64,000 nucleotides of DNA from Tannerella serpentiformis (GTDB lineage: Bacteria > Bacteroidota > Bacteroidia > Bacteroidales > Tannerellaceae): positions 2,728,001 through 2,792,000 of the forward strand of contig NZ_CP028365.1 in NCBI RefSeq assembly GCF_003033925.1, written 5' to 3'. Shown piece after piece: positions 1 to 64,000 of this stretch. The notes below the pieces were generated by a model that searched no databases, was not told the DNA's origin, and saw nothing but the letters and a program-made list of their open reading frames with translations. A program made the translations under genes and the position numbers. Numbering within the stretch: position 1 is the stretch's first letter; every line of letters starts with the position of its first letter.

Positions 1-1
1 C

Positions 2-775
2 CGCGACACAGCCTTCGTGGGTTCTGCCGCCAGCGTCACCGAAAACGCCCTGACGGACTATTTCAACGCCGTCTTCCCCAACGTCCCGTACGACGTGGCC
101 GCCGCCGGCATCCGCAACCTGCTCGACCGTGCCGTCACGAATCGCGCCATGTACGCCTTCTTCACCTCCAAGATGGAGCAGTACCTCTTCAACCCGGCCT
201 CGCCCATGCGCAACGAGGAGTATTTCATTCCCACGCTGCAACACATGCTGGCCACCGACAGCCTCGACCGCTACCGTAAGGCCCGGGCGCAGGCCATGCT
301 CGAGGAGGTCGTGAAGAACCGCCCCGGCACACCCGCTGCGGACATTCATTATGCCACCGCAAGCGGCGGAACCGGCTCGCTCTACGCCCTGAAGACGGAC
401 TTTGTGCTCATCTTCTTCCACAACCTCGACTGCGGCAACTGCCGCCAGCTGGCCGCCGCCATCAGCGCCTCGCCCATCGTCAGCGAGCTGATGAAACGCG
501 GTCGACTGACCGTCTTGGCCATCTATCCGGACATGGCGGCCGACATGTGGCGCCAGTATCTGCCGCAGATGCCTTCCGCCTGGACGCACGGCTACGACCG
601 CGATCTGGAGATCGCCAACAACCACACCTACATCCTGCGTGTGTTGCCCGCGCTCTACCTCGTCGACCGCGACCACCGCGTGGTGATGAAAGACGCCGCC
701 TTCCCCTACGTCGAGCAATACTTGGCCAATATCCTCAACCCGCCCTCCCTCATGCAGCCGCGCGCTGCGCAATGA
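2..775 (+). CDS. DUF5106-like thioredoxin-fold protein (5' end outside window)
   Basis: The reading frame is open from the first bases of the window (RDTAFVGSAASV...), so the GTG at 17 is probably internal and the true start lies upstream. The visible part is about 257 residues. The N-terminal half is helical and resembles DUF5106 regions of Bacteroidales thiol proteins. The C-terminal half looks like a thioredoxin fold with a CxxC motif (DCGNC, about residue 140 of the visible part) and a late RVLPALYLVD segment that would supply the cis-proline. The family is usually exported and thought to take part in thiol/disulfide exchange, but the signal peptide is not visible here. The exact substrate is unknown. 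A hairpin separates it from the next gene. Confidence 0.7.
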   Translation, partial: RDTAFVGSAASVTENALTDYFNAVFPNVPYDVAAAGIRNLLDRAVTNRAMYAFFTSKMEQYLFNPASPMRNEEYFIPTLQHMLATDSLDRYRKARAQAMLEEVVKNRPGTPAADIHYATASGGTGSLYALKTDFVLIFFHNLDCGNCRQLAAAISASPIVSELMKRGRLTVLAIYPDMAADMWRQYLPQMPSAWTHGYDRDLEIANNHTYILRVLPALYLVDRDHRVVMKDAAFPYVEQYLANILNPPSLMQPRAAQ

Positions 776-780
776 ATCGG

Positions 781-813
781 TGCGCCCGTACCTATTATTA
801 TAGGTGGGGCGCA
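781..813 (+). promoter_or_regulatory. Hairpin between the thioredoxin-like gene and the adenosyltransferase gene
   Basis: Nested arms TGCGCCC/GGGCGCA and ACCTAT/ATAGGT enclose a 4-nt loop, followed by ATCCCCCATC rather than a T-run. It sits 37 bp before the adenosyltransferase ATG. It could be a weak terminator, an attenuator or an mRNA processing or stability structure. No cobalamin riboswitch core is recognisable. Confidence 0.5.
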
Positions 814-850
814 TCCCCCATCAACCATCCTCTCAAAAAAACAAAACGAA

Positions 851-1420
851 ATGAAGAAAAGCATCATCTACACCGGCGGTGGCGACAAAGGCACCACCGC
901 ACTCGTGGGCGGCTTTCGCGTGCCCAAAACCCATCCGCGGCTCGAAGCCTATGGCACCATCGACGAGCTCAATTCGCACATCGGCCTGCTCATGGCCGAC
1001 GTTGACGACCCCGAGACGCTCGACACGCTCCGCTTCGTGCAACACAAACTCTTCACCGTCGGCTCCTATCTGGCCACCGACCCCACCAAGACCGACTTCC
1101 GGATCGAGAGTCGCGTCACACCCGAGGCCATCCAACGCATCGAGTCGGCCATCGACCGCATCGACGGCCAGCTGCCCCGCCTGAACGCCTTCGTGCTGCC
1201 CGGTGGCAACCGCGCCTCGGCTCAGGCGCACGTTTGCCGCACCGTCTGCCGCCGCGCCGAGCGTTGCATCTATCGACTGACCGAGACCGGCGCTGAGGTC
1301 GAGGAGCCCGTCCTCATCTTCATGAACCGCCTTTCGGATTTGCTCTTCGTCATCGGTCGCAACGAGTGCGTCCGCCGTGGCGACGACGAAATCATCTGGG
1401 ACAGCAAGGAAGGCGCCTGA
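851..1420 (+). CDS. PduO-type cob(I)alamin adenosyltransferase
   Basis: This 189-residue protein has the normal length of the family. It transfers the adenosyl group of ATP to cob(I)alamin to make coenzyme B12 in the cytoplasm. Diagnostic features are the N-terminal ATP-binding motif TGGGDKGTT (about residues 8-16), the YGTIDELNSHIGL helix, and the C-terminal FMNRLSDLLFVIGR segment with the family Arg/Asn signature. The ATG follows an A-rich leader without a strong Shine-Dalgarno site, which is usual for Bacteroidetes. It is probably a single gene: a hairpin precedes it and a tandem array follows it. No B12 biosynthesis genes are nearby. Confidence 0.93.
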   Translation: MKKSIIYTGGGDKGTTALVGGFRVPKTHPRLEAYGTIDELNSHIGLLMADVDDPETLDTLRFVQHKLFTVGSYLATDPTKTDFRIESRVTPEAIQRIESAIDRIDGQLPRLNAFVLPGGNRASAQAHVCRTVCRRAERCIYRLTETGAEVEEPVLIFMNRLSDLLFVIGRNECVRRGDDEIIWDSKEGA

Positions 1421-1468
1421 GGCGGCGGGATCAACTGTCGATCGCCTTCCCCCGTCCCGCGGCGGGAC

Positions 1469-2001
1469 GGCGTCTCAATGGTCATTTGGGTCTCGTCCCG
1501 TGGCGGGACGGCGTCTCAATGGTCATTTGGGTCTCGTCCCGTGGCGGGACGGCGTCTCAATGGCCATTTTGGTCTCGTCATGCGGCATGATGGCGTCTCA
1601 ATGGCCATTTTGGTCTCATCCCGTGGCGGGATGGCGTCTCAACGGCCATTTTGGTCTCGTCATGCGGCATGATGGCGTCTCAATGGCCATTTTGGTCTCG
1701 TCATGCGACATGACGGCGTCTCAATGGCCATTTTGGCCTCGTCATGCGACATGACGGCGTCTCAATGGCCATTTTGGCCTCGTCATGCGGCATGATGGCG
1801 TCTCAACGGCCATTTTGGTCTCGTCATGCGACATGATGGCGTCTCAATGGCCATTTTGGCCTCGTCATGCGACATGATGGCGTCTCAATGGCCATTTTGG
1901 TCTCGTCATGCGGCATGATGGCGTCTCAATGGCCATTTTGGTCTCGTCATGCGGCATGACAGCGTCTCAATGGCCATTTTGGCCTCGTCATGCGACATGA
2001 T
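1469..2001. repeat. Tandem array A: 13 units of exactly 41 bp
   Basis: Units begin at 1469 and recur every 41 bp (1510, 1551, 1592 ... 1961). Each unit has two palindromes: AATGGCCATT (AATGGTCATT in the first two units) and a second with arms that vary between units. The second occurs as GTCCCG/CGGGAC, ATCCCG/CGGGAT, GTCATG/CATGAC and GTCATGC/GCATGAT, so both arms change together. The two palindrome centres are about half a unit apart. There is no unique spacer, so this is not a CRISPR. It lies between the adenosyltransferase stop and the promoter of the DUF2795 gene. Confidence 0.97.
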
Positions 2002-2056
2002 GACAGGGACGCATCCGGCATTTTTCGCTTTTCGTTTTCCATTCCTCGCTTATGGC

Positions 2057-2086
2057 TTGCAAGTGATTATATTAAGTCTACTTTTG
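2057..2086 (+). promoter_or_regulatory. Bacteroidetes-type promoter for the DUF2795 gene
   Basis: A TTGC element at 2057-2060 is followed after 18 bp by TACTTTTG at 2079-2086, matching the Bacteroidetes -33 TTG / -7 TAnnTTTG pattern. The start codon is at 2168. The promoter lies just downstream of array A. Confidence 0.55.
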
Positions 2087-2167
2087 CGCGCCTTTCACGT
2101 GGGGGCACTTCGCCTGCACGGAGAGAAGGATAAATGACAATCTAAACAGTATAAAAAAGGAGACTTC

Positions 2168-2389
2168 ATGTATTGGACATTAGAGTTGGCTTCCAAACTG
2201 GAAGATGCCCCTTGGCCTGCCTCCAAGGACGAGTTGATTGACTACGCGCAACGTTCCGGCGCCCCGCTCGAGGTGATCGAGAACCTGCAAGAAATGGAGG
2301 ATGAAGGCGAGGTCTACGAAAGCATAGAGGACATATGGCCGGATTACCCCAGTAAGGAAGATTTCTTCTTCAACGAAGAGGAATATTGA
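2168..2389 (+). CDS. Small acidic DUF2795 family protein
   Basis: This 73-residue, strongly acidic cytoplasmic protein begins MYWTLELASKLEDAPWPA and contains the conserved core PASKDELIDYAQRSGAPLEVIENL and the C-terminal IWPDYPSKEDFFFNEEEY. The sequence matches the short DUF2795 proteins conserved in most Bacteroidales, so I regard it as a real and highly conserved gene. Its function is unknown. An AAAAAGGAGA ribosome-binding site at 2154-2163 fixes the start. It is a single-gene unit with its own promoter and a strong terminator at 2408-2443. Confidence 0.88.
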   Translation: MYWTLELASKLEDAPWPASKDELIDYAQRSGAPLEVIENLQEMEDEGEVYESIEDIWPDYPSKEDFFFNEEEY

Positions 2390-2407
2390 AACCGAGAGAA
2401 AATGATG

Positions 2408-2443
2408 GAGCTGCAGGCCAATGCGCGCTTGCAGCTCTTTTTT
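2408..2443 (+). terminator. Rho-independent terminator after the DUF2795 gene
   Basis: GAGCTGCA (2408-2415) pairs with TGCAGCTC (2430-2437) and is followed by a T-run. Confidence 0.9.
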
Positions 2444-2515
2444 CGTTTGTTCGGATACAATTTTACCCGCCTGTGATGAGTTGTATTATACGCATCCCCC
2501 CCGTGTAGGTTGAGA

Positions 2516-3499
2516 ATGAAGAATTATCGTTTTTGGACACTCTGGCTTAACCTCCTGCTGTGTGCGACGGTCGTCGTGGCGCAGACGGACGCCCCGCTGA
2601 ACCATTATTTCACGGCCATGACGGCCTACAACCCCGCCGCGGTGGGAATGCAAAGCGAGATCAAGGCCACGGCCCTCTACCGCCTGCAATGGGTCGGGCT
2701 GGACGAGGGCGCACCCAAATCCATCTTCGTAGCTGCCGATATGCCTTATCGCTTCCGAGAGACGCAAAACGGCGTCGGCATCATCCTCTTCAACGACGAC
2801 AAAAGCACCCTCTATAAAGATATGTACGCCGCTGCGCAGCTGGCTCACAAGCGACGCCTCGGCAAGGGCACACTCAGCATCGGCCTGCAAGTGGGCATGA
2901 TTAATAGCACCTATCAAGGCTCCAAAGCGCGTCCCGTACCCGAAGGTGCGGACGGAAGTGCGGACCATGCGTCCGAGGACGACGCCATCCCTAAGGAAGA
3001 CCTTACGGCCAAGGGCCTCGACCTGGCCGCCGGAGTGATGTACTCCACCGACAGATACTACATCGGCCTGGCCTCGACCCATCTCACGGCCCCCACACTG
3101 CAGCTGAACGACAACTTCGGACGTAAGGTGATGCGCGAATACAATTTGATGGCAGGATACAATATCGCTCTGCGCAACCCGTTGGTGGAATTGCGTCCGT
3201 CGCTGCTGGTGCGGTCTGATCTGCACATGTCAGTCGGCGACGTGACCCTCAGAGCCATTTATAAGAAGATGTTCAACGGGGGGCTCGGCGTGCGTGTCAC
3301 GGACAGCGGTACGACAAATGGCATCCTCTATCTGGGCGCCGACATTGCCGGCTTTCGCGTCAGCTACGCGTATGAATATCCCTTTTCAGCGCTCTCCCGA
3401 ACGACCTTCGGCAGTCACGAAGCCGTCGTCACCTATCGCCTGCAGCTGAACCTGCCCAAGGGGGGGCGAAACAGGCACAAGAGCATCAGAATATTGTAA
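2516..3499 (+). CDS. porP: Type IX secretion system outer-membrane protein PorP (PorP/SprF family)
   Basis: This 327-residue protein has an N-terminal signal peptide (hydrophobic LWLNLLLCATVVVAQ, cleavage near VAQ-TDA), then the PorP/SprF core beginning LNHYFTAMTAYNPAAVGM and a series of amphipathic strands ending in a typical outer-membrane barrel (VSYAYEYPFSALSR...GSHEAVVTYRL). I chose the ATG at 2516 over the in-frame TTG at 2510 because it places a basic residue run directly before the hydrophobic core. The family forms an outer-membrane barrel that delivers or anchors T9SS cargo. It is the first gene of the porPKLMN operon, 27 bp before porK. Confidence 0.93.
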   Translation: MKNYRFWTLWLNLLLCATVVVAQTDAPLNHYFTAMTAYNPAAVGMQSEIKATALYRLQWVGLDEGAPKSIFVAADMPYRFRETQNGVGIILFNDDKSTLYKDMYAAAQLAHKRRLGKGTLSIGLQVGMINSTYQGSKARPVPEGADGSADHASEDDAIPKEDLTAKGLDLAAGVMYSTDRYYIGLASTHLTAPTLQLNDNFGRKVMREYNLMAGYNIALRNPLVELRPSLLVRSDLHMSVGDVTLRAIYKKMFNGGLGVRVTDSGTTNGILYLGADIAGFRVSYAYEYPFSALSRTTFGSHEAVVTYRLQLNLPKGGRNRHKSIRIL

Positions 3500-3526
3500 G
3501 ACAGAGAATATAGACACATAGAGACG

Positions 3527-4984
3527 ATGATAAAGAAGATAGCGATCATGGGCGTGGCGGCATGGCTGCTTACAGCGTGCGGGAAAATGCTTTCCGGTGA
3601 CGGTGGCGAACTGGTCGGCGCCAGAATGGCCTCCTACAACGAGCCGAGCCCTTACGGGATGGTGCTCATCAAACGCGGATCCTTTGAGATGGGACCTTCT
3701 GACAGAGACAGTTTGTGGGGATTCGAGCCGGATACGCGCGGCGTCTCGTTCGAATCTTTTTGGATGGACGAGACGGAAATCACCAACGCCCAGTATCGCC
3801 AATTCGTTTACTGGGTGCGCGACTCCATCATCCGCACCCGTCTGGCCGATCCAGCTTACGGCGGCAACGAGCTCTTTATGATCACCGAGGATAAGTTCGG
3901 AGACCCCGTCACACCGCACCTCGACTGGTCGCGCCCCATCCCCTGGAAGCGCGCTAACGAAGACGAGCGCCGCGCCATCGAGAGTGTCTACTACACGCAT
4001 CCCGTGACGGGCGATCGCAGTCTTGACGCCCGACAGATGAACTACAAATACGAATGGTTTGACTACACCGCCGCCGCGCTGCGTCGCAATCGCATCGATC
4101 CAGCCGAACGCGAGCGCAACACGGACTATCAAGTCGATCCGAACGAGGTGGTGATGATCTCCAAAGACACCGCCTTCTTCGACGCCGAAGGGCGCCCCGT
4201 CAATCAGACCATCACGCGCCCCCTCAGTAGCCCGTTCGACTTCCTCAATACGCGCATTGTCAATATCTACCCCGACGAGACGAGCTGGGTGAACGATTTC
4301 AAGAATGCCCATAACGAGCCGTATCTGAAGATGTATTTCACGCATCCGGGCTACGACGATTATCCCGTCGTGGGCGTATCGTGGGAGCAGGCCGAGGCCT
4401 TTTGCGTATGGCGTACGGAGTACTATAAGAAGTCGGCTAACCTGCCGCCGGGCACCGTGATCGAACCTTTCCGACTGCCGACTGAGGGCGAGTGGGAATA
4501 CGCTGCCCGTGCCGGCAAGAGTGAGAACAAATATCCCTGGTCGACCAACGAATTGCAGAACGCCAAGGGCTGCTTTATGGCCAACTTCAAGCCGGGCGAT
4601 GGCAACTACACCGAGGATGGTCACCTGATCACTTCACGCGTGGCCACCTTCGCCCCGAACGAGTTCGGACTCTATGACATGGCCGGCAACGTGGCCGAAT
4701 GGACCTCATCGGTCTACACCGAATCAGGCCTCAGTCAGACGAGCGATCTCAATCCTGACCTGCACTATCACGCCGCCAAAGAAGACCCCTACGAAATGAA
4801 GAAGAAGGTGGTCCGCGGTGGATCGTGGAAAGACGTAGCCGAGTTTATCCGTTCCGACCGTCGCACGTTTGAGTATCAGAACGAGACGCGCTCCTACATC
4901 GGCTTCCGCTGTGTTCGCACACAGGTCGGATTCTCCAATGCCAAAGGCAAGGGCAACAGCAACAAGAGCAAAAAGAAGAAGTAA
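3527..4984 (+). CDS. porK: T9SS outer-membrane ring lipoprotein PorK/GldK
   Basis: This 485-residue lipoprotein has lipobox LTAC with Cys18 as the lipidation site. The rest is a formylglycine-generating-enzyme (sulfatase-modifying) fold: the MVLIKRGSFEMG start of the domain near residue 46, the MDETEITNAQYRQFVYWV motif, GVSWEQAEAFCVWR, RLPTEGEWEYAARAG, and the C-terminal GLYDMAGNVAEWTSSVY...VVRGGSWKD...GFRCVR. In T9SS this fold is structural: PorK and PorN form large periplasmic rings under the outer membrane. The tail is Lys/Ser-rich. It is in an operon with porP and porL, 34 bp apart from the latter. Confidence 0.95.
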   Translation: MIKKIAIMGVAAWLLTACGKMLSGDGGELVGARMASYNEPSPYGMVLIKRGSFEMGPSDRDSLWGFEPDTRGVSFESFWMDETEITNAQYRQFVYWVRDSIIRTRLADPAYGGNELFMITEDKFGDPVTPHLDWSRPIPWKRANEDERRAIESVYYTHPVTGDRSLDARQMNYKYEWFDYTAAALRRNRIDPAERERNTDYQVDPNEVVMISKDTAFFDAEGRPVNQTITRPLSSPFDFLNTRIVNIYPDETSWVNDFKNAHNEPYLKMYFTHPGYDDYPVVGVSWEQAEAFCVWRTEYYKKSANLPPGTVIEPFRLPTEGEWEYAARAGKSENKYPWSTNELQNAKGCFMANFKPGDGNYTEDGHLITSRVATFAPNEFGLYDMAGNVAEWTSSVYTESGLSQTSDLNPDLHYHAAKEDPYEMKKKVVRGGSWKDVAEFIRSDRRTFEYQNETRSYIGFRCVRTQVGFSNAKGKGNSNKSKKKK

Positions 4985-5018
4985 ACACTTATCCCCCCTC
5001 CAATAATTAATCAGCGAT

Positions 5019-6176
5019 ATGGGAAAATATAGAAGATATAAGAACCGGATGGAGATGTTCCTCTCGTCCGAAAACGGCAAACGGACGTTGAACTTTGTCT
5101 ATAGCTGGGGCGCATCCATCGTCATCATCGGCGCATTGTTCAAGATCCTGCACCACCCGCTGGGCAGCCCCATCCTGTCCGTGGCGATGGTTACGGAGGC
5201 CCTCGTGTTCTTCATTTCAGCCTTTGAGCGACCGTCCAACGAATACCATTGGGAAGAGGTCTTCCCCGTGTTGAAGTCCAAGAATCCACTCGACCGACCC
5301 GAGTTCGGCGGCAGTGGCAATGGCGGGAGCAACGGCGGCGGATCGATTGTAGTCGGCGACTTGTCCGGTCTGCAAGGTCTTGGCGGTAGCGACAGCAGCC
5401 AGGGTCTGGGCGGCAGCTCGATTGTCCTCGGCGATTTGTCGGGCTTGCAGGGCGGAGGCGGTGCGCCGCTCACAGGCAATGCACGCGCGGCTCGTAGCGC
5501 TGAGATCGGTATGGCGGCGATGGGGCTGAATGTTTCCGAGGAGGATACGCGCAGCCTTAGCGAGAGCATTAAGAAGCTGGGTGACGCCGCCGAGCAGATC
5601 GCTCACATGGCCGACCTGACGGAGGCTACAAAGACCTACATCGAGCAGATCACGGGTGTATCGGCCAACTTGGAGCGCTTCAGCACCGTGACGCAATCGC
5701 TGAGCGACGTATCCGACACGATCGTCAATTCCTATCGCTCCATTGCTGCGGCCACGACGACCGAGGGCACGGAGGAGCAGACCGTCGGTTATGTGCAGCA
5801 GATGGAGCAACTCAATCGCAGCCTCTCGGGCATGAACGAGTTCTATTCGGCCCACCTCGACGGTCTCCGTGCGCAGATGGACACCATCCGACAGATCAAC
5901 GACGGCTTGGGTCGCATCCGTGACATGTACAACAACTCCGTGATGGACAGTACCGCCTTCCGCAACGAGAACGAACGTATGGCGCAACTGCTCTCGCAGC
6001 TGAATCAGGTCTACGGCCGACTCTTGCAGGCCATGACGATTAACATGGCGGCTCCGGGTGGCAACATGTATCCCCCGCAGCAGCCCATGTATCCGCCCCA
6101 AGGTGCACCGGCCGCCTATCCGCCGCAGGGTGGCTACGCGCAACAGCCGCCCTACACACAACAGCCGATGAGATAA
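5019..6176 (+). CDS. porL: T9SS inner-membrane motor protein PorL/GldL
   Basis: This 385-residue protein has two N-terminal membrane helices (about residues 26-44 and 50-68). The second carries a buried glutamate (E60), which in the GldL/PorL family belongs to the proton path of the GldLM motor. The cytoplasmic part is mostly helical coiled coil (residues 165-340). Residues 97-149 are an unusual Gly/Ser-rich linker containing two near-copies of SIVVGDLSGLQG (109-120 and 134-145). I infer this is why the protein is longer than the roughly 200-310 residues usual for the family. The C-terminus is Pro/Gln/Tyr-rich (YPPQG-type repeats). It is in an operon, 37 bp before porM. Confidence 0.94.
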   Translation: MGKYRRYKNRMEMFLSSENGKRTLNFVYSWGASIVIIGALFKILHHPLGSPILSVAMVTEALVFFISAFERPSNEYHWEEVFPVLKSKNPLDRPEFGGSGNGGSNGGGSIVVGDLSGLQGLGGSDSSQGLGGSSIVLGDLSGLQGGGGAPLTGNARAARSAEIGMAAMGLNVSEEDTRSLSESIKKLGDAAEQIAHMADLTEATKTYIEQITGVSANLERFSTVTQSLSDVSDTIVNSYRSIAAATTTEGTEEQTVGYVQQMEQLNRSLSGMNEFYSAHLDGLRAQMDTIRQINDGLGRIRDMYNNSVMDSTAFRNENERMAQLLSQLNQVYGRLLQAMTINMAAPGGNMYPPQQPMYPPQGAPAAYPPQGGYAQQPPYTQQPMR

Positions 6177-6213
6177 TAGTCGACGAACAGAGACCGATCT
6201 ACCCCACAGTATA

Positions 6214-7782
6214 ATGTCAGGAATATCAAACAATCCCAATTCTCCGCGCCAGAAGATGATCAATCTGATGTACCTCGTTTTCATTGCCATGATGGCCATG
6301 AACGATACATCGTCAGAGGTGCTCAGCGGGTTCGAGCTGGTGGAGAAAAGCCTGCGCGAATCTGCCGCTACGGCCGCCGATCGCAACCGCAAAACGCTGG
6401 AGGAATTGGAGGCCGCCAATCGGGTGAACCCGACCAAGGTCGGCGAGTGGTACAAGAAAGGCGTGGAGGTCAAGAAGCAGTCCGACGAACTCTTCGAGTA
6501 CATCCAGCAACTCAAGCTCCGCATCATTCGCCAAGCCGACGGAAAGGATGCGAACGTGGACCAATTACAACACAAGGAAGACCTCGACGCCGCGTCGGAG
6601 ATTATGCTCTCACCGATGGGCAGCGAGGCTGCTAAGCTGAAGAAGCGACTGGAGGCTTACCGCGCGGCGATGAGTCGCATGGTGGACGACCCCGAGAAAC
6701 GCACCATGTTGGAGCGGGCGATCGACACGAAGGTGCCCGGCAAGTCGGGCCTCAACCTACGCTCTTGGGAGACGGCGCTCTTTGAGAACATGCCCATGGC
6801 GTCGGCTGTCACCATACTGACGAAGTATCAGAACGACATCCGCTACGTCGAGGGCGAGGCCCTCGCGTCCATCGCTCGCAGCGTGGATGTGGGCGACTAT
6901 CGCGTGAATAAGATCGTGGCGCAGGTGGTGCCCAAGAGTCAGATTGTCATGAGCGGCACACCCTACGAAGCGGCCATCGTCCTCTCGGCCATCGACTCCA
7001 CGCAGCGCCCGCAACTCTTCATCGGTCCGCGCGGCAGCGAGCGCGAGGTGGTCGGCTATGACGGCACGTACACCGTCGGCACCGGATCGACCGGCACGTT
7101 CCCCGTCCAGGGCTACCTCAAGGTGCCCGGCAAGGATCCGTATTACTTCAGCAGCGAATACTCCGTATCGGCCAAGACGGCCACCGTGGCATCGGCCCTG
7201 ATGCGTGTCCTTTACGCCGGCCGTGTGCGAGAGAACGAGATCGAGATCGCTGTGCCGGGCGTGGCCAGTGGCGACGTGACGGCCACGATGACCAACGGCC
7301 AGATCCGCACCGAGAACGGCAAGCGCTACGCCGTGCCCAACATGGGCGCTCGCGAGGCGGTGATCTCCGTATCGGCTAAGATCGGCGGCGTATCGGCCAA
7401 GATCGGCGACTTCACCTTCAAGGTGCGCCAACTGCCCAAGGCTCAGCCCTACATCTTATATAAGGATGCCAACGGCACCACGCGTAAGTTCACCGGCGGA
7501 CGCATTTCCAAGCGCGCCCTGCTCGACGCCGTCGGCCTGCAATCGGCCATCGACGACGGCATCCTCGACATCGAGTGCCGCGTGAAGCAGTTCACGCTCA
7601 CCTACTCCGACTCGATGGGCAACTCGCTCATGGAGGTGTCGCAGGGCGGCTCCTTCACCGAGCGGCAGAAGAACTACATCCGCAACCTGCAACGCGGCAA
7701 GCAGTTCTACATCAAGTCCGTCTCCGTCACGCCCGAAGGCGTAGAGCAAGAGCCGATCGTCTTCGACGTCATTGTGCAGTAA
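6214..7782 (+). CDS. porM: T9SS motor/periplasmic shaft protein PorM/GldM
   Basis: This 522-residue protein has a single N-terminal membrane helix (about residues 15-32, MINLMYLVFIAMMAMN) followed by a long periplasmic part: a helical bundle to about residue 220, then successive beta-rich domains (SQIVMSGTPYEAAIVLSA onward) as known for GldM/PorM. The short cytoplasmic N-terminus and the helix make up the PorLM motor with PorL, and the periplasmic dimer reaches the PorKN ring. The sequence PRQKMINLMYLVF is the family N-terminal signature. It has normal length with no disruption. It is the fourth gene of the operon. Confidence 0.95.
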   Translation: MSGISNNPNSPRQKMINLMYLVFIAMMAMNDTSSEVLSGFELVEKSLRESAATAADRNRKTLEELEAANRVNPTKVGEWYKKGVEVKKQSDELFEYIQQLKLRIIRQADGKDANVDQLQHKEDLDAASEIMLSPMGSEAAKLKKRLEAYRAAMSRMVDDPEKRTMLERAIDTKVPGKSGLNLRSWETALFENMPMASAVTILTKYQNDIRYVEGEALASIARSVDVGDYRVNKIVAQVVPKSQIVMSGTPYEAAIVLSAIDSTQRPQLFIGPRGSEREVVGYDGTYTVGTGSTGTFPVQGYLKVPGKDPYYFSSEYSVSAKTATVASALMRVLYAGRVRENEIEIAVPGVASGDVTATMTNGQIRTENGKRYAVPNMGAREAVISVSAKIGGVSAKIGDFTFKVRQLPKAQPYILYKDANGTTRKFTGGRISKRALLDAVGLQSAIDDGILDIECRVKQFTLTYSDSMGNSLMEVSQGGSFTERQKNYIRNLQRGKQFYIKSVSVTPEGVEQEPIVFDVIVQ

Positions 7783-7878
7783 GAGGGTAGTTAGAAGTAG
7801 TAAGAGGGTTGTTAGAAGTGGGCTTCAACGTCGCTCAAACAGATAAACGCATAAACAGATAAACAGATAAACGAAGAC
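7783..7878 (+). repeat. porM-porN intergenic short direct repeats
   Basis: The gap contains two imperfect copies of AGAGGGT(A/T)GTTAGAAGT at about 7783 and 7803, then CAGATAAAC repeated three times between 7840 and 7872 plus a CATAAAC variant. Effect on porN expression is unknown. It is the longest gap in the operon. Confidence 0.7.
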
Positions 7879-8988
7879 ATGAATCGGATTGGCTTTTTAG
7901 CGCTCCTCGCGGGCGTTTGGATGATGCTCACCCCCGCCATGCAGGCGCAGGAGGACGGCGGACGGCCCGCGCGCCGATCGCCACAGATGGGGCGTAGCAG
8001 CGAACGTAACCGACAAAATGACAGCGATGGTGATCTGCCCGAGCTTACCGTCCGCGCCCAGCACCTCAACGATCAGCTGACGCAAGAGGTGGGCAACGCC
8101 CGCTGGATGCGTATCATCTACCGCGAGCTGAACATGCTGGAGGACAAAAACGCGCCGCTTTATTATCCCGTCACGCCGATCAATGGCACGCAAAACCTCT
8201 TCACGACCATCTTCCGACTCGTGGCCGATGGCAAGCTGCCGGCCTACGAGTATTTGGACGGTTACGAGGCCTTCGACGACGCGCATTTGGTCGACTTCAA
8301 GTCTGTCCTGGACCGCTTCTCGATCATGTTTCAAACCTCATCCGGGCGCGACGGCCGTACGCGTTATGTGATCAACGACAGCGACGTCCCCTCTGGCGAA
8401 GTGCGCGCCTTTTATGTCAAAGAGGCGTGGTATTTCGATCAAAACAACTCTGTCTTTGACGTGAAAACGCTCGCCATTAGCCCCATCATCTTCTATGAGG
8501 GCGACATGGGCACGGAGCGCACGCCGATGTTCTGGGTGCTCTATGAGGAGGTGCGGCCGTACGTCTCGAACACGTACATCATGACCTCGAACATGAACAA
8601 CGCCAAGACGTTCACCATCGACGACTACTTCCGTCGCCGCATGTTCGACGGCAAGATCATCAAGACCGAAAACCTGCTCAACATACCGCTGCAGGCCTAC
8701 TGCCCAACGCCCGACTCGATGGCGCGTGAGCAGCAGAAGATCGAGGACCAGCTGCAGGCCTTCAACAAGAACCTCTGGTTCCAGCCGGACACCACGGCGC
8801 AGGTGGCCGCCACGAGCAAGACGAAGAAGAGCGCACGCCGCGGATCGTCTGCCAAAAAGTCCGATTCATCCGATAAGGAATCGACCGCCAAGCCGAAGGC
8901 CGAGAAGGCCGCCAAGGCGCCAAAGGTTCCCAAGGTGAAGGCGGAGAAGTCGGCCGGAGCCACCCGCAGCGTCCGTCGCAGACGGTAG
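7879..8988 (+). CDS. porN: T9SS ring protein PorN/GldN
   Basis: This 369-residue protein has a signal peptide (MNRIGFLALLAGVWMMLTPAMQAQ) and the PorN/GldN core: ARWMRIIYRELNMLEDKNAPLYYP, NLFTTIFRLVADGKLPAYEY, VKEAWYFDQNNSVFDVKTLAISPI, FWVLYEEVRPYVSN and the YFRRRMFDGKIIK segment. It forms the periplasmic ring with PorK. The last about 60 residues are a basic Lys/Ala/Pro-rich tail (KPKAEKAAKAPKVPK and similar) ending SVRRRR, which I regard as a lineage-specific extension. It is the last gene of the operon; a hairpin terminator follows. Confidence 0.94.
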   Translation: MNRIGFLALLAGVWMMLTPAMQAQEDGGRPARRSPQMGRSSERNRQNDSDGDLPELTVRAQHLNDQLTQEVGNARWMRIIYRELNMLEDKNAPLYYPVTPINGTQNLFTTIFRLVADGKLPAYEYLDGYEAFDDAHLVDFKSVLDRFSIMFQTSSGRDGRTRYVINDSDVPSGEVRAFYVKEAWYFDQNNSVFDVKTLAISPIIFYEGDMGTERTPMFWVLYEEVRPYVSNTYIMTSNMNNAKTFTIDDYFRRRMFDGKIIKTENLLNIPLQAYCPTPDSMAREQQKIEDQLQAFNKNLWFQPDTTAQVAATSKTKKSARRGSSAKKSDSSDKESTAKPKAEKAAKAPKVPKVKAEKSAGATRSVRRRR

Positions 8989-9015
8989 GGGCGTCTACGG
9001 ACGCCGGCGAATAGG

Positions 9016-9064
9016 GCCGGGTACATGATGGGGAAATCCCAACGTGTACTCGGCTTTAGTTTTT
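9016..9064 (+). terminator. Terminator of the porPKLMN operon
   Basis: GCCGGGTACA (9016-9025) pairs with TGTACTCGGC (9045-9054), with an inner GGGGAAATCCC hairpin, followed by TTTAGTTTTT. Confidence 0.8.
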
Positions 9065-9087
9065 AGCTGTTAGATTTTCGATGTACC

Positions 9088-9652
9088 GCGGTAGGGGCGT
9101 ATTGCATACGCCCCACGTGTACCCGGTCATCTGATCATTCGGCCCCGTTGGGCCGTGTAGTGGGGCGTATGCAATACGCCCCTACATGTACCCGGCAGGG
9201 GCCGTATGCAATACGCCCCACGTGTACCCGGTTACCTGATCATTCGGCCCTGTTGGGCCGTGTGGTGGGGCGTATGCAATACGCCCCTACATGTACCCGG
9301 CAGGGGCCGTATGCAATACGCCCCACATGTACCCGGTCACCTGATCATTCGGTCCCGTTGGGGCCGTGTGGTGGGGCGTATGCAATACGCCCCTACGTGT
9401 ACCCGGTCATCTGATCATTCGGCCCTGTTGGGCCGTGTAGTGGGGCCGTATGCAATACGCCCCACGTGTACCCGGCAGGGGGGCGTATGCAATACGCCCC
9501 CACGTGTACCCGGTCATCTGATCATTCGGCCCCGTTGGGCCCGTGTGGTGGGGCGTATGCAATACGCCCCACGTGTATCCGGTCATCTGATCATTCGGCC
9601 CCGTTGGGCCGTGTGGTGGGGCGTATGCAATACGCCCCTACCCGGTTCCCTG
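9088..9652. repeat. Composite palindrome array (GGGGCGTAT...ATACGCCCC family)
   Basis: The block holds about ten copies of a palindrome with arms GGGGCGTAT and ATACGCCCC around TGC or GCA, separated by ACGTGTACCCGG, CTGATCATTC and CGGCCCCGTTGGGCCG, which are themselves palindromic. Copies of TGATCATTC start at 9132, 9237, 9342, 9412, 9519 and 9588, giving spacings of about 105, 105, 70, 107 and 69 bp. The array is therefore built from a roughly 70-bp unit with optional insertion of a roughly 36-bp subunit. Single copies of the same palindrome occur at 22241, 49440 and 49511. It lies between porN and the 3' end of the DUF6261-like gene. Confidence 0.95.
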
Positions 9653-9657
9653 ACGCC

Positions 9658-10518
9658 TTATTCCTCCGGCAGCTTGATGTCGGGGTTGCCGTCGTCGGGT
9701 TTCTTCGGATCCTTGGGCGTGTCGGGCTGTTTGGGCTCTTTCGGATCCTTGGGAGTCTTCGGTTCCTTCGGTTCCTTCGGCTCTTTGGGCAGCTTGGGTT
9801 CCTTCGGCTCCTTGGGCTCCTTCTTCTTCGTCTCCGGACGCTCGGCCAGGAGGGCCTGCTGTATGTCCGCATTGATGCTGCTCATCAGACGTTTATAGGG
9901 CGCTTCGCCGCCGAGTGTGGCCAGTGCGTTGATCGTGTGGGCCAGGTGGCGATACTCATCGTCGAGGGCGATACGCTTCTCCTTGGTTTGGCCCACGAGA
10001 TCCATGTTGCGCTGCGTACGGGCGTTGTAGGCGGCTTCAAATTTCTTGTTCGCGTCCTTGAGCTCGTCCAGCCATTTGTCGGCACCGATAAGCGTCAGTT
10101 TGGCCTTCGCGTCGGCCACCTCCAAGTCGCTGACGACGTTGGAGACGATGGCCGTTTCTTCGCGTAGGGGCTTCGTTTGCGGCGCCTTGTCGTACTTCAG
10201 CAGGATGGCCTGTAGCTGTTGCGCGGCCGTCGCCTTGGCCTCCTCGGGGAAGCCGGTGAAGACGCGCACGTGTCCGTAAAGCCCTATCAGGGCCTTGTCG
10301 CGTCGCTCGTCGAGCTTGTTCAGCTCTTTCGTGTCCACATCGCCACGCATGGGTTGCACGGCCGCGTCGAAAGTCTTGTACTTCTCATCGAAGACCTTGG
10401 CCGCGTCTTTCAGCTTCAGCGTCTCCAGATCTTCCTGAGAGAGGAACAGTTGCACATTCGTCATCACCTGATAGAAATTCATCAGGCGGAGCTTGGTGAG
10501 ATTGAAGTAAAGTATCAT
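9658..10518 (-). CDS. DUF6261-like protein with Lys/Pro tail ending NPDIKLPEE (paralogue 1)
   Basis: The product is 286 residues if it starts at the ATG at 10518 (MILYFNLTKLRL); an in-frame ATG further upstream at 10581 is possible but gives no better context. No signal peptide or membrane segment is visible. Residues 1-225 are predicted helical (NVQLFLSQEDLETLKLKD..., KALIGLYGHVRVF...) and resemble DUF6261 proteins of Bacteroidetes, of unknown function. Residues 228-286 are a low-complexity tail of KEPKEPK-type repeats ending DDGNPDIKLPEE. The last 19 residues are identical to those of the paralogue at 48515-49420. Array B begins 65 bp upstream of the start and the palindrome block lies directly downstream. 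Confidence 0.82.
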   Translation of the reverse strand: MILYFNLTKLRLMNFYQVMTNVQLFLSQEDLETLKLKDAAKVFDEKYKTFDAAVQPMRGDVDTKELNKLDERRDKALIGLYGHVRVFTGFPEEAKATAAQQLQAILLKYDKAPQTKPLREETAIVSNVVSDLEVADAKAKLTLIGADKWLDELKDANKKFEAAYNARTQRNMDLVGQTKEKRIALDDEYRHLAHTINALATLGGEAPYKRLMSSINADIQQALLAERPETKKKEPKEPKEPKLPKEPKEPKEPKTPKDPKEPKQPDTPKDPKKPDDGNPDIKLPEE

Positions 10519-10582
10519 TTCTGTAAAATTTAGAGTGTAATCCTGTAATTGTAGTAAGCAATACGCCCAACTGACATCCATT

Positions 10583-10816
10583 GAAGGCGTTTCCTTGAGT
10601 AATTTTCACCGACGGACTTCTTTTGGAGGAATTTCCTTGAGTAATTTTCACCGACGACTCTCTTTTGGAGGAATTTCTCCGAGTAAATTCGCCCAAAAGC
10701 ATTCGGTTGGAGGAATTTCTCCGAGTAAATTCGTTCAAAAGCATTCGGTCGGAGGAGTTTCTCCGAAGAAATTCGTTCAAAAGCATTCGGTTGGAGGAAT
10801 TTCTCCGAAGAAACGC
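10583..10816. repeat. Tandem array B: about 5.5 units of 42 bp
   Basis: Units start at 10583, 10625, 10667, 10709, 10751 and 10793 (partial). Each contains GGAGGAATTTCTCC, which is self-complementary with one G-T pair, and a CGA(A/G)-NAAA-TTCG mini-hairpin. It lies immediately 5' of DUF6261-like paralogue 1, which is read leftward. Confidence 0.95.
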
Positions 10817-11052
10817 CTTCGCCAGCCTTCAGCCGGGGCGTATGGCCAAAAGCGCCGGCGAAGAAAAGGAAAAAGATCGTTTGGCGGCCGGGGGAAAACG
10901 GTAAACGAAAAACGAAATGCCGGGCACACGCAGGCGAACCCCACATGTACCCGGCACAACAATTCAACAATTCAACGCGCCAAAGGCGCCAACAACTCAA
11001 CAGGGCGAAGCCCTCAACAACTCAACGCGCCAAAGGCGCTAACAACTCAACA
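10817..11052. repeat. Intergenic region with short direct and inverted repeats
   Basis: No gene is supported. From about 10958 the region repeats CAACAA(C/T)TCAAC between small hairpins GCGCCAAAGGCGC (two copies) and GGGCGAAGCCC. Similar mini-hairpins of the GCGCCGAAGGCGC type occur near 51000 and 52650. Confidence 0.75.
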
Positions 11053-11150
11053 TCAATCCACGAACACCTTCTCGGTGTGTGTGCCTGCGCGGACCACGTA
11101 GACGCCTTGATTCAAGCGTGGGGAGACTTTATGTATTCCTACTTTTTATG
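11053..11150 (-). pseudogene. Remnant of a T9SS C-terminal sorting signal
   Basis: Read on the minus strand, the open segment ends LNQGVYVVRAGTHTEKVFVD and a TGA stop at 11053-11055. GVYVVR...G...KVFV is the hallmark last strand pair of type-A T9SS C-terminal domains. Only about 33 codons are open upstream before an in-frame TAA, so there is no cargo domain. I infer it is the 3' end of a deleted secreted protein, possibly the C10 protease whose 5' part lies at 11635-12458. Confidence 0.6.
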
Positions 11151-11164
11151 CGCATAGCTGTCAT

Positions 11165-11623
11165 TTACTTCTTCTTTTGATGTATGACAATATCCCCACC
11201 GATGACCTTTCCGCGAACCTTTATAACAAGATCTCTATTTCTGCCACTGTCGTTCTCATCAATACGGATATGTTTCAACTCTCCTGTATCCATGATGTTG
11301 AACCATCCTCCAATCACTTCGATTGTATCGGCCAAATTTGTCGGATTATTAACATTCCAATACACGCAACAGCTATCGGCTTCGGCCGGAATACGGATCG
11401 GCTTGCTTTCTGCCCTTGGCATACTGAATAACTCAAACTCCTTCCGTTCATTGATTCTGACAATGTTTATCATGGTGCCTATACTCGTACCGACTTCTAA
11501 TTGATGCGCAGAAGCATCCACATCGAAACGGTTAGGGGTTGTAAAGCGCCAATCTTCCTTATCACATCCCACTGCTGCGAACAGCAGCAGGATGGCAACT
11601 ACAACTAATGATTTTGTGTGCAT
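11165..11623 (-). CDS. Small lipoprotein beside a C10 protease remnant, function unknown
   Basis: This 152-residue product begins MHTKSLVVVAILLLFAAVGCDK, a lipoprotein signal with lipobox AVGC (Cys20). The mature part is predicted mostly beta strand and ends in NRDLVIKVRGKVIGGDIVIHQ, which is reminiscent of the last strands of BACON-type Ig-like domains. The start lies 11 bp downstream of the truncated C10 protease stop. In some Bacteroidetes, C10 proteases are paired with small exported inhibitors, so an inhibitor role is conceivable, but I see no motif proving it. The sequence is more AT-rich than the surrounding housekeeping genes. Confidence 0.65.
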   Translation of the reverse strand: MHTKSLVVVAILLLFAAVGCDKEDWRFTTPNRFDVDASAHQLEVGTSIGTMINIVRINERKEFELFSMPRAESKPIRIPAEADSCCVYWNVNNPTNLADTIEVIGGWFNIMDTGELKHIRIDENDSGRNRDLVIKVRGKVIGGDIVIHQKKK

Positions 11624-11634
11624 AGCAGCCGCGT

Positions 11635-12458
11635 TTACTTTTTGCTGATCTCCATTCTTTTAAGGTGATTCCAAGCGATATTTTCTCCATCCAATCTTTG
11701 GTGGTAGTTGACAACTTGTGCGATAGCAATAGGCACACATCCCGCCGGCGCATGTTTTTCCCCTTTAATCGGTGTGTAACGATTAAAAGGATAATCCTGA
11801 TGCCATTCTGTGGTTAAGAGCGGCCCAACTTTCTTATAGTTTCGGATCTCATCATAGTAGTGCTCAGAACGAAGAACTGCCCGATCCCCTTCTACGATCT
11901 TTTCTCCCTCTATTATCTTCTTGAATGCTGCATACGAACCCAAGACCGCAGAACGGTCGAGGTCGGCCTTCTTCTTGGCTTCTATAATGCTCTCTTTCGT
12001 AAGATCCCACCAAATCGAAAGCCCGATATTCTCGTTGTTTTCCATGTCTTCCAATTCGGATGCGTCAAAATTACCCTCATCGGAATAGGCCAAAATGGGG
12101 AAAACCTCTTTTGTGGCGCTGACGATGGCAACCCCTTTCCGGTAGTTGATGACATACATCAGTGTGTCCATCTCGTCAGATTTGACCACCGTGTCGCATT
12201 GAGCAAAGGATTATCTTCTCGGCTGCCGCTTCGGAGAGTTTGCTCATTTCCTCTGTTCCAATTCATAAATCGGCTTGAAATAGCTTCCGCTTCTTTCAGG
12301 TCGATGAAGTATTCACCCTGAACGGATGAATTGCCACTCCCTTTCTGATTGCTCAGAACACTGTCGTTTCGCTCCGGTATTCCGGTCTGCGCATCTTCTG
12401 TACATGAGAGCACGGCCAACAATACCAGAATCACTGTAGATAAAGTCAATGATTTCAT
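11635..12458 (-). pseudogene. Frameshifted and truncated C10 (streptopain/PrtT-like) cysteine protease
   Basis: The 5' part (from ATG at 12458) encodes a lipoprotein signal (VLLAVLSC) and the start of a pro-region (FIDLKEAEAISSRFMNW), then runs into a stop in the wrong frame. The shifted frame, open from about 12189, continues the pro-domain (MYVINYRKGVAIVSATKEVFPILAYSDEGNF) and reaches the catalytic cysteine motif AGCVPIAIAQVVNYH. It stops at 11635 shortly after it (NHLKRMEISKK), before the catalytic His and the C-terminal half expected for peptidase family C10. Two lesions are therefore visible: a single-base frameshift near 12190-12200 and loss of the 3' half. The product would be inactive. 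Confidence 0.82.
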
Positions 12459-12857
12459 AATATGTTGTGTTTTTGAATTACAGGGGCAAAATTGGCTTCA
12501 TGCAACAGAAACACAAAACAGAACCCCCCAAAAACAGATCTGCAACCTGCATTTTTAACAATATAAGAACGAAAGAAGAGAAAAACGGGCTCTCACATAA
12601 TACAAAGGGAAAATCATCACCGTCGATCCCTATCCAGGGTGCCGCTTTGCTCTATCCCGGGCTAGTGATGAACTGTCCCTTCGGGGCGCATCCGGTACGT
12701 ACAAAATAAGGGCGTCCACAAGGGCCGCCCCCTACGCGGCGCCATAGCGGATGTAGACGTGGGCCGAGGGCGTGAAGACGTCGTCCTTATCGGCGGAATA
12801 AGGACGGGATGGGCATAGCAGCCACCTCAGCTGTGGGTTGATTCTCTTGAGGCGCGC
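12459..12857. repeat. Intergenic region with a REP-like palindromic element (about 12625-12691)
   Basis: No gene is supported. From 12625 the sequence reads ATCCCTATCCAGGGTGCCGC, then CTCTATCCCGGGCT and GTCCCTTCGGGGC. This CCAGGGT...CCCGGGCT...CCCCTTCGGGGC layout resembles dispersed REP/RAYT-type palindromes. Further right, the minus strand could encode a short fragment ending AHVYIRYGAA, too short to assign. Confidence 0.45.
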
Positions 12858-13814
12858 CTAAAGTCTCATGCTGTTAGCCCGCAACCGCTCCACAAGCAGC
12901 TTGATCCGCACGACGATGAAGGCGTAGACTAATCGCGGCAGGATGATCCAAAGCCACGGGGCACCGAGGGCGGCGAAGAGGATCGTGTCCTCCAGCAGGG
13001 AGTGCGAGACGGCCAGATGGTGGTTCAGCAGGTCGCAACTGCGGCGCGAGATGGCGTCTTGCTTCAGCTGCTCCATCATGATCGCGCTGCCGTAGCTCAG
13101 GCCCACGATGTTGCCCACGAGCCAGAGGAAGGAGCATTCGCGCGGCAGGCCGAAGAAGTCCATCACTGGAGCCATGCGGCGCGAGAGGCCGCGCAGGAGG
13201 TCGAACTCGTCGAGGATGTAATGCAGGATCATGAGCGAGGGAACGATGGCGGCGAAGAGCAGCGCGATGCGTAGCGAACTGCGCAGCCAAAGCACGAGGA
13301 CGTCGCCGATGGAGTGGCTCACGGCGACGGCGCCCGTGATGGCGAGGGGCGCGTTGTAGGCGCCGTGGAGCATGAGGTGGTGCACGGTGAAGGCCATAAC
13401 GAAGCTCATCGTAATGCGCAGCACGAGCATGCCTACGAAGGTCGAACCCGTGCGGCCCTGCACGGCGCACTCTACGGGTAGGCTGTGCGAGAGGAGGCAC
13501 ATGAGCGAGAGGATGGTCAGCTGGCGCACCGTTAGCGGCATGGAGGTCATCAGCGCGATGGGCGCGTAGAGCGGTGTGAAAATGCTGGTCAGGAAAACGA
13601 TGGCGGCCTCGCCCGGCAGCCCGATCAGGCTGAAGGCGGGCGCCAGAAATCCCGACGCCTGGCCGAGCAGCCCGGAGTATTGAAGCAGTCGTACGGCCAG
13701 CGAGACGGGCAGGATGATCTTGAGCAGCCATAGGCACGTCCGGGCCGCCTTGGGCAGCGCCCGACGCACGCACCGCCACACCCTCTGCCCGATGGTCCCT
13801 TCTACGAGTGACAT
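12858..13814 (-). CDS. Nucleoside-recognition (Gate) domain membrane protein
   Basis: This 318-residue integral membrane protein has about eight hydrophobic segments (for example TCLWLLKIILPVSLAVRLLQYSG and IVFLTSIFTPLYAPIALM). The paired FGLPRECSFLWLVGNIVGLSYGSAIM and GLPGEAAIVFLTSIFTPLYAPIA regions are the two Gate (nucleoside recognition, SpmA/B-like) half-repeats. The substrate is unknown; family members are putative permeases. It precedes smpB on the same strand by 24 bp in the chromosome order and is co-directional with smpB and the YIP1 gene, suggesting one leftward transcription unit. Confidence 0.8.
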   Translation of the reverse strand: MSLVEGTIGQRVWRCVRRALPKAARTCLWLLKIILPVSLAVRLLQYSGLLGQASGFLAPAFSLIGLPGEAAIVFLTSIFTPLYAPIALMTSMPLTVRQLTILSLMCLLSHSLPVECAVQGRTGSTFVGMLVLRITMSFVMAFTVHHLMLHGAYNAPLAITGAVAVSHSIGDVLVLWLRSSLRIALLFAAIVPSLMILHYILDEFDLLRGLSRRMAPVMDFFGLPRECSFLWLVGNIVGLSYGSAIMMEQLKQDAISRRSCDLLNHHLAVSHSLLEDTILFAALGAPWLWIILPRLVYAFIVVRIKLLVERLRANSMRL

Positions 13815-13838
13815 GGTTTTTCTGCTCCGACGGGGGCT

Positions 13839-14303
13839 TTATTTCTTGAACATGCGGTCCATCTCGCGGCGATCGTCGCGCTCGCGGATCGACTGTCGCT
13901 TGTCGTACTCTTTCTTGCCTCGGGCGATGGCCAGGACGAGCTTGGCCAGCCCGCGTTCGTTGATGAAGAGTCGCGTGGGCACGAGGGTGAAGCCGCGATC
14001 CTTGGCGGCCGTCTGCAGTCGGCGGATCTCCTTGCGGTTCAGCAGTAACTTGCGGTCGCGTCGCGGCGCATGGTTGTTGTACGTCCCGAAGAAGTATTCG
14101 GCCACGTACATATTCTTCACCCACACCTCGCCGCGCTCGACGATGGCGAACGTGTCCACGAGGCTGGCCTTGCCCAGGCGGATGGACTTGATCTCCGTGC
14201 CCGTCAGTACGAGGCCGGCGGTGAAGGTCTCGAGCAGCTCGTAGTCGAACGAGGCGCGTTTATTCTTTATCGTGATTTGGTTCGTAGGTTTCTCTTTAGC
14301 CAT
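13839..14303 (-). CDS. smpB: SsrA-binding protein SmpB
   Basis: The 154-residue product starts at [17 protein letters not shown]. An upstream in-frame ATG at 14348 would add 15 unconserved residues, so I prefer 14303. SmpB is the tmRNA partner in trans-translation. Family signatures are [38 protein letters not shown], and the basic C-terminal tail [21 protein letters not shown], which inserts in the mRNA channel. It is cytoplasmic and co-directional with its neighbours. Confidence 0.95.
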
Positions 14304-14322
14304 GATGAATGAATTGGAGTGG

Positions 14323-14341
14323 GGGCGAATGGCATTCGCCC
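14323..14341. repeat. Short palindrome between smpB and the YIP1 gene
   Basis: GGGCGAAT and ATTCGCCC arms surround GGC. It is a variant of the GGGGCGTAT/ATACGCCCC palindrome found elsewhere in the window, with compensating changes in both arms. Confidence 0.7.
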
Positions 14342-14348
14342 GTGTCAA

Positions 14349-14921
14349 TTAAAAGCGGAGCCCCGGCATCAGTGTGAACAGGAGGAAGGAGATGATGGCC
14401 GGTGTGCCGATAATGATGAACGAGGCAAGGGTCGTGAACTTCAGCTGCACCTCGTTGTCCACATGTAAGTAGTTCACCGCGCCCGCCCAGATCATATAAA
14501 TGGTATACAGCGCCGGGATGCGCAGGAAGATCAGCTCGGGGAAGAACGATTGCACAATCTCGATCACGAACAGCAGCGACGAGGAGTAGCCGACGAACGG
14601 CTGGATGAGTCGCATGCTGCGCGGACGTTTGAAGACGAGTGCCCACAGTTCGTTCAGCAGGTACGACGCCAGGAAGAAGCCCCCGGCCGAGGCTACAATC
14701 GCTTTGATGGTCGACTTGAGCGCGATCACGAAGTCGAACTCCGGGCCCGTGAAGAGCATACCGACAAACGCCGCCAGCGCGATGAGTCCAATCATGGGGT
14801 AGAGGAAATGCGAGAGGAAGTCGTCGTCATTCTCCTTCACCTTCTTGTGACTCAGCGCCTCCCACGCGTCCATCGGGCGGAACGTAAAGGCGACTAAACG
14901 GAGGAATACAGCTTTGAACAT
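14349..14921 (-). CDS. YIP1-family inner-membrane protein
   Basis: This 190-residue protein begins with a conserved cytoplasmic N-terminus (FRPMDAWEALSHKKVKENDDDFLSHFLYPMIGLIALAAFVG) followed by five hydrophobic segments, ending FIIIGTPAIISFLLFTLMPGLRF. This matches the short Yip1/DUF1282-like proteins of Bacteroidales. The function in bacteria is unknown. It is the first gene of the leftward YIP1-smpB-Gate-protein group. Confidence 0.78.
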   Translation of the reverse strand: MFKAVFLRLVAFTFRPMDAWEALSHKKVKENDDDFLSHFLYPMIGLIALAAFVGMLFTGPEFDFVIALKSTIKAIVASAGGFFLASYLLNELWALVFKRPRSMRLIQPFVGYSSSLLFVIEIVQSFFPELIFLRIPALYTIYMIWAGAVNYLHVDNEVQLKFTTLASFIIIGTPAIISFLLFTLMPGLRF

Positions 14922-15081
14922 AGGTGTTTATCTTGTTTTGAGAGCGGGCAAAAATACACGGAATAGGTGGCAGACAAAGTGAGGCGATCAGACCGCGCGG
15001 CAGCTTGTGCCGACTTGCGTTCCAGGGAGCAGCATGAGGCCCGTGGGCCTAAGCCCTAATGCCCTGATCCGGCTTTAATCG

Positions 15082-15089
15082 TAGCTTTG
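15082..15089 (+). promoter_or_regulatory. -7 promoter box for fbaB
   Basis: TAGCTTTG matches the Bacteroidetes TAnnTTTG -7 consensus, 50 bp before the fbaB ATG. No clear -33 element was seen. Confidence 0.5.
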
Positions 15090-15139
15090 TGCCATCAATG
15101 ATCAGTTGATCATCACGTTTCATCTCAAAAACAAATTAT

Positions 15140-16192
15140 ATGAGCAAGACAGTTGAATTATTGGGTGCACAGGCAGACTACTACCTGGCCCACGAGTGCA
15201 AAACCATCGACAAGAGCCTGATCTACGCGCCGGGACCCGACGCCATCGATCGCATTTGGCTCGATTCCGACCGCAATCCGCAGACGTTGAACAGCATCGC
15301 CGCCCTCTACGACCACGGCCGCTTGGCTGGTACGGGATACGTCTCCATCCTCCCCGTTGACCAGGGTATCGAGCACTCTGCCGGCGCATCTTTCGCCCCG
15401 AACCCCGTCTACTTCGATCCCGAAAACATCGTCAAGCTGGCTATCGAAGGCGGTTGCAACGCCGTGGCCTCCACGTACGGTGTCCTTGGCGCTGTGGCTC
15501 GTAAGTATGCCCACAAGATCCCCTTCGTAGTGAAGATCAATCACAACGAACTGCTGACTTACCCCAACACCTACGATCAGGTGATGTTCGGTACCATCAA
15601 GGAGGCATGGGACATGGGCGCCGTAGCCGTGGGAGCCACCATCTACTTCGGTTCTGAAGAGAGCCGTCGCCAGATTGTGGACGTAGCCAAGGCTTTCGCT
15701 TATGCGCATGAGCTGGGTATGGCCACCATCCTCTGGTGCTACCTGCGCAACAATGGCTTCAAGAAAGACGGCACAGACTACCATGCTGCCGCCGACCTCA
15801 CGGGGCAGGCTAACCACCTCGGCGTAACCATCCAGGCCGACATCGTGAAGCAGAAGCTCCCCACCAACAACGGCGGCTTCAAGGCCATCAAGTTTGGCCG
15901 CACCTCCGACAAGGTGTACACCGAGCTCTCCTCCGATCACCCCATCGATCTCTGCCGCTACCAAGTAGCTAACGGCTACATGGGACGCGTCGGCCTGATC
16001 AACTCTGGCGGCGAATCGCACGGAGCGGGCGACTTGGAGGAGGCTGTTATCACGGCCGTAGTCAACAAGCGTGCCGGTGGTATGGGTCTCATCAGCGGTC
16101 GCAAGGCCTTCCAGAAACCGATGAACGAGGGCGTAAAGCTGCTCAACGCCATCCAGGACGTTTATCTCGATCCGTCGATCACCCTCGCATAA
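15140..16192 (+). CDS. fbaB: Class I (DhnA/FbaB-type) fructose-bisphosphate aldolase
   Basis: This 350-residue cytoplasmic enzyme cleaves fructose 1,6-bisphosphate into dihydroxyacetone phosphate and glyceraldehyde 3-phosphate through a Schiff base. Family motifs include [16 protein letters not shown] (about residues 74-89), [13 protein letters not shown] and [17 protein letters not shown]237 in ADIVKQK is the likely Schiff-base lysine by analogy with the DhnA family, and [13 protein letters not shown] is the phosphate-binding end of the barrel. It is followed after 18 bp by gpmA, so two glycolytic enzymes are probably cotranscribed. Confidence 0.94.
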
Positions 16193-16210
16193 CCCTGGGA
16201 GACGAGAGAC

Positions 16211-16960
16211 ATGAAGAAGATCGTATTGCTGCGCCACGGCGAAAGCCAGTGGAACAAGGAAAATCGCTTCACGGGCTGGACAGACGTCGACCTGAGCGAG
16301 AAGGGTGTGGCCGAAGCCGAGAAGGCGGGCGACGCACTCCGTGACGCGGGCTTTGCCTTTGGCATGGCCTACACGTCCTACCTCAAACGTGCCGTCAAGA
16401 CGCTCAACTGCGTGCTGGATCGTATGAACGAGGACTGGATTCCGGTGGAGAAAACGTGGCGCCTCAACGAGAAGCACTACGGTACGCTCCAAGGCCTGAA
16501 CAAGAGCGAAACGGCGGCTAAATACGGCGACGAGCAGGTGCATATCTGGCGTCGCAGCTACGACATTGCCCCCGTGGCCATGGAGGCTGACGACCCCCGT
16601 AACCCCGAAAAGGACCCACGCTACGCGGGCGTCCCCGACGAGTATCTGCCGCGCACCGAGTCGCTCAAGGACGCCATCGCGCGTGTCATGCCTTACTGGG
16701 AATGCGTCATTTTCCCCTCCCTCAAGCAGCACGATAACCTCTTGGTCGTGGCGCACGGCAACAGCCTGCGTGGCATTGTGAAGCACCTCAAAGGCATCTC
16801 CGATACGGATATAGCCTCGCTGAACTTACCCACGGCGGTGCCTTACGTGTTTGAGTTCGACGACAAACTGAACCTGACGAAGGACTATTTCCTGGGGGAT
16901 CCCGAGGAAGTGCGCAAGCTGATGGAGGCTGTAGCCAAGCAAGGCGCGGCCAAGAAATGA
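16211..16960 (+). CDS. gpmA: 2,3-bisphosphoglycerate-dependent phosphoglycerate mutase
   Basis: This 249-residue protein has full family length and interconverts 3- and 2-phosphoglycerate. It has the catalytic LRHGESQWN motif (phosphohistidine H9), the [13 protein letters not shown] segment, [12 protein letters not shown], and the second catalytic histidine in [10 protein letters not shown]. The C-terminal [11 protein letters not shown] is typical of the dPGM subgroup. It follows fbaB and ends at a long hairpin terminator. Confidence 0.97.
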
Positions 16961-17008
16961 TCGGATGAGTGGCGGTCGAGGCGCATCGCCCGACTCGCAT
17001 AGATGATA

Positions 17009-17067
17009 AGGTTCGCGTGCGAACGGATGGAGGGGATGCTCCTCGCCGTCGTACGCGAACCTGTTTT
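17009..17067 (+). terminator. Long-loop terminator after gpmA
   Basis: AGGTTCGCGT (17009-17018) pairs perfectly with ACGCGAACCT (17053-17062), then GTTTTAAG. Confidence 0.65.
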
Positions 17068-17105
17068 AAGGGGACTCTTGAAGCGAAATTCGCTCCCCCT
17101 CATGC

Positions 17106-17167
17106 GACGAATGGCCGGGTACCTGAGGAAAATGTTCCTCGCGAGTACCCGGCCATTCGTCATTTTT
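17106..17167. terminator. 17-bp-stem hairpin between the convergent gpmA and GH51-like genes
   Basis: GACGAATGGCCGGGTAC (17106-17122) pairs perfectly with GTACCCGGCCATTCGTC (17145-17161), followed by ATTTTT on the plus strand. It contains the GGCCGGGTAC core also seen in the porN terminator. Confidence 0.8.
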
Positions 17168-17190
17168 GGCTTTCCCTTGTGCTGCCCTCG

Positions 17191-19059
17191 TCACTGCATC
17201 TTCAGGGTGAGGATCGTCACTGAGTTGGCGGGGAAAACGTAGACCATCGGCCAGCGGGGGAGGCGCACGTTGCGGATCACGGGCATGACGGCCGTCGGTT
17301 GGAGGGGCGTATTGCGGGCCGTGGGGGAAGCGGCGAGGCTGACGATGTGCGCCGAGGTGGCGACGCTGCCACCCTCTATGCGTAGCGCTGTCCGCTCGTC
17401 GTGCTGCGTGGTGTTCGCCACCTTGAGGATGATCGTGCCACTGTTCGGATCGGAGGTCGCCACGGCCACTAACGACGGCCGGGAGGGCGCCGCAGCCTCG
17501 ATCACCCGTACGTTGTTGATATAGCCGCAAATGGCCTCGTCGACACACTCCACCTTGGCCTCCATCCAGCCCGGTGAGCGCATGATCTCGATGGGGCCTG
17601 CCAGGACGCGATCCAGAGTGCCAGACTCATGAATGAGGCATACGGTGCTGTCGGTCAGCTCGAAAACGATTGCGTCGCGGAGTGCTCCGGTGCGACCATT
17701 ATCGCGGATCCGTAGCCGGACGGAGCCCGAGGCGCCGTTCATTTTGCGCATCAGACGCGCCGAGAGGCTGCCGTTATACGTCCGTGACGAACTGCCGCGC
17801 AGGGTGTCTGCCGACTCGACCGCAAAGGCGTCACCGACGACCGCTACCGAGGCTTTGCCGTACGTCAGGAGGGGCTTGCGGGCCGTGGTGACGTTCGTGG
17901 TGAGGAGCCGTCGGCCACGGTGATCGGCGAAGAGTTGCCAGACGTAATACGAGGGCGTGCGCACCAGTCGGCCCATGCTCGCGAGGAGCAGTCCGCCCGT
18001 GCTCGGCGTGCCGATAAGTGGCGTGTAGGAGAGGCCGCGGACACAGCCCGGCCGACGCTCCACGCCGATGAGGAACGCCGCCTCACCGACGGCCGCACGC
18101 ATCGTCCCGGTGTCGTCCGTCCCGGACGTCCCGAAAGCGTCGGTATAGGTGGCCGAGGACGAATAGCGGTCCGCGCTGTCGGAGGTGAAGAGGTCGCTCT
18201 GCGTCATCATCAAATCCGCGTCCATGAGGTACTTAGGCCCGCTCTCGTCGGCCTTTATCATCACGGGGCGTATGTTCAGGTCTTGGCAGAGGCGGGTGTA
18301 TTCGCTGGCCGTGACCCGCCGCGACCCATCGTCGGCCATCATCCGGCCGGAGAAGCGGATGAAGCGCGGCCGTAGGTCCGTGATCGCCTCGATGAGGTCC
18401 GTCCGGAGCCCCATGGGCCGGTTGCGCCACGTTTTTTGTGGGAAAAGGGCGACCATATCTAAGCCGAACGACGCGCCGCTGTCCGTCTCGAAGACGAGCG
18501 TGGCGCCGCACACGCTGTCGGTGGCCGTAAAGGTGTGCCGGAGCGTAGTCCACGCGTCGGGGAGGGTCAGCCGGAGCGGCTCGGCAAGCATGCGCCCGGC
18601 CAGGGAGTCGCGCAGCGAGATGGTGAGCGACCGGCCGACCGTGCCATGCAGGTAACACGTCAATTCGAAGCGCTCGCCGCGTGCCGCAGCCGCTCCCCGC
18701 GACACATCCGCCACCACGCCGTCGCGCACAAGCAGCGACCGCCGGTTCGTTTCGCTCAGTGGCGCGCGGGCATCAATCGTCAGCGCCGAACCCGTCGTCA
18801 GGGCGCGCCATCCAGCGATCGAATCCGTCGCCGAGGGGCCATCCACCTCGAAACTACCATTCGTAATCATGTCCGCCGACCACTCGTCGGGGCGGACCGT
18901 ACCGTCGGCCGCCTCGGACGTCACCCCGTAGAGGTCGCGATCAACGGCCACCGTCGGCCGATCCAGATCGATCGTAATGGTAGAAGTAGTCGGCATCTCG
19001 GGGCGGCACGCCCCCAGTATGCCAGCGGCCAACAGCGCCGCAGCGTATCGTAGGTTCAT
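17191..19059 (-). CDS. GH51 alpha-L-arabinofuranosidase-like lipoprotein, catalytic core apparently missing
   Basis: This 622-residue product has a lipoprotein signal (LLAAGILGAC, Cys18). The N-terminal part resembles GH51 enzymes: DRDLYGVTSEAADGTVRPDEW and ITNGSFE, then VALFPQKTWRNRPMGLRTDLIEAITDLRPRFIRFSG. After that the expected barrel is abbreviated. I find neither the usual Asn-Glu acid/base motif nor a VGEYA-type nucleophile motif; the sequence passes from IRPVMIKADESGP to GTMRAAVGEAAFLIGVERR within about 70 residues. The C-terminal beta domain is intact and ends SVTILTLKMQ. I infer a catalytically dead or repurposed surface protein. It is convergent with gpmA. Confidence 0.75.
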   Translation of the reverse strand: MNLRYAAALLAAGILGACRPEMPTTSTITIDLDRPTVAVDRDLYGVTSEAADGTVRPDEWSADMITNGSFEVDGPSATDSIAGWRALTTGSALTIDARAPLSETNRRSLLVRDGVVADVSRGAAAARGERFELTCYLHGTVGRSLTISLRDSLAGRMLAEPLRLTLPDAWTTLRHTFTATDSVCGATLVFETDSGASFGLDMVALFPQKTWRNRPMGLRTDLIEAITDLRPRFIRFSGRMMADDGSRRVTASEYTRLCQDLNIRPVMIKADESGPKYLMDADLMMTQSDLFTSDSADRYSSSATYTDAFGTSGTDDTGTMRAAVGEAAFLIGVERRPGCVRGLSYTPLIGTPSTGGLLLASMGRLVRTPSYYVWQLFADHRGRRLLTTNVTTARKPLLTYGKASVAVVGDAFAVESADTLRGSSSRTYNGSLSARLMRKMNGASGSVRLRIRDNGRTGALRDAIVFELTDSTVCLIHESGTLDRVLAGPIEIMRSPGWMEAKVECVDEAICGYINNVRVIEAAAPSRPSLVAVATSDPNSGTIILKVANTTQHDERTALRIEGGSVATSAHIVSLAASPTARNTPLQPTAVMPVIRNVRLPRWPMVYVFPANSVTILTLKMQ

Positions 19060-19488
19060 CTTGCGAGTTCAAATTTATGGCGCAAAAATACGTCGGGATT
19101 AGTCGAAAGGTGCGGAATGTGGTGCGGGAGCGAGCTCCGAAGCGCATGGAGCAGCACGCCGCGCCTATCGGATCTATTCCGCAAGCAGACAGAGCTGCTA
19201 ATTGTATACATTTTCTCACATTCCGAAGAAATACATACGCCTACCCGATGGGTGGGGCAGGCCTGCGCGCTCGCCCGTCCCCTTATTGATCTATTTATGT
19301 AAGTGTCAGAGAAAGAGCGGATAAACAGGTGGCCATTTCAGCACATACAGACGTCGAAGATCTTCTTCTTGTGACAAATTATGAGGAGAGCGAGAGACGG
19401 AAGCTCTGAATATTAGGGGCGGAGAGATATGTAAGATAGATGGCGGTTAAAAAATACCTTTGCGGAAACATGTCCTAATAAATCAATT
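19060..19488 (+). promoter_or_regulatory. Divergent intergenic region with a -7 box for the TIR-like gene
   Basis: No gene is supported in these 429 bp. TACCTTTG at 19455-19462 matches the Bacteroidetes -7 consensus and lies 26 bp before the ATG at 19489, implying a short leader. The right half is AT-rich like the following gene, so the foreign segment may begin near 19300. Confidence 0.5.
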
Positions 19489-20274
19489 ATGTATCAAGCC
19501 TACAAAGTGGGATCTTCTTTTTGGAAAGGCTTCCAAGAAGAGGGTTTTGGAGAACTATTTTACACGTGTGAGCAAGAATTTCAAAGGAGTGGGAAAGACA
19601 AAAATGTAGAAGCCTTTCGCTCTATTCTTCATTCATACATGAATAGAAATGGATCGACCAAAACCAGATTCATGGAACACAATATACTCTTTCAGATGAA
19701 TGCAGATGTTTATATTTCACATTCCCGCCATGATGAAGTCTTTGCGATGGCTTTGGCCGGAGAGATTAGAGAGAGTATAGGTTTGGTGCCTATCCTTAAT
19801 TCATACATCTGGAAGCAGGCCGATCTTTTTCTGCAAGAGCTGGAGGACAACTATTTGCAGCGTAAGCATGATGAAATGCATAATCAGGAGATGCGCGATG
19901 AGATTAGGAAGTACATTTATATGATGACAAGGACAGTCTTGGATATGATGATTTATAAAACGGAATGTTTCTTCTATGTGAATAGTTCAAATATCATCAT
20001 GCAAGGGCATGTCATGAATCAGAAGACAGAATGTCCTTGGATGCATCACGATCTAGTAATGAGCAGACTCCTTTATAATGAGCCTAAAAGATGCAAGGAA
20101 TATATAGGTCGGTATAACAAGAATAAACTACGTCATCCATACGATTACGCGATAAAAACAAGCCATTTAATACGGCTTGACTTTCCATCTTATTATTCAT
20201 GGACAGTTGAGTCATTAGATGAAGACAGAGACGGCATATTAGATACGTTGTATGGAATAACGTTATACAGCTGA
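19489..20274 (+). CDS. TIR-like domain protein of AT-rich, probably foreign origin
   Basis: This 261-residue protein has no signal peptide. Residues 73-160 look like a TIR fold: strand DVYISHSRHDEVFAMALAGEI (73-93), strand plus turn GLVPILNSYIW (98-108), a helix with acidic residues LFLQELEDNY (113-122) that could carry the catalytic glutamate, and a later strand DMMIYKTECFFYVNSS. The arrangement resembles Bacteroidetes TIR-like proteins, some of which are NAD-cleaving immune effectors; that role is inference. One 60-base line counted by hand is about 38% GC, against clearly GC-rich neighbours, so transfer is likely. It is a solitary gene with its own -7 box. A stand-alone function or a partner elsewhere cannot be decided. 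Confidence 0.65.
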   Translation: MYQAYKVGSSFWKGFQEEGFGELFYTCEQEFQRSGKDKNVEAFRSILHSYMNRNGSTKTRFMEHNILFQMNADVYISHSRHDEVFAMALAGEIRESIGLVPILNSYIWKQADLFLQELEDNYLQRKHDEMHNQEMRDEIRKYIYMMTRTVLDMMIYKTECFFYVNSSNIIMQGHVMNQKTECPWMHHDLVMSRLLYNEPKRCKEYIGRYNKNKLRHPYDYAIKTSHLIRLDFPSYYSWTVESLDEDRDGILDTLYGITLYS

Positions 20275-20321
20275 TTGTTGAGCATCTGATTTTTTCGATA
20301 AAAAAAGGTGCAATAAACGTC

Positions 20322-20362
20322 GAGGCGCCTCTTTCCGCGATGTGTAGCGGGGAGGGCGCCTC
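20322..20362. terminator. Hairpin between the convergent TIR-like and DUF6261-like genes
   Basis: GAGGCGCC (20322-20329) pairs with GGCGCCTC (20355-20362). No T-run follows on the plus strand; a preceding TTTTTTCGATAAAAAA hairpin (about 20290-20306) may be the actual stop signal of the TIR-like gene. Confidence 0.5.
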
Positions 20363-20430
20363 GGTCTATGCGCTATTGTCGACTCCGGGCGGAGGTCCGC
20401 GAAACGGAGAGGACAACGAGATGCTTCAAT

Positions 20431-21420
20431 CTATTCTTCCGGCAGATGGATGTCCGGATTGCCACCTTCGCCGCCGCCCGCCTCGGGCTGTTTGGGCTTC
20501 TCGCCGCCTCCGGGCGTGCCACCCCCTTCCGGTTTTTTCGGCTGATCCGGCTTTTTCGGCTCCTCCGTTTCCGGTAGACGAATGTCCGGATCCTTGTTAT
20601 CCTTTTCCGGCTTTTTCGGTTTCGGTTCCTTGGGCTTTTTCGGCTCTTTCGGGGCGTTCGGATTCTGCTTCCGCTTCTCGGCAGCCGCCTTTTTGATGGC
20701 CTGACCTTGTTTATAAGACGCGTAAATATCTTCTGCGCGCTCGTTAAAACGTGCAATCAGCTTGGCGATCAGTTCCGGCTCGATGGGGGTTGTCCCATAC
20801 ACATATTTATATTGTAGCACGAGCAGGATACGCTCAAAAATGGCATCCGTACGGTTACGCACGGCTGGCATTTTAGGCAATTTATTATCCGCGCGCTTCT
20901 TCGCCCGATCGCTATTGATCGAATCAAACTCTTTGTTGAGCGTCTCCAGCTTCGTAACATCCGAAGTAAATCCCAGCTTGGACACGTCGGCGGCGTTTTC
21001 TGTCTTTTTGAGGTCGGTAAGCAGGCCGTCTACATGCGACGTTACTCGATCAAACGACTCTTTCCGGATCCCAACGTAGGGATTCATGACAACATTTAGA
21101 CGCATGGCAGCATCCGATTTTTCTTTGTCCGGAGAGAGCAGTCCGTTGCGCACGACACCGAAAATATACTTCAGCAGGCGGTCGCGCTCTTCGTTCTTCT
21201 TGACTAAGAGTTCCGAATTGACGCTCGCTTGAGCCTCCAAATTATTTTCCTTCTCCGTGTCAATGCTCTCTTTCCACTCGTTCTTCAGTTCTTCCGGAAT
21301 ACCGAGCTTCGGGAGGTCAAATTCAATGACGAAGCCGTACATCGAATCATGATATTTCACATGCAAGGCATTATCCAATTTGGATGTACCTATTCTTTTG
21401 ATTTCTAATCCGTCTTTCAT
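20431..21420 (-). CDS. DUF6261-like protein with Lys/Pro tail ending NPDIHLPEE (paralogue 2)
   Basis: The product is 329 residues, without a signal peptide. Residues 1-250 are mostly helical, with little obvious identity to the other two copies beyond general character (DRVTSHVDGLLTDLKK, NRTDAIFERILLVLQYKYVYG). From about residue 251 the tail becomes Lys/Pro-rich (PKEPKKPKEPK), then Gly-rich, and contains two versions of the terminal motif: DPDIRLPE in mid-tail and NPDIHLPEE at the very end. Array C begins about 70 bp upstream. No palindrome cassette is present downstream, unlike copies 1 and 3. Function is unknown. Confidence 0.8.
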   Translation of the reverse strand: MKDGLEIKRIGTSKLDNALHVKYHDSMYGFVIEFDLPKLGIPEELKNEWKESIDTEKENNLEAQASVNSELLVKKNEERDRLLKYIFGVVRNGLLSPDKEKSDAAMRLNVVMNPYVGIRKESFDRVTSHVDGLLTDLKKTENAADVSKLGFTSDVTKLETLNKEFDSINSDRAKKRADNKLPKMPAVRNRTDAIFERILLVLQYKYVYGTTPIEPELIAKLIARFNERAEDIYASYKQGQAIKKAAAEKRKQNPNAPKEPKKPKEPKPKKPEKDNKDPDIRLPETEEPKKPDQPKKPEGGGTPGGGEKPKQPEAGGGEGGNPDIHLPEE

Positions 21421-21489
21421 CTGGATCTTTATTTAGTTGAACAACAATTTTTTCGTTCCGCAGTCTTTGCCATGGCGAATCATTCGAAT

Positions 21490-21893
21490 ACTTTTTGTGG
21501 AGATTCTCCTCCGTAGCCTCCGATTGGTGCTTTCCGTTGTGGGGAGGACCCTCCGTAGCCTCCGATTGGTACTTTCCGTTGTGGGGAGGACCCTCCGTAG
21601 CCTCCGATTGGTACTTTCCGTTGTGAAAAGTCCCTTTCGTAGCCTCCGATTGGTGTTCTCCATCGCGAGAAGTCCCTTTTGTAGCCTCCGATGGGTGCTC
21701 TCCATCGCGAGAAGTCCCTTTTGTAGCCTCCGATTGGTGTTCTCCATCGCGAAAAGCCCCTTTCGTAGCCTCCGATTGGTGTTCTCCATCGCGAGAAGTC
21801 CCTTTCGTAGCCTCCGATGGGTGTTCTCCATCGCGAGAAGTCCCTTTCGTAGCCTCCGATGGGTGTTCTCCATCGCGAGAAGTCCCTTCCCGA
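21490..21893. repeat. Tandem array C: about 9.5 units of 42 bp
   Basis: GTAGCCTCC recurs every 42 bp at 21513, 21555, 21597, 21639, 21681, 21723, 21765, 21807 and 21849. The variable half of each unit keeps pairing potential although the sequence changes: TTCTC/GAGAA in the later units and ACTTT/AAAGT in one of the earlier ones. It lies 5' of DUF6261-like paralogue 2 and, at a distance, of the divergent GH97 gene. Confidence 0.95.
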
Positions 21894-22107
21894 GGCTCTT
21901 TTCGACTTACTCTATGATAAAGTATCCTCTTGTGAGATTCAAATGATATAAATCCATTCTGCCGCTGCAGTAACGGGCGCAAACATAAACCATTTTTCAA
22001 AACAGCAAACAGAAAAATGGATGAGGCGAAAAATTCCGTCTTTTGAATAGCCTGCGCACCGCCCTAATCAGTCACATCCGCCCCATCTTCCCCGGCCTCG
22101 GCAGAGG

Positions 22108-22347
22108 CCTTGATCTTCTTTTGCCTTCTTTTCTTCTATCAAGAGAAGAAAAGAAGGTACTCGCCGGCCTGCGCCTGTTCCCGAAAGGGGATAAATATGG
22201 GCATTCGGATTCAATCATTCGATCCTCGCGGATCGTCTGTGGGGCGTATGCAATACGCCCCTACAAACGGGGATGTCGCTTTGTCCTCTTTTCTCCTTTT
22301 CTTTCCTTGATGAAAGAAAAGGAGGCAAAAGAAAATCAAGGCGTCAG
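22108..22347. repeat. Inverted pair of REP-like elements with a palindrome between them
   Basis: Two copies of an element of the type CCTTGATnTTCTTTTGCCT face each other at about 22108-22160 and 22285-22347. Each contains its own long hairpin: 14 bp at 22124-22157 and 13 bp at 22293-22324. Between them at 22241-22261 is one copy of the GGGGCGTAT/ATACGCCCC palindrome. A third, diverged copy lies at 52561-52610. Elements of this pyrimidine-rich type are widespread in Bacteroidetes genomes. The rest of 21894-22680 shows no supported gene. Confidence 0.75.
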
Positions 22348-22680
22348 GGACGCCAGCCAAATTGGGCGGGTACCGGATGTGGGGTGGACCTATGTGCCTG
22401 CCCGTTGGATGGGGTTTGATCGGGCTGCATGTGCGCTCCGCCCCTTAACGGTCTTATGCGATCCGTTATACAAGTGTGCGGGGCGGCTGAGGGTGCTCGT
22501 GGGGTGGGGGAGGGGCGTTATGGGGCGTGTTTGGGGCTTAAATGATCTACATGTCATCTACTAATTTGAAATTTATCAGAACTTCCAACCATCTATCTAC
22601 CAAATGAATAGGGATATAAAGATGTACTCCGGGATCTACTTTTTATCTCACTGCATTAGGCAGATCGAAAAATAGGGTCG

Positions 22681-22688
22681 TAACTTTG
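22681..22688 (+). promoter_or_regulatory. -7 promoter box for the GH97-susCDE operon
   Basis: TAACTTTG matches TAnnTTTG and lies 39 bp before the GH97 ATG. Confidence 0.5.
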
Positions 22689-22715
22689 GCAGTGTACATT
22701 ACTTATACAAAATAA

Positions 22716-24845
<2,130 letters not shown>

Positions 24846-24853
24846 GAACCGTG

Positions 24854-24888
24854 AGAGGTGTCGATGCGATCCCTGCGTCGGCGCCTCT
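24854..24888 (+). terminator. Intra-operon hairpin between GH97 and susC genes
   Basis: AGAGG (24854-24858) and CCTCT (24884-24888), with further G-T-rich pairing inside, are followed by TCTTGTGTG. It is probably a partial terminator or RNA-stability element setting susB relative to susC levels. Confidence 0.5.
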
Positions 24889-24919
24889 TCTTGTGTGACA
24901 CATTTATCTACAAAGCATA

Positions 24920-27900
24920 ATGGAAAAAAGAGAACTATTTAATTGGAAGCGGTGCATTTACCTGCTGCTGGCTGCTCTGCTGCCAGCCCTTGGCGGTTAT
25001 GCACAGAAGATGACGGTTAAAGGTGTCGTCGTAGATGCGACGAACGAACCGATCATTGGTGCGAACGTGGTGGAGAAGGGAACAACGAATGGCATCATTA
25101 CCGATCTGGACGGCAACTTCACGCTGTCGGTCGAGCGAGGTGCTACGCTCGTTTTCTCCTTCATCGGCTATCAGTCTCAAGAACTTCCGGCCTCCGCACA
25201 GCCCATGCGCGTGATGCTGAAAGAGGATACGGAGCTGTTGGATGAGGTGGTTGTGATCGGTTACGGATCCGTCAAGAAGGACGATGCTACGGGATCGGTG
25301 ACGGCCATCAAGCCGGACAAGATGAATCGCGGTCTCACGACGAGTGCGCAAGACCTGATGACTGGAAAGATTGCCGGCGTGAACGTGGTCTCGAGTGGCG
25401 GTTCGCCGGGTGGCGGCTCCACGATACGTATCCGAGGCGGCTCGTCGCTGAATGCCAACAACGACCCGCTGATCGTCATCGACGGTCTGGCGATGGACAA
25501 CGACGGCGTCAAGGGCCTCTCCAACCCGCTGGCGATGGTCAACCCGAACGACATCGAGACCTTCACCGTGCTGAAAGATGCCTCGGCGACGGCCATTTAC
25601 GGCTCACGTGCCTCGAACGGTGTCATCATTATCACCACCAAGAAGGGCTCCATAGAGGGCGGTAAGGCACGCCTCCGCGTGGCGTACGACGGCAACGTGT
25701 CGATGAGTAACGTCAAGAACACGCTCGACATGATGGACGCCGACACCTATCGCGCACGCATCCGTAGCCAGTACGGCGAGGAGAGCAACGCCTATAAGGC
25801 CCTCGGCACGGCCAACACCGACTGGCAGAAGGAGATCTATCGCACGGCCCTCTCGACGGATCACAACGTGAGCGTCTTCGGAGGCCTCGGGACGATGCCT
25901 TTCCGCATGTCCGTGGGCTACACGAACCAAAACGGTATCCTCAAAACCTCGAGCTTCAACCGTTACACGGCCTCGCTGAACCTCTCTCCGTCGTTTTTGG
26001 GCGGCATGCTCAAGATGAACGGTAACCTCAAAGGAATGTATGCCGAAAGTCGCTTCGCCGACGTAGGCGCCGTAGGTGCGGCCACGCAAATGGATCCCAC
26101 CCACTCGGTGCGCGACGCGGGCGAGACCTATCAGAAGTATTTCGGAGGCTTCTTCCAGTGGACGAACGACGGAAAGTCGCTCAACGACCCCACCTGGCTG
26201 CTGACCAACAACTCGCTGGCCCCAGCTAACCCCGTCTCCCTGCTGGAGATGAAGGACGACCGCGCCAAATCGCAGTCGCTCGTCGGAAACATCGAGGTGG
26301 ATTACAAATTTCACTTCCTCCCCGACCTGCGTTTCCACGCCAATGGCGGTATGGACCTCTCGTCCGGTAAGCAGACCACCAACGTGGATCCCCAGTCCTA
26401 CTCGAACAACTATTACGGTAGCTATGGCTATGAGAAGATCGACAAATACAACCTGTCTTTCAATAGCTATTTCCAATACATGAAGTCAGTCGGTGTGCAC
26501 AGTTTCGATGCGATGATCGGTTACGAGTGGCAACATTTCCACCGTAAGGGCCACAATCGCTACGCGGGCATCTATCCGCAGACGAACGCCGTGAACCCGG
26601 GCAAGGAGTACTCGCCCTCGAGTAAGGAGTGGGCGTCGGAGAACTTTTTGGTCTCCTTCTTTGGCCGATTGAACTACACGCTGGCCGATAAGTACCTCTT
26701 CACGGCTACCGTACGTCGAGACGGCTCCTCACGCTTCCATAAGGATCACCGATGGGGCACATTCCCCTCGTTTGCCTTTGGTTGGAAGATGAAAGAAGAG
26801 GGATTCCTCAAAGACGTGGAGGCCCTGTCGGACATGAAACTGCGCCTCGGCTACGGTGTCACAGGTCAGCAAAATATTGGTTCTGACTACTCCTATTTTG
26901 CCTCTTATACGGCCAGCAAGAACTACGCTTACTATCCGATAGGCTACGGCGATGGCGAATCGTATCGTCCCGACGCCTACAATAAGAACCTCAAGTGGGA
27001 GCGAACAACGACTTACAACGCGGGCGTGGACTATGGCTTCCTGAACGGTCGCCTCACGGGGTCGGTGGACTACTATTTCCGTCGTACGGACGACCTGATT
27101 AACTACGTGTACGTATCGGCCGGAACGAATTTCAAGAATCAGGTGAACGCCAACATAGGCTCGCTGGAGAATAAGGGCGTCGAGTTCACCATCAACTCCA
27201 AACCCATCGCACAGAAGGACTTCTCGTGGGACTTGGGCTTCAACCTCACCTATAACAAGAGCGAAATTACGGAGCTGACGGGAGGCGATCGTTCGGATTA
27301 CTACGTGGCTGCGGGCGGCGTGACCATCGGCACCGGTGGCACTGTCCAGGCGCACGCCGTAGGTCACCCCGCCTATGCGTTCTATGTCTATCAGCAGGTC
27401 TACGACGAGAAGGGCAAACCGATCGAGAACACGTTTGTGGATCGTAACGGAGACGGCGTGATCAACGATGCCGATAAGTACTTCTACAAGAAGCCCACGG
27501 CCGACGTATTGATGGGCGTCTCCTCCAAATTCGTCTACAAAGCGTGGGACTTCAGCTTCACGCTCCGCGCAAGCCTCAACAACTACGTATATAATAATGT
27601 AGAGGCCAACGCCAGCAACATGAGCACGATCTACGCTCCCTCGGGCTACCTCACCAACCGACCCAACATGGTGCTGGAGAACAATTGGCAGGGCGAAGGC
27701 AACTACTACATGTCGGATTATTTCGTGCAGAACGCCTCCTTCCTCAAGTGCGACAACATCACCCTCGGCTATTCCTTCAATTTGAAGAAGATCGGCTCGG
27801 GACGTGTCTTTGCCGCCGTGCAGAACGTCTTCACCGTCACGAAATACAAGGGCCTCGATCCCGAGTTGATCACCGGATCGGGTACGGGTACCAACTATGG

Positions 27901-27964
27901 TATCGATCGCGACTTCTATCCGCGACCGCTGACCTCGCTCGTGGGACTTACGCTGAACTTTTAA
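24920..27964 (+). CDS. susC: SusC-family TonB-dependent outer-membrane receptor (starch locus)
   Basis: The product is 1014 residues. It has an N-terminal signal region (RCIYLLLAALLPALGGYAQ), a carboxypeptidase-regulatory-like domain (TVKGVVVDATNEPIIGANV...GNFTLSV), the TonB box/plug start DEVVVIGYGSVKKDDATGSV, plug motifs (IRGGSSLNANNDPLIVIDG, LKDASATAIYGSRASNGVIIITTKKG), and a C-terminal 22-strand barrel ending LTSLVGLTLNF. It takes up oligosaccharides together with SusD. Cotranscription with GH97, SusD and SusE points to alpha-glucan (starch or glycogen) oligosaccharides. Confidence 0.94.
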   Translation: MEKRELFNWKRCIYLLLAALLPALGGYAQKMTVKGVVVDATNEPIIGANVVEKGTTNGIITDLDGNFTLSVERGATLVFSFIGYQSQELPASAQPMRVMLKEDTELLDEVVVIGYGSVKKDDATGSVTAIKPDKMNRGLTTSAQDLMTGKIAGVNVVSSGGSPGGGSTIRIRGGSSLNANNDPLIVIDGLAMDNDGVKGLSNPLAMVNPNDIETFTVLKDASATAIYGSRASNGVIIITTKKGSIEGGKARLRVAYDGNVSMSNVKNTLDMMDADTYRARIRSQYGEESNAYKALGTANTDWQKEIYRTALSTDHNVSVFGGLGTMPFRMSVGYTNQNGILKTSSFNRYTASLNLSPSFLGGMLKMNGNLKGMYAESRFADVGAVGAATQMDPTHSVRDAGETYQKYFGGFFQWTNDGKSLNDPTWLLTNNSLAPANPVSLLEMKDDRAKSQSLVGNIEVDYKFHFLPDLRFHANGGMDLSSGKQTTNVDPQSYSNNYYGSYGYEKIDKYNLSFNSYFQYMKSVGVHSFDAMIGYEWQHFHRKGHNRYAGIYPQTNAVNPGKEYSPSSKEWASENFLVSFFGRLNYTLADKYLFTATVRRDGSSRFHKDHRWGTFPSFAFGWKMKEEGFLKDVEALSDMKLRLGYGVTGQQNIGSDYSYFASYTASKNYAYYPIGYGDGESYRPDAYNKNLKWERTTTYNAGVDYGFLNGRLTGSVDYYFRRTDDLINYVYVSAGTNFKNQVNANIGSLENKGVEFTINSKPIAQKDFSWDLGFNLTYNKSEITELTGGDRSDYYVAAGGVTIGTGGTVQAHAVGHPAYAFYVYQQVYDEKGKPIENTFVDRNGDGVINDADKYFYKKPTADVLMGVSSKFVYKAWDFSFTLRASLNNYVYNNVEANASNMSTIYAPSGYLTNRPNMVLENNWQGEGNYYMSDYFVQNASFLKCDNITLGYSFNLKKIGSGRVFAAVQNVFTVTKYKGLDPELITGSGTGTNYGIDRDFYPRPLTSLVGLTLNF

Positions 27965-27979
27965 TCCGCAACTACTGAA

Positions 27980-29581
27980 ATGGAACTCAAAATGAAACGA
28001 AATAAGATCACTGCTTGGGTCGCCGCATGCGCGATCCTCATTTCCGCCTCGGGCATCACCTCCTGCGTAGGCGATTTGGACGTGGAGCCGATCGATCCCA
28101 GCGTCACGACGACGTTTGACCAGAACAAGGTCTTCACCAAGATCTACGCTACGCTCGGTTTGACAGGCCTCGAAGGGCCGGCTGGCTCGATTGGCTCTGG
28201 CGACGTGGACGGTATCGACGAAGGCTCGTCGGACTTCTTCCGCTTGATCTGGAACATGAACGAACTGCCGGCCGATGAGGCGCATTGCTGCTGGATCGAC
28301 GGTGGCGTGCCCGAATTGGTGCATGGCACATGGGATGCGTCGCATTCCTTAGTTACGGGGCTCTACTATCGCCTCTATTTTGACATCACGCTCTGCAACT
28401 TCTTCCTCGAGCAGACCGAGGGGAAGACGGACGCCGAGAGCGTCACCCAACGGGCCGAAGCGCGCTTCATCCGCGCCCTGAACTACTACTACTTGATCGA
28501 CCTCTACGGCAAGGTGCCGTTCGTGACGACCGTCTCGACCGAAAAGCCGTCGCAAGTGGAGCGTGCGGAGCTGTTTAAGTTCATCGAAAAGGAACTCCTT
28601 GAGGCGTCGGAGACCATGAAGGATCCGCGCACCAACACCTACGGTCGCGCCGATAAGGCGGCGGCTTGGCTGCTCCTGGCCCGCCTCTATCTGAATGCCG
28701 AGGTGTACACCGGTACGCCACAGTGGGCAAAGGCGGCTGAGTATGCGCAGAAGGCGATCAACTCCGCTTACTCGTTGTGCCCCGTCTACAAGCACCTTTT
28801 CATGGCCGACAACAACGGCAGCAGCGTGAACAAGGCCAACACGGAGATCCTCCTGCCTATCCTTCAGGACGGTGGCACGACCCGCAACTACGGCGGCTCG
28901 CTCTTCCTCATTGCTTCCACGCATAAGACAGACGACATGCCGGCTTTCGGCACCACCGAAGGCTGGGCAGGCAACCGCTGCCGGCCGCAGCTCGTCAGCA
29001 AGTTCTTCCCCAACGGCAACGCACCGGCAGCAGGCGATGCGGACGCTATGACGAAGGCTGCAAACGACGATCGCGCGCTCTTCTTCAGCAAAGGCCGTTC
29101 GCTGTCGATCGATGTGGAGTCGGAGTTTGCCAGTGGATACTCCCTCGTGAAGTTCTCTAACCTCCGCGCCGACGGAGCCACAACGCACGACTCGAAGTTT
29201 ACCGACACCGACCTGCCCCTCATGCGTCTGGCTGAGGCCTACCTGACTTATGCCGAAGCAGAGGTGCGTCGCAACGGCGGACCGACTGCAGCCGCTACCG
29301 AAGCCATCAACACGCTCCGCAAGCGGGCTCATGCGAAGACGGAGACGTCCTACACGCTCAGCAATATCCTCGACGAGTGGGCACGCGAGTTCGCTTTCGA
29401 GGGACGTCGTCGTTCGGACCTGATTCGCTTCAACCGCTTTGCCGGCAATGCGGACTACACCTGGCAATGGAAGGGCGGCGCGAAGGACGGTACGACGCTG
29501 TCTCGCCATCTCAACCTTTACCCGATCCCGACTAAGGACGTGAACGTCAATTCCAACCTGAAGCAGAATCCGGGATATTAA
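27980..29581 (+). CDS. susD: SusD-family surface glycan-binding lipoprotein (starch locus)
   Basis: The 533-residue lipoprotein has lipobox ITSC following an ILISASG hydrophobic core. A second ATG at 27992 (MKRNKITAWV) may be the true start. The SusD/RagB helical TPR scaffold is visible: ARFIRALNYYYLIDLYGKVPFVT, RADKAAAWLLLARLYLNAEVYTGTPQW, MRLAEAYLTYAEAEVRRNG, and INTLRKRA...EWAREFAFEGRRRSDLIRFNRF. It caps the SusC barrel and binds substrate at the surface. It is 15 bp after susC and 27 bp before susE. Confidence 0.94.
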   Translation: MELKMKRNKITAWVAACAILISASGITSCVGDLDVEPIDPSVTTTFDQNKVFTKIYATLGLTGLEGPAGSIGSGDVDGIDEGSSDFFRLIWNMNELPADEAHCCWIDGGVPELVHGTWDASHSLVTGLYYRLYFDITLCNFFLEQTEGKTDAESVTQRAEARFIRALNYYYLIDLYGKVPFVTTVSTEKPSQVERAELFKFIEKELLEASETMKDPRTNTYGRADKAAAWLLLARLYLNAEVYTGTPQWAKAAEYAQKAINSAYSLCPVYKHLFMADNNGSSVNKANTEILLPILQDGGTTRNYGGSLFLIASTHKTDDMPAFGTTEGWAGNRCRPQLVSKFFPNGNAPAAGDADAMTKAANDDRALFFSKGRSLSIDVESEFASGYSLVKFSNLRADGATTHDSKFTDTDLPLMRLAEAYLTYAEAEVRRNGGPTAAATEAINTLRKRAHAKTETSYTLSNILDEWAREFAFEGRRRSDLIRFNRFAGNADYTWQWKGGAKDGTTLSRHLNLYPIPTKDVNVNSNLKQNPGY

Positions 29582-29608
29582 CGGACCCCTAACTACGAAC
29601 AACAGAAT

Positions 29609-30748
29609 ATGAAAGCAATCCATAAGATAGCGTTCGCGCTGCTGGCCGGCCTGATCGGCCTCACCACCGCATGCGACGACGACAACAGTGCTAACCCCAC
29701 CCTCAAGACGTCCTCCAGCTTCACGCTGAACACGCCCACCGCGGCCGAGAACACCGTCTACGACTTAGAACATGTGAAGAACGTCGAGCTGACCTGCGTC
29801 CAACCGGACTACGGCTTCTCTGCCGCCACGGTATACGCCGTGCAAGTCTCACTCGACAACGATTTCGCCACCGAAGGCAAATTCATCACCCTGCCCACCA
29901 CCTACCCCAAGGCCCAGATGGAAGTCGACGCCTCGGAGATCGCCGTGGCGCAGACCACGCTGGCCGTGAAAAAGGGCGTGAAAGAGGACAAGTTTCCCCT
30001 CACCTCGAAGCTCTACGTGCGCCTCAGGGCGGCCCTGACCAGTGGCAAAGGCGAGGTCTACTCCAACGTCATCTCCATCAATGCGCGCACCCATTTCGCC
30101 CTCACTCCCGCCGCAGTGCCCTCGACGATGAACGTCATCGGCAGCACGAAGGGCATCGGCGAGTGGAATTGGGCTGGCTCTGTGCCGATGGTGCAGACCT
30201 GGGCGAAGGATGGCACCTTCTGGCGCATCCTGTATCTCGAAGCGGGCACCTCGATGAAGTTCAACGCCGAGAAGAAATTCGACGGCGGCGAGTTCGGATC
30301 GTCCGCCAAGCTCGTGGACAACGCCTCGGCCGGCCTCTCGGACGACGGTGGCAACCTCAAGGTGGCCAACGCGGGCTGGTATCTCGTGGTCATCAAGACG
30401 ACCGCTCAGGGGCGTGACCTGAAGTACACCGTCAGCTTCGAGAAGCCGAACGTTTACCTCATCGGCGACGTCAGCGTGGGTGGAAAATGGGAGATCACGG
30501 CTGAGAATCTCTTCAGCGTTCCCACCACGGCCGACGGCTGGTTCGTCTCGCCCGCCCTGGCTGCTGCTGGTGAGGTGCGCATGTGCGTCAAGATTGAAGG
30601 CGAAGACTGGTGGCACTCCGAGTTCATCGTGCTGGCCGAGGGCGAGATCCTCTACCGCGGCGCGGGCGGCGACCAAGATCGCTCGAAGCAGAGCGCCGGG
30701 CGGAAGGTCTACCTGAACTTCATGACCGGCAAAGGCGAATACAAATGA
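29609..30748 (+). CDS. susE: SusE-like starch-binding outer-membrane lipoprotein
   Basis: The 379-residue lipoprotein (LIGLTTAC lipobox) has an N-terminal SusE/Ig-like domain (TSSSFTLNTPTAAENTVYDLEHVKNVELTC) and two C-terminal CBM-like modules. The first begins MNVIGSTKGIGEWNWAGSVPM and the second VYLIGDVSVGGKWEIT. Both show the Trp-containing pattern of SusE/SusF starch-binding modules. It would hold starch at the cell surface. It ends the operon. No separate SusF, SusG amylase or SusR regulator is next to it. Confidence 0.88.
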   Translation: MKAIHKIAFALLAGLIGLTTACDDDNSANPTLKTSSSFTLNTPTAAENTVYDLEHVKNVELTCVQPDYGFSAATVYAVQVSLDNDFATEGKFITLPTTYPKAQMEVDASEIAVAQTTLAVKKGVKEDKFPLTSKLYVRLRAALTSGKGEVYSNVISINARTHFALTPAAVPSTMNVIGSTKGIGEWNWAGSVPMVQTWAKDGTFWRILYLEAGTSMKFNAEKKFDGGEFGSSAKLVDNASAGLSDDGGNLKVANAGWYLVVIKTTAQGRDLKYTVSFEKPNVYLIGDVSVGGKWEITAENLFSVPTTADGWFVSPALAAAGEVRMCVKIEGEDWWHSEFIVLAEGEILYRGAGGDQDRSKQSAGRKVYLNFMTGKGEYK

Positions 30749-30754
30749 TTGAGC

Positions 30755-30810
30755 AGGCCGGGGGGGCGCGGAGCTTTTTCACTCCGACACATCCTCCCGG
30801 CCTTCATCTT
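30755..30810 (+). terminator. Terminator after susE
   Basis: AGGCCGGG (30755-30762) pairs with CCCGGCCT (30796-30803) across a long loop, then TCATCTTATTG. About 270 bp of featureless sequence follow before array D. Confidence 0.55.
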
Positions 30811-31077
30811 ATTGTATGCACCGCAGGTGACGACGGTTTCACGGCCGCCTCACCGACACGATGGATCAGGTGCAGGACAAGTAACCATAACCAATAGATA
30901 CATGGTCGACTACATCTATTCATATCTCTATCATTTTTCTCCATGTATTGCACTGGTTTTTATCGCGGGTAGTGGCCGGGAGGGTTGCTACCCGCTGTTT
31001 TTTTGTGCCTATCCGTCTGAGGAGTGGGGGGAGGTGAGACGTGAGCCCAGCGTACGATTTCTCGAGGCAACCCGCGA

Positions 31078-31366
31078 GAATCGGAAACGTTTCGGCTCAT
31101 TGTATCGTACAATCGCGAGAAATGAAACCGTTTCGGCCGATTGTATCGTACAATCACGAGAAATGAAATCGTTTCGGCCGATTGTATCGTACAATCACGA
31201 GAAATGAAATCGTTTCGGCCGATTGTATCGTACAATCACGAGAAATGAAATCGTTTCGGCCGATTGTATCGTACAATCACGAGAAATGAAATCGTTTCGG
31301 CCGATTGTATCGTACAATCACGAGAAATGAAATCGTTTCGGCCGATTGTATCGTACAATCGCTAAA
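31078..31366. repeat. Tandem array D: 7 units of exactly 41 bp
   Basis: Units start at 31078, 31119, 31160, 31201, 31242, 31283 and 31324. Each has the perfect hairpin GATTGTA-TCG-TACAATC and a smaller GAAA...TTTC palindrome (GAAACGTTTC in the first unit). The array precedes the cinA promoter. Confidence 0.97.
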
Positions 31367-31394
31367 CTTTGATGTGTTAACCCCGACATCGCCC

Positions 31395-31402
31395 TATTTT
31401 TG
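31395..31402 (+). promoter_or_regulatory. -7 promoter box for cinA
   Basis: TATTTTTG matches TAnnTTTG, 32 bp before the cinA ATG; a TTTG at 31368-31371 is a possible but slightly distant -33 element. Confidence 0.45.
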
Positions 31403-31433
31403 AGCGATTTTTTTGGGATAATAATCTAACTAT

Positions 31434-32699
31434 ATGACCGCAGAAATTATAACGATCGGCGACGAATTGCTGATCGGACAAGTGACTGACACCAATTCGG
31501 TGTGGATCAGTCGAGCCCTTGAAGACCACGGATTTCGTGTCATGCGTAAACAAACCGTGGGCGACGACGAGCCAGAGATACTCCGCGCCCTCCGCGAGTC
31601 TGAGCAACGCGTGGATGTGGTGCTCCTGACCGGAGGACTGGGGCCCACCAAGGACGACGTGACCCTCAACGCGCTTTGCAAACACTTCGACACGGCGAGG
31701 CATTTCTCGACCGAAGTGCACGAACACAATCAACAGCTATTTGCGGAGCGCGGCGTAGAAATGAACGACTTAACGCGTGATCAGGCGATGGTACCCGACA
31801 ACGCCACGGTGATCATCAACGAGGTGGGCACGGCGCCCTGCACCTGGTTCGAGCGCCGGGGCTGCATGGTGATTTCCATGCCCGGCGTGCCGATGGAGAT
31901 GAAGTGGCTGATGACGAACCGCGTGATTCCCCGACTTCAGGAGTACTATGGGCGCAAGGCCGGCATAGCCCATCGCACCTGTTGGGTCACGGGCTACACG
32001 GAGTCTGCTCTGGCGATGGCGTTGGCCGACTTTGAGCGCGATCTGCCCGATGAAGTGCGGCTGGCTTACCTGCCTCAACCGGGGCTTATCCGCCTCCGAC
32101 TCTCGGCCTACTGTTCGCCACAAGCCGTGGCCGATCGAGTGGCTGACGTGCTGCGCCTCCGCCTCCGCACCATCCTGAAAGAGCACATCATCGCCGAGGA
32201 AGACCTTCCCATCGAAGCCCTCTTGGGCCGTCGGTTGCAAGCCGCAGGGCTGACGGTTGGCACCGCCGAGAGCTGCACCGGAGGCGCCATCGCCGCAGCG
32301 ATCACATCCGTGGCCGGCAGTTCGGCTTATTTCAAAGGCGGCATTGTCTCTTACACCGACGAGGTGAAGCGCCGCACGCTGGGCGTCTCTGCCGCCGACC
32401 TCGAAAGCGTGGGCGCAGTCAGTCAGCCCGTCGTGGAGCAGATGGCACGCGGTGCGCGTGAGGCCTTGGGGTGCGATTTGGCCGTAGCCACGTCGGGCTT
32501 CGCTGGGCCGAGTGGCGGCACGCCGGAAGCGCCCGTCGGGACCGTTTGGATCGCCGTGGCTACGCCTTCCGCGGTTGTCTCCAAGGAATACCATTTCGGA
32601 GCAGCCCGCGATCATAACATCAGCCGTGCCGTCAACATGGCGCTACTGATGCTCTTCGAAATGGCCGCCACGCCTGAGGTGCAGGCGCCCACGGCGTGA
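31434..32699 (+). CDS. cinA: CinA family protein (nicotinamide-nucleotide amidase)
   Basis: The 421-residue product has the full two-domain CinA layout. The N-terminal molybdopterin-binding-like COG1058 domain shows IITIGDELLIGQVTDTNS and LTGGLGPTKDDVT. The C-terminal CinA amidase domain begins near residue 255 and carries TVGTAESCTGGAIAAAITSVAGSS, FKGGIVSYTDEVKRRTLGV and ATSGFAGPSGG. In bacteria the C-terminal domain deamidates NMN in pyridine-nucleotide recycling; the N-terminal domain has been linked to ADP-ribose hydrolysis. It is cytoplasmic, with its own promoter downstream of array D, and is followed by lysS. Confidence 0.95.
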   Translation: MTAEIITIGDELLIGQVTDTNSVWISRALEDHGFRVMRKQTVGDDEPEILRALRESEQRVDVVLLTGGLGPTKDDVTLNALCKHFDTARHFSTEVHEHNQQLFAERGVEMNDLTRDQAMVPDNATVIINEVGTAPCTWFERRGCMVISMPGVPMEMKWLMTNRVIPRLQEYYGRKAGIAHRTCWVTGYTESALAMALADFERDLPDEVRLAYLPQPGLIRLRLSAYCSPQAVADRVADVLRLRLRTILKEHIIAEEDLPIEALLGRRLQAAGLTVGTAESCTGGAIAAAITSVAGSSAYFKGGIVSYTDEVKRRTLGVSAADLESVGAVSQPVVEQMARGAREALGCDLAVATSGFAGPSGGTPEAPVGTVWIAVATPSAVVSKEYHFGAARDHNISRAVNMALLMLFEMAATPEVQAPTA

Positions 32700-32773
32700 G
32701 AATCCGGGGCGACAAGCGGAGGCGGATGGGCCGACAGGTGAAGCCGCAGAAAATGGCTACACAGGCATATTCC

Positions 32774-32781
32774 TACTTTTG
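32774..32781 (+). promoter_or_regulatory. -7 promoter box for lysS
   Basis: TACTTTTG matches TAnnTTTG, 32 bp before the lysS ATG. Confidence 0.55.
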
Positions 32782-32813
32782 CCCGCAGATAAACCATCAC
32801 CTATAAGTAAAGA

Positions 32814-34550
32814 ATGAACGTATTAGAGTTAAGCGAACAAGAAATCATCCGGCGTGGCAGCCTTGACCGGTTGCGCGAAATGCACATCGATCCGTATCCC
32901 GCTGCGGAGTATCCCGTGGACGGCTACGCCGACGAAATCAAGACCCAATTCAAGGACGACGCCGAGCCGCGCACCGTCTCTATTGCCGGCCGCATCATGA
33001 GCCGACGCATCATGGGCAAGGCCTCCTTCATGGAACTACAAGACTCCACCGGCCGCATCCAAGTCTACGTCACCCGCGACGACATCTGCCCCGATCCATC
33101 CGACACGGAACTGTATAACACCGTATTCAAAAAGCTGCTCGACATCGGCGACTTCGTCGGCATCCGCGGCTTCGTTTTCCGTACGCAGATGGGCGAGATC
33201 TCCGTCCATGCGCAAGAGCTGACCGTGCTCTCTAAATCGCTCCGACCGCTGCCCGTGGTCAAGGAGAAAGACGGCGTAGTCTACGACGGCTTCACCGACC
33301 CCGAACAGCGCTATCGCCAGCGTTACGTCGACCTCGTGGTCAATACCGACGTGAAGCAGATCTTCATCAAGCGCAGTAAAGTCTACGCCTCCATGCGCGA
33401 GTTCTTCAACGCCCGCGGATACCTTGAGGTCGAGACGCCCATCCTGCAATCCATACCCGGTGGCGCCGCCGCCCGCCCTTTCGTGACACACCACAACGCG
33501 CTCGACATCGATCTCTACCTCCGCATCGCCAACGAACTTTACCTCAAGCGTCTTATTGTGGGCGGTTTTGAGGGCGTCTATGAGTTCTCGAAAGACTTCC
33601 GCAACGAGGGCATGGACCGCACGCACAACCCAGAGTTCACGGCGATGGAGATCTATGTGGCTTACAAGGATTACAACTGGATGATGCAGTTCACCGAGCA
33701 GATGCTCGAGAAGGTGAGCCGCGATGTGAACGGCACGACGGAGGTCGAAGTGGACGGCCAGACGATCAGCTTCAAGGCGCCTTTCCGACGCGTCACCATG
33801 ACCGACGCCATCCGCGAACACACCGGCATAGACATCACCGGCATGGACGAAGAGGCCCTGCGCGCCGTCTGCCGTCAGCTCGAAATCGAGGTGGACGAGA
33901 CGATGGGCAAGGGCAAATTGATCGACGAGATCTTCGGCGAGAAATGCGAGAAACACTACATCCAGCCCACCTTCATCACCGATTACCCCATCGAAATGTC
34001 GCCCCTCTGCAAGCGTCACCGTAACAACCCCGAGCTGACCGAACGCTTCGAGCTGATGGTGAACGGTAAGGAGCTTTGCAATGCTTACTCCGAGCTGAAC
34101 GACCCGATCGACCAGCTGGAGCGCTTCCAGGAGCAGCTGCGACTGAGCGAGAAGGGCGACGACGAGGCGATGTTTATCGACATGGACTTCGTCCGCGCCC
34201 TCGAATACGGCATGCCCCCGACGAGTGGTATGGGTATCGGTATCGACCGCTTAGTGATGCTGCTGACGGGCCAGACGACGATTCAGGAGGTGCTCTTCTT
34301 CCCGCAGATGCGTCCGGAAAAGACCGTGCGGAAGGATGCACCGGAGAAATACGCACCGCTCGGTGTGCCCGCGGAATGGGTGCCGGCCGTGCAGAAGGCG
34401 GGCTATCCCACGGCTGACATGCTGGCAGGCGCCAACGCGCAACTGCTCCGCCGCGCCCTCTTCGATTTGAATAAGAAATATGCCCTCGGGCTGGAGCTGC
34501 CCTCGCCGGAAGCCGTCGAGGCGTGGACCCGCCAGCCGGACGAGGCGTAA
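32814..34550 (+). CDS. lysS: Lysyl-tRNA synthetase, class II
   Basis: The 578-residue enzyme charges tRNA-Lys in the cytoplasm. It has an N-terminal OB-fold anticodon-binding domain ([23 protein letters not shown]). The class II catalytic domain has motif 1 around [18 protein letters not shown], motif 2 at [20 protein letters not shown] (from about residue 262) and motif 3 [15 protein letters not shown] (about 471-485). A C-terminal extension of about 80 residues ([20 protein letters not shown]...) follows, as in other Bacteroidetes LysS proteins. It is 33 bp before gpsA, so cotranscription is likely. Confidence 0.97.
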
Positions 34551-34583
34551 CCCCCCGTAACCCGTAAACAAAACAAGATCGAC

Positions 34584-35582
34584 ATGGAAAATTTCCCCGG
34601 AAAGATTGCCATCATGGGCGGCGGAAGCTGGGCCACGGCGTTGGCCAAGATTGTGCTCTCGAACCAGCCGGAGATGAATTGGTACATGCGTCGGCAGGAG
34701 GTCATCGAGGAGTTCAAGCAGACGAAGCACAACCCCTCGTACCTCTCCGCCGTGACGTTCGACACGGAGCGCATCCATTTCTCGACCGACATTAACGAGA
34801 TCGTCGACCGCTCCGACCTGCTCATCTTCGCCACCCCATCGCCCTTCTTCAAGAACCACCTGAAGCAGCTCCGCGTGCCTCTGCGCGATAAGACGATCCT
34901 CTCGGCCATCAAGGGCCTCGTGCCGGACGAGAACATGCTCATCACGGACTATCTGGCCGAGTGTTACCAAGTGCCTCTGGATCGATTGGCCGTCATCGCC
35001 GGGCCGTGCCACGCTGAGGAGGTGGCCCTCGGGCGCCTCTCGTACCTCACGCTGGCCTGCAAAGACCTCGATCGCGCGCGGGCCCTCGCCCCGATTTTCA
35101 CGAACGACTTTATGCGCACCTCCTGCAGCCGCGATGTCCGCGGCATGGAGTACGCCTCGGTGCTGAAGAATATCTATGCCATTGTGGCCGGTATCTGCCA
35201 CGGCATGAAGTACGGCGACAACTTTCAGGCGGTCTTCATCTCGAATGCCATCAAGGAGATGCAGCGCTTCCTCGGCTCGGCCCACACGCTGCCGCGCGAC
35301 ATTTCCGACTCGGCCTACCTGGGCGACCTGCTCGTGACGGCCTACTCGCGATACAGCCGCAACCGCACCTTCGGCTCCATGATCGGCAAGGGCTACTCTG
35401 TCAAAACGGCACAACTGGAGATGGAGATGATCGCCGAGGGGTACTACGGCGCCAAGTGCATCTACGAGATCAATGAGCGCTATCAAGTCGATATGCCCAT
35501 CCTCGACACCCTGTACGCCATCCTCTACGAGCGCCAGTCGCCCCCGGCCGTCATCCGTCGCATGACAGAAACATTCAAGTAG
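34584..35582 (+). CDS. gpsA: NAD(P)-dependent glycerol-3-phosphate dehydrogenase
   Basis: The 332-residue enzyme reduces dihydroxyacetone phosphate to sn-glycerol 3-phosphate for phospholipid synthesis. It shows the Rossmann motif IAIMGGGSWATALAKI, LIFATPSPFFKNHL, AIKGLVPDENMLITDYL, IAGPCHAEEVALGRLSYLT, and the catalytic-lysine region ASVLKNIYAIVAGICHGMKYGDN. The ATG at 34584 follows an A-rich leader. The final nine codons and the downstream sequence are duplicated in tandem (see 35552-35821). It is located between lysS and pgi. Confidence 0.96.
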   Translation: MENFPGKIAIMGGGSWATALAKIVLSNQPEMNWYMRRQEVIEEFKQTKHNPSYLSAVTFDTERIHFSTDINEIVDRSDLLIFATPSPFFKNHLKQLRVPLRDKTILSAIKGLVPDENMLITDYLAECYQVPLDRLAVIAGPCHAEEVALGRLSYLTLACKDLDRARALAPIFTNDFMRTSCSRDVRGMEYASVLKNIYAIVAGICHGMKYGDNFQAVFISNAIKEMQRFLGSAHTLPRDISDSAYLGDLLVTAYSRYSRNRTFGSMIGKGYSVKTAQLEMEMIAEGYYGAKCIYEINERYQVDMPILDTLYAILYERQSPPAVIRRMTETFK

Positions 35583-35821
35583 AACGAAAAACGAAAAGCT
35601 AAAAATGGCCGGATACTTGGCATACTTCTGCTGGCGGCCGCAGCCCCCCCTGTTTTTCACTTTTAGTTTTTCGCTTCTGAGTTCCCCATCCGTCGCATGA
35701 CAGAAACATTCAAGTAGAACGAAAAACGAAAAGCTAAAAATGGCCGGATACTTGGCATACTTCCGCTGGCGGCCGCAGCCCCCCATGTTTTTCACTTTTA
35801 GTTTTTCGCTTCTGAGTTCCC
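35552..35821 (+). repeat. 135-bp tandem duplication spanning the gpsA stop codon
   Basis: The segment from CATCCGTCGCATGACAGAAA (35552) through the stop codon and the following hairpin-rich 3' region is repeated at 35687. The second copy therefore contains a silent copy of the last nine gpsA codons. The copies are nearly identical; visible differences include CTTCTG versus CTTCCG and one base in a C-run. After the second copy, further TTTTAGTTTTT stretches lead to the pgi start. Confidence 0.95.
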
Positions 35822-35856
35822 CCATTTTAGTTTTTCATTTTTAGTTTTTAGCTCCC

Positions 35857-37206
35857 ATGAACCCTCTTCAATTAGACTTCACCAAAGCCTTCGGCCCAGC
35901 GGCCGATGAGCGCCTCGAGGCCATCCGCCCAGAGGCCGAAAAGAGTCTCCGAACCCTTTATGAAGGCACCGGCGCCGGCAACGACTTCCTCGGCTGGCTC
36001 CACCTGCCCAGTTCCATTACCGACACGCAGCTGACCGACATCGAGCAGACGGCTGAGAGGCTGCGCGCCTGCCAAGCTGTCGTAGTGATCGGCATCGGTG
36101 GCAGCTACCTCGGCGCACGCGCCGTGATCGAAGCCCTCACGGACAGCTTCGACGCGCTCCGTACCGGCGCCGACCGCACGCACCCCGTCATCCTCTACGC
36201 CGGCAACCAGATCGGCGAGGATTACCTCAGCGAGCTTTGCGACCTGCTCCGTGGACGCGACTTCGGCATCATCAACATCTCCAAATCCGGCACCACGACC
36301 GAGCCAGCCATCGCTTTCCGCATCCTCCGCAGCCTGCTCGAGGAGAACGTCGGCGCCGCGGCCGCTAAGGAGCGCATCGTGGCCGTGACCGACCGTGCCC
36401 GGGGCGCCCTCCGCACGCTGGCTGACCGCGAGGGATACAAGACCTACGTCATCCCGGACGACGTCGGCGGACGATACTCCGTCCTCACGCCCGTCGGGCT
36501 GCTGCCCATCGCCGTGGCCGGCATCGACATCCGCGCCCTCGTCCGTGGCGCCGTCGAGATGGAGCGCGCCGTCGGCCCCGACGTGCCCTTCGACCGTAAC
36601 CCCGCCCTGCGCTACGCCGCCGCCCGCCAAGCGCTCTATCGCGAGGGCAAGAAGATCGAGATCCTAGCCAATTTCCACCCCAAGCTGCACTACGTGGGCG
36701 AGTGGTGGAAGCAGCTCTACGGCGAGAGCGAGGGCAAGGACCACCGCGGCCTCTTCCCCGCCGCTGTCGACCTCACCACCGACCTCCACTCTATGGGCCA
36801 GTGGATCCAGCAGGGCGAGCGGACGATCTTCGAGACGGTCGTTTCGATCGACTCCCCCGAGCGCACGCTCTCCGTCCCCACGGACGCTGACAACCTCGAC
36901 GGGCTGAACTACCTGGCCGGCCGCCGCGTGGACGAGATCAACAAGATGGCCGAGCTCGGCACCCGCCTGGCCCACGCTTCCGGTGGCGTGCCCAACATCC
37001 GCGTCTCCATCCCGCGCCTCACCGCCGACCACCTCGGTCGCCTGCTCTACTTCTTTGAGGCCGCCTGCGGCATCAGCGGCTACCTCTCCGGCGTCAACCC
37101 CTTCGATCAGCCCGGCGTGGAGGCCTACAAAAGCAATATGTTCGCCCTGCTCGACAAGCCCGGCTTCGAGGCCGAGAGTCGTGCCATCCGTGCGCAGCTG
37201 GGGTGA
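35857..37206 (+). CDS. pgi: Glucose-6-phosphate isomerase
   Basis: The 449-residue protein is the short bacterial (Bacillus-like) form of PGI, which interconverts glucose 6-phosphate and fructose 6-phosphate. Signatures are [20 protein letters not shown] (phosphate-binding loop), [55 protein letters not shown] and the C-terminal [17 protein letters not shown] with the catalytic lysine. It has normal length. It starts only 36 bp after the gpsA duplication and is followed directly by array E. Confidence 0.97.
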
Positions 37207-37208
37207 TA

Positions 37209-37515
37209 CTCAAAACCCGGTTTTAGGCGCGTTGCACGTTCTGCAATGTCCCAAAACCGGGTTGTAGACGAATTGCACGTTCTGCAATGTCCCAAAACCG
37301 GGTTGTAGACGCGTTGCAGGCTCTGCAATGTCCCAAAACCGGGTTTTAGACGCGTTGCAGGGTCTGCAATGTCCCAAAACCGGGTTGTAGACGAATTGCA
37401 GGCTCTGCAATCCTCCAGAATCAGATTCTGAGCGATTGCAACGGTCTGTAAAGCCCCGGAATCAGATTCTGAGCGATTACAACGGTCTGCAAAGCCCCAG
37501 AATCAGATTCTGAAG
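37209..37515. repeat. Tandem array E: about 7.5 units of 41 bp in two covarying subtypes
   Basis: Unit starts (TTGCA) are at 37232, 37273, 37314, 37355, 37396, then about 37436 and 37477. The first palindrome is TTGCA-CGTTC-TGCAA (TTGCA/TGTAA with a wobble pair later). The second is AAAACC-G-GGTTTT in the first units and AGAATC-A-GATTCT in the last units: a complete change of sequence with the palindrome kept. The palindrome centres are about 20 bp apart. It lies between pgi and ettA. Confidence 0.97.
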
Positions 37516-37651
37516 CACATTTCACCGCTTGCTATTATGCACAACCACTCATGCAGCTACGATGCAGAAGCGGTTGGGTATCTACAGCAGATCTGGCCGA
37601 GGCCGCATGACGGTCGATCACACTCAAACCACCCCGTAACTATTATTATTT

Positions 37652-39334
37652 ATGGCTGACGACAAGAAAATCATCTTCTCTATGGTGGGCGTGAGCAAAA
37701 CCTTCCCGCCCCAAAAACAGGTGTTGAAAAACATCTACCTCTCCTTCTTCTATGGCGCCAAGATTGGCATCATCGGACTCAATGGCTCCGGCAAATCCAC
37801 CCTGCTCAAGATCATCGCCGGACTCGACAAAGACTATCAAGGCGAAGTTGTCTTCTCGCCCGGCTACTCGGTGGGCTACCTCGAGCAAGACCCGCATCTG
37901 GAGCCCGGGCGGACGGTCAAGGAGATCGTCCAAGAGGGCGTCTGCGAGACGGTCGACCTGCTCAAGGAATTCGAGGAAGTCAACGAACGCTTTGGCGACC
38001 CCGAAGTGCTCGAAAACCCGGACAAAATGGACGCCCTGATGAACCGTCAGGCCGAGCTACAAGACCGCATTGACGCCCTCGACGCATGGAACCTCGACAG
38101 TCGCCTCGAGCGCGCCATGGATGCCCTGCGCTGCCCACCCGAAGACCGCATCGTGGACACGCTCTCCGGCGGCGAACGCCGTCGCGTGGCCCTCTGCCGC
38201 CTGCTCCTCCAGCAGCCCGACGTCCTTCTCCTCGACGAGCCCACGAACCACCTCGACGCCGAGTCCATCGACTGGCTCGAGCAGCACCTCCAGCAGTACG
38301 CCGGCACCGTCATCTGCATCACTCACGACCGCTACTTCCTCGATCACGTCGCCGGTTGGATCCTCGAGCTCGACCGCGGCGAGGGTATCCCCTGGCGTGG
38401 CAACTACTCCTCCTGGCTCGATCAGAAGACTCAGCGCATGGCCCAAGAAGAGAAGCAAGCCAGCAAACGTCGTAAGACGCTCGAGCGCGAGCTGGAGTGG
38501 ATTCGCATGGCCCCCAAGGCGCGTCAGGCCAAGGGTAAGGCCCGTCTGAACTCTTACGAAGCCCTCCTCAACGAGGATCAGAAGGAGCGCGAGACGAAGC
38601 TCGAAATCTTCATCCCCAACGGCCCACGCCTTGGCAACAAGGTGATCGAGGCGCAACACGTAGCCAAGGCCTTTGGCGACCGACTCCTCTTCGACGACCT
38701 CAACTTCATGCTCCCGCCTAACGGTATCGTGGGCGTCATCGGCCCCAACGGCGCCGGTAAGACTACCCTCTTCCGTATGATCATGGGCCAGGAATCGATC
38801 GACCGCGGCGAGTTTGCCGTCGGCGAGACCGTCCGCATCGGCTACGTCGACCAGTCGCACGCCGCCATCGACCCCGACAAGACCGTCTATCAAGTCGTCT
38901 CCGGCGGCAACGACACGATGCGCATCGGCGGCCGCGAGATCAACGCCCGCGCCTATCTCTCACGTTTCAACTTCGCCGGCGCCGATCAGGAGAAACGTTG
39001 CGGCGTCCTCTCTGGCGGCGAGCGTAACCGCCTCCATCTGGCGCTCACGCTGAAGTCCGAAGCCAACGTCCTCCTCCTCGACGAGCCGACGAACGACATT
39101 GACGTGAACACGCTCCGCGCCTTGGAAGAGGGCCTCGAAGCCTTCGCCGGATGTGCCGTTGTTGTCTCGCACGACCGCTGGTTCCTCGATCGTATCTGCA
39201 CACACATCCTCTCCTTCGAGGGCAACTCCGAAGTTGTCTTTTACGAAGGCAGCTACTCCGATTATGAGGAGTACAAGCGGAAGAAGGAAGGCTACACCGA
39301 GCCTAAGCGCATCCGCTATCGGCAGCTCGGATAA
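37652..39334 (+). CDS. ettA: Energy-dependent translational throttle protein EttA (ABC-F ATPase)
   Basis: The 560-residue soluble protein has two ABC domains and no membrane segment. The first has Walker A GLNGSGKST (about residue 42), signature LSGGERRR and Walker B LLLDEPTNHLD. The second has GPNGAGKTT (about 364), LSGGERNR and LLLDEPTNDID. The linker contains the EttA arm and P-site interaction motif (KRRKTLERELEWIRMAPKARQAKGKARLNSYEALL). EttA binds the ribosomal E site and gates the first peptide bond according to ATP level. It is a single gene, preceded by array E. Confidence 0.95.
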   Translation: MADDKKIIFSMVGVSKTFPPQKQVLKNIYLSFFYGAKIGIIGLNGSGKSTLLKIIAGLDKDYQGEVVFSPGYSVGYLEQDPHLEPGRTVKEIVQEGVCETVDLLKEFEEVNERFGDPEVLENPDKMDALMNRQAELQDRIDALDAWNLDSRLERAMDALRCPPEDRIVDTLSGGERRRVALCRLLLQQPDVLLLDEPTNHLDAESIDWLEQHLQQYAGTVICITHDRYFLDHVAGWILELDRGEGIPWRGNYSSWLDQKTQRMAQEEKQASKRRKTLERELEWIRMAPKARQAKGKARLNSYEALLNEDQKERETKLEIFIPNGPRLGNKVIEAQHVAKAFGDRLLFDDLNFMLPPNGIVGVIGPNGAGKTTLFRMIMGQESIDRGEFAVGETVRIGYVDQSHAAIDPDKTVYQVVSGGNDTMRIGGREINARAYLSRFNFAGADQEKRCGVLSGGERNRLHLALTLKSEANVLLLDEPTNDIDVNTLRALEEGLEAFAGCAVVVSHDRWFLDRICTHILSFEGNSEVVFYEGSYSDYEEYKRKKEGYTEPKRIRYRQLG

Positions 39335-39358
39335 TTACCAATTGATAATGTAGGTAAT

Positions 39359-39396
39359 GGGTACTCGGCACGCTTCTTCGGGGCGATCGAGTACCC
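39359..39396 (+). terminator. Hairpin after ettA
   Basis: GGGTACTCG (39359-39367) pairs perfectly with CGAGTACCC (39388-39396). No T-run follows; it shares the GGGTAC...GTACCC theme of other 3' hairpins in this window. Nothing else is recognised up to the tRNA gene. Confidence 0.5.
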
Positions 39397-39534
39397 GACG
39401 ATCTTAGCCGGTGGCCGTAGCCGCCGCTTCAAGAATGATTCTCCCCCGAGGCGGGGCATAGTTGGAAAATTATCTATCGATACTTGCAGGTTTAGAGAAT
39501 GGCTCTATCTTTGTGCCCGACAAGAGAACAAAAG

Positions 39535-39605
39535 GGTTCCTTGGCCGAGTGGTTAGGCGCCGGTCTGCAAAACCGTTTACAGCAGTTCGATTCTGCTAGG
39601 AACCT
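39535..39605 (+). tRNA. tRNA-Cys (anticodon GCA)
   Basis: This is a 71-nt cloverleaf. The acceptor stem is GGTTCCT (39535-39541) with AGGAACC (39598-39604) and a T discriminator base. The D arm is GGCCGAGTGGTTAGGC. The anticodon loop CTGCAAA has GCA at 39567-39569. The T loop is TTCGATT. CCA is not encoded. It is the only complete tRNA in the window. Confidence 0.95.
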
Positions 39606-39618
39606 CGAAGAGAAGAAT

Positions 39619-39657
39619 AAGGAGCGTGGCGATTCGGTCACGTTCCTTTTCTTTTTT
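39619..39657 (+). terminator. Terminator after tRNA-Cys
   Basis: AAGGAGCGTG pairs with CACGTTCCTT (one G-T pair), followed by TTCTTTTTT. Confidence 0.85.
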
Positions 39658-39738
39658 ACGTATCCCCCCAATTTTCCCCCCGTGATCCCACTATCTCCCG
39701 TCCCTACCCTCCTTTCCAATCCGTACTTTGGCATGATG

Positions 39739-39769
39739 TTTGGAACGACTGAGGCCATGTGTAATTTTG
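39739..39769 (+). promoter_or_regulatory. Putative clpC promoter
   Basis: TTTG at 39739-39742 and TAATTTTG at 39762-39769 are 19 bp apart, matching the Bacteroidetes -33/-7 pattern. The start codon is only 13 bp further, so the leader would be very short. An alternative start at 39792 would lengthen it. Confidence 0.5.
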
Positions 39770-39782
39770 CGGAGAACAAAGC

Positions 39783-42392
39783 ATGAAGAGTATGAGTAAT
39801 AGCTATTCCAAAAGAATGAACGACGTGATCGAAGCCGGTCGCGAAGAAGCAAGCCGTTTGCAGAACGGTTACATCGGGCCGGAACACCTGATGCTGGCCC
39901 TGCTGCGCGAAGGCGATGGCAATGCCATTCGCATCCTCCACGGATTTCAGGCCAACCTAACCCAGATCAAGCAAGATATCGAACTCGAAATAAGTAACAC
40001 CGTCGACGACATTGCGCCGGGTGACATTGCCGTAACCAAAAGCGCCGAACGCGTGCTGCGCATTAGCATGCTGGAGGCGCGGATGTTCAAAAGCGACGTG
40101 ACGCGCACCGAGCACCTCCTCCTGGCGCTCCTCAAAGAGGAATACAACATCGTGGCACAGGTGCTGAACCAAAGCGGCATCACCTACCGCATGGTTTACG
40201 ACCGGATCAGCGCCATCACAGGCGTAGATCGCTTGGCCGAAGTCGATGAGACACGCGATGGCTTCACCGACGATGACGAGGAAGAGGAGGGATTCACGCC
40301 TTTCAAGAAAGAGCCCGTTCCGCCACAACCCACTCCACAGCCCAACCAACCCAACACCAACACTACCACGGCACAGAAAGCATCATCGACACCCAGCGAT
40401 ACGCCCGTGCTCGACAATTTTGGTACGGATATGACAAAGGCTGCCGCCGAGGGCAAGCTCGACCCCATCGTAGGCCGTGAGAAGGAGATCGAGCGACTGG
40501 CGCAGATCCTGAGCCGAAGGAAGAAGAACAACCCCGTGCTGATCGGTGAGCCGGGCGTAGGCAAGTCAGCCATCGTGGAGGGATTGGCGCAGCGCATCGT
40601 GCAGCGGAAAGTCTCGCGGGTGCTGTTCGACAAGCGTGTAGTGAGTCTCGACATGGCCTCGGTCGTGGCTGGGACGAAATACCGCGGACAGTTCGAGGAG
40701 CGTATCAAAGCCCTTCTGAACGAGCTAACCAAGAACCCGAACATTATCCTCTTTATCGACGAGATCCATACGATCGTCGGTGCCGGATCTGCCGCCGGAT
40801 CGATGGACGCGGCGAACATGCTCAAGCCGGCGCTGGCACGTGGCGAGTTGCAATGCATCGGCGCCACGACGCTCGATGAGTATCGCACGAACATTGAAAA
40901 AGACGGAGCCTTGGAGCGCCGTTTCCAGAAGGTGATCGTCGACCCGACGACGGCCGAGGAGACACTCCAGATCCTCAAAAACATCAAGGGACGCTACGAG
41001 GAGCACCACAATATGATCTACACCGACGCCGCACTCGAGGCATGCGTCAAACTGACCGAGCGCTACATCAGCGATCGCAACTTCCCCGACAAAGCTATCG
41101 ACGCGCTGGACGAAGCCGGGTCGCGGGTGCACATCGCCAACGTGGTTGTGCCGCAACACATCGAGGCGTTGGAGGCGAAGATCGAGGAGACGAAGAACGC
41201 CAAACTGGCCGCCGTCAAGTCGCAAAACTTCGAGCTGGCCGCTGGCTATCGCGATACAGAGCGGCAGTATCTTCAGTTGCTCGACGAGGCAAAGGGCCGT
41301 TGGGAGCAGGAGATGCAGGCGCACCGTGAGACGGTCGACGCCGATCAGGTGGCCGAAGTCGTGGCCATGATGTCCGGCGTACCCGTGCAGCGTATAGCCA
41401 CGACTGAGAACGTCAAGCTCCGCGACATGGACACCCTCCTGAAGCAGAAGATCGTCGGTCAAGACGAGGCCGTGGCCCAGATCGTCAAGGCCATCCGCCG
41501 CAACCGTGTCGGGCTGAAAGATCCCAACAAGCCCATCGGCACCTTCATGTTCCTCGGCCCCACGGGCGTCGGCAAGACGCATCTGGCCAAGAAACTCGCC
41601 GAGTTCCTTTTCGACTCCGACGACGCGCTGATCCGTATCGACATGAGCGAATACCTCGAAAAGTTCGCCGTCTCCCGCCTCATCGGCGCGCCTCCGGGCT
41701 ACGTCGGTTACGAAGAGGGCGGCCAGCTGACCGAGAAGGTGCGCCGCAAACCCTACTCCGTCGTTCTGCTTGACGAGATCGAAAAGGCCCATCCGGACGT
41801 CTTCAACCTGCTGTTGCAAGTGCTCGACGAAGGTCGCCTGACCGACAGCCTCGGCCGGCAGATCAACTTCAAAAACACGATCCTGATCATGACCTCCAAC
41901 ATCGGCACCCGCCAGCTGAAGGACTTCGGCCGTGGCATCGGGTTCCATCCCCAAGCCTCTGGCACGGAGGTCGACCGCGATTATTCGCGTGGCGTCATCC
42001 GTAAGGCCCTCGAGCGCTCCTTCGCCCCCGAGTTCCTCAACCGCGTGGACGACGTGATCATGTTCGATCCGCTTGAAAAAGAGTCCATCTACCGCATCAT
42101 CGACATCGAGCTCAGCGACCTCTATCGCCGCATCGACGGCCTCGGCTACCACCTCGAGCTCACCCCCGAGGCCAAGGATTACGTCACCACCAAGGGCTAC
42201 GACGTGCAGTTTGGCGCCCGGCCGCTCAAGCGCGCCATACAGAAGTACATCGAGGACGAGTTGGCCGAGATCGTCCTGCTGGAAGACATTCAGCCCGGCG
42301 ACACGATCACACTGGGCTACGACGCCGCCACGGATCGCATGACGCACACCGTGCTGAGGCCCGCCGCCGACGAGGTGCCGCCCGCCGAATAA
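39783..42392 (+). CDS. clpC: ClpC-type AAA+ unfoldase of the Clp protease
   Basis: The 869-residue protein has a double Clp_N repeat (residues 5-150), an acidic/Pro linker, and AAA module 1 (Walker A GEPGVGKS about 255, Walker [15 protein letters not shown]). A UVR/M-type coiled coil ([20 protein letters not shown]) precedes AAA module 2 (GPTGVGKT about 592, [15 protein letters not shown]) and the D2-small domain. It unfolds proteins for ClpP and counters protein stress. An in-frame ATG at 39792 ([10 protein letters not shown]) could be the start, since the -7 box is so close; GGAG at 39771-39774 favours 39783. Confidence 0.94.
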
Positions 42393-42421
42393 TTCCGCCG
42401 TCATATTCATAATTCATAGAG

Positions 42422-42459
42422 AGCCCCGGAGCCACATGTGCGCTTCGGGGCTTTTGTTT
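42422..42459 (+). terminator. Terminator after clpC
   Basis: AGCCCCG (42422-42428) pairs with CGGGGCT (42446-42452), then TTTGTTTG. Confidence 0.85.
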
Positions 42460-42480
42460 GAGTAGTCCAACCACAGGCCA

Positions 42481-43110
42481 TGATAGCCCCGGCGACAGTG
42501 TCGCCAGCGTTACCACACCCTATGATAGCCTCGGCGACAGTGTCGCCAGCGTTACCACAGGCCATGATAGCCTCGGCGACAGTGTCGCCAGCGTTACCAC
42601 AGGCCATGATAGCCCCGGCGACAGTGTCGCCAGCGTTACCACACCCCATGATAGCCCCGGCGACAGTGTCGCCAGCATCACCACACCCCATGATAGCCCC
42701 GGCGACAGTGTCGCCAGCATGACCACACCCCATGATAGCCCCGGCGACAGTGTCGCCAGCGTTACCACACCCCATGATAGCCCCGGCGACAGTGTCGCCA
42801 GCGTTACCACACCCCATGATAGCCCCGGCGACAGTGTCGCCAGCGTTACCATAGACCATGATAGCCTCGGCGACAGTGTCGCCAGCGTTACCACAGACCA
42901 TGATAGCCCCGGCAGAATGTCTGCCAGCACCACCACACCCCATGATAGCCCCGGCAGAATGTCTGCCAGCACCACCACACCCCATGGTAGCCCCGGCAGA
43001 ATGTCTGCCGGCATGACCACACCCCATGATAGCCTCGGCAGAATGTCTGCCAGCACCACCACACCCCATGATGGCCCCGGCAGAATGTCTGCCGACACGA
43101 CCACAGACCA
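42481..43110. repeat. Tandem array F: 15 units of exactly 42 bp in two covarying subtypes
   Basis: TGATAGCC (TGGTAGCC or TGATGGCC in single units) recurs every 42 bp from 42481 to 43069. Units 1-10 carry GGCGACA-G-TGTCGCC; units 11-15 carry GGCAGA-ATG-TCTGCC at the same place. Both are perfect palindromes with different arms. In the first subtype, pairing extends imperfectly over about 35 bp of the unit. Because 42 is divisible by three, long open frames run through it, but these are artefacts. It lies between the clpC terminator and the second susC promoter. Confidence 0.97.
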
Positions 43111-43245
43111 TGAAGACCTTTTTGCAGCATGTCAGTTCTTCCCTATTACGGGATTTTTAATGCAATAAATGCAGTGAAAGCGGGGGTTGCGATTAACGAA
43201 GCGCAACTTGAATGGGCGTTTTGGTGTGAGATTGTAAGACGCTCG

Positions 43246-43276
43246 TTTTGATTTGTGAAGGCCATACCTATCTTTG
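43246..43276 (+). promoter_or_regulatory. Promoter of the second susCD pair
   Basis: TTTTG at 43246-43250 and TATCTTTG at 43269-43276, 18 bp apart, fit the Bacteroidetes -33/-7 consensus. The ATG is at 43330. Confidence 0.65.
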
Positions 43277-43329
43277 TTGCGTTGTTCTAAGAGAGAATTA
43301 GTTGAGTCTTTAACCAAAAGAGTGTATCT

Positions 43330-46300
43330 ATGAAAAGAAGTACGATGCTTCTCCTGTGCCTTCTACTGAGCATAGGATGGACCGTTGCTCAAACGGTCAA
43401 AGTGAGTGGGACGGTAATATCCGATGAAGATGGGCAACCCATCATCGGTGCAGCCGTCACGGTGAAGGGCGCCTCCAACGTGGGGACTGTCACCGATGTG
43501 GACGGAAAGTACGCGCTGGACGTCCCGAGTTCTGCCAAGACGTTGGTCATCTCTTACGTCGGTATGCGATCGGAAGAGATCCCCGTCACGGACAAGCATG
43601 CGACGACCGTGCTGCGCGCTAACCTTGCGCTGGACGAAGTCGTGGTCACGGCAATGGGTATTTCACGCGAAAAGAAAGCCTTAGGCTATGCCGTGCAAGA
43701 CGTCAAAGGGGATCAGCTGACTCAGGCGGCCAACACCAACGTGGCCTCCGCCCTGCAAGGCAAGGTCTCCGGTATCGACATCGCCCCGTCGTCGGGTATG
43801 CCCGGCGCCTCGTCGAAGATGACGATCCGCGGATCGCGCTCCTTCACGGGCGACAACACGCCGCTCTACGTCGTGGACGGTATGCCGATCACCTCCTCGA
43901 GCGACATCGGTACGGGCAACTCTGTGACCGGTGCTGACTATGCGAACCGCGCTGTGGACATCGACCCGAGCGACATCGAGAGTATCAACATCCTGAAGGG
44001 GCAGGCCGCCTCAGCGCTCTACGGTATGCGCGCCACGAACGGCGTCATCGTCATTACGACCAAGAGCGGCAAGGGTGCCCGCAAGGGTAAGCCGGAGATC
44101 ACGGTGAATACGGGCTTCTCGTTCGAAAACCCCTCCACACTGCCGAAGTTCCAGACGGAATACGCGCAGGGTATCGGTGGTAAATACGTAGCTACCGACT
44201 CCCGCTCGTGGGGTCCGAAGATTGCCGACCTGGCCAATGATCCGAAGTATGGCGGCAACACGGACAATGACTACACGAAGGAGTCCGGGCGGAAGCCGGG
44301 GCAGTATTATGTCGTACAGCGTGCACGTGCGGGGCTCGATCCGTGGGCTACGCCGCAGACGTACGACAACGCTCGGGAGTTCTTCAACACGGGCGTGACG
44401 TGGAATAACTCCGTCAACGTGGCGCAGAACATGGACAAGGGCAGCTACTCCCTCTCGCTGGGTAACACCACCGCCGAAGGTATCGTACCCTCCACCGGTC
44501 TCCTCCGTTACAACGCCAAGCTGACGGCGCAGGCCACCCTGAACAACCACTGGACGACGGGCTTCAGCGGCAACTTCGCCACCTCCAAGATCAAGAAGCA
44601 GACGGGTGCCAACAACGGTATCATTGCCACGGTCTACGGTGTGCCCGCCAGCTACGACTTCAAGGGCATTCCGAACCACATACAGGGCGACCCCTACACG
44701 CAGAACACGTATCGCGGTACGGGCGGCTTCGACGGAGCCTACTGGGCTGTGGAGCATAACTCCTTCGTAGAGCGTTCGCAGCGCTTCTTCGGCAACGCCT
44801 ACACGCAGTACGCTACGAACTTCGGCGACAGCCACAAGGTGACCGCTAAGTATCAGCTCGGCGTCGACGCCTACACCACGAACTACACCGACATCTGGGG
44901 CTATGGCCACTCCAATGGTCGCGGAGAGATCGAGGAGCAGAGCGTGACGAGCAACGAGTTGAACTCACTGCTCACCTTCACTTGGGCTTGGGCGATCAAT
45001 GACAATATGAACTTGGATGTGCTCTACGGCAACGAGTTCGTGCAGACGGCCAGTAAGTACAAGGACAACACGGGCAGCAACTTCAACTTCCCAGGCTGGG
45101 ACCACATGAGCAACGCCACGGTGTACACCTCATCCGGCACCTTCCACCGCACCCGTACGGTCGGCAACTTTGCCAGTGCCTCGTGGGCTTATCGCAACAT
45201 GCTCTACCTGAGCGGTACGATCCGTAACGACGTCGTGTCGAACATGCCGCGCAACAACCGTTCGTTCACCTATCCGTCCGTTTCGCTCGGCTTCATCTTT
45301 ACCGAGCTCGACGCACTGAAGAACAACTTCTTGACCTACGGTAAGCTGCGCGCCTCCTACGCTGAAGTCGGACAGGCAGGCACGTATTACGCTTCTTATT
45401 ATACGGTACCAGGCTACGGCGGCGGTTTCTACAACGGTACCCCGCTGCAATACCCGATCGGCTCGGTGATGGCTTACACACCGTCGTATCGTATCTATGA
45501 CCCGAACCTCAGGCCGCAGAACACGAAGTCGTACGAGATCGGCCTCGACCTCTCGTTCTTCAACGACCTCGTTTCGCTGAACTACACCTACTCCCGCCAG
45601 AACGTCAAGGATCAGATCTTCGACGTGCCCCTGGCCGCTTCCACGGGATACCAGAAGCTCAGGACAAACGGCGGATCGGTGCACACCAATGCACACGAGA
45701 TCACGTTGAACATCGCCCCCATCCGCCGCAAGAACATTCATTGGGAGGTGGGCGTGAACTTCACCAAGCTCGACAACTATGTCGACGAGCTGGCCCCAGG
45801 CGTGGAAAGCATCATGCTCGGCGGTTTCGTTGATCCGCAAGTGCGCCTGAGCAAGGGCGATAAGTTCCCCGTGCTTTATGGTACGAGCTTCTTGCGCAAC
45901 AAGAATGGCGATATCGTAGTCGATGAGAACGGTCTGCCAATAGCTGGCGAAAACAAAGTGCTGGGCGATGCTGCTCCCGACTTCCGCATGGGCTTCAACA
46001 CCACGCTGGAGCTCTTCAAGTTCCGCCTCTCAGCCGTCTTCGACTGGAAGCAGGGCGGATCGATGTACGCCGGTACGGCTTACATGCTCGACTTCTACGG
46101 CGTGTCGCAGCGTTCGGCCGACTTCCGCAACAAGAAGGACTTCCTCTTCGAACGCCCTGCCGTGAAGCAGTTGGCTGACGGAAGCTATGCCCCGAACGAC
46201 ATCAAGATCAAGGGCGAAAACGCCTTCGACTACTTCAATGCCCTGTCACGCATCTCGGAAGCGGGCGTCTACAAATCCTCGTTCCTGAAGCTGCGCGAGA

Positions 46301-46506
46301 TCTCGCTGAGCTACCCCGTTTACAACAAACCGTTCTTGAGTGTGACGGCCAACGTCTTCCTGCGCAACGTGCTCCTTTGGTCGGAGATGAACAACGGTAT
46401 CGACCCCGAGTCCACGCAGGGTAACAACAACATGGCCGGATCCTTCGAGCGCTTCTCCCTGCCGGGTGCGCGCAGCTACGGCTTTGGTTTATCAGTCAAA
46501 TTCTAA
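43330..46506 (+). CDS. SusC/RagA-family TonB-dependent receptor (second locus)
   Basis: The 1058-residue outer-membrane receptor has a signal peptide (MLLLCLLLSIGWTVAQ), a carboxypeptidase-regulatory-like domain (VKVSGTVISDEDGQPIIGAAVTVKG), the plug beginning DEVVVTAMGISREKKALGYAVQDV, and motifs IRGSRSFTGDNTPLYVVDGMPI and LKGQAASALYGMRATNGVIVITTKSG. The barrel ends in RSYGFGLSVKF. The substrate cannot be read from context: there is no glycoside hydrolase in the pair, and its SusD partner belongs to a different SusD branch, so peptides or other oligomers are possible. It is 18 bp before its SusD gene. Confidence 0.93.
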   Translation: MKRSTMLLLCLLLSIGWTVAQTVKVSGTVISDEDGQPIIGAAVTVKGASNVGTVTDVDGKYALDVPSSAKTLVISYVGMRSEEIPVTDKHATTVLRANLALDEVVVTAMGISREKKALGYAVQDVKGDQLTQAANTNVASALQGKVSGIDIAPSSGMPGASSKMTIRGSRSFTGDNTPLYVVDGMPITSSSDIGTGNSVTGADYANRAVDIDPSDIESINILKGQAASALYGMRATNGVIVITTKSGKGARKGKPEITVNTGFSFENPSTLPKFQTEYAQGIGGKYVATDSRSWGPKIADLANDPKYGGNTDNDYTKESGRKPGQYYVVQRARAGLDPWATPQTYDNAREFFNTGVTWNNSVNVAQNMDKGSYSLSLGNTTAEGIVPSTGLLRYNAKLTAQATLNNHWTTGFSGNFATSKIKKQTGANNGIIATVYGVPASYDFKGIPNHIQGDPYTQNTYRGTGGFDGAYWAVEHNSFVERSQRFFGNAYTQYATNFGDSHKVTAKYQLGVDAYTTNYTDIWGYGHSNGRGEIEEQSVTSNELNSLLTFTWAWAINDNMNLDVLYGNEFVQTASKYKDNTGSNFNFPGWDHMSNATVYTSSGTFHRTRTVGNFASASWAYRNMLYLSGTIRNDVVSNMPRNNRSFTYPSVSLGFIFTELDALKNNFLTYGKLRASYAEVGQAGTYYASYYTVPGYGGGFYNGTPLQYPIGSVMAYTPSYRIYDPNLRPQNTKSYEIGLDLSFFNDLVSLNYTYSRQNVKDQIFDVPLAASTGYQKLRTNGGSVHTNAHEITLNIAPIRRKNIHWEVGVNFTKLDNYVDELAPGVESIMLGGFVDPQVRLSKGDKFPVLYGTSFLRNKNGDIVVDENGLPIAGENKVLGDAAPDFRMGFNTTLELFKFRLSAVFDWKQGGSMYAGTAYMLDFYGVSQRSADFRNKKDFLFERPAVKQLADGSYAPNDIKIKGENAFDYFNALSRISEAGVYKSSFLKLREISLSYPVYNKPFLSVTANVFLRNVLLWSEMNNGIDPESTQGNNNMAGSFERFSLPGARSYGFGLSVKF

Positions 46507-46524
46507 AACTATTACCACACAGAG

Positions 46525-48123
46525 ATGAAAGCAATCAACAGCAATATCTGGAAGTGCATCTTGTTTGCCGCCTTAGGCTTTACGGCCCTGGCCTCATGCT
46601 CGGAAGATGCGATGGATCGGGTCAACGAAGACAACGATCACACCACGAGCGCACCCGCCAAATTCGTCCTGGCGGACGTTATCACCTCCACCGCCTTCAG
46701 CAACGTCGGCGGCGATCTGAACACCTACTTCTCCGCCTACACGGAGCACACCGTGGGCGTGGACAACCAGCTCTACAATGCCGAGATCCGCAACGGTGAA
46801 CCCTCCGTGGCGTCCACCTTCAACAACGTTTGGGAGAACCTATACTCCACGCTGAAGAACGCACGCATCGTTGTGCTGAAGGCCTCGGACGAGGTGGCTG
46901 CCAACTATACCACCAAGGGCATCGGTGAGGTGTTAGTGGCTATCAACAGCGCCCTCATCACCGACGCGTTCGGCAACACGCCTTACTCACAGGCCGCCCT
47001 GCCGGAGCTCAAGGACGGCAAGCCGCAATACATGAACCCGGACGTGGACACGCAGGAAGCCATCTATCAGGCCATCATGAAGTCGCTCGACGACGCCATC
47101 GTCGACCTGCCCAAGGGTGACGCCAAGGACAAGGTCGGATCGTACGACTTCATCTACAAGGGCGACGGCGCCAAGTGGGTCAAGCTGGCCTACGGACTCA
47201 AGGCGCGCTACACGATGCGCCTACTGGCCCGCTCTAAGAATCGCGAAGCCGACCTCCAGAAGGTGCTCGAGTACGTCGACAAATCGTTTAAGAGCATCGA
47301 CGATCAGGCCGCCTACGCCATCTACGATGCCAACAACCTCAACCCGCTCTTCGGCTTCCAGTGGAGTCGTGACGGACTGGCCGCCAGCAAGAGCTACAGC
47401 GACAAGCTCATCGAGCGTAAAGACCCGCGCCTGCGCCGCTTCTTCTGCATCGGGCAGGACCACCTGCCGAAAGGCTCGAAGCGCGTCACGATACAGATCA
47501 AGGGCGCCGATGATCCGGCCTTCCTCATGGCCGAGAACGGCACCGCCACCTCGATCAAGTATCACTACAACGTGCCCATCTTCTTCTACGCTCAGGTCTG
47601 CCCCACACTGCTGATGAGCTACCACGAACTGCTCTTCCTCAAGGCCGAAGCGCTGGCCCGTCTGAACAAGACGGCCGAGGCCGAAGCGGCGCTGAAGGAA
47701 GCCGTCGTGGCCGCCATCGCCAACGCAGAGATGGGTCTCAAGGGCGCCTTCAAAGCACCCACCGTAGCCGGTTACGGCGGCATCGAGGAGACCACCGAGG
47801 CCATCACCGAGAAGGAAGCCGAGGAGTATTTCGACAAGAACGTGAAGCCGCTCTTCACCGCCAACCCGCTGCGTGAGGTGATGATCCAGAAGTACCTCGC
47901 CATGCTGGGCGCCTTTGGCGAATCCACCGAGTGCTACAACGACATCCGCCGCATGAAGGCCCTGAAGGAAGACTTCATTAAGCTCGACAACCCGAAGCCC
48001 TTCCCGCTGCGTGCACCCTATGGTAACTCAGACGTCATCGCCAATCCCAAGGTCAACGCCGCTTACGGCGACGGTCAGTACGTCTACAGCGACCCCGTCT
48101 GGTGGGCCGGCGGTAACCGTTGA
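46525..48123 (+). CDS. SusD-like_2/RagB-type surface lipoprotein (second locus)
   Basis: The 532-residue lipoprotein has lipobox LASC after an ALGFTA core. The sequence is of the SusD-like_2 type: FNNVWENLYSTLKNARIVVLKA, VLVAINSALITDAFGNTPYSQAALPELKDGKPQYMNPDVDTQEAIYQAI, KWVKLAYGLKARYTMRLLARS, LLMSYHELLFLKAEALARLNKTAEAEAAL. It probably forms the extracellular lid of the SusC-like receptor encoded just upstream. A strong terminator at 48148-48190 ends this two-gene unit. Confidence 0.92.
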   Translation: MKAINSNIWKCILFAALGFTALASCSEDAMDRVNEDNDHTTSAPAKFVLADVITSTAFSNVGGDLNTYFSAYTEHTVGVDNQLYNAEIRNGEPSVASTFNNVWENLYSTLKNARIVVLKASDEVAANYTTKGIGEVLVAINSALITDAFGNTPYSQAALPELKDGKPQYMNPDVDTQEAIYQAIMKSLDDAIVDLPKGDAKDKVGSYDFIYKGDGAKWVKLAYGLKARYTMRLLARSKNREADLQKVLEYVDKSFKSIDDQAAYAIYDANNLNPLFGFQWSRDGLAASKSYSDKLIERKDPRLRRFFCIGQDHLPKGSKRVTIQIKGADDPAFLMAENGTATSIKYHYNVPIFFYAQVCPTLLMSYHELLFLKAEALARLNKTAEAEAALKEAVVAAIANAEMGLKGAFKAPTVAGYGGIEETTEAITEKEAEEYFDKNVKPLFTANPLREVMIQKYLAMLGAFGESTECYNDIRRMKALKEDFIKLDNPKPFPLRAPYGNSDVIANPKVNAAYGDGQYVYSDPVWWAGGNR

Positions 48124-48147
48124 TCGAAGAGCCGATCGCTAAGAACG

Positions 48148-48190
48148 AAAAGCCGGGTGCGACTATAGGACAACCGCTCCCGGCTTTTTC
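48148..48190 (+). terminator. Terminator of the second susCD pair
   Basis: AAAAGCCGGG (48148-48157) pairs with CCCGGCTTTT (48179-48188), continuing into a T-run. Confidence 0.88.
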
Positions 48191-48225
48191 CATTTCTTTG
48201 CCGCCGCTCCGGGCGGAGGCTCGGA

Positions 48226-48487
48226 AATACACAGCGACGGGCTGTCGCAAAATTTGCAACGCTCAAAACACACTTCGACAGGCCGTCGCAGATTAGGAAA
48301 GCTCCGTCGAACACTTCGACAGGCTGTCGCAGATTAGGAAAGCTCCGTCGAACACTTCGACGGGCTGTCGCAGATTAGGAAAGCTCCGTCGAACACTTCG
48401 AGGGGCCGTCGCAGATTAGGAAAGCTCCGTCGAACACTTCGACGGGCTGTTGCAGATTTGAAACACGCTGTCGAACACTTCGACAGA
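48226..48487. repeat. Tandem array G: about 6.4 units of 41 bp
   Basis: Units start at 48226, 48267, 48308, 48349, 48390, 48431 and 48472 (partial). Each has two hairpins: TCGAA-CAC-TTCGA and CGACAG-G-CTGTCG. Variants CGACGG/CTGTCG and CGACAG/CCGTCG keep most pairs through G-T. The last partial unit ends 25-30 bp before the DUF6261-like start codon. Confidence 0.97.
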
Positions 48488-48514
48488 ATGACAACGACAT
48501 TAACTTATAAAGAG

Positions 48515-49420
48515 ATGAAAGCAATCAAGACAATTAATGGAACGTGGGGAGGACGCTTCCCACTCGGACTGCACGCCAATTTGCAGTCTACCCTTTACAC
48601 CCTGATCCATCCGATCACACCGGCTAAACTGCTGCTCGAGGCGTCGGACATCGACACTTGGAACGGCGGTATCCTCGAGGAAATGGAAATCGATCGCGAA
48701 GCCAAAAAGGCCGAAGAGACGGCCCTCCTCCGTGAGAAAGACGACACGCGCGACGAGATCCTCTGGGCCCTGATCCAAGAGACACGCCTGGCCGCCAAGT
48801 CGCCCATCAAAGAAAACCGTGCTCCTGGCGCCCGCTTGCTGATCGTGCTCAACACCTACAAAGACATCATCCGCGAGAACTACGCCTCCGAAACGGCTCA
48901 CATCAAGGCCCTGCTCAAGGACCTCGACAAGCCCGCCGCCGTGGCCGACCTGACTACGATCGGGCAGACCCGACTGGTGCAAATGCTTCGCACGGCCAAT
49001 GAGGAGTTCGACAGCCTCTACCTCAAGCGCCTCGACTTTGACGCTGGCATCAAGAAGTTGCCCTCCAGCGCCTCGGTGCGTCAGAAGAACGACAAGATGA
49101 CAGCCACCATCTTCCGTCACATCGAGACGGCTTACATGATGGCCACCTCAGACGACGACCGCAAGCTGATCGGCGACCTCATCGACCGCATCAACGCCGC
49201 CATTAACAAGACGAAGAACGTCTACAACACCTCTGGCAAGAGGAAAGAAGACGGCGAGCCGAAGCAGCCCAAGGAACCCAAGGAGCCTAAGCAGCCGAAG
49301 GATCCCAAGCCTACGCCCGACCCGAAACAACCGGAGCAGCCGAAGAAGCCGGACGAGAAGCCGAAGGATCCGAAGAAACCCGACGACGGTAATCCAGACA
49401 TCAAGCTGCCGGAAGAATAA
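48515..49420 (+). CDS. DUF6261-like protein with Lys/Pro tail ending NPDIKLPEE (paralogue 3)
   Basis: The product is 301 residues from ATG 48515 (MKAIKTINGTWGG). Upstream in-frame starts at 48488 (ATG) and 48458 (TTG) lie inside array G and are less likely. The product lacks a signal peptide and is mostly helical (RAPGARLLIVLNTYKDIIRE, DDRKLIGDLIDRINAAINKT). Residues 242-301 are the Lys/Pro tail (PKQPKEPKEPKQPKDPK...) ending DDGNPDIKLPEE, identical over the last 19 residues to paralogue 1. The 3' flank (GGCGTCCGGTAACCGGGTAG plus palindrome) matches the 3' flank of paralogue 1. Function is unknown. Confidence 0.82.
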   Translation: MKAIKTINGTWGGRFPLGLHANLQSTLYTLIHPITPAKLLLEASDIDTWNGGILEEMEIDREAKKAEETALLREKDDTRDEILWALIQETRLAAKSPIKENRAPGARLLIVLNTYKDIIRENYASETAHIKALLKDLDKPAAVADLTTIGQTRLVQMLRTANEEFDSLYLKRLDFDAGIKKLPSSASVRQKNDKMTATIFRHIETAYMMATSDDDRKLIGDLIDRINAAINKTKNVYNTSGKRKEDGEPKQPKEPKEPKQPKDPKPTPDPKQPEQPKKPDEKPKDPKKPDDGNPDIKLPEE

Positions 49421-49554
49421 GGCGTCCGGTAACCGGGTAGGGGCGTATTGCATACGCCCTACCACACGGACCCGAAAGGGGCCGAATGATCCGACAACCG
49501 GGTACATGTGGGGCGTATGCAATACGCCCCTACCGCCTGCCGGAGGAATAAGGG
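49421..49554 (+). repeat. Palindrome cassette after paralogue 3, ending in a second copy of the gene's 3' end
   Basis: Palindromes with arms GGGGCGTAT/ATACGCCC(C) occur at 49440-49459 and 49511-49531, joined by CCACACGGACCC and CCGAATGATC sequence like that in 9088-9652. At 49538-49554 CTGCCGGAGGAATAAGG repeats the LPEE-stop end of the DUF6261-like genes without the rest of the gene. Confidence 0.85.
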
Positions 49555-49566
49555 TAACCTAAACGC

Positions 49567-49606
49567 AAAAATGCCGGACACCCCCCAGTGGGTGCCCGGC
49601 ATTTTT
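49567..49606 (+). terminator. Terminator before the ketoacyl synthase gene
   Basis: AAAAATGCCGGACACC pairs with GGGTGCCCGGCATTTTT (one bulge). Confidence 0.88.
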
Positions 49607-49644
49607 GTATCCGTGCGCACAGCGGCTCCCAGCAAAAGCAGACC

Positions 49645-49652
49645 TACTTTTG
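49645..49652 (+). promoter_or_regulatory. -7 promoter box for the ketoacyl synthase gene
   Basis: TACTTTTG matches TAnnTTTG, 22 bp before the ATG at 49675. Confidence 0.55.
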
Positions 49653-49674
49653 CCCCCCTACATATATAGATCCT

Positions 49675-50910
49675 ATGAACAGAGCAGTCATCACCGGCCT
49701 GGGCATCTACTCCTGCCTGGGCACCACGCTCGACGCCGTCGAGCAATCCCTCCGCGAGGGACGGTCGGGCATCACCCTCGACCCCCAGCGCAAAGACCTC
49801 GGCTTCCGGTCGGCACTCACCGCCCAACTCGACACGCCCGACCTCAAGGGCGAACTCAGCCGCAGCCAACGCACCTACATGCCCGAACAAGCCAAGTACG
49901 CCTACGTCGCCACCCGCGACGCCCTCCGTCAGGCCGGCCTCGACGCCGACTACATCGACCGCCACGACGTGGGCATCCTCTACGGCAACGACAGCACGGC
50001 CGAGGCCGTCGTCCACAGCATGGACCTCCTCCGCGAGAAGCGCGACACGACGCTCATCGGCTCCGGCTCCATCTTCCAATCGATGAACTCCACCGTCACG
50101 ATGAACCTCTCCTGCATCTTCCGCCTCCGCGGCATCAACCTCACCATCTCCGGCGCCTGCGCCAGCGGTGCGCATGCCATCGGACTCGGCGCACTGCTCA
50201 TCCGGCAGGGCTTGCAGGAGTGCATCATCTGCGGCGGTGCGCAGGAGGTCAACCCCACGGCCGTCGGCAGCTTCGACGGCATCGGCGCCTTCTCCACCCG
50301 CGAGAGCGACCCGACGCGCGCCTCCCGCCCCTTCGACCGCGACCGCGACGGGCTCGTGCCCGGTGGCGGTGCCGCCACCGTCGTTCTGGAGAGCTATGAG
50401 CACGCCCGACGCCGTGGCGCGACGATCCTCGCCGAGGTGCTCGGCTACGGCTTCTCGTCCAACGGCGACCACATCTCCGTGCCCAACGTCGACGGTCCCC
50501 TGCGCTCCCTTCGCATGGCCGTGGCCGACGCCGGCGTGCCGCTCGAAAGCATCGGTTACATCAATGCCCACGCCACCTCCACCCCCGTCGGCGACCGCAA
50601 CGAGGCTCGCGCCCTCACCGCCCTCTTCGACGGTCACACCATGCCGCCCGTCACCTCTACCAAGTCCATGACCGGCCACGAGATGTGGATGGCCGGCGCC
50701 TCCGAGGTCGTTTACTCCCTGCTCATGATGCGCGGCCAGTTCATCGCCCCCCACCTCAACTTCGAGCACCCGGACGACGACACCGCCCCGCTCCGCATCC
50801 CCACCGAGCGCCTCGACGACTACGCCTTCGACACCTTCCTCTCCAACTCCTTCGGCTTCGGCGGCACCAACTCCACGCTCGTCATCGGGAGAACTAAAAA
50901 CGAAAAGTGA
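49675..50910 (+). CDS. Beta-ketoacyl-ACP synthase (KAS I/II, FabB/FabF-like)
   Basis: The 411-residue enzyme starts at MNRAVITGLGIYSCLG. A longer frame from 49588 runs through the terminator and promoter and is rejected. The complete Cys-His-His triad is present: Cys162 in ISGACASG, His in NAHATSTPVGD and His in KSMTGHEMW, with the C-terminal NSFGFGGTNSTLV loop. The family condenses malonyl-ACP with an acyl chain. It is probably not the main fatty-acid KAS, because it is paired with a CrtI/retinol-saturase-like oxidoreductase instead of acpP. A specialised lipid or polyene pathway is inferred. Confidence 0.88.
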   Translation: MNRAVITGLGIYSCLGTTLDAVEQSLREGRSGITLDPQRKDLGFRSALTAQLDTPDLKGELSRSQRTYMPEQAKYAYVATRDALRQAGLDADYIDRHDVGILYGNDSTAEAVVHSMDLLREKRDTTLIGSGSIFQSMNSTVTMNLSCIFRLRGINLTISGACASGAHAIGLGALLIRQGLQECIICGGAQEVNPTAVGSFDGIGAFSTRESDPTRASRPFDRDRDGLVPGGGAATVVLESYEHARRRGATILAEVLGYGFSSNGDHISVPNVDGPLRSLRMAVADAGVPLESIGYINAHATSTPVGDRNEARALTALFDGHTMPPVTSTKSMTGHEMWMAGASEVVYSLLMMRGQFIAPHLNFEHPDDDTAPLRIPTERLDDYAFDTFLSNSFGFGGTNSTLVIGRTKNEK

Positions 50911-51029
50911 AAAGTGAAAAGTGCCCCGACCCTCCTTCTAACTACTGCGGCTTTAGCCGCATAACTACCCGGGGCGGGCACAAGGCCCGCCCCTACTACC
51001 GCGCCGAAGGCGCATAACTACCCCTATTC
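50911..51029. repeat. Short hairpins between the ketoacyl synthase and oxidoreductase genes
   Basis: TGCGGCTTTAGCCGCA, GGGGCGGGC-ACAAG-GCCCGCCCC and GCGCCGAAGGCGC hairpins are separated by CATAACTAC repeats. The last one recurs as GCGCCGCAAGGCGC near 52640. Confidence 0.75.
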
Positions 51030-52523
51030 ATGCACGACATCATCATCATCGGTAGCGGTCTGGGCGGACTCGCCTCAGGCGCCATCCTCGCACGGCACGG
51101 CATGAGCGTCTGCGTTCTCGAGCAGCACACCCAGGCCGGCGGCTGCCTCCAGTCTTTCCACCGCGGCGGCGCCACGTTCGACACCGGCTTCCACTGCGTC
51201 GGCGGACTCCGCCCCGGCGAAGTGCTCCATCCCTACTTCCGCCACTTGCGGCTGCTCGACCTCCCTTGGGTACAGATGGACGAAGCGTGTTTTGAGGAGA
51301 TACATATCGGTGACGATGTCTACGCTTTTGCGCAGGGTCGCGAACGCTTCATCGAGACCCTCGCGGAGCGTTTCCCCACCGAGCGCGCCGGCCTCGAGGC
51401 GTTCATGGACATGCTCGAAAGCACGGGTCACTCATTGGCTCACCTCTTTGACGACGTCGACACCGCCCGCGCTCATACGCGGGAGCGCTTCGGCCAGTCG
51501 GCCTACGCCTTCCTCCAGCGCACCATCACCGACCCTCGCCTGCGCAGCGTCCTCTCCGGCGCGTCGATGAAGATGGAGCTTCACGCCGACGCCCTACCGC
51601 TCTACACCTTCGCCCAGATCAACAACTCATACATCCAAAGCGCCTGGCGACTGCGTGGCGGTGGCGAGCCCATCGTCCGCCGACTCGTCGAGCAGATCGA
51701 GGCTGCCGGCGGCACAGTGCGTACCCGTGCCCGCGTCACGCGTCTCATCGCCGCCGACGGTCGCCTCACGGCCGCCGAGCTCTCGGACGGCGAACGCGTC
51801 GAGGGCCGCACCTTCATCTCCGACCTTCACCCCGCGCTCACTGTCGGGCTCATCCCGTCCGACAGCGGCCTCCTCCGACGGGTCTACCGCCAGCGCATTG
51901 AGTCGCTCCAAAACACGTTCGGCTTCTTCACCCTACATCTCCATGCGCCCGACACCCCCATCCCATACCTCAACCGCAACGTCAGCATCTACGACGACTA
52001 CGAATCGCTCTGGCACAACGACCGCAGCGACATCTCCCCCAGCTATCTCATCTCCTGCCGTCCGCCGGACACACCCGACTTGCGCACCGTCACCACGCTC
52101 GACGTCCTGCACCCCATCACGCCCCGCATCAACAGCCTCCTCGCTTGGGACACCAAGGATTATCGACAAAACCCCAGATACAACGCTTGGAAGTCCGTAT
52201 CGGCGGAGCTATGCGAGCAGAGACTCCGCGAACACGCCGCCCTCCCGCCCGACTTTACGATTGAGCGCGTGACCACCTCCACGCCCCGGACTTACCATCG
52301 CTACACGGGCACGCCCCGCGGCTCAGCCTACGGCATCCGCCGTGACTGTCGCGACCTGCCGCGCACGCTTCTCTCGCCGCGCACCCCCATCCCGAACCTC
52401 CTCCAGACGGGTCAGAGCGTGAACGTGCACGGCGTGCTCGGCGTCACCGTCACCGCCTTCCTCACCTCGGCCGAGCTTCTCGGTCGCGAGACGATACGCC
52501 GTATGCTGGTGGGGAGGGAGTAG
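51030..52523 (+). CDS. CrtI/retinol-saturase-like FAD-dependent oxidoreductase
   Basis: The 497-residue protein has an N-terminal FAD/NAD Rossmann motif DIIIIGSGLGGLASGAILARHG, the following acidic strand end VCVLEQHTQAGGCLQSF, and the phytoene-desaturase-like C-terminal signature LLQTGQSVNVHGVLGVTVTAFLTSAELLG. The middle has GGGEPIVRRLVEQIEAAGGTVRTRARV, typical of the family. It is thought to reduce or desaturate polyene or isoprenoid-like substrates. The gene follows the ketoacyl synthase in the same direction, so both may act on one lipid-like product. Confidence 0.87.
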   Translation: MHDIIIIGSGLGGLASGAILARHGMSVCVLEQHTQAGGCLQSFHRGGATFDTGFHCVGGLRPGEVLHPYFRHLRLLDLPWVQMDEACFEEIHIGDDVYAFAQGRERFIETLAERFPTERAGLEAFMDMLESTGHSLAHLFDDVDTARAHTRERFGQSAYAFLQRTITDPRLRSVLSGASMKMELHADALPLYTFAQINNSYIQSAWRLRGGGEPIVRRLVEQIEAAGGTVRTRARVTRLIAADGRLTAAELSDGERVEGRTFISDLHPALTVGLIPSDSGLLRRVYRQRIESLQNTFGFFTLHLHAPDTPIPYLNRNVSIYDDYESLWHNDRSDISPSYLISCRPPDTPDLRTVTTLDVLHPITPRINSLLAWDTKDYRQNPRYNAWKSVSAELCEQRLREHAALPPDFTIERVTTSTPRTYHRYTGTPRGSAYGIRRDCRDLPRTLLSPRTPIPNLLQTGQSVNVHGVLGVTVTAFLTSAELLGRETIRRMLVGRE

Positions 52524-52560
52524 GGGTACCCGGCCAACTTGGCCGGCGCCCCGCTCGCAC

Positions 52561-52610
52561 CTTGACTTTCTTTTCGTCCCTTTTCTTGTGTCAAGACAGG
52601 AACAGGAGGC
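52561..52610 (+). repeat. REP-like pyrimidine-rich element (third copy)
   Basis: CTTGAC (52561-52566) and GTCAAG (52590-52595) flank TTTCTTTTCGTCCCTTTTCT. It belongs to the same family as the inverted pair at 22108-22347. Confidence 0.6.
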
Positions 52611-52672
52611 GAACAAGAGAAGAGTATCCACTAACCACCGCGCCGCAAGGCGCATAATAACTACCTGCAACA

Positions 52673-53501
52673 ATGAACCTTTTCCGCATCGCCCGGCAGG
52701 CACTCGCCCTCGTCCTGCTTGTGGCCGTCACCGAGCGAGGGCTTGCTCAAGCTGACACCGCCGACCGCTACACCCAAACGCGCACCATCGGCGACGGCGT
52801 CACCGTCACCTGGATCCGCGACAACGCCGCCGACCACACCATGGCCCGCAGCCTGTTCGTCGACACCCCGGACAGCGTCATGGCGCGCCTCGGCCTGACC
52901 GACGGCGTGCCCGCCACCATCAGCACCTTCCTCGTCGAGACCGGCGGCCGGATCATCCTCTTCGACACCGGCTACGGCTTCCCCGACAGCCGACGCGCTG
53001 CGTCGCCTCGGGCACGACCCGTCCGAGATCGACCTCGTCTACCTCACCCACTTCCACCGCGACCACATCGGCGGACTGATGCACGGCGACACGGCAGCCT
53101 TCCCCCACGCCGAGGTCTACGCCTCGCGCCCGGAGTATGACGCCTGGATGGCCATGCCGCCCGACCGGAACGCACAGCAGGTGAAGACCATGAACGCCTA
53201 CCGCGACCGCCTGCATCTCTTTGCCTTCGGCGACACGTTGCCCGGCGGCGTCCTCACCATCGATGCCGTCGGTCACACGCCCGGCCACACTGCCTATCGC
53301 GTCGGCCGGCTGCTCATCATCGGCGACCTGATCCACGGCGCCGCCCTGCAACTCGAGCGCCCGGAGTACAGCACGTCCTACGACATGGACCGACCCGCCG
53401 CCGCCCGCACCCGTCGTCGCATCCTCGACTATGCCCGCCGCGAGGGACTCGTCATGGCCGGTATGCACCTGCCCCCGCCCGCCCTCCTGCCCTCCCGGTG
53501 A
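52673..53501 (+). pseudogene. Exported metallo-beta-lactamase-fold hydrolase, frameshifted
   Basis: The gene starts with a signal peptide (LALVLLVAVTERGLAQA) and proceeds through ISTFLVETGGRIILFDTGYGFPDS. Near 52985-52995 the frame changes: the continuation LRRLGHDPSEIDLVYLTHFHRDHIGGL, with the HxHxDH zinc motif, is in another frame, followed by MHGDTAAFPHAEVYASRPEY, GHTPGHTAYRVG and IIGDLIHGAAL to the stop at 53501. All metal-binding motifs are intact, so one inserted base (or two deleted) is the only visible lesion. It is either a recent pseudogene or a sequencing error. The likely ancestral product is a periplasmic MBL-fold hydrolase of about 275 residues. Confidence 0.85.
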
Positions 53502-53562
53502 TCTCCCCCCCGGGGGAGGGCGCACCAGAAGCGGCCTCTCTTTGCGGATATTAAAATCAGGG

Positions 53563-53570
53563 TACTTTTA
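53563..53570 (+). promoter_or_regulatory. -7 promoter box for glyA
   Basis: TACTTTTA differs from TAnnTTTG only at the last base and lies 69 bp before the glyA ATG. Confidence 0.4.
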
Positions 53571-53638
53571 CGCCCCGTTAAAGAATCAATAATCACTATT
53601 CAAGTCACGTAAGACGTAATCGTAAACAGAGTATTTCT

Positions 53639-54919
53639 ATGAGAAGAGACAAAGCAATCTTCGAGATTATCGAACGCGAACATCAGCGTCAGCTGAAAGG
53701 TATTGAGCTGATCGCTTCAGAGAATTTTGTCAGCGACGAGGTCATGCAGGCCATGGGCAGTTGCCTGACGAACAAGTATGCCGAAGGATACCCCGGCAAG
53801 CGCTACTATGGCGGTTGCGAGGTGGTGGACGAGAGCGAAACGCTGGCCATTGAGCGGCTGAAGAAGCTCTTCGGCGCCGAATGGGTCAACGTGCAGCCGC
53901 ACTCCGGCGCACAGGCTAACGCTGCCGTCTTCCTGGCGGTGCTCAACGCTGGCGACACCTTCCTCGGCCTTAACCTCTCGCACGGCGGACACCTCTCGCA
54001 CGGTTCGCCCGTCAACAGCTCGGGCATCCTCTACCACGCCCTGGAGTACAACGTGAAGGAGGAGACGGGCCGCGTGGACTACGACCAGATGGAAGAAGTG
54101 GCCCTCCGCGAGCGTCCGAAACTGATCGTCGGCGGCGCCTCGGCCTACTCCCGCGACTGGGACTACAAGCGCATGCGTGAGATCGCCGACAAGATCGGCG
54201 CCCTGCTCATGATCGACATGGCACACCCCGCCGGACTCGTCGCTGCCGGACTGCTCAACAATCCGCTTCAGTACGCCCACATCGTCACCTCTACGACCCA
54301 CAAAACCCTGCGCGGACCGCGCGGTGGCGTCATCCTTTTAGGTAAGGACTTCGACAACCCGTGGGGCAAGAAGACGCCGAAAGGCGAGGTGAAGAAGATG
54401 TCGCAGCTGCTCGACTCGGCCGTCTTCCCCGGCATTCAGGGCGGACCGCTGGAGCACGTCATTGCCGCCAAGGCCGTGGCCTTCGAGGAGGCGCTGCAGC
54501 CCGAATACAAGACCTACCAGACGCAGGTGAAGAAGAACGCCGCCGTCATGGCCCAGGCCTTCGTCGACAAGGGTTACAAGATCATCTCCGGCGGAACGGA
54601 CAACCACAGCATGCTCATCGACCTGCGCACGAAGTTCCCCGACCTCACCGGTAAGGTGGCCGAAAAGGCGCTCGTGGCCGCGGACATCACGGTGAACAAG
54701 AACATGGTGCCTTTCGACAGCCGTTCGCCGTTCCAGACCTCCGGTATCCGTATCGGTACCCCGGCCATCACCACCCGCGGCGCTAAGGAGTCGCTCATGG
54801 GTGAGATTGTCGAGATGATCGACACGGTGCTCTCCAAACCGACGTGCGACACCACCATCGCCTCCGTTCGCGAGAAGGTGAACCACACGATGAAGGAGTA
54901 CCCCATTTTCGCTTGGTAA
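53639..54919 (+). CDS. glyA: Serine hydroxymethyltransferase
   Basis: The 426-residue PLP enzyme converts serine and tetrahydrofolate to glycine and 5,10-methylene-tetrahydrofolate in the cytoplasm. Motifs are the N-terminal [18 protein letters not shown], the [17 protein letters not shown] loop, [11 protein letters not shown], the PLP-lysine sequence [14 protein letters not shown] with K222, and VNKNMVPFD...[15 protein letters not shown]. It has normal length. It is a single-gene unit with its own promoter and a strong terminator. Confidence 0.97.
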
Positions 54920-54964
54920 ACAGATCTCCCCGAGAGGGGTACTATTTTTAGCTTAGCTCATGTT

Positions 54965-55003
54965 GGCATGCTTCCCGCGTTTGTCGGGAGGCATGCCTTT
55001 TTT
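54965..55003 (+). terminator. Terminator after glyA
   Basis: GGCATGC-TTCCCG and CGGGA-GGCATGCC pair over a short loop and run into TTTTTT. Confidence 0.92.
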
Positions 55004-55007
55004 GAGG

Positions 55008-55337
55008 GTGACTCTGCGGCGAAACCGTCCGGGAACGGTCCGGAAACAGTGATTCTGCGGTGAAACCGTTCGGGAACGATCCAGAAACCGTGATTCTGCG
55101 GTGAAACCGTTCGGGAACGGTCCAGAAACCGTGATTCTACGGCGAAACCGTTCGGGAATGGTTTAGAAACCGTGTTTCTGCGGTGAAACCGTCCGGTAAC
55201 GATCCAGAAACCGTGATTCTACGGCGAAACCGTTCGGGAATGGTCTGGAAACAGTGATTCTGGAGCGAAACCGTTCGGGAATGGTCTGGAAACATTGATT
55301 CTGGGGCGAAACCGTTCGGGAACGGTTCGGAAACCGA
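55008..55337. repeat. Tandem array H: 8 units of exactly 41 bp
   Basis: Units start at 55008 and every 41 bp to 55295. The main palindrome is ACCGTTC-GG-GAACGGT (GAATGGT in several units, kept by a G-T pair). A second one, CAGAA...TTCTG, bridges unit borders. Their centres are about half a unit apart. It lies between the glyA terminator and the promoter of the GT2 gene. Confidence 0.97.
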
Positions 55338-55384
55338 GTCGGCACGCCGCGGGGGGGCGCAAAAGGGGCGCCAAACAATCTTTC

Positions 55385-55392
55385 TACTTTTG
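55385..55392 (+). promoter_or_regulatory. -7 promoter box for the GT2 gene
   Basis: TACTTTTG matches TAnnTTTG, 91 bp before the ATG at 55483. Confidence 0.5.
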
Positions 55393-55482
55393 GCCCGTGA
55401 AAATCAAAGAAGAAAACAGGGCCACGTTCCTCCCTCCGACCTCGTGCGCGGCGGTGGAGACGCCCGACAAACAATAACCAGT

Positions 55483-56229
55483 ATGGAAACGGACAGCATC
55501 GTCATCATCCCGACGTACAACGAAAAAGAGAACATCGAAAACATCCTCCGCGTCGTCTTCGGCTTGGAGAAGGCCTTCCACGTATTGATCATCGACGACG
55601 GCTCGCCCGACGGCACGGCCGACATCGTCAAACGCCTCCAGCGCGAGTTTCCCGGGCGGCTGCATCTGGTCGAACGCAGCGGCAAGCAGGGCCTCGGCAC
55701 GGCCTACATCTGCGGTTTTAAGTGGGCCATCGAGCACGGCTACGACTTCATTTTTGAGATGGACGCCGACTTCAGCCACAACCCCCAAGACCTGCTTCGG
55801 CTCTACGCCGCCTGCACCGAACAGGGCGCCGACGTGGCCGTCGGATCGCGCTACTGCAACGGCGTGAACGTGGTCAACTGGCCCCTCGGGCGCGTGCTCA
55901 TGTCGTACTACGCCTCGGCCTACGTCCGCTTCGTGACCGGCCTCAAGGTGCACGATACCACCGCCGGATTCAAGTGCTACCGCCGCCAGGTGCTCGAAAC
56001 CATCGAACTCGACAAAATCCGTTTCAAGGGCTACGCCTTCCAGATCGAAATGAAATACACCGCCCACCGCTGCGGATTCAAGATCGTGGAGGTGCCCATC
56101 GTCTTCGTCAACCGCGTGCTGGGGACATCCAAAATGAACTCATCCATCTTCGGCGAGGCGCTCTTCGGCGTACTCCGGCTCAAGTGGCAGGGCTTCTTCA
56201 GGAAATATCCACAGAAGAAAGTCGGATAA
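55483..56229 (+). CDS. Polyprenol-monophosphomannose synthase-like family 2 glycosyltransferase
   Basis: The 248-residue protein starts at METDSIVIIPTYNEKENI; the longer frame from 55390 begins in the promoter and is rejected. GT-A motifs are IIPTYNEKENIENIL, IIDDGSPDGTADIV, KQGLGTAYICGFKWAI, FEMDADFSHNP and the RGARYCNG-equivalent VGSRYCNG. No membrane anchor is present, so it is the short, soluble DPM1-like form. It is expected to transfer a sugar (mannose by family) to polyprenyl phosphate at the inner membrane, giving donors for extracytoplasmic glycosylation. It is followed by pyrC, with a strong terminator in between. Confidence 0.9.
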   Translation: METDSIVIIPTYNEKENIENILRVVFGLEKAFHVLIIDDGSPDGTADIVKRLQREFPGRLHLVERSGKQGLGTAYICGFKWAIEHGYDFIFEMDADFSHNPQDLLRLYAACTEQGADVAVGSRYCNGVNVVNWPLGRVLMSYYASAYVRFVTGLKVHDTTAGFKCYRRQVLETIELDKIRFKGYAFQIEMKYTAHRCGFKIVEVPIVFVNRVLGTSKMNSSIFGEALFGVLRLKWQGFFRKYPQKKVG

Positions 56230-56243
56230 ACAACCCGTAAACG

Positions 56244-56288
56244 CGGGGGGCGCACATCCTCATAATGGACGCGCCCCCCGTTCTTTTT
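56244..56288 (+). terminator. Terminator after the GT2 gene
   Basis: CGGGGGGCGC (56244-56253) pairs perfectly with GCGCCCCCCG (56271-56280), followed by TTCTTTTT. Confidence 0.9.
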
Positions 56289-56361
56289 GCCCATATGAGA
56301 GGTTCCCCCTCTACATCTAACTACCCTATACTACCCTATACTACCCCCTACGATTCCTTAT

Positions 56362-57699
56362 ATGAAGACATTGATTCAAGACGCCGTGATCATCAACGAG
56401 GGACGCTCGTTTGTCGGATCGGTACTGATCGACGGCGCATTCGTCGCCGCGGTCTATGAAGAAGGCGAGACGCCGCGCGCGGATGGCGCCACCGTGATCA
56501 ACGCCCGCGGCCAATGGCTGCTGCCCGGCGTGATCGACGACCATGTGCATTTCCGCGAACCCGGCATGACGCACAAGGGCACCATCGCCAGCGAGAGTCG
56601 TGCGGCCGTGGCCGGCGGCGTGACTACCTTCATGGACATGCCCAACACGAACCCCAAGACCGTCACACGGCGCGAATGGGAGTGGAAGATGGCGCGCGCG
56701 GCCGATACATCGGCGGCCAACTACGCCTTCTACTTCGGCGGATCGGACGACAACGCCGACGAGATCCGTCGCCTCGACCCCACCCGCGTGCCCGGCCTCA
56801 AGCTCTTCCTCGGATCCTCCACCGGCAACGGCGCCATGAACGCCGACACCGTCCGCCGCATCTTTGGCGAGACCGACCTGCCCATCGCCGTCCACGCCGA
56901 AGAGGAATCCATCATCGAGCGCAATCGCGAGCGCTACATCAACCTCATGGGCGAGGATCTGCCGCCCGCCTTTCACACCAAGATCCGCAACGCCGAAGCC
57001 TGCTACGCCAGTTCGTCGCGCGTTGTCGAGTTGGCCGACAAGATGGGCGTGCGTCTGCACGTGCTCCACGTCTCCACCGAGCGCGAGCTTTCGCTCTTCG
57101 CCACCGGTCGGCCATTGACGGAGAAGAAGATCACGGCCGAGGTCTGCGTGCATCACCTCTGGTTCACCGACGCCGATTATGCCACCTACGGCAACCGCAT
57201 CAAGTGGAACCCCTCGATCAAGTCGTTCGACGACCGCGAGACGCTTCGTCACGCCCTCCTCACGGGTGCCATTGACATCGTCGCTACCGATCACGCGCCG
57301 CATTTACCGGCCGAGAAAGAAGGATCGTGCCTCACGGCCGCGTCCGGTGGGCCGATGGTGCAGCACACGTTGGTGGCTATGCTTGAGCTGGCCGCGCGCG
57401 GCGTCGTAACACGTGAGCAGGTGGTGCAGAAGATGGCGCACAATCCCGCCGACCTCTTCCACATCGACCGCCGCGGCTACATCCGTCCGGGCTATTACGC
57501 CGACCTTGTGCTGGTCGACCCGACGTCACCGTGGCGCGTCACACGCGAGAATTTGCTCTACCACTGCGGATGGTCGCCGATGGAAGGCCAGACTTTCCAG
57601 CACGCCGTGCGGATGACGTTCGTCAACGGTCAGCCGGCCTACGCCGATGGCCGCGTGTCGGACACCGTACGAGGCATGGCCGTGCAATTCGTCCGGTAA
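56362..57699 (+). CDS. pyrC: Dihydroorotase (class I)
   Basis: The 445-residue enzyme cyclises carbamoyl-aspartate to dihydroorotate in pyrimidine synthesis. Metal-binding and substrate motifs are [26 protein letters not shown], the lysine region [12 protein letters not shown] (carboxylated Lys), the histidine in [18 protein letters not shown], and [16 protein letters not shown] with the catalytic Asp. Length and motif set are normal. It is the last chromosomal gene before the prophage and ends at a terminator at 57854-57893. Confidence 0.95.
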
Positions 57700-57853
57700 G
57701 TAGAAAATACGGGACGAGCAAATTCTCAAAACATGTTGTAGAACAGGTTCGAAAATTTGCAGGCCTATCAGCTTTGCCCCTTCTTTGCGGGCAGATAACC
57801 AGAACAATCTTTACGCCTTATTCATGATACCCGAAAAAGATTTGGAGTTTTGG

Positions 57854-57893
57854 CAAAAGCGACCTTCGTAATGAAGATCGCTTTTGTTTTTTC
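57854..57893 (+). terminator. Terminator between pyrC and the prophage
   Basis: CAAAAGCGA (57854-57862) pairs with TCGCTTTTG (57878-57886), followed by TTTTTTC. Confidence 0.85.
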
Positions 57894-57955
57894 AGTGAGG
57901 ATATAAGAAAGCCCCCGAACCCTTCCTTTTGTTGCGGAGGATTCTATGCCCCACA

Positions 57956-58035
57956 AAACATTAAGTACAACGGGGAAAATGGAAAGAGCTGAAAAACAGA
58001 GAACTGAGAAAAAGAGCCGCCAAACATTGAGTACA
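57956..58035 (+). repeat. Direct repeat AAACATT(A/G)AGTACA, two copies 66 bp apart
   Basis: Copies at 57956-57969 and 58022-58035 differ at one base. The spacing of 66 bp is six helical turns, so the sites face the same way. Together with the repeats at 58255-58308 they are candidates for left-end transposase sites. No gene is supported in 57900-58200. Confidence 0.5.
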
Positions 58036-58202
58036 TTTTGCTTGGATTTCGGTTGGATTCAAGGGGATGGAATTGAGGGCCTACAACGGGCGGGTTGGAT
58101 TGAGGCCTCTCAAAGGGCCAAAAACGCGCGAAAAGGCGCATGAATACTGATGATCTGAGGGGATAAACAAAGGCGCTCAGAGGCCTTAAAAAGGGCCTAA
58201 AA

Positions 58203-58241
58203 AGGGGTGTTCGGACGTGGGTTCGGGCACCCCTCTTTTTT
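58203..58241 (+). terminator. Terminator-like hairpin near the prophage left end
   Basis: AGGGGTG (58203-58209) pairs with CACCCCT (58228-58234), followed by CTTTTTT. Confidence 0.7.
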
Positions 58242-58254
58242 ACCCCTCAAAATC

Positions 58255-58308
58255 GAATAATGACGCGATAATGACAATCCTGGCGCCGAATAATGACAGA
58301 ATATTGAC
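58255..58308. repeat. Four helically phased GAATAATGAC-type repeats
   Basis: GAATAATGAC (58255), GATAATGAC (58267), GAATAATGAC (58288) and GAATATTGAC (58299) are spaced about 11, 22 and 11 bp. This is the pattern of a multimeric protein-binding site. Either transposase end-binding or repressor binding is possible. The remaining bases up to 58464 show no gene. Confidence 0.6.
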
Positions 58309-58464
58309 AACAAACGGGGGTGAGTGCCCTCCGCCTACGGGTTAAGAATGTGTTAAGTTGTGGACTTTTCGAGGTGAGTTTTGCCCCTTATTACGGCGTA
58401 GGAACGCGAGTTGCGACGGATGGGACGCAACAAAGGGGCTTAAAACCAGCGTTTTAGGCCGTTT

Positions 58465-59079
58465 TCAGGGGGTAAAGAGGGCTTCTTGGGGCTGAGATTT
58501 TAACAGTTCGGCGGATTCTACGGGGTTTTCGGGGGGTAGAGGTGCGTGGGCAGGTTCGAGATATTGAGTATGAATATCGGGTTCCTCTTTTTTCAGGTGA
58601 TCAATGCGCATCAGCTTGATCTGTCGTTCCTTATCCTCAATCTCTTTTTGTCTGGCCTCAATCTCCCTTCGCTGGGCTTCGATCTCTCTTTGTTGGGCCT
58701 CGATCTCCCTCTGTTTGGCCTCGATGGCGGTGCGCAAGTGCTCATTTTCAGCTTCTAAGCGGCCGACTTTGACGGATAGAGACTTTATTTCTTCGATAAA
58801 GCCGGGGAAGGCCGGCTCCGATGGTGGGGGAGCCACTTCCGGCGCCGATTGCCCGCGCAGCATAGCCCCCTTGCCAGTAAGTAGCCATTCGGGAGATAGA
58901 TCACTATAATGCGAGAGAAATCTCATTACATTATCCTCGGACAACCCGCCTTTTTGGGAAAGAACCCCATTGGATATACCCGTATTCTGGTAAATCTCAT
59001 ACTTTTTAATCCCCTTGCTATCAGCGTATTCCAGAATACGCCTCTTTAGAACTGAAATTTCTCTCGCAATTTCTTTCAT
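58465..59079 (-). CDS. Phage repressor-like protein with HTH and coiled coil
   Basis: The 204-residue protein has an N-terminal lambda-type helix-turn-helix (ILEYADSKGIKKYEIYQNTGISNGVLSQKGGLSEDNVMRFLSHYSDLSPEWLLTGKG, about residues 15-70), a Pro-rich hinge, and a long coiled coil with heptad-like repeats of REIEAQQ (about residues 105-160). A C-terminal protease (LexA-like) domain is absent, so control is not by SOS self-cleavage. It is divergent from the Ner-like gene across a 66-bp region containing an inverted repeat, as expected for the lysogeny switch of a Mu-like phage. Confidence 0.82.
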   Translation of the reverse strand: MKEIAREISVLKRRILEYADSKGIKKYEIYQNTGISNGVLSQKGGLSEDNVMRFLSHYSDLSPEWLLTGKGAMLRGQSAPEVAPPPSEPAFPGFIEEIKSLSVKVGRLEAENEHLRTAIEAKQREIEAQQREIEAQRREIEARQKEIEDKERQIKLMRIDHLKKEEPDIHTQYLEPAHAPLPPENPVESAELLKSQPQEALFTP

Positions 59080-59106
59080 AATTGAATTATCCCTCTTTTC
59101 TTTGCA

Positions 59107-59129
59107 GCGCTTTCCTGATAGGAAGGCGC
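59107..59129. promoter_or_regulatory. Candidate operator between repressor and Ner-like genes
   Basis: GCGCTTTCCT-GAT-AGGAAGGCGC is an inverted repeat with one G-T mismatch in the divergent promoter region. Confidence 0.55.
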
Positions 59130-59145
59130 GCTAAAGATAAGATAT

Positions 59146-59352
59146 ATGAGCACGAACAATGAAATGAGAAAGATCCTGCGGGATTCGGCATCGGTAAAGG
59201 CTTTGGCTGAGGCATTTGGGGTGACTACCCGGATGGTGAACATGGCTTTGAACGGTGAGTTTCGCAGTGACTTGGTCAAGCGCATCCGGCAACGGGCGCT
59301 GGATATGGGTCTGAAAGAGAAAGGAAAGGAACAAGTAACTGTATTAAAATGA
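59146..59352 (+). CDS. Ner/Cro-like small DNA-binding protein of the prophage
   Basis: The 68-residue protein contains a helix-turn-helix (SVKALAEAFGVTTRMVNMALNGEF, about residues 16-39) and a basic C-terminal helix. Its position, first rightward gene opposite the repressor, corresponds to Ner in Mu, which represses early transcription after lytic entry. It may act on the inverted repeat at 59107-59129. The start at 59146 follows an AT-rich leader without a strong ribosome-binding site. Confidence 0.75.
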   Translation: MSTNNEMRKILRDSASVKALAEAFGVTTRMVNMALNGEFRSDLVKRIRQRALDMGLKEKGKEQVTVLK

Positions 59353-59365
59353 AGGAGTAAGAAGA

Positions 59366-60043
59366 ATGGAAACGAGCATTTTACAATGGAAAGAAGGGGC
59401 ATCGATTCGGGTGCAAATGATTAAGGATGAGCCGTGGTTTGTTGCAAAGGATGTGGCGGACTATTTCGGTGACACTCATAGAGAACGAACGATGAGGGCT
59501 TTGGATGATGATGAAAAGGGGGTGACGCAAATGGAGACCCCCGGTGGAAATTAGACCGTTGCGATCGTAAATGAGAGTGGTTTGTATTCAATGATCTTTC
59601 AATATCAGCCTCAAAAAGCCCGCGGAGTGAGCACCGATTACATAAACGAGCGCAGAGAAAAGATCCGGGCGTTCCGGAAATGGGTGACGGGCGAGGTGCT
59701 GCCGAGCCTTCGGAAATATGGCTACTACGTGGATCCGGGGGCACAGCTGACCGACGAGCAACGGGAAGAGCTGGAACGGGTGATGATGGGGCGGATGCAG
59801 CGCTACCTGTCGCGACGGGACTATATACAGGTGGCGCGCTCGACAGGTTACCCGGTGTGGTTCGTGCAGCGGGTAGTGGCTGGGCAGGCCGGTGGGCATG
59901 CCGGGAGCGTGATGCTGGCTTTGCAGGAACGGGCGCTGAAGAACTGTCGGGAGTATGTGAATCCGCTGTCGGAGGCGCGGATGACGTCCGTCATCGAACA
60001 ACTGAATGGCAACGAAAAACGACGCGATGGAAACGAAGTATGA
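59366..60043 (+). pseudogene. Bro-N domain antirepressor-like phage gene interrupted by an in-frame TAG
   Basis: From ATG 59366 the frame encodes the Bro-N start ILQWKEGASIRVQMIKDEPWFVAKDVADYFGDTHRERTMRAL and stops at a TAG (59552-59554) after METPGGN. The same frame continues at once with TVAIVNESGLYSMIFQ, the normal second half of Bro-N, and runs to 60043 (total 226 codons). The C-terminal part has WVTGEVLPSLRKYGYYV. In homologues a Gln-like residue would fit the stop position, so a single CAG-to-TAG change is likely. Without suppression only 62 residues are made. A restart at ATG 59582 could yield a C-terminal 153-residue product. Confidence 0.8.
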
Positions 60044-60227
60044 ATCCGTAATCGGCGAGCTGGGCCAGCAGTTGGAGCTGGCGCGGGCGGACGCGGAACG
60101 ATTGGAAGAGGAACTGATGGACGAAGCGATCGTCCAGGCGGCGCACCCGCTATATGTGGAGCTGCTGCGTGCACAGGCGCGTATCGACGCGCTGAGCGAT
60201 GCGATAGAATTGATCATTAACAGCTGA
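60006..60227 (+). CDS. Small phage protein, coiled coil, unknown function
   Basis: The 73-residue acidic protein is mostly a single predicted helix (SVIGELGQQLELARADAERLEEELMDE). It overlaps the end of the Bro-N frame by 38 bp in a different frame; an internal ATG at 60027 would reduce the overlap. No motif identifies a function. It lies in the early small-gene cluster between Bro-N and transposase. Confidence 0.6.
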   Translation: MATKNDAMETKYESVIGELGQQLELARADAERLEEELMDEAIVQAAHPLYVELLRAQARIDALSDAIELIINS

Positions 60228-60235
60228 AAAACGAA

Positions 60236-60640
60236 ATGGATAAGGACACAATGGCACTGGGGCCTTCGGGGGTGGACAGCGCTCTTTATGGGTTTGACGA
60301 GCTGAGTTACTTACTGAAAGGCGTTTTTGTCGCTTCCCCCCATACGACGGAGGGCATCGAGGAGCGTAGGCATCTATTTGTTGAACGGGTTCATAAGATG
60401 GCGGACGAGCTGGAAGAAATGGTCGAAGAGAAAGGCGAAGTCCGTGCGACGATTTTGGTTGCGATCGAACGGAGCGGTGAGGGCGAATACTTCCCTGTTG
60501 TATGTGTCTCATCAAAAGGCAGCAATGAGATGCTGGTGGAGGCGTGCAACTTCATTTATAGCGATAAGCGCCTGAAATGGGCGCTGGAGGCTGTTTTATA
60601 CAGAGAGTTGAGCGTGATAGAAAGGAGGAATTATATATGA
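60236..60640 (+). CDS. Phage hypothetical protein
   Basis: The 134-residue protein has a helical first half (FDELSYLLKGVF, HKMADELEEMVEEKGEV) and a mixed second half (TILVAIERS, YFPVVCVSSKG). I do not recognise a family. The start is 8 bp after the previous stop, and its stop overlaps the next start as ATGA at 60637-60640, which indicates translational coupling within the early operon. Confidence 0.65.
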   Translation: MDKDTMALGPSGVDSALYGFDELSYLLKGVFVASPHTTEGIEERRHLFVERVHKMADELEEMVEEKGEVRATILVAIERSGEGEYFPVVCVSSKGSNEMLVEACNFIYSDKRLKWALEAVLYRELSVIERRNYI

Positions 60641-60813
60641 AGGCGAGAGAATTGAGGTCCGGCGCGTGCTATTGGTACACGGGCCGGGGGCGGCGCGAAA
60701 TGCTGCGATACCGATACCGGGAGTTGGATGTCTACTTGTTTGATTCGGACGATGGGCAGTCGGTCAGTCTGACGGCCGAACGGGTGGAACGATATATCCA
60801 AGGGAGGGCGTAG
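60637..60813 (+). CDS. Small basic phage protein
   Basis: The 58-residue protein starts at MKARELRSGACYWYTG. The ATG overlaps the preceding stop (ATGA) and follows a strong AAAGGAGG ribosome-binding site at 60621-60628, which decides this start over the longer frame from 60577. The pattern of a short SH3-like or KOW-like beta protein (GACYWYTGRGRREMLRYRYRELDVYLF) is suggested but not certain. Function is unknown. Confidence 0.65.
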   Translation: MKARELRSGACYWYTGRGRREMLRYRYRELDVYLFDSDDGQSVSLTAERVERYIQGRA

Positions 60814-60817
60814 GGCT

Positions 60818-61036
60818 ATGCTACGCATGTTTTTGGGCGCGCTCAGAATGACAAGCGTGGGGATGTGGCTTCGGTTCGGATGCCTTGGGGTGTTGCTCTC
60901 GTGCAGCCCGACGGAAGGATCGGAGACGATGACAGACATTGCCCTGTACCTGGTTGCAGGTGTTATGGTGGGGGTGATTTGGTGGCTCGACCGGGAACGG
61001 ATGAAACGCATAGCCGACCACTTCGGCGAGGATTAG
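60818..61036 (+). CDS. Small phage membrane protein
   Basis: The 72-residue frame has two hydrophobic stretches, the second being IALYLVAGVMVGVIWWL. An internal ATG at 60929 (MTDIALYL) is preceded by GGAAGGATCGGAG, a better ribosome-binding site, and would give a 35-residue single-pass protein. The longer version has a signal-like N-terminus with LLSC. It ends in TAG. The role is unknown. Confidence 0.5.
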   Translation: MLRMFLGALRMTSVGMWLRFGCLGVLLSCSPTEGSETMTDIALYLVAGVMVGVIWWLDRERMKRIADHFGED

Positions 61037-61125
61037 AAGAATACTTTTTTGCTCGACATAGATGCTTATTTCTTAGAACTGTTTGACGTGAGTCCCCAAG
61101 GGGGTGCCTGATCCCTAAGGGGGCG

Positions 61126-61184
61126 CCGGTTCAGGGTTTTGACGGCCGAAAGTGGCCGCGGGGGTTCGACTCCCCCGAACCGGA
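61126..61184 (+). ncRNA. tRNA-like fold (acceptor stem plus T arm) before the transposase gene
   Basis: CCGGTTC (61126-61132) pairs with GAACCGG (61177-61183). Directly inside is a perfect T arm GGGGG-TTCGACT-CCCCC with the canonical TTCGA loop. The 27 nt between the acceptor 5' strand and the T arm can form one more hairpin (CGGCC-GAAAGT-GGCCG). There is no D arm and no 7-nt anticodon loop. It could be a tRNA remnant or a tRNA mimic in the transposase mRNA leader. It ends 24 bp before the transposase ATG. Confidence 0.5.
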
Positions 61185-61208
61185 CATTGAAAGGAGATAA
61201 AAAGAACG

Positions 61209-63221
61209 ATGCCCGCTTACGCATATATAGATGGAGTGCCCGCCCTGACGGTGAACGACTGGTGTGAGTCGGGGCTGACGTATCGGCAGTTTTGTTATGA
61301 CAGACAAAACGGCGATGTATCCATCATCAGCCAACGCAAAGGAGGTGAGACGGTGATCGACGCGCGTTCGATCCGTCGGGCCGACTGGCTGCGGGTGATC
61401 GAAAGGGTGATGGGGCGCGTGCCGCGCGAGGAACACCGGGCGCTCTACGCGGTGGATGTAGACCGGGAGGCGGAAGCCTTCTTCGCCGCCTACGAAAAGG
61501 CAGACGGGACACGCCTCTCGGAAGAGACCGTCCGGCAGCTCACGGCCAAGGCCTCGATCTTCAACGCCCTCGGCGACGGGCTGCGCCGACAGACGGAGCG
61601 CCGCGCGGCCAGTGGGTCGAAGCTCAAGAAAGGGGCTTACTGGCAGACGATGCTCCAGTGGCACACGGAGGAATGCCGGCGGTCGGCCGAAACGTATGGC
61701 GTGGCCGTCCCCGAGTACACCAACGCACGCAGCCTCGAGCGCGCCTTCCGCGCCTACATGGCTGAGGGGTATGCCTCGCTGCTGCCCCGCAACATGGGCA
61801 ACGACGCGGCGCGGAAGGTGTCCCGCCGGGCTGAAAACCTGATCGTGGCGCTTTGGCGAACGAACGACAAGCCGTTTGCAGCCCGAGTGCACGAACTCTA
61901 CATGGAGTTCGCGGCGGGCGATACGGAGCTGTTCGACCGGACGACCGGCGAGGTGTTCCGCCCCGAGGATTACCGTTACAAAGGCCGCCCGCAGGCGGTG
62001 AGCTGCTCGACCATCCGGCGGTACCTGAAAAACGTGGTCAACGAGACGGCCGTCTATGCCGACCGCAACGGCCAGTTCGACTACGCCAACTCGCAGCGCC
62101 CGAAGCATGTGCGACACAATGGCAGGTTTGCCCTCTCCAAAATCTCGATGGACGACGCCGTCCTGTCCCGAAAAAGCACCCGCGGCTGGGTGGCCAAATA
62201 CCTCTGCGTGGACGTCGTCTCGGGCTACTGGTTCCGCCCGGCCTACACCGTGGGCACACCGACGTTGGACACCGTGATGGAGGCCTTCCGCAACGTCTTT
62301 TGCGAGCTCACGGAGCTGGGTCTGCCCATGCCGGCCGAGCTGGAAGTGGAGCATCACCTGATGCAAAACATCGAATGGCTGCCCGAGGCCTTCCAATTCG
62401 TCCGATTCTGTTCGTCGCCCACCGAGAAACGGGCCGAGCACAACATCCGGTCGCTCAAATGGGGCACATCGAAGAAGCAAGGGCACATGCGCGGCCGTTG
62501 GTACGGCAAGGCGGAGGCCTTCAAAAGCGTGCGCAACAAGGTGCATGGTGATTTCATCGATCCCACCTTTCAACCGCAAACGATCATTGCCGACGATTTG
62601 GCAGACATTGAGTTGCATAATAACGCCTTGCATCCACGGCAGAAAGAGTTCCCCGGGCTGACTCGCCGCGAGGTGCTTTTGAAGCACGCCAACCCGACGC
62701 TGCGGCCAATCGCGCCGGAAAGGCTGTATAAACACATCGGCAACATAACCGAAACGACCATCCGCAACAACGACTACGTGCGGGTGGCCAATGCCGAGTT
62801 CGCCCTTGCGGACTTCGATATGCTCAGCCGCCTCCAGCCGAACGATCGGCGCGTGACGGCCTACTGGCTGCCCCTCGAGGATGGCTCGGTGCCGTGCGTC
62901 TACCTCTATCAGGGCGACGCCTACATCGGTCAGGCGACAGCTCGGGCGGAGATGGCCTACAACGAATGCGCCGCGGAACGCACTGAGGCGGACGAGGCGC
63001 GGATGCTCACGCAACATAAGCGTGCGGCGCGCTTCGACCGGATGATCCGCGAGCGGCGCCGAGAGATCCCCCAGGTGGGCCGGATCAGTAAAGAGACGGC
63101 TGAGGCCACGGCCGCGGCGCCCGTCCAAATCGTCGAAACCCGTCAGCCGATCGGCTATGAGGAAGACGAACTGACGGCCTCGATGGAGGATTGGGCCGCC
63201 CGCGCGATCGATCAATTATGA
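61209..63221 (+). CDS. Mu-like phage transposase (A protein, rve/DDE core)
   Basis: The 670-residue protein has a start fixed by AAAGGAG at 61189-61195. The N-terminal ~220 residues are DNA-binding helices. The integrase-like core runs about 310-430 with KISMDDAVLSRK (first Asp), YLCVDVVSGYWFRPAY, ELEVEHHLMQNI and EKRAEHNIRSLKWG (last Glu), and a C-terminal Mu-transposase beta domain with YWLPLEDGSVPCVYLYQGDAYIG follows. It should cut the phage ends and join them to target DNA. At the second catalytic position I see Glu (EVEHH) rather than the Asp expected from MuA, though alignment by eye is uncertain. The first gene pair of the transposition module is A followed by B. Confidence 0.88.
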   Translation: MPAYAYIDGVPALTVNDWCESGLTYRQFCYDRQNGDVSIISQRKGGETVIDARSIRRADWLRVIERVMGRVPREEHRALYAVDVDREAEAFFAAYEKADGTRLSEETVRQLTAKASIFNALGDGLRRQTERRAASGSKLKKGAYWQTMLQWHTEECRRSAETYGVAVPEYTNARSLERAFRAYMAEGYASLLPRNMGNDAARKVSRRAENLIVALWRTNDKPFAARVHELYMEFAAGDTELFDRTTGEVFRPEDYRYKGRPQAVSCSTIRRYLKNVVNETAVYADRNGQFDYANSQRPKHVRHNGRFALSKISMDDAVLSRKSTRGWVAKYLCVDVVSGYWFRPAYTVGTPTLDTVMEAFRNVFCELTELGLPMPAELEVEHHLMQNIEWLPEAFQFVRFCSSPTEKRAEHNIRSLKWGTSKKQGHMRGRWYGKAEAFKSVRNKVHGDFIDPTFQPQTIIADDLADIELHNNALHPRQKEFPGLTRREVLLKHANPTLRPIAPERLYKHIGNITETTIRNNDYVRVANAEFALADFDMLSRLQPNDRRVTAYWLPLEDGSVPCVYLYQGDAYIGQATARAEMAYNECAAERTEADEARMLTQHKRAARFDRMIRERRREIPQVGRISKETAEATAAAPVQIVETRQPIGYEEDELTASMEDWAARAIDQL

Positions 63222-63237
63222 ACCAACAAAATAGAAA

Positions 63238-63513
63238 CTACTTAACACGAATAGGACATGTTTCGACAGGATAATATTGTAGAGAATGAGCAATCTGATA
63301 AAGTGGACAAAACGCCTCAAACGCATTTATCGCCTCGCAGAAAGCATATGGGTCAGCCGGCAATTCAACTAACCAATAGTTTTCCCCTTGCACCTGCCGG
63401 CAAGGGCATTTCATCAGCCGGGAAAACGACAAAAGAGCTTTGGTACTCTCGACGAACTGCTTGTCGGGCAGCTCGTCAGGGATCATGCATTCAAGCAAAT
63501 AATACTCAGTCAT
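63238..63513 (-). CDS. Small minus-strand gene between transposase A and B genes
   Basis: The 91-residue product starts at MTEYYLLECMIPDELPDKQ; an ATG two codons upstream (63519) is also in frame. It contains several Cys residues (MKCPCRQ, FCEAINAFEAFCPLY). I do not recognise a family. It is more AT-rich than the flanking phage genes and is oriented against them, as is common for moron-type cargo. It fills nearly the whole gap between A and B. Confidence 0.55.
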   Translation of the reverse strand: MTEYYLLECMIPDELPDKQFVESTKALLSFSRLMKCPCRQVQGENYWLVELPADPYAFCEAINAFEAFCPLYQIAHSLQYYPVETCPIRVK

Positions 63514-63549
63514 AAGCAAGTAAGAATAACGTTAAAAACACGCGAATAT

Positions 63550-64000
63550 ATGAGCCTCACGAACGAATACAAAGAGAAAATCCGGGCCGCGCTGGCGGCG
63601 CGTCGGGGCAATTTCGACGGCTCGGACGCCCGCTTTGCCGCCACGCTTGGCATAGGCAGCGCGCAATACAGCCGCATCAAGCGGGGCGAGACGGTCGGGG
63701 TGCTGGCCGACGAAAAGTGGATCAGCATTGCCCGCCGCTTGGGCGTCGGCCTGACCGATGCGCCGGCATGGCAGACGGCCGAAACACCCGTCTTCAAATA
63801 CATCACGGCGCAGCTCGAAATGTGCCAGCAGAACGGCCTCTCGGCCATGCTCTGCGACCTGACCGACATCGGAAAGACCTACACCGCCCGGCAATATGTC
63901 AAAACGCACCGCAATGCCGTCTATGTGGATTGCTCGCAGGTCAAAACGCGGCAAAAGCTGCTACGGGGCATCGCCCGAGAGTTTGGCGTGGGTAGCACGG
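63550..64000 (+). CDS. MuB-like AAA target-DNA activator (3' end outside window)
   Basis: The frame is open from ATG 63550 to the window end (150 codons visible). The N-terminus is a helix-turn-helix of the MuB type (FAATLGIGSAQYSRIKRGE). It is followed by an ATPase domain with the Walker A-like CDLTDIGKTYTARQY (GKT) and a strand NAVYVDCSQ. MuB-type proteins polymerise on target DNA, deliver it to the transposase and give target immunity. The Walker A lacks the usual glycine before IGKT (TDIGKT), which is worth checking. Confidence 0.85.
   Translation, partial: MSLTNEYKEKIRAALAARRGNFDGSDARFAATLGIGSAQYSRIKRGETVGVLADEKWISIARRLGVGLTDAPAWQTAETPVFKYITAQLEMCQQNGLSAMLCDLTDIGKTYTARQYVKTHRNAVYVDCSQVKTRQKLLRGIAREFGVGST

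Follow-up and report, generated by a model that had tools for sequence, protein, structure and literature searches.

Head-to-tail arrays of 41/42-bp units with unrelated sequences lie upstream of many DUF6261 genes in Bacteroidota

Most of the DUF6261 genes examined, in many families and two classes of Bacteroidota, have upstream of them a head-to-tail array whose unit is near 41/42 bp, or a multiple of it, and whose sequence is unrelated from one array to another. Genomes rich in these genes have similarly built arrays at other, mostly intergenic, places too. This association with one gene family, which is the key one, was absent from the first-pass annotation of the window (the whole 64,000-nucleotide stretch of Tannerella serpentiformis DNA that was analysed), in which eight arrays had been described as keeping unit length and symmetry while their sequence is free. 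That core claim is supported, the 41/42 period recurring in other genomes and two loci of sister species appearing to have exchanged a whole array for an unrelated one, and the array phenomenon is real and larger than was stated there. All eight arrays were recovered by TRF at about the positions originally noted, with a period of 41 bp (A, D, E, G and H) or 42 bp (B, C and F), and are listed here with the three DUF6261 genes that adjoin them.

Array A: about 1469..2002, unstranded, 41-bp unit, 13 copies, dyad around TCATGCGGCATGA (TRF).
DUF6261 gene: 9658..10581, minus strand, start codon uncertain (10581 or 10518), K/P-rich linker, tail ending in DIKLPEE (Pfam PF19775, E 2.6e-35, and alignment).
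Array B: 10583..10816, unstranded, 42-bp unit, touching the DUF6261 gene 9658..10581 from upstream (TRF).
DUF6261 gene: 20431..21420, minus strand, tail ending in DIHLPEE (Pfam, E 8.9e-37).
Array C: 21490..21893, unstranded, 42-bp unit, 70 bp upstream of the DUF6261 gene 20431..21420 (TRF).
Array D: 31078..31366, unstranded, 41-bp unit, dyad GATTGTATCGTACAATC (TRF).
Array E: 37209..37515, unstranded, 41-bp unit, two dyads per unit, beginning 3 bp past the stop of a PGI gene (TRF).
Array F: about 42470..43110, unstranded, 42-bp unit, dyad GGCGACAGTGTCGCC giving way to GGCAGAATGTCTGCC in later copies (TRF).
Array G: 48226..48487, unstranded, 41-bp unit, running up to the ATG of the DUF6261 gene 48488..49420 (TRF).
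DUF6261 gene: 48488..49420, plus strand, tail ending in DIKLPEE (Pfam, E 1.4e-31 for 48458-49417, and alignment).
Array H: 55008..55337, unstranded, 41-bp unit, dyad ACCGTTCGGGAACGGT (TRF).

There are 55 copies of DUF6261 (PF19775) in the T. serpentiformis genome. An array is found no more than 300 bp upstream of 40 of them, compared with 63 of 303 for ORFs in general (Fisher p 1.5e-13), an upstream array being counted if its period is 40-43 bp or a multiple. Fifteen of the 55 are without an array within 300 bp, and nine of the 55 have one downstream within the examined locus. The arrangement is also found in MAGs of the same genus (20 of the 26 DUF6261 genes having at least 300 bp of upstream DNA), in other families of the order (30/38, i.e. 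G213 15/18, G204 4/7, G047 5/5, G129 3/3, G098 1/2, G082 1/2 and G059 1/1) and in a draw across the phylum (9/17, made up of 5/11 from other orders of the class, 4/5 from a second class and 0/1 from the own order). Among the 17 most distant DUF6261 genes, eight are without an array within 1 kb, and no other repeat period was found there. Array density tracks the number of DUF6261 genes over 11 genomes (Spearman 0.95, with runs of N and simple repeats masked in the MAGs), and four DUF6261-free genomes yielded no 41/42-type array in 268 kb. Seen from the side of the arrays, 41 of 147 in the T. serpentiformis genome adjoin a DUF6261 gene, in a set enriched by the choice of samples, and most do not. 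Where a -7-like box is found near the DUF6261 start, the array ends upstream of that box, and in three T. serpentiformis genes (L015, L217 and L221) the array contains the promoter-like boxes or lies downstream of them.

The eight window arrays do indeed have no sequence in common with one another, but elsewhere in the genome there is at least one relative of each of A, B, D, E, F and H; for C and G, none was found in the genome DNA examined. Relatives of A and H lie at 58636-58944 and 1850292-1850625, respectively, while the relatives of E and F are found upstream of DUF6261 genes at 2972624 and 773814. The D family counts eight more arrays in the DNA examined, one of them upstream of DUF6261 at 2233418. 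Arrays thus related form families copied between loci, which had gone unnoticed in the first-pass annotation. It is only suggestive that the solo array E at the PGI locus might be the relic of a lost DUF6261 gene. Paralogues share arrays strongly only when at least 98% identical, with one weak match at 43%, and the arrays of two paralogues with 73% protein identity are already unrelated. Because families held one DUF-linked array plus others, the idea was raised that each DUF6261 paralogue has its own array family as a private operator. This is undemonstrated, since DUF-linked and other arrays match about equally (6.0 against 6.9 per 1000 in a match-rate test, which does not refute the idea either, and 0.48 by label permutation on 13-mer links).

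How constant the unit length is was addressed by a genome-wide scan of repeat periods, set beforehand as the test that could refute the claim and done on a 464-kb sample, made up of the window and 20 stretches of 20 kb spaced evenly over the 3,013,500-base genome. In this sample, periods of 41/42 are enriched and a broad spread is absent. Recurring exact 14-mer runs in these 464 kb number 99 at lag 41 and 155 at lag 42, against nine each at 40 and 43 (an excess of more than 10:1) and at most three at any other lag from 15 to 60. The TRF census (non-redundant arrays, score at least 150) gave 3, 17, 20 and 1 arrays with periods of 40, 41, 42 and 43 bp, and multiples of the unit at 84 (13 arrays), 123 (5), 126 (3), 168 (3), 252 (2) and 294 bp (2). 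Unrelated periods (7, 23, 62, 77, 89, 105, 135 and others) are few, with one or two arrays each. The rule is not absolute, however, as relatives of array D have 40-bp units. Likewise, the description of the arrays as intergenic is mostly right, but 19 of 70 placeable arrays fall inside an ORF of at least 130 aa as defined by a naive ORF caller, some of them apparently coding and others probably false ORFs.

Palindromes, which had been reported in every unit, are indeed enriched relative to shuffled units, but a perfect stem of at least 6 bp is present in only 55 of 114 T. serpentiformis units (against 8.5% of dinucleotide shuffles and 8.5% of random genomic 42-mers), and about half of these units are without a strong dyad. 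In other genomes, 38 of 82 units have such a stem (6.8 of 82 in shuffles), and beyond the genus dyads show only a weak excess. Spacing of dyads by half a unit was borne out in the 28 units having exactly two dyads, to which the count was restricted: 18 of them (64%) are spaced by at least 18 bp, against 14% in shuffles. Stem cells altered on both sides are complementary again in 25 of 28 cases, against 30 of 131 when partners are slid by 1-3 bp, and the inner dyad pair is complementary in 13 of 28 odd and 8 of 13 even families, where 25% is expected. In DUF6261-linked arrays, the sense strand has 15 G.T and 25 A.C stem mismatches, i.e. G.U is not favoured. A DNA-binding protein array, as suggested at the outset, fits both the dyad spacing of 20-21 bp (about two helical turns) and this absence of G.U preference.

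As for the DUF6261 protein, a model of the first 240 residues encoded by gene 20431..21420 is all-helical and has no clear match to any DNA-binding fold. There is a low-complexity tail, no signal peptide is visible by eye and the core, with a median pI of 6.6, is not basic. No enzyme domain was recognised (only PF19775 in Pfam, and only weak matches in NCBIfam, PHROGs and PADLOC). The one paper found to name DUF6261 is PMC10376253, and a search of open-licence papers (titles and starts of abstracts) brought up no description of a 41/42-bp rule or of a DUF6261 function.

That repeat length stays constant beside one gene family, in many bacterial families and two classes, while the sequence varies freely argues that something reads or makes this DNA by length and symmetry. 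The reading that we favour, plausible although short of probable, is that arrays and DUF6261 are the two halves of a Bacteroidota system not described before; the array would be read by its geometry and DUF6261 would be the first candidate reader, through putative binding. In such a system (i) the array would be a cis-acting DNA element beside the core promoter, (ii) recognition would rely on geometry (unit length, and dyads on one helix face) and not on base sequence, (iii) the recogniser would be a protein assembly, with DUF6261 as first candidate and feedback on its own gene, and (iv) copies of arrays elsewhere would extend the reach of this protein to further genes or parts of the chromosome. 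A bolder version, possible but put forward more tentatively, is that of a widespread Bacteroidota system in which geometry alone (the 41/42-bp unit and a dyad every two helical turns) would be read, sequence would be free, whole arrays would be exchanged like cassettes and DUF6261 readers would start from their own promoters and span the chromosome with a network. The interest of these findings lies in this constancy of length across two classes, and in a pairing that makes an odd repeat pattern a directly testable gene-DNA system. They provide a first functional lead for DUF6261, of which one genome has 55 copies, and a bacterial case for array homogenisation, exchange and sequence-free recognition.

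It is fairly unlikely that the arrays are instead a mobile self-copying satellite with DUF6261 as helper or carrier, like RAYT transposases among the REP palindromes that they are proposed to spread, the unit length being set by the copying machinery. When arrays are copied from locus to locus, their flanks are mostly left behind (for 52 of the 69 family pairs, neither member shows a match reaching more than 60 bp beyond the array). Two array families, missing from six other members of the genus, occupy several loci in two sister species, and array density tracks DUF6261 number. However, DUF6261 is all-helical with no recognised enzyme domain, and the upstream side is preferred in T. serpentiformis (40/55 against 9/55 downstream), a bias more in keeping with regulation. 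A Y1 transposase was rejected as mobiliser, as the 3.5-kb locus of the only one found in the genome contains no 41/42 array. There might also be no reader of length at all, if an ancient 42-bp array has spread with DUF6261 while its sequence drifted by mutation and local homogenisation, unit length persisting because out-of-phase units cannot be homogenised. The higher-order periods (84, 126 and 168) are those expected of homogenising satellites, and unit length has drifted by one base within the D family. We nevertheless consider this neutral history quite doubtful, in view of two orthologous DUF6261 genes in two sister MAGs (93% and 96% identical) that carry unrelated 41/42-bp arrays. These two loci appear to have swapped a whole array for an unrelated one, with the caveat that the G223 contigs start inside the array, and misassembly is possible because both G223 arrays lie at contig starts. 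In addition, dyads exceed the shuffled expectation, tend to lie half a unit apart and are re-formed by changes in both partners (which template switching at palindromes could also achieve), and a second class shows the period again upstream of DUF6261, in units that may be unrelated in sequence.

Two further explanations concern expression. That the array is a variable spacer, tuning or phase-varying DUF6261 expression by its copy number like promoter VNTRs, would suit arrays upstream of the start codon of a large paralogue family, but it is improbable as it does not explain why arrays also lie elsewhere than at DUF6261, why the unit is fixed at 41/42 and why there are dyads. It is very improbable that the arrays act as RNA, in the form of hairpins in 5' leaders or terminators. 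The palindromes, being mostly intergenic, could fold as RNA, and an RNA fold was among the initial suggestions, but it is disfavoured by the G.U/A.C counts (no excess, at 15 against 25) and, in most judgeable genes, by the position of the promoter-like box, the arrays near DUF6261 starts ending upstream of the -7-like box. Moreover, symmetry reaches the dyad centre more than loops need, and no Rfam family covers the arrays at gathering thresholds, at which only a tRNA was found in the window.

Compared with known systems, the two-part system that we favour has partial counterparts. Iterons and partition centromeres are tandem repeats with near-constant helical spacing and a replicon-specific sequence, near the gene for their binding protein. 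By contrast, the arrays described here are chromosomal, number 83 in 464 kb and have a 41/42-bp unit with dyads; there is no Rep initiator domain in DUF6261, the window genes beside B, C and G matching only PF19775 in Pfam, and arrays appear to have been swapped with the protein unchanged. CRISPR arrays also lie beside a gene family and have partly palindromic repeats, separated by unique spacers, whereas in the eight window arrays unit directly joins unit, head to tail, with no unique spacers. Bacterial VNTR/MIRU minisatellites are intergenic too, with tandem units that measure some tens of bases and come in a spread of lengths, while here one unit length dominates and a gene family is attached. 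In REP/RAYT systems, the palindromes carry a GTAG or CGTC tag and flank a Y1 (HUH) transposase gene. Such systems likewise link many palindromic repeats to one gene family (PMC2817692, PMC3116915, PMC3733652). However, our arrays are head-to-tail, free in sequence and fixed in length, and the one Y1_Tnp gene found in the genome, at 1380004, is in a locus (L037) without a 41/42 array. Another resemblance is to the BrickBuilt MITE of Porphyromonas gingivalis, from the same phylum, described in PMC4596501 as intergenic tandem repeats with a 23-nt unit, a conserved leader and a conserved tail, IS5-like terminal inverted repeats, predicted stem loops and 19 copies. The arrays described here, in contrast, have a 41/42-bp unit, mostly share no flank beyond 60 bp within families (52 of 69 pairs) and come in many sequences.

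Unit length is nearly fixed in this genome. All eight tandem arrays of the window listed by the first-pass annotation were recovered by TRF in the same places, with a period of 41 bp in five and 42 bp in three, and the enrichment of these lengths, which that annotation had left to a genome-wide scan, held in a 464-kb sample (the window and 20 evenly spaced 20-kb stretches; 15% of a genome that is one contig of 3,013,500 bases). When exact 14-mers were paired with their nearest repeat in this sample, 99 runs fell at lag 41 and 155 at lag 42, versus nine each at lags 40 and 43 and at most three at every remaining lag from 15 to 60; TRF arrays scoring at least 150 show the 41/42 peak and its multiples, plus a few unrelated periods. 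A looser mask yields 83 arrays, or 5.4% of the sample. Placement relative to ORFs from a naive caller was possible for 70 arrays: 51 fall between ORFs and 19 within one. Coding cannot set unit length in general because 41 is not a multiple of three. The window covers genome positions 2,728,001-2,792,000, and its SusC/SusD-like, PorP/SprF and GldN genes identify the DNA as that of a member of the Bacteroidota.

The units are also symmetrical. Palindromes had been claimed for every unit, which is too strong, but they are clearly enriched: a perfect palindrome with a stem of at least 6 is present in 55 of 114 consensus units (38-45 bp), versus 8.5% of dinucleotide shuffles and 8.5% of random 42-mers from the genome. 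The further claim that dyad centres sit about half a unit apart is borne out by the 28 units with exactly two quasi-dyads, 18 of which (64%; shuffles 14%) have them at least 18 bp apart, with a mode of 20-21 bp, that is, half a unit. In 49 arrays (322 copies), 28 stem cells are altered on both sides and 25 of these are complementary again, versus 30 of 131 both-side-changed cells when the partner is slid by 1-3 bp. These paired changes amount to 17 distinct events in 11 arrays, and can also be produced by template switching at palindromes.

The partner of the arrays, missed by the first-pass annotation, is DUF6261 (PF19775), an uncharacterised protein family with 55 genes in this genome, which adjoins three of the eight window arrays (B, C and G). 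Arrays prefer the upstream side of these genes. Taking the first ATG as the start, and counting arrays that end at most 300 bp upstream or overlap the start, 40/55 DUF6261 genes have one, versus 63/303 sample ORFs of at least 130 aa, a set that includes DUF6261 genes (Fisher p 1.5e-13). A downstream array was found within the fetched locus at nine of the 55, always at most 375 bp away. The -7 promoter consensus, TAnnTTTG, has 27 matches in the 400 bp upstream of DUF6261 genes (8.0 in mono-shuffles). Such boxes lie at -30 to -58 in 12/55 genes, and in all 11 of these that bear an array the box lies downstream of the array end, by more than 600 bp in three; in three further genes (L015, L217 and L221), boxes fall within the array or upstream of it. 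A single Y1 transposase was found in the genome (locus L037, genome 1380004-1380351), and its neighbour is a DUF6261 gene without an array.

DUF6261 is found in 25/31 genomes of the genus, 20/198 drawn from the order and 12/395 drawn from the phylum (11 above the curated cut-off), own genome counted each time. Among loci outside this genome, which were taken non-randomly, best first from the listed matches, an array is present at 20/26 same-genus DUF6261 genes with at least 300 bp of upstream DNA (three more had too little) and upstream of 30/38 in seven genomes from other families of the order, where all upstream repeats listed (TRF score at least 70) have periods of 40-42 bp or multiples thereof. 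For the 17 genes of the phylum draw, 1 kb upstream of each was searched and repeats of 41, 42 or 84 bp were counted; arrays stand at 5/11 genes from other orders within the class (G533 4/5, G239 1/3; none in G502, G607 and G437), 4/5 in a second class (G570 2/2, G609 1/1, G297 1/2) and 0/1 in our own order (G077), and TRF detected no other period in these 17 kb. Assumed background rates (0.10 for G213, 0.02 for G047 and 0.01 for the phylum draw) underlie the binomial tests. By eye, the units inspected in other genomes look unlike each other (for example, seven units from four genomes). Stems of at least 6 occur in 38 of 82 such units, orthologous arrays being counted separately (shuffles: mean 6.8, maximum 15 in 300); same-genus DUF6261 loci show a strong excess (74% vs 9%), other families (27% vs 8.5%) and G213 (16% vs 6.5%) a weak one.

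In G223, a MAG, contigs C1, C3, C9 and C83 have their first base 100-260 bp ahead of a DUF6261 start codon, as though short-read assembly had broken off at the arrays; array counts from MAGs are likely too low. In G016 (same genus; L178-L187), spacings are 21, 42 and 63 instead of 41/42 only; a single 21-bp dyad may be the base unit in this genome, and one example at 63 bp (L182:11365-11548) possibly reflects coding repeats.

Array density at lag 40-43, computed after masking N and simple repeats in samples of 54-464 kb (mostly from MAGs), rises with DUF6261 number (Spearman 0.95 across 11 genomes, G123 left out, the G213 gene count being a lower bound).

Array density per 100 kb
Own genome: 16.6
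G213: 6.5
G016: 4.2
G014: 3.1
G223: 1.2
G047: 1.0
G082: 0

No such array was found in 268 kb from four DUF6261-free genomes (G033, G039, G224 and G018). The G123 sample (0.9 per 100 kb) contained two DUF6261 loci, and its sole array (L198:14309-14521) ends ~250 bp before a DUF6261 domain. In 1.31 Mb around the PGI gene of other Bacteroidota (L066-L138 without L067), where no DUF6261 was found, there are seven segments at lag 40-43; the 18 at lags 20-22 and 19 at 44-46, above the other lags tested, point to a weaker 22/44 pattern elsewhere, possibly a second two-turn ruler.

Arrays are copied between loci. Clustering 147 own-genome arrays by blastn (part of the D family having been drawn in by an earlier search) gave 93 groups, 57 of them single. 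Of 69 family pairs separated by over 8 kb, 52 match no further than 60 bp past the array edge in either member, eight match beyond that limit in one member only and nine in both, these nine including recent segmental duplications. Strong sharing of arrays between DUF6261 paralogues is confined to those at least 98% identical; at 73% identity, the arrays of one pair are unrelated. Between the sister species G014 and G223, two of seven orthologous DUF6261 pairs (96% and 93% identical) have arrays of unrelated sequence in the corresponding position: L265 (41 bp) versus L266 (41 bp), with a different leader too, and L344 (42 bp) versus L337 (41 bp), with ~95 bp of the leader conserved. L266, L337 and L344 are at contig starts with 2-3 copies visible each, and misassembly is a possible source. 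The other five pairs have best-matching upstream DNA 88-100% identical. The L337 and L344 array families recur at several further loci in both sister species and were absent from six other genomes searched; that of L265 has two more G014 loci and is weaker in G223 and our own genome. Since unrelated arrays stand at orthologous genes and array families at several loci, whole arrays appear to be exchanged as units with their length kept, and such exchange is likely. Directly behind the PGI gene (window 37206-37515; L059:1719-2014; L140; L333), our genome and G001 have an array but no DUF6261, and G014 and G223 have a DUF6261 gene with an array; a DUF6261 gene was possibly gained or lost at this array slot. 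Ahead of the PGI gene, a 135-bp sequence stands in two tandem copies 98% identical (window 35552-35822).

What reads the arrays? A sequence-specific code between protein and array is unlikely, because an array can be wholly different while the protein hardly changes. The simplest reading is that arrays would be recognised by geometry, through dyads about two helical turns apart, with DUF6261 as the obvious candidate reader, and we favour it tentatively. The protein is predicted to be all-helical (mean pLDDT 83.5), with no signal peptide by eye, a low-complexity K/P-rich linker in its C-terminal region and a C-terminal tip, [DE]I.LP[EKT][EN], kept in 37/55 proteins by this loose pattern. Two results speak against a role as reader: the core is near-neutral, and the model showed no recognised DNA-binding fold. 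The linker is encoded by 9-bp-based repeats (window 9703-9822 and 49256-49309). The tip, often PDI.LPEE among the 55, is reminiscent of that of SSB; three tails seen in G129 end in DIIL, DIIL and GIVL.

That the arrays are instead a mobile satellite, with DUF6261 as helper, seems to us unlikely, and that they reflect neutral drift is more doubtful again. Less probable still are a reading of the arrays as variable spacers and one in which they act as RNA. Against the latter, sense-strand stem mismatches in DUF6261-linked arrays (15 G.T vs 25 A.C) do not favour G.U, and symmetry extends into the dyad centre more often than a hairpin loop needs; on both counts DNA is favoured over RNA.

Other repeats were seen along the way. 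A second dispersed palindrome, GGGGCGTATGCAATACGCCCC with variants, forms mosaic arrays with periods of ~105, 172, 252 and 294 bp, and in L056 it stands between 42-bp arrays. Short arrays also recur in which the unit either has 7 bp and resembles TAGAGGG or its complement, or is a 23-bp mixture of that motif.

Window 9081-9641: GGGGCGTATGCAATACGCCCC palindrome
L045:18481-19091: GGGGCGTATGCAATACGCCCC palindrome
L046:18846-20000: GGGGCGTATGCAATACGCCCC palindrome
L047:12573-15312: GGGGCGTATGCAATACGCCCC palindrome
L056:12190-12697: GGGGCGTATGCAATACGCCCC palindrome
L039:2180-2266: TAGAGGG-like array
L041:14711-14837: TAGAGGG-like array
L045:6944-7122: TAGAGGG-like array
L003:757-828: TAGAGGG-like array

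Of the features that define CRISPR, BrickBuilt, RAYT and iteron replicons, the 41/42-bp arrays lack those that were tested, and no description of such a system was found in the open-licence papers searched. The arrays resemble iterons and centromere repeats in lying beside the gene of a presumed binder, and REP/RAYT in that their spread goes with one gene family.
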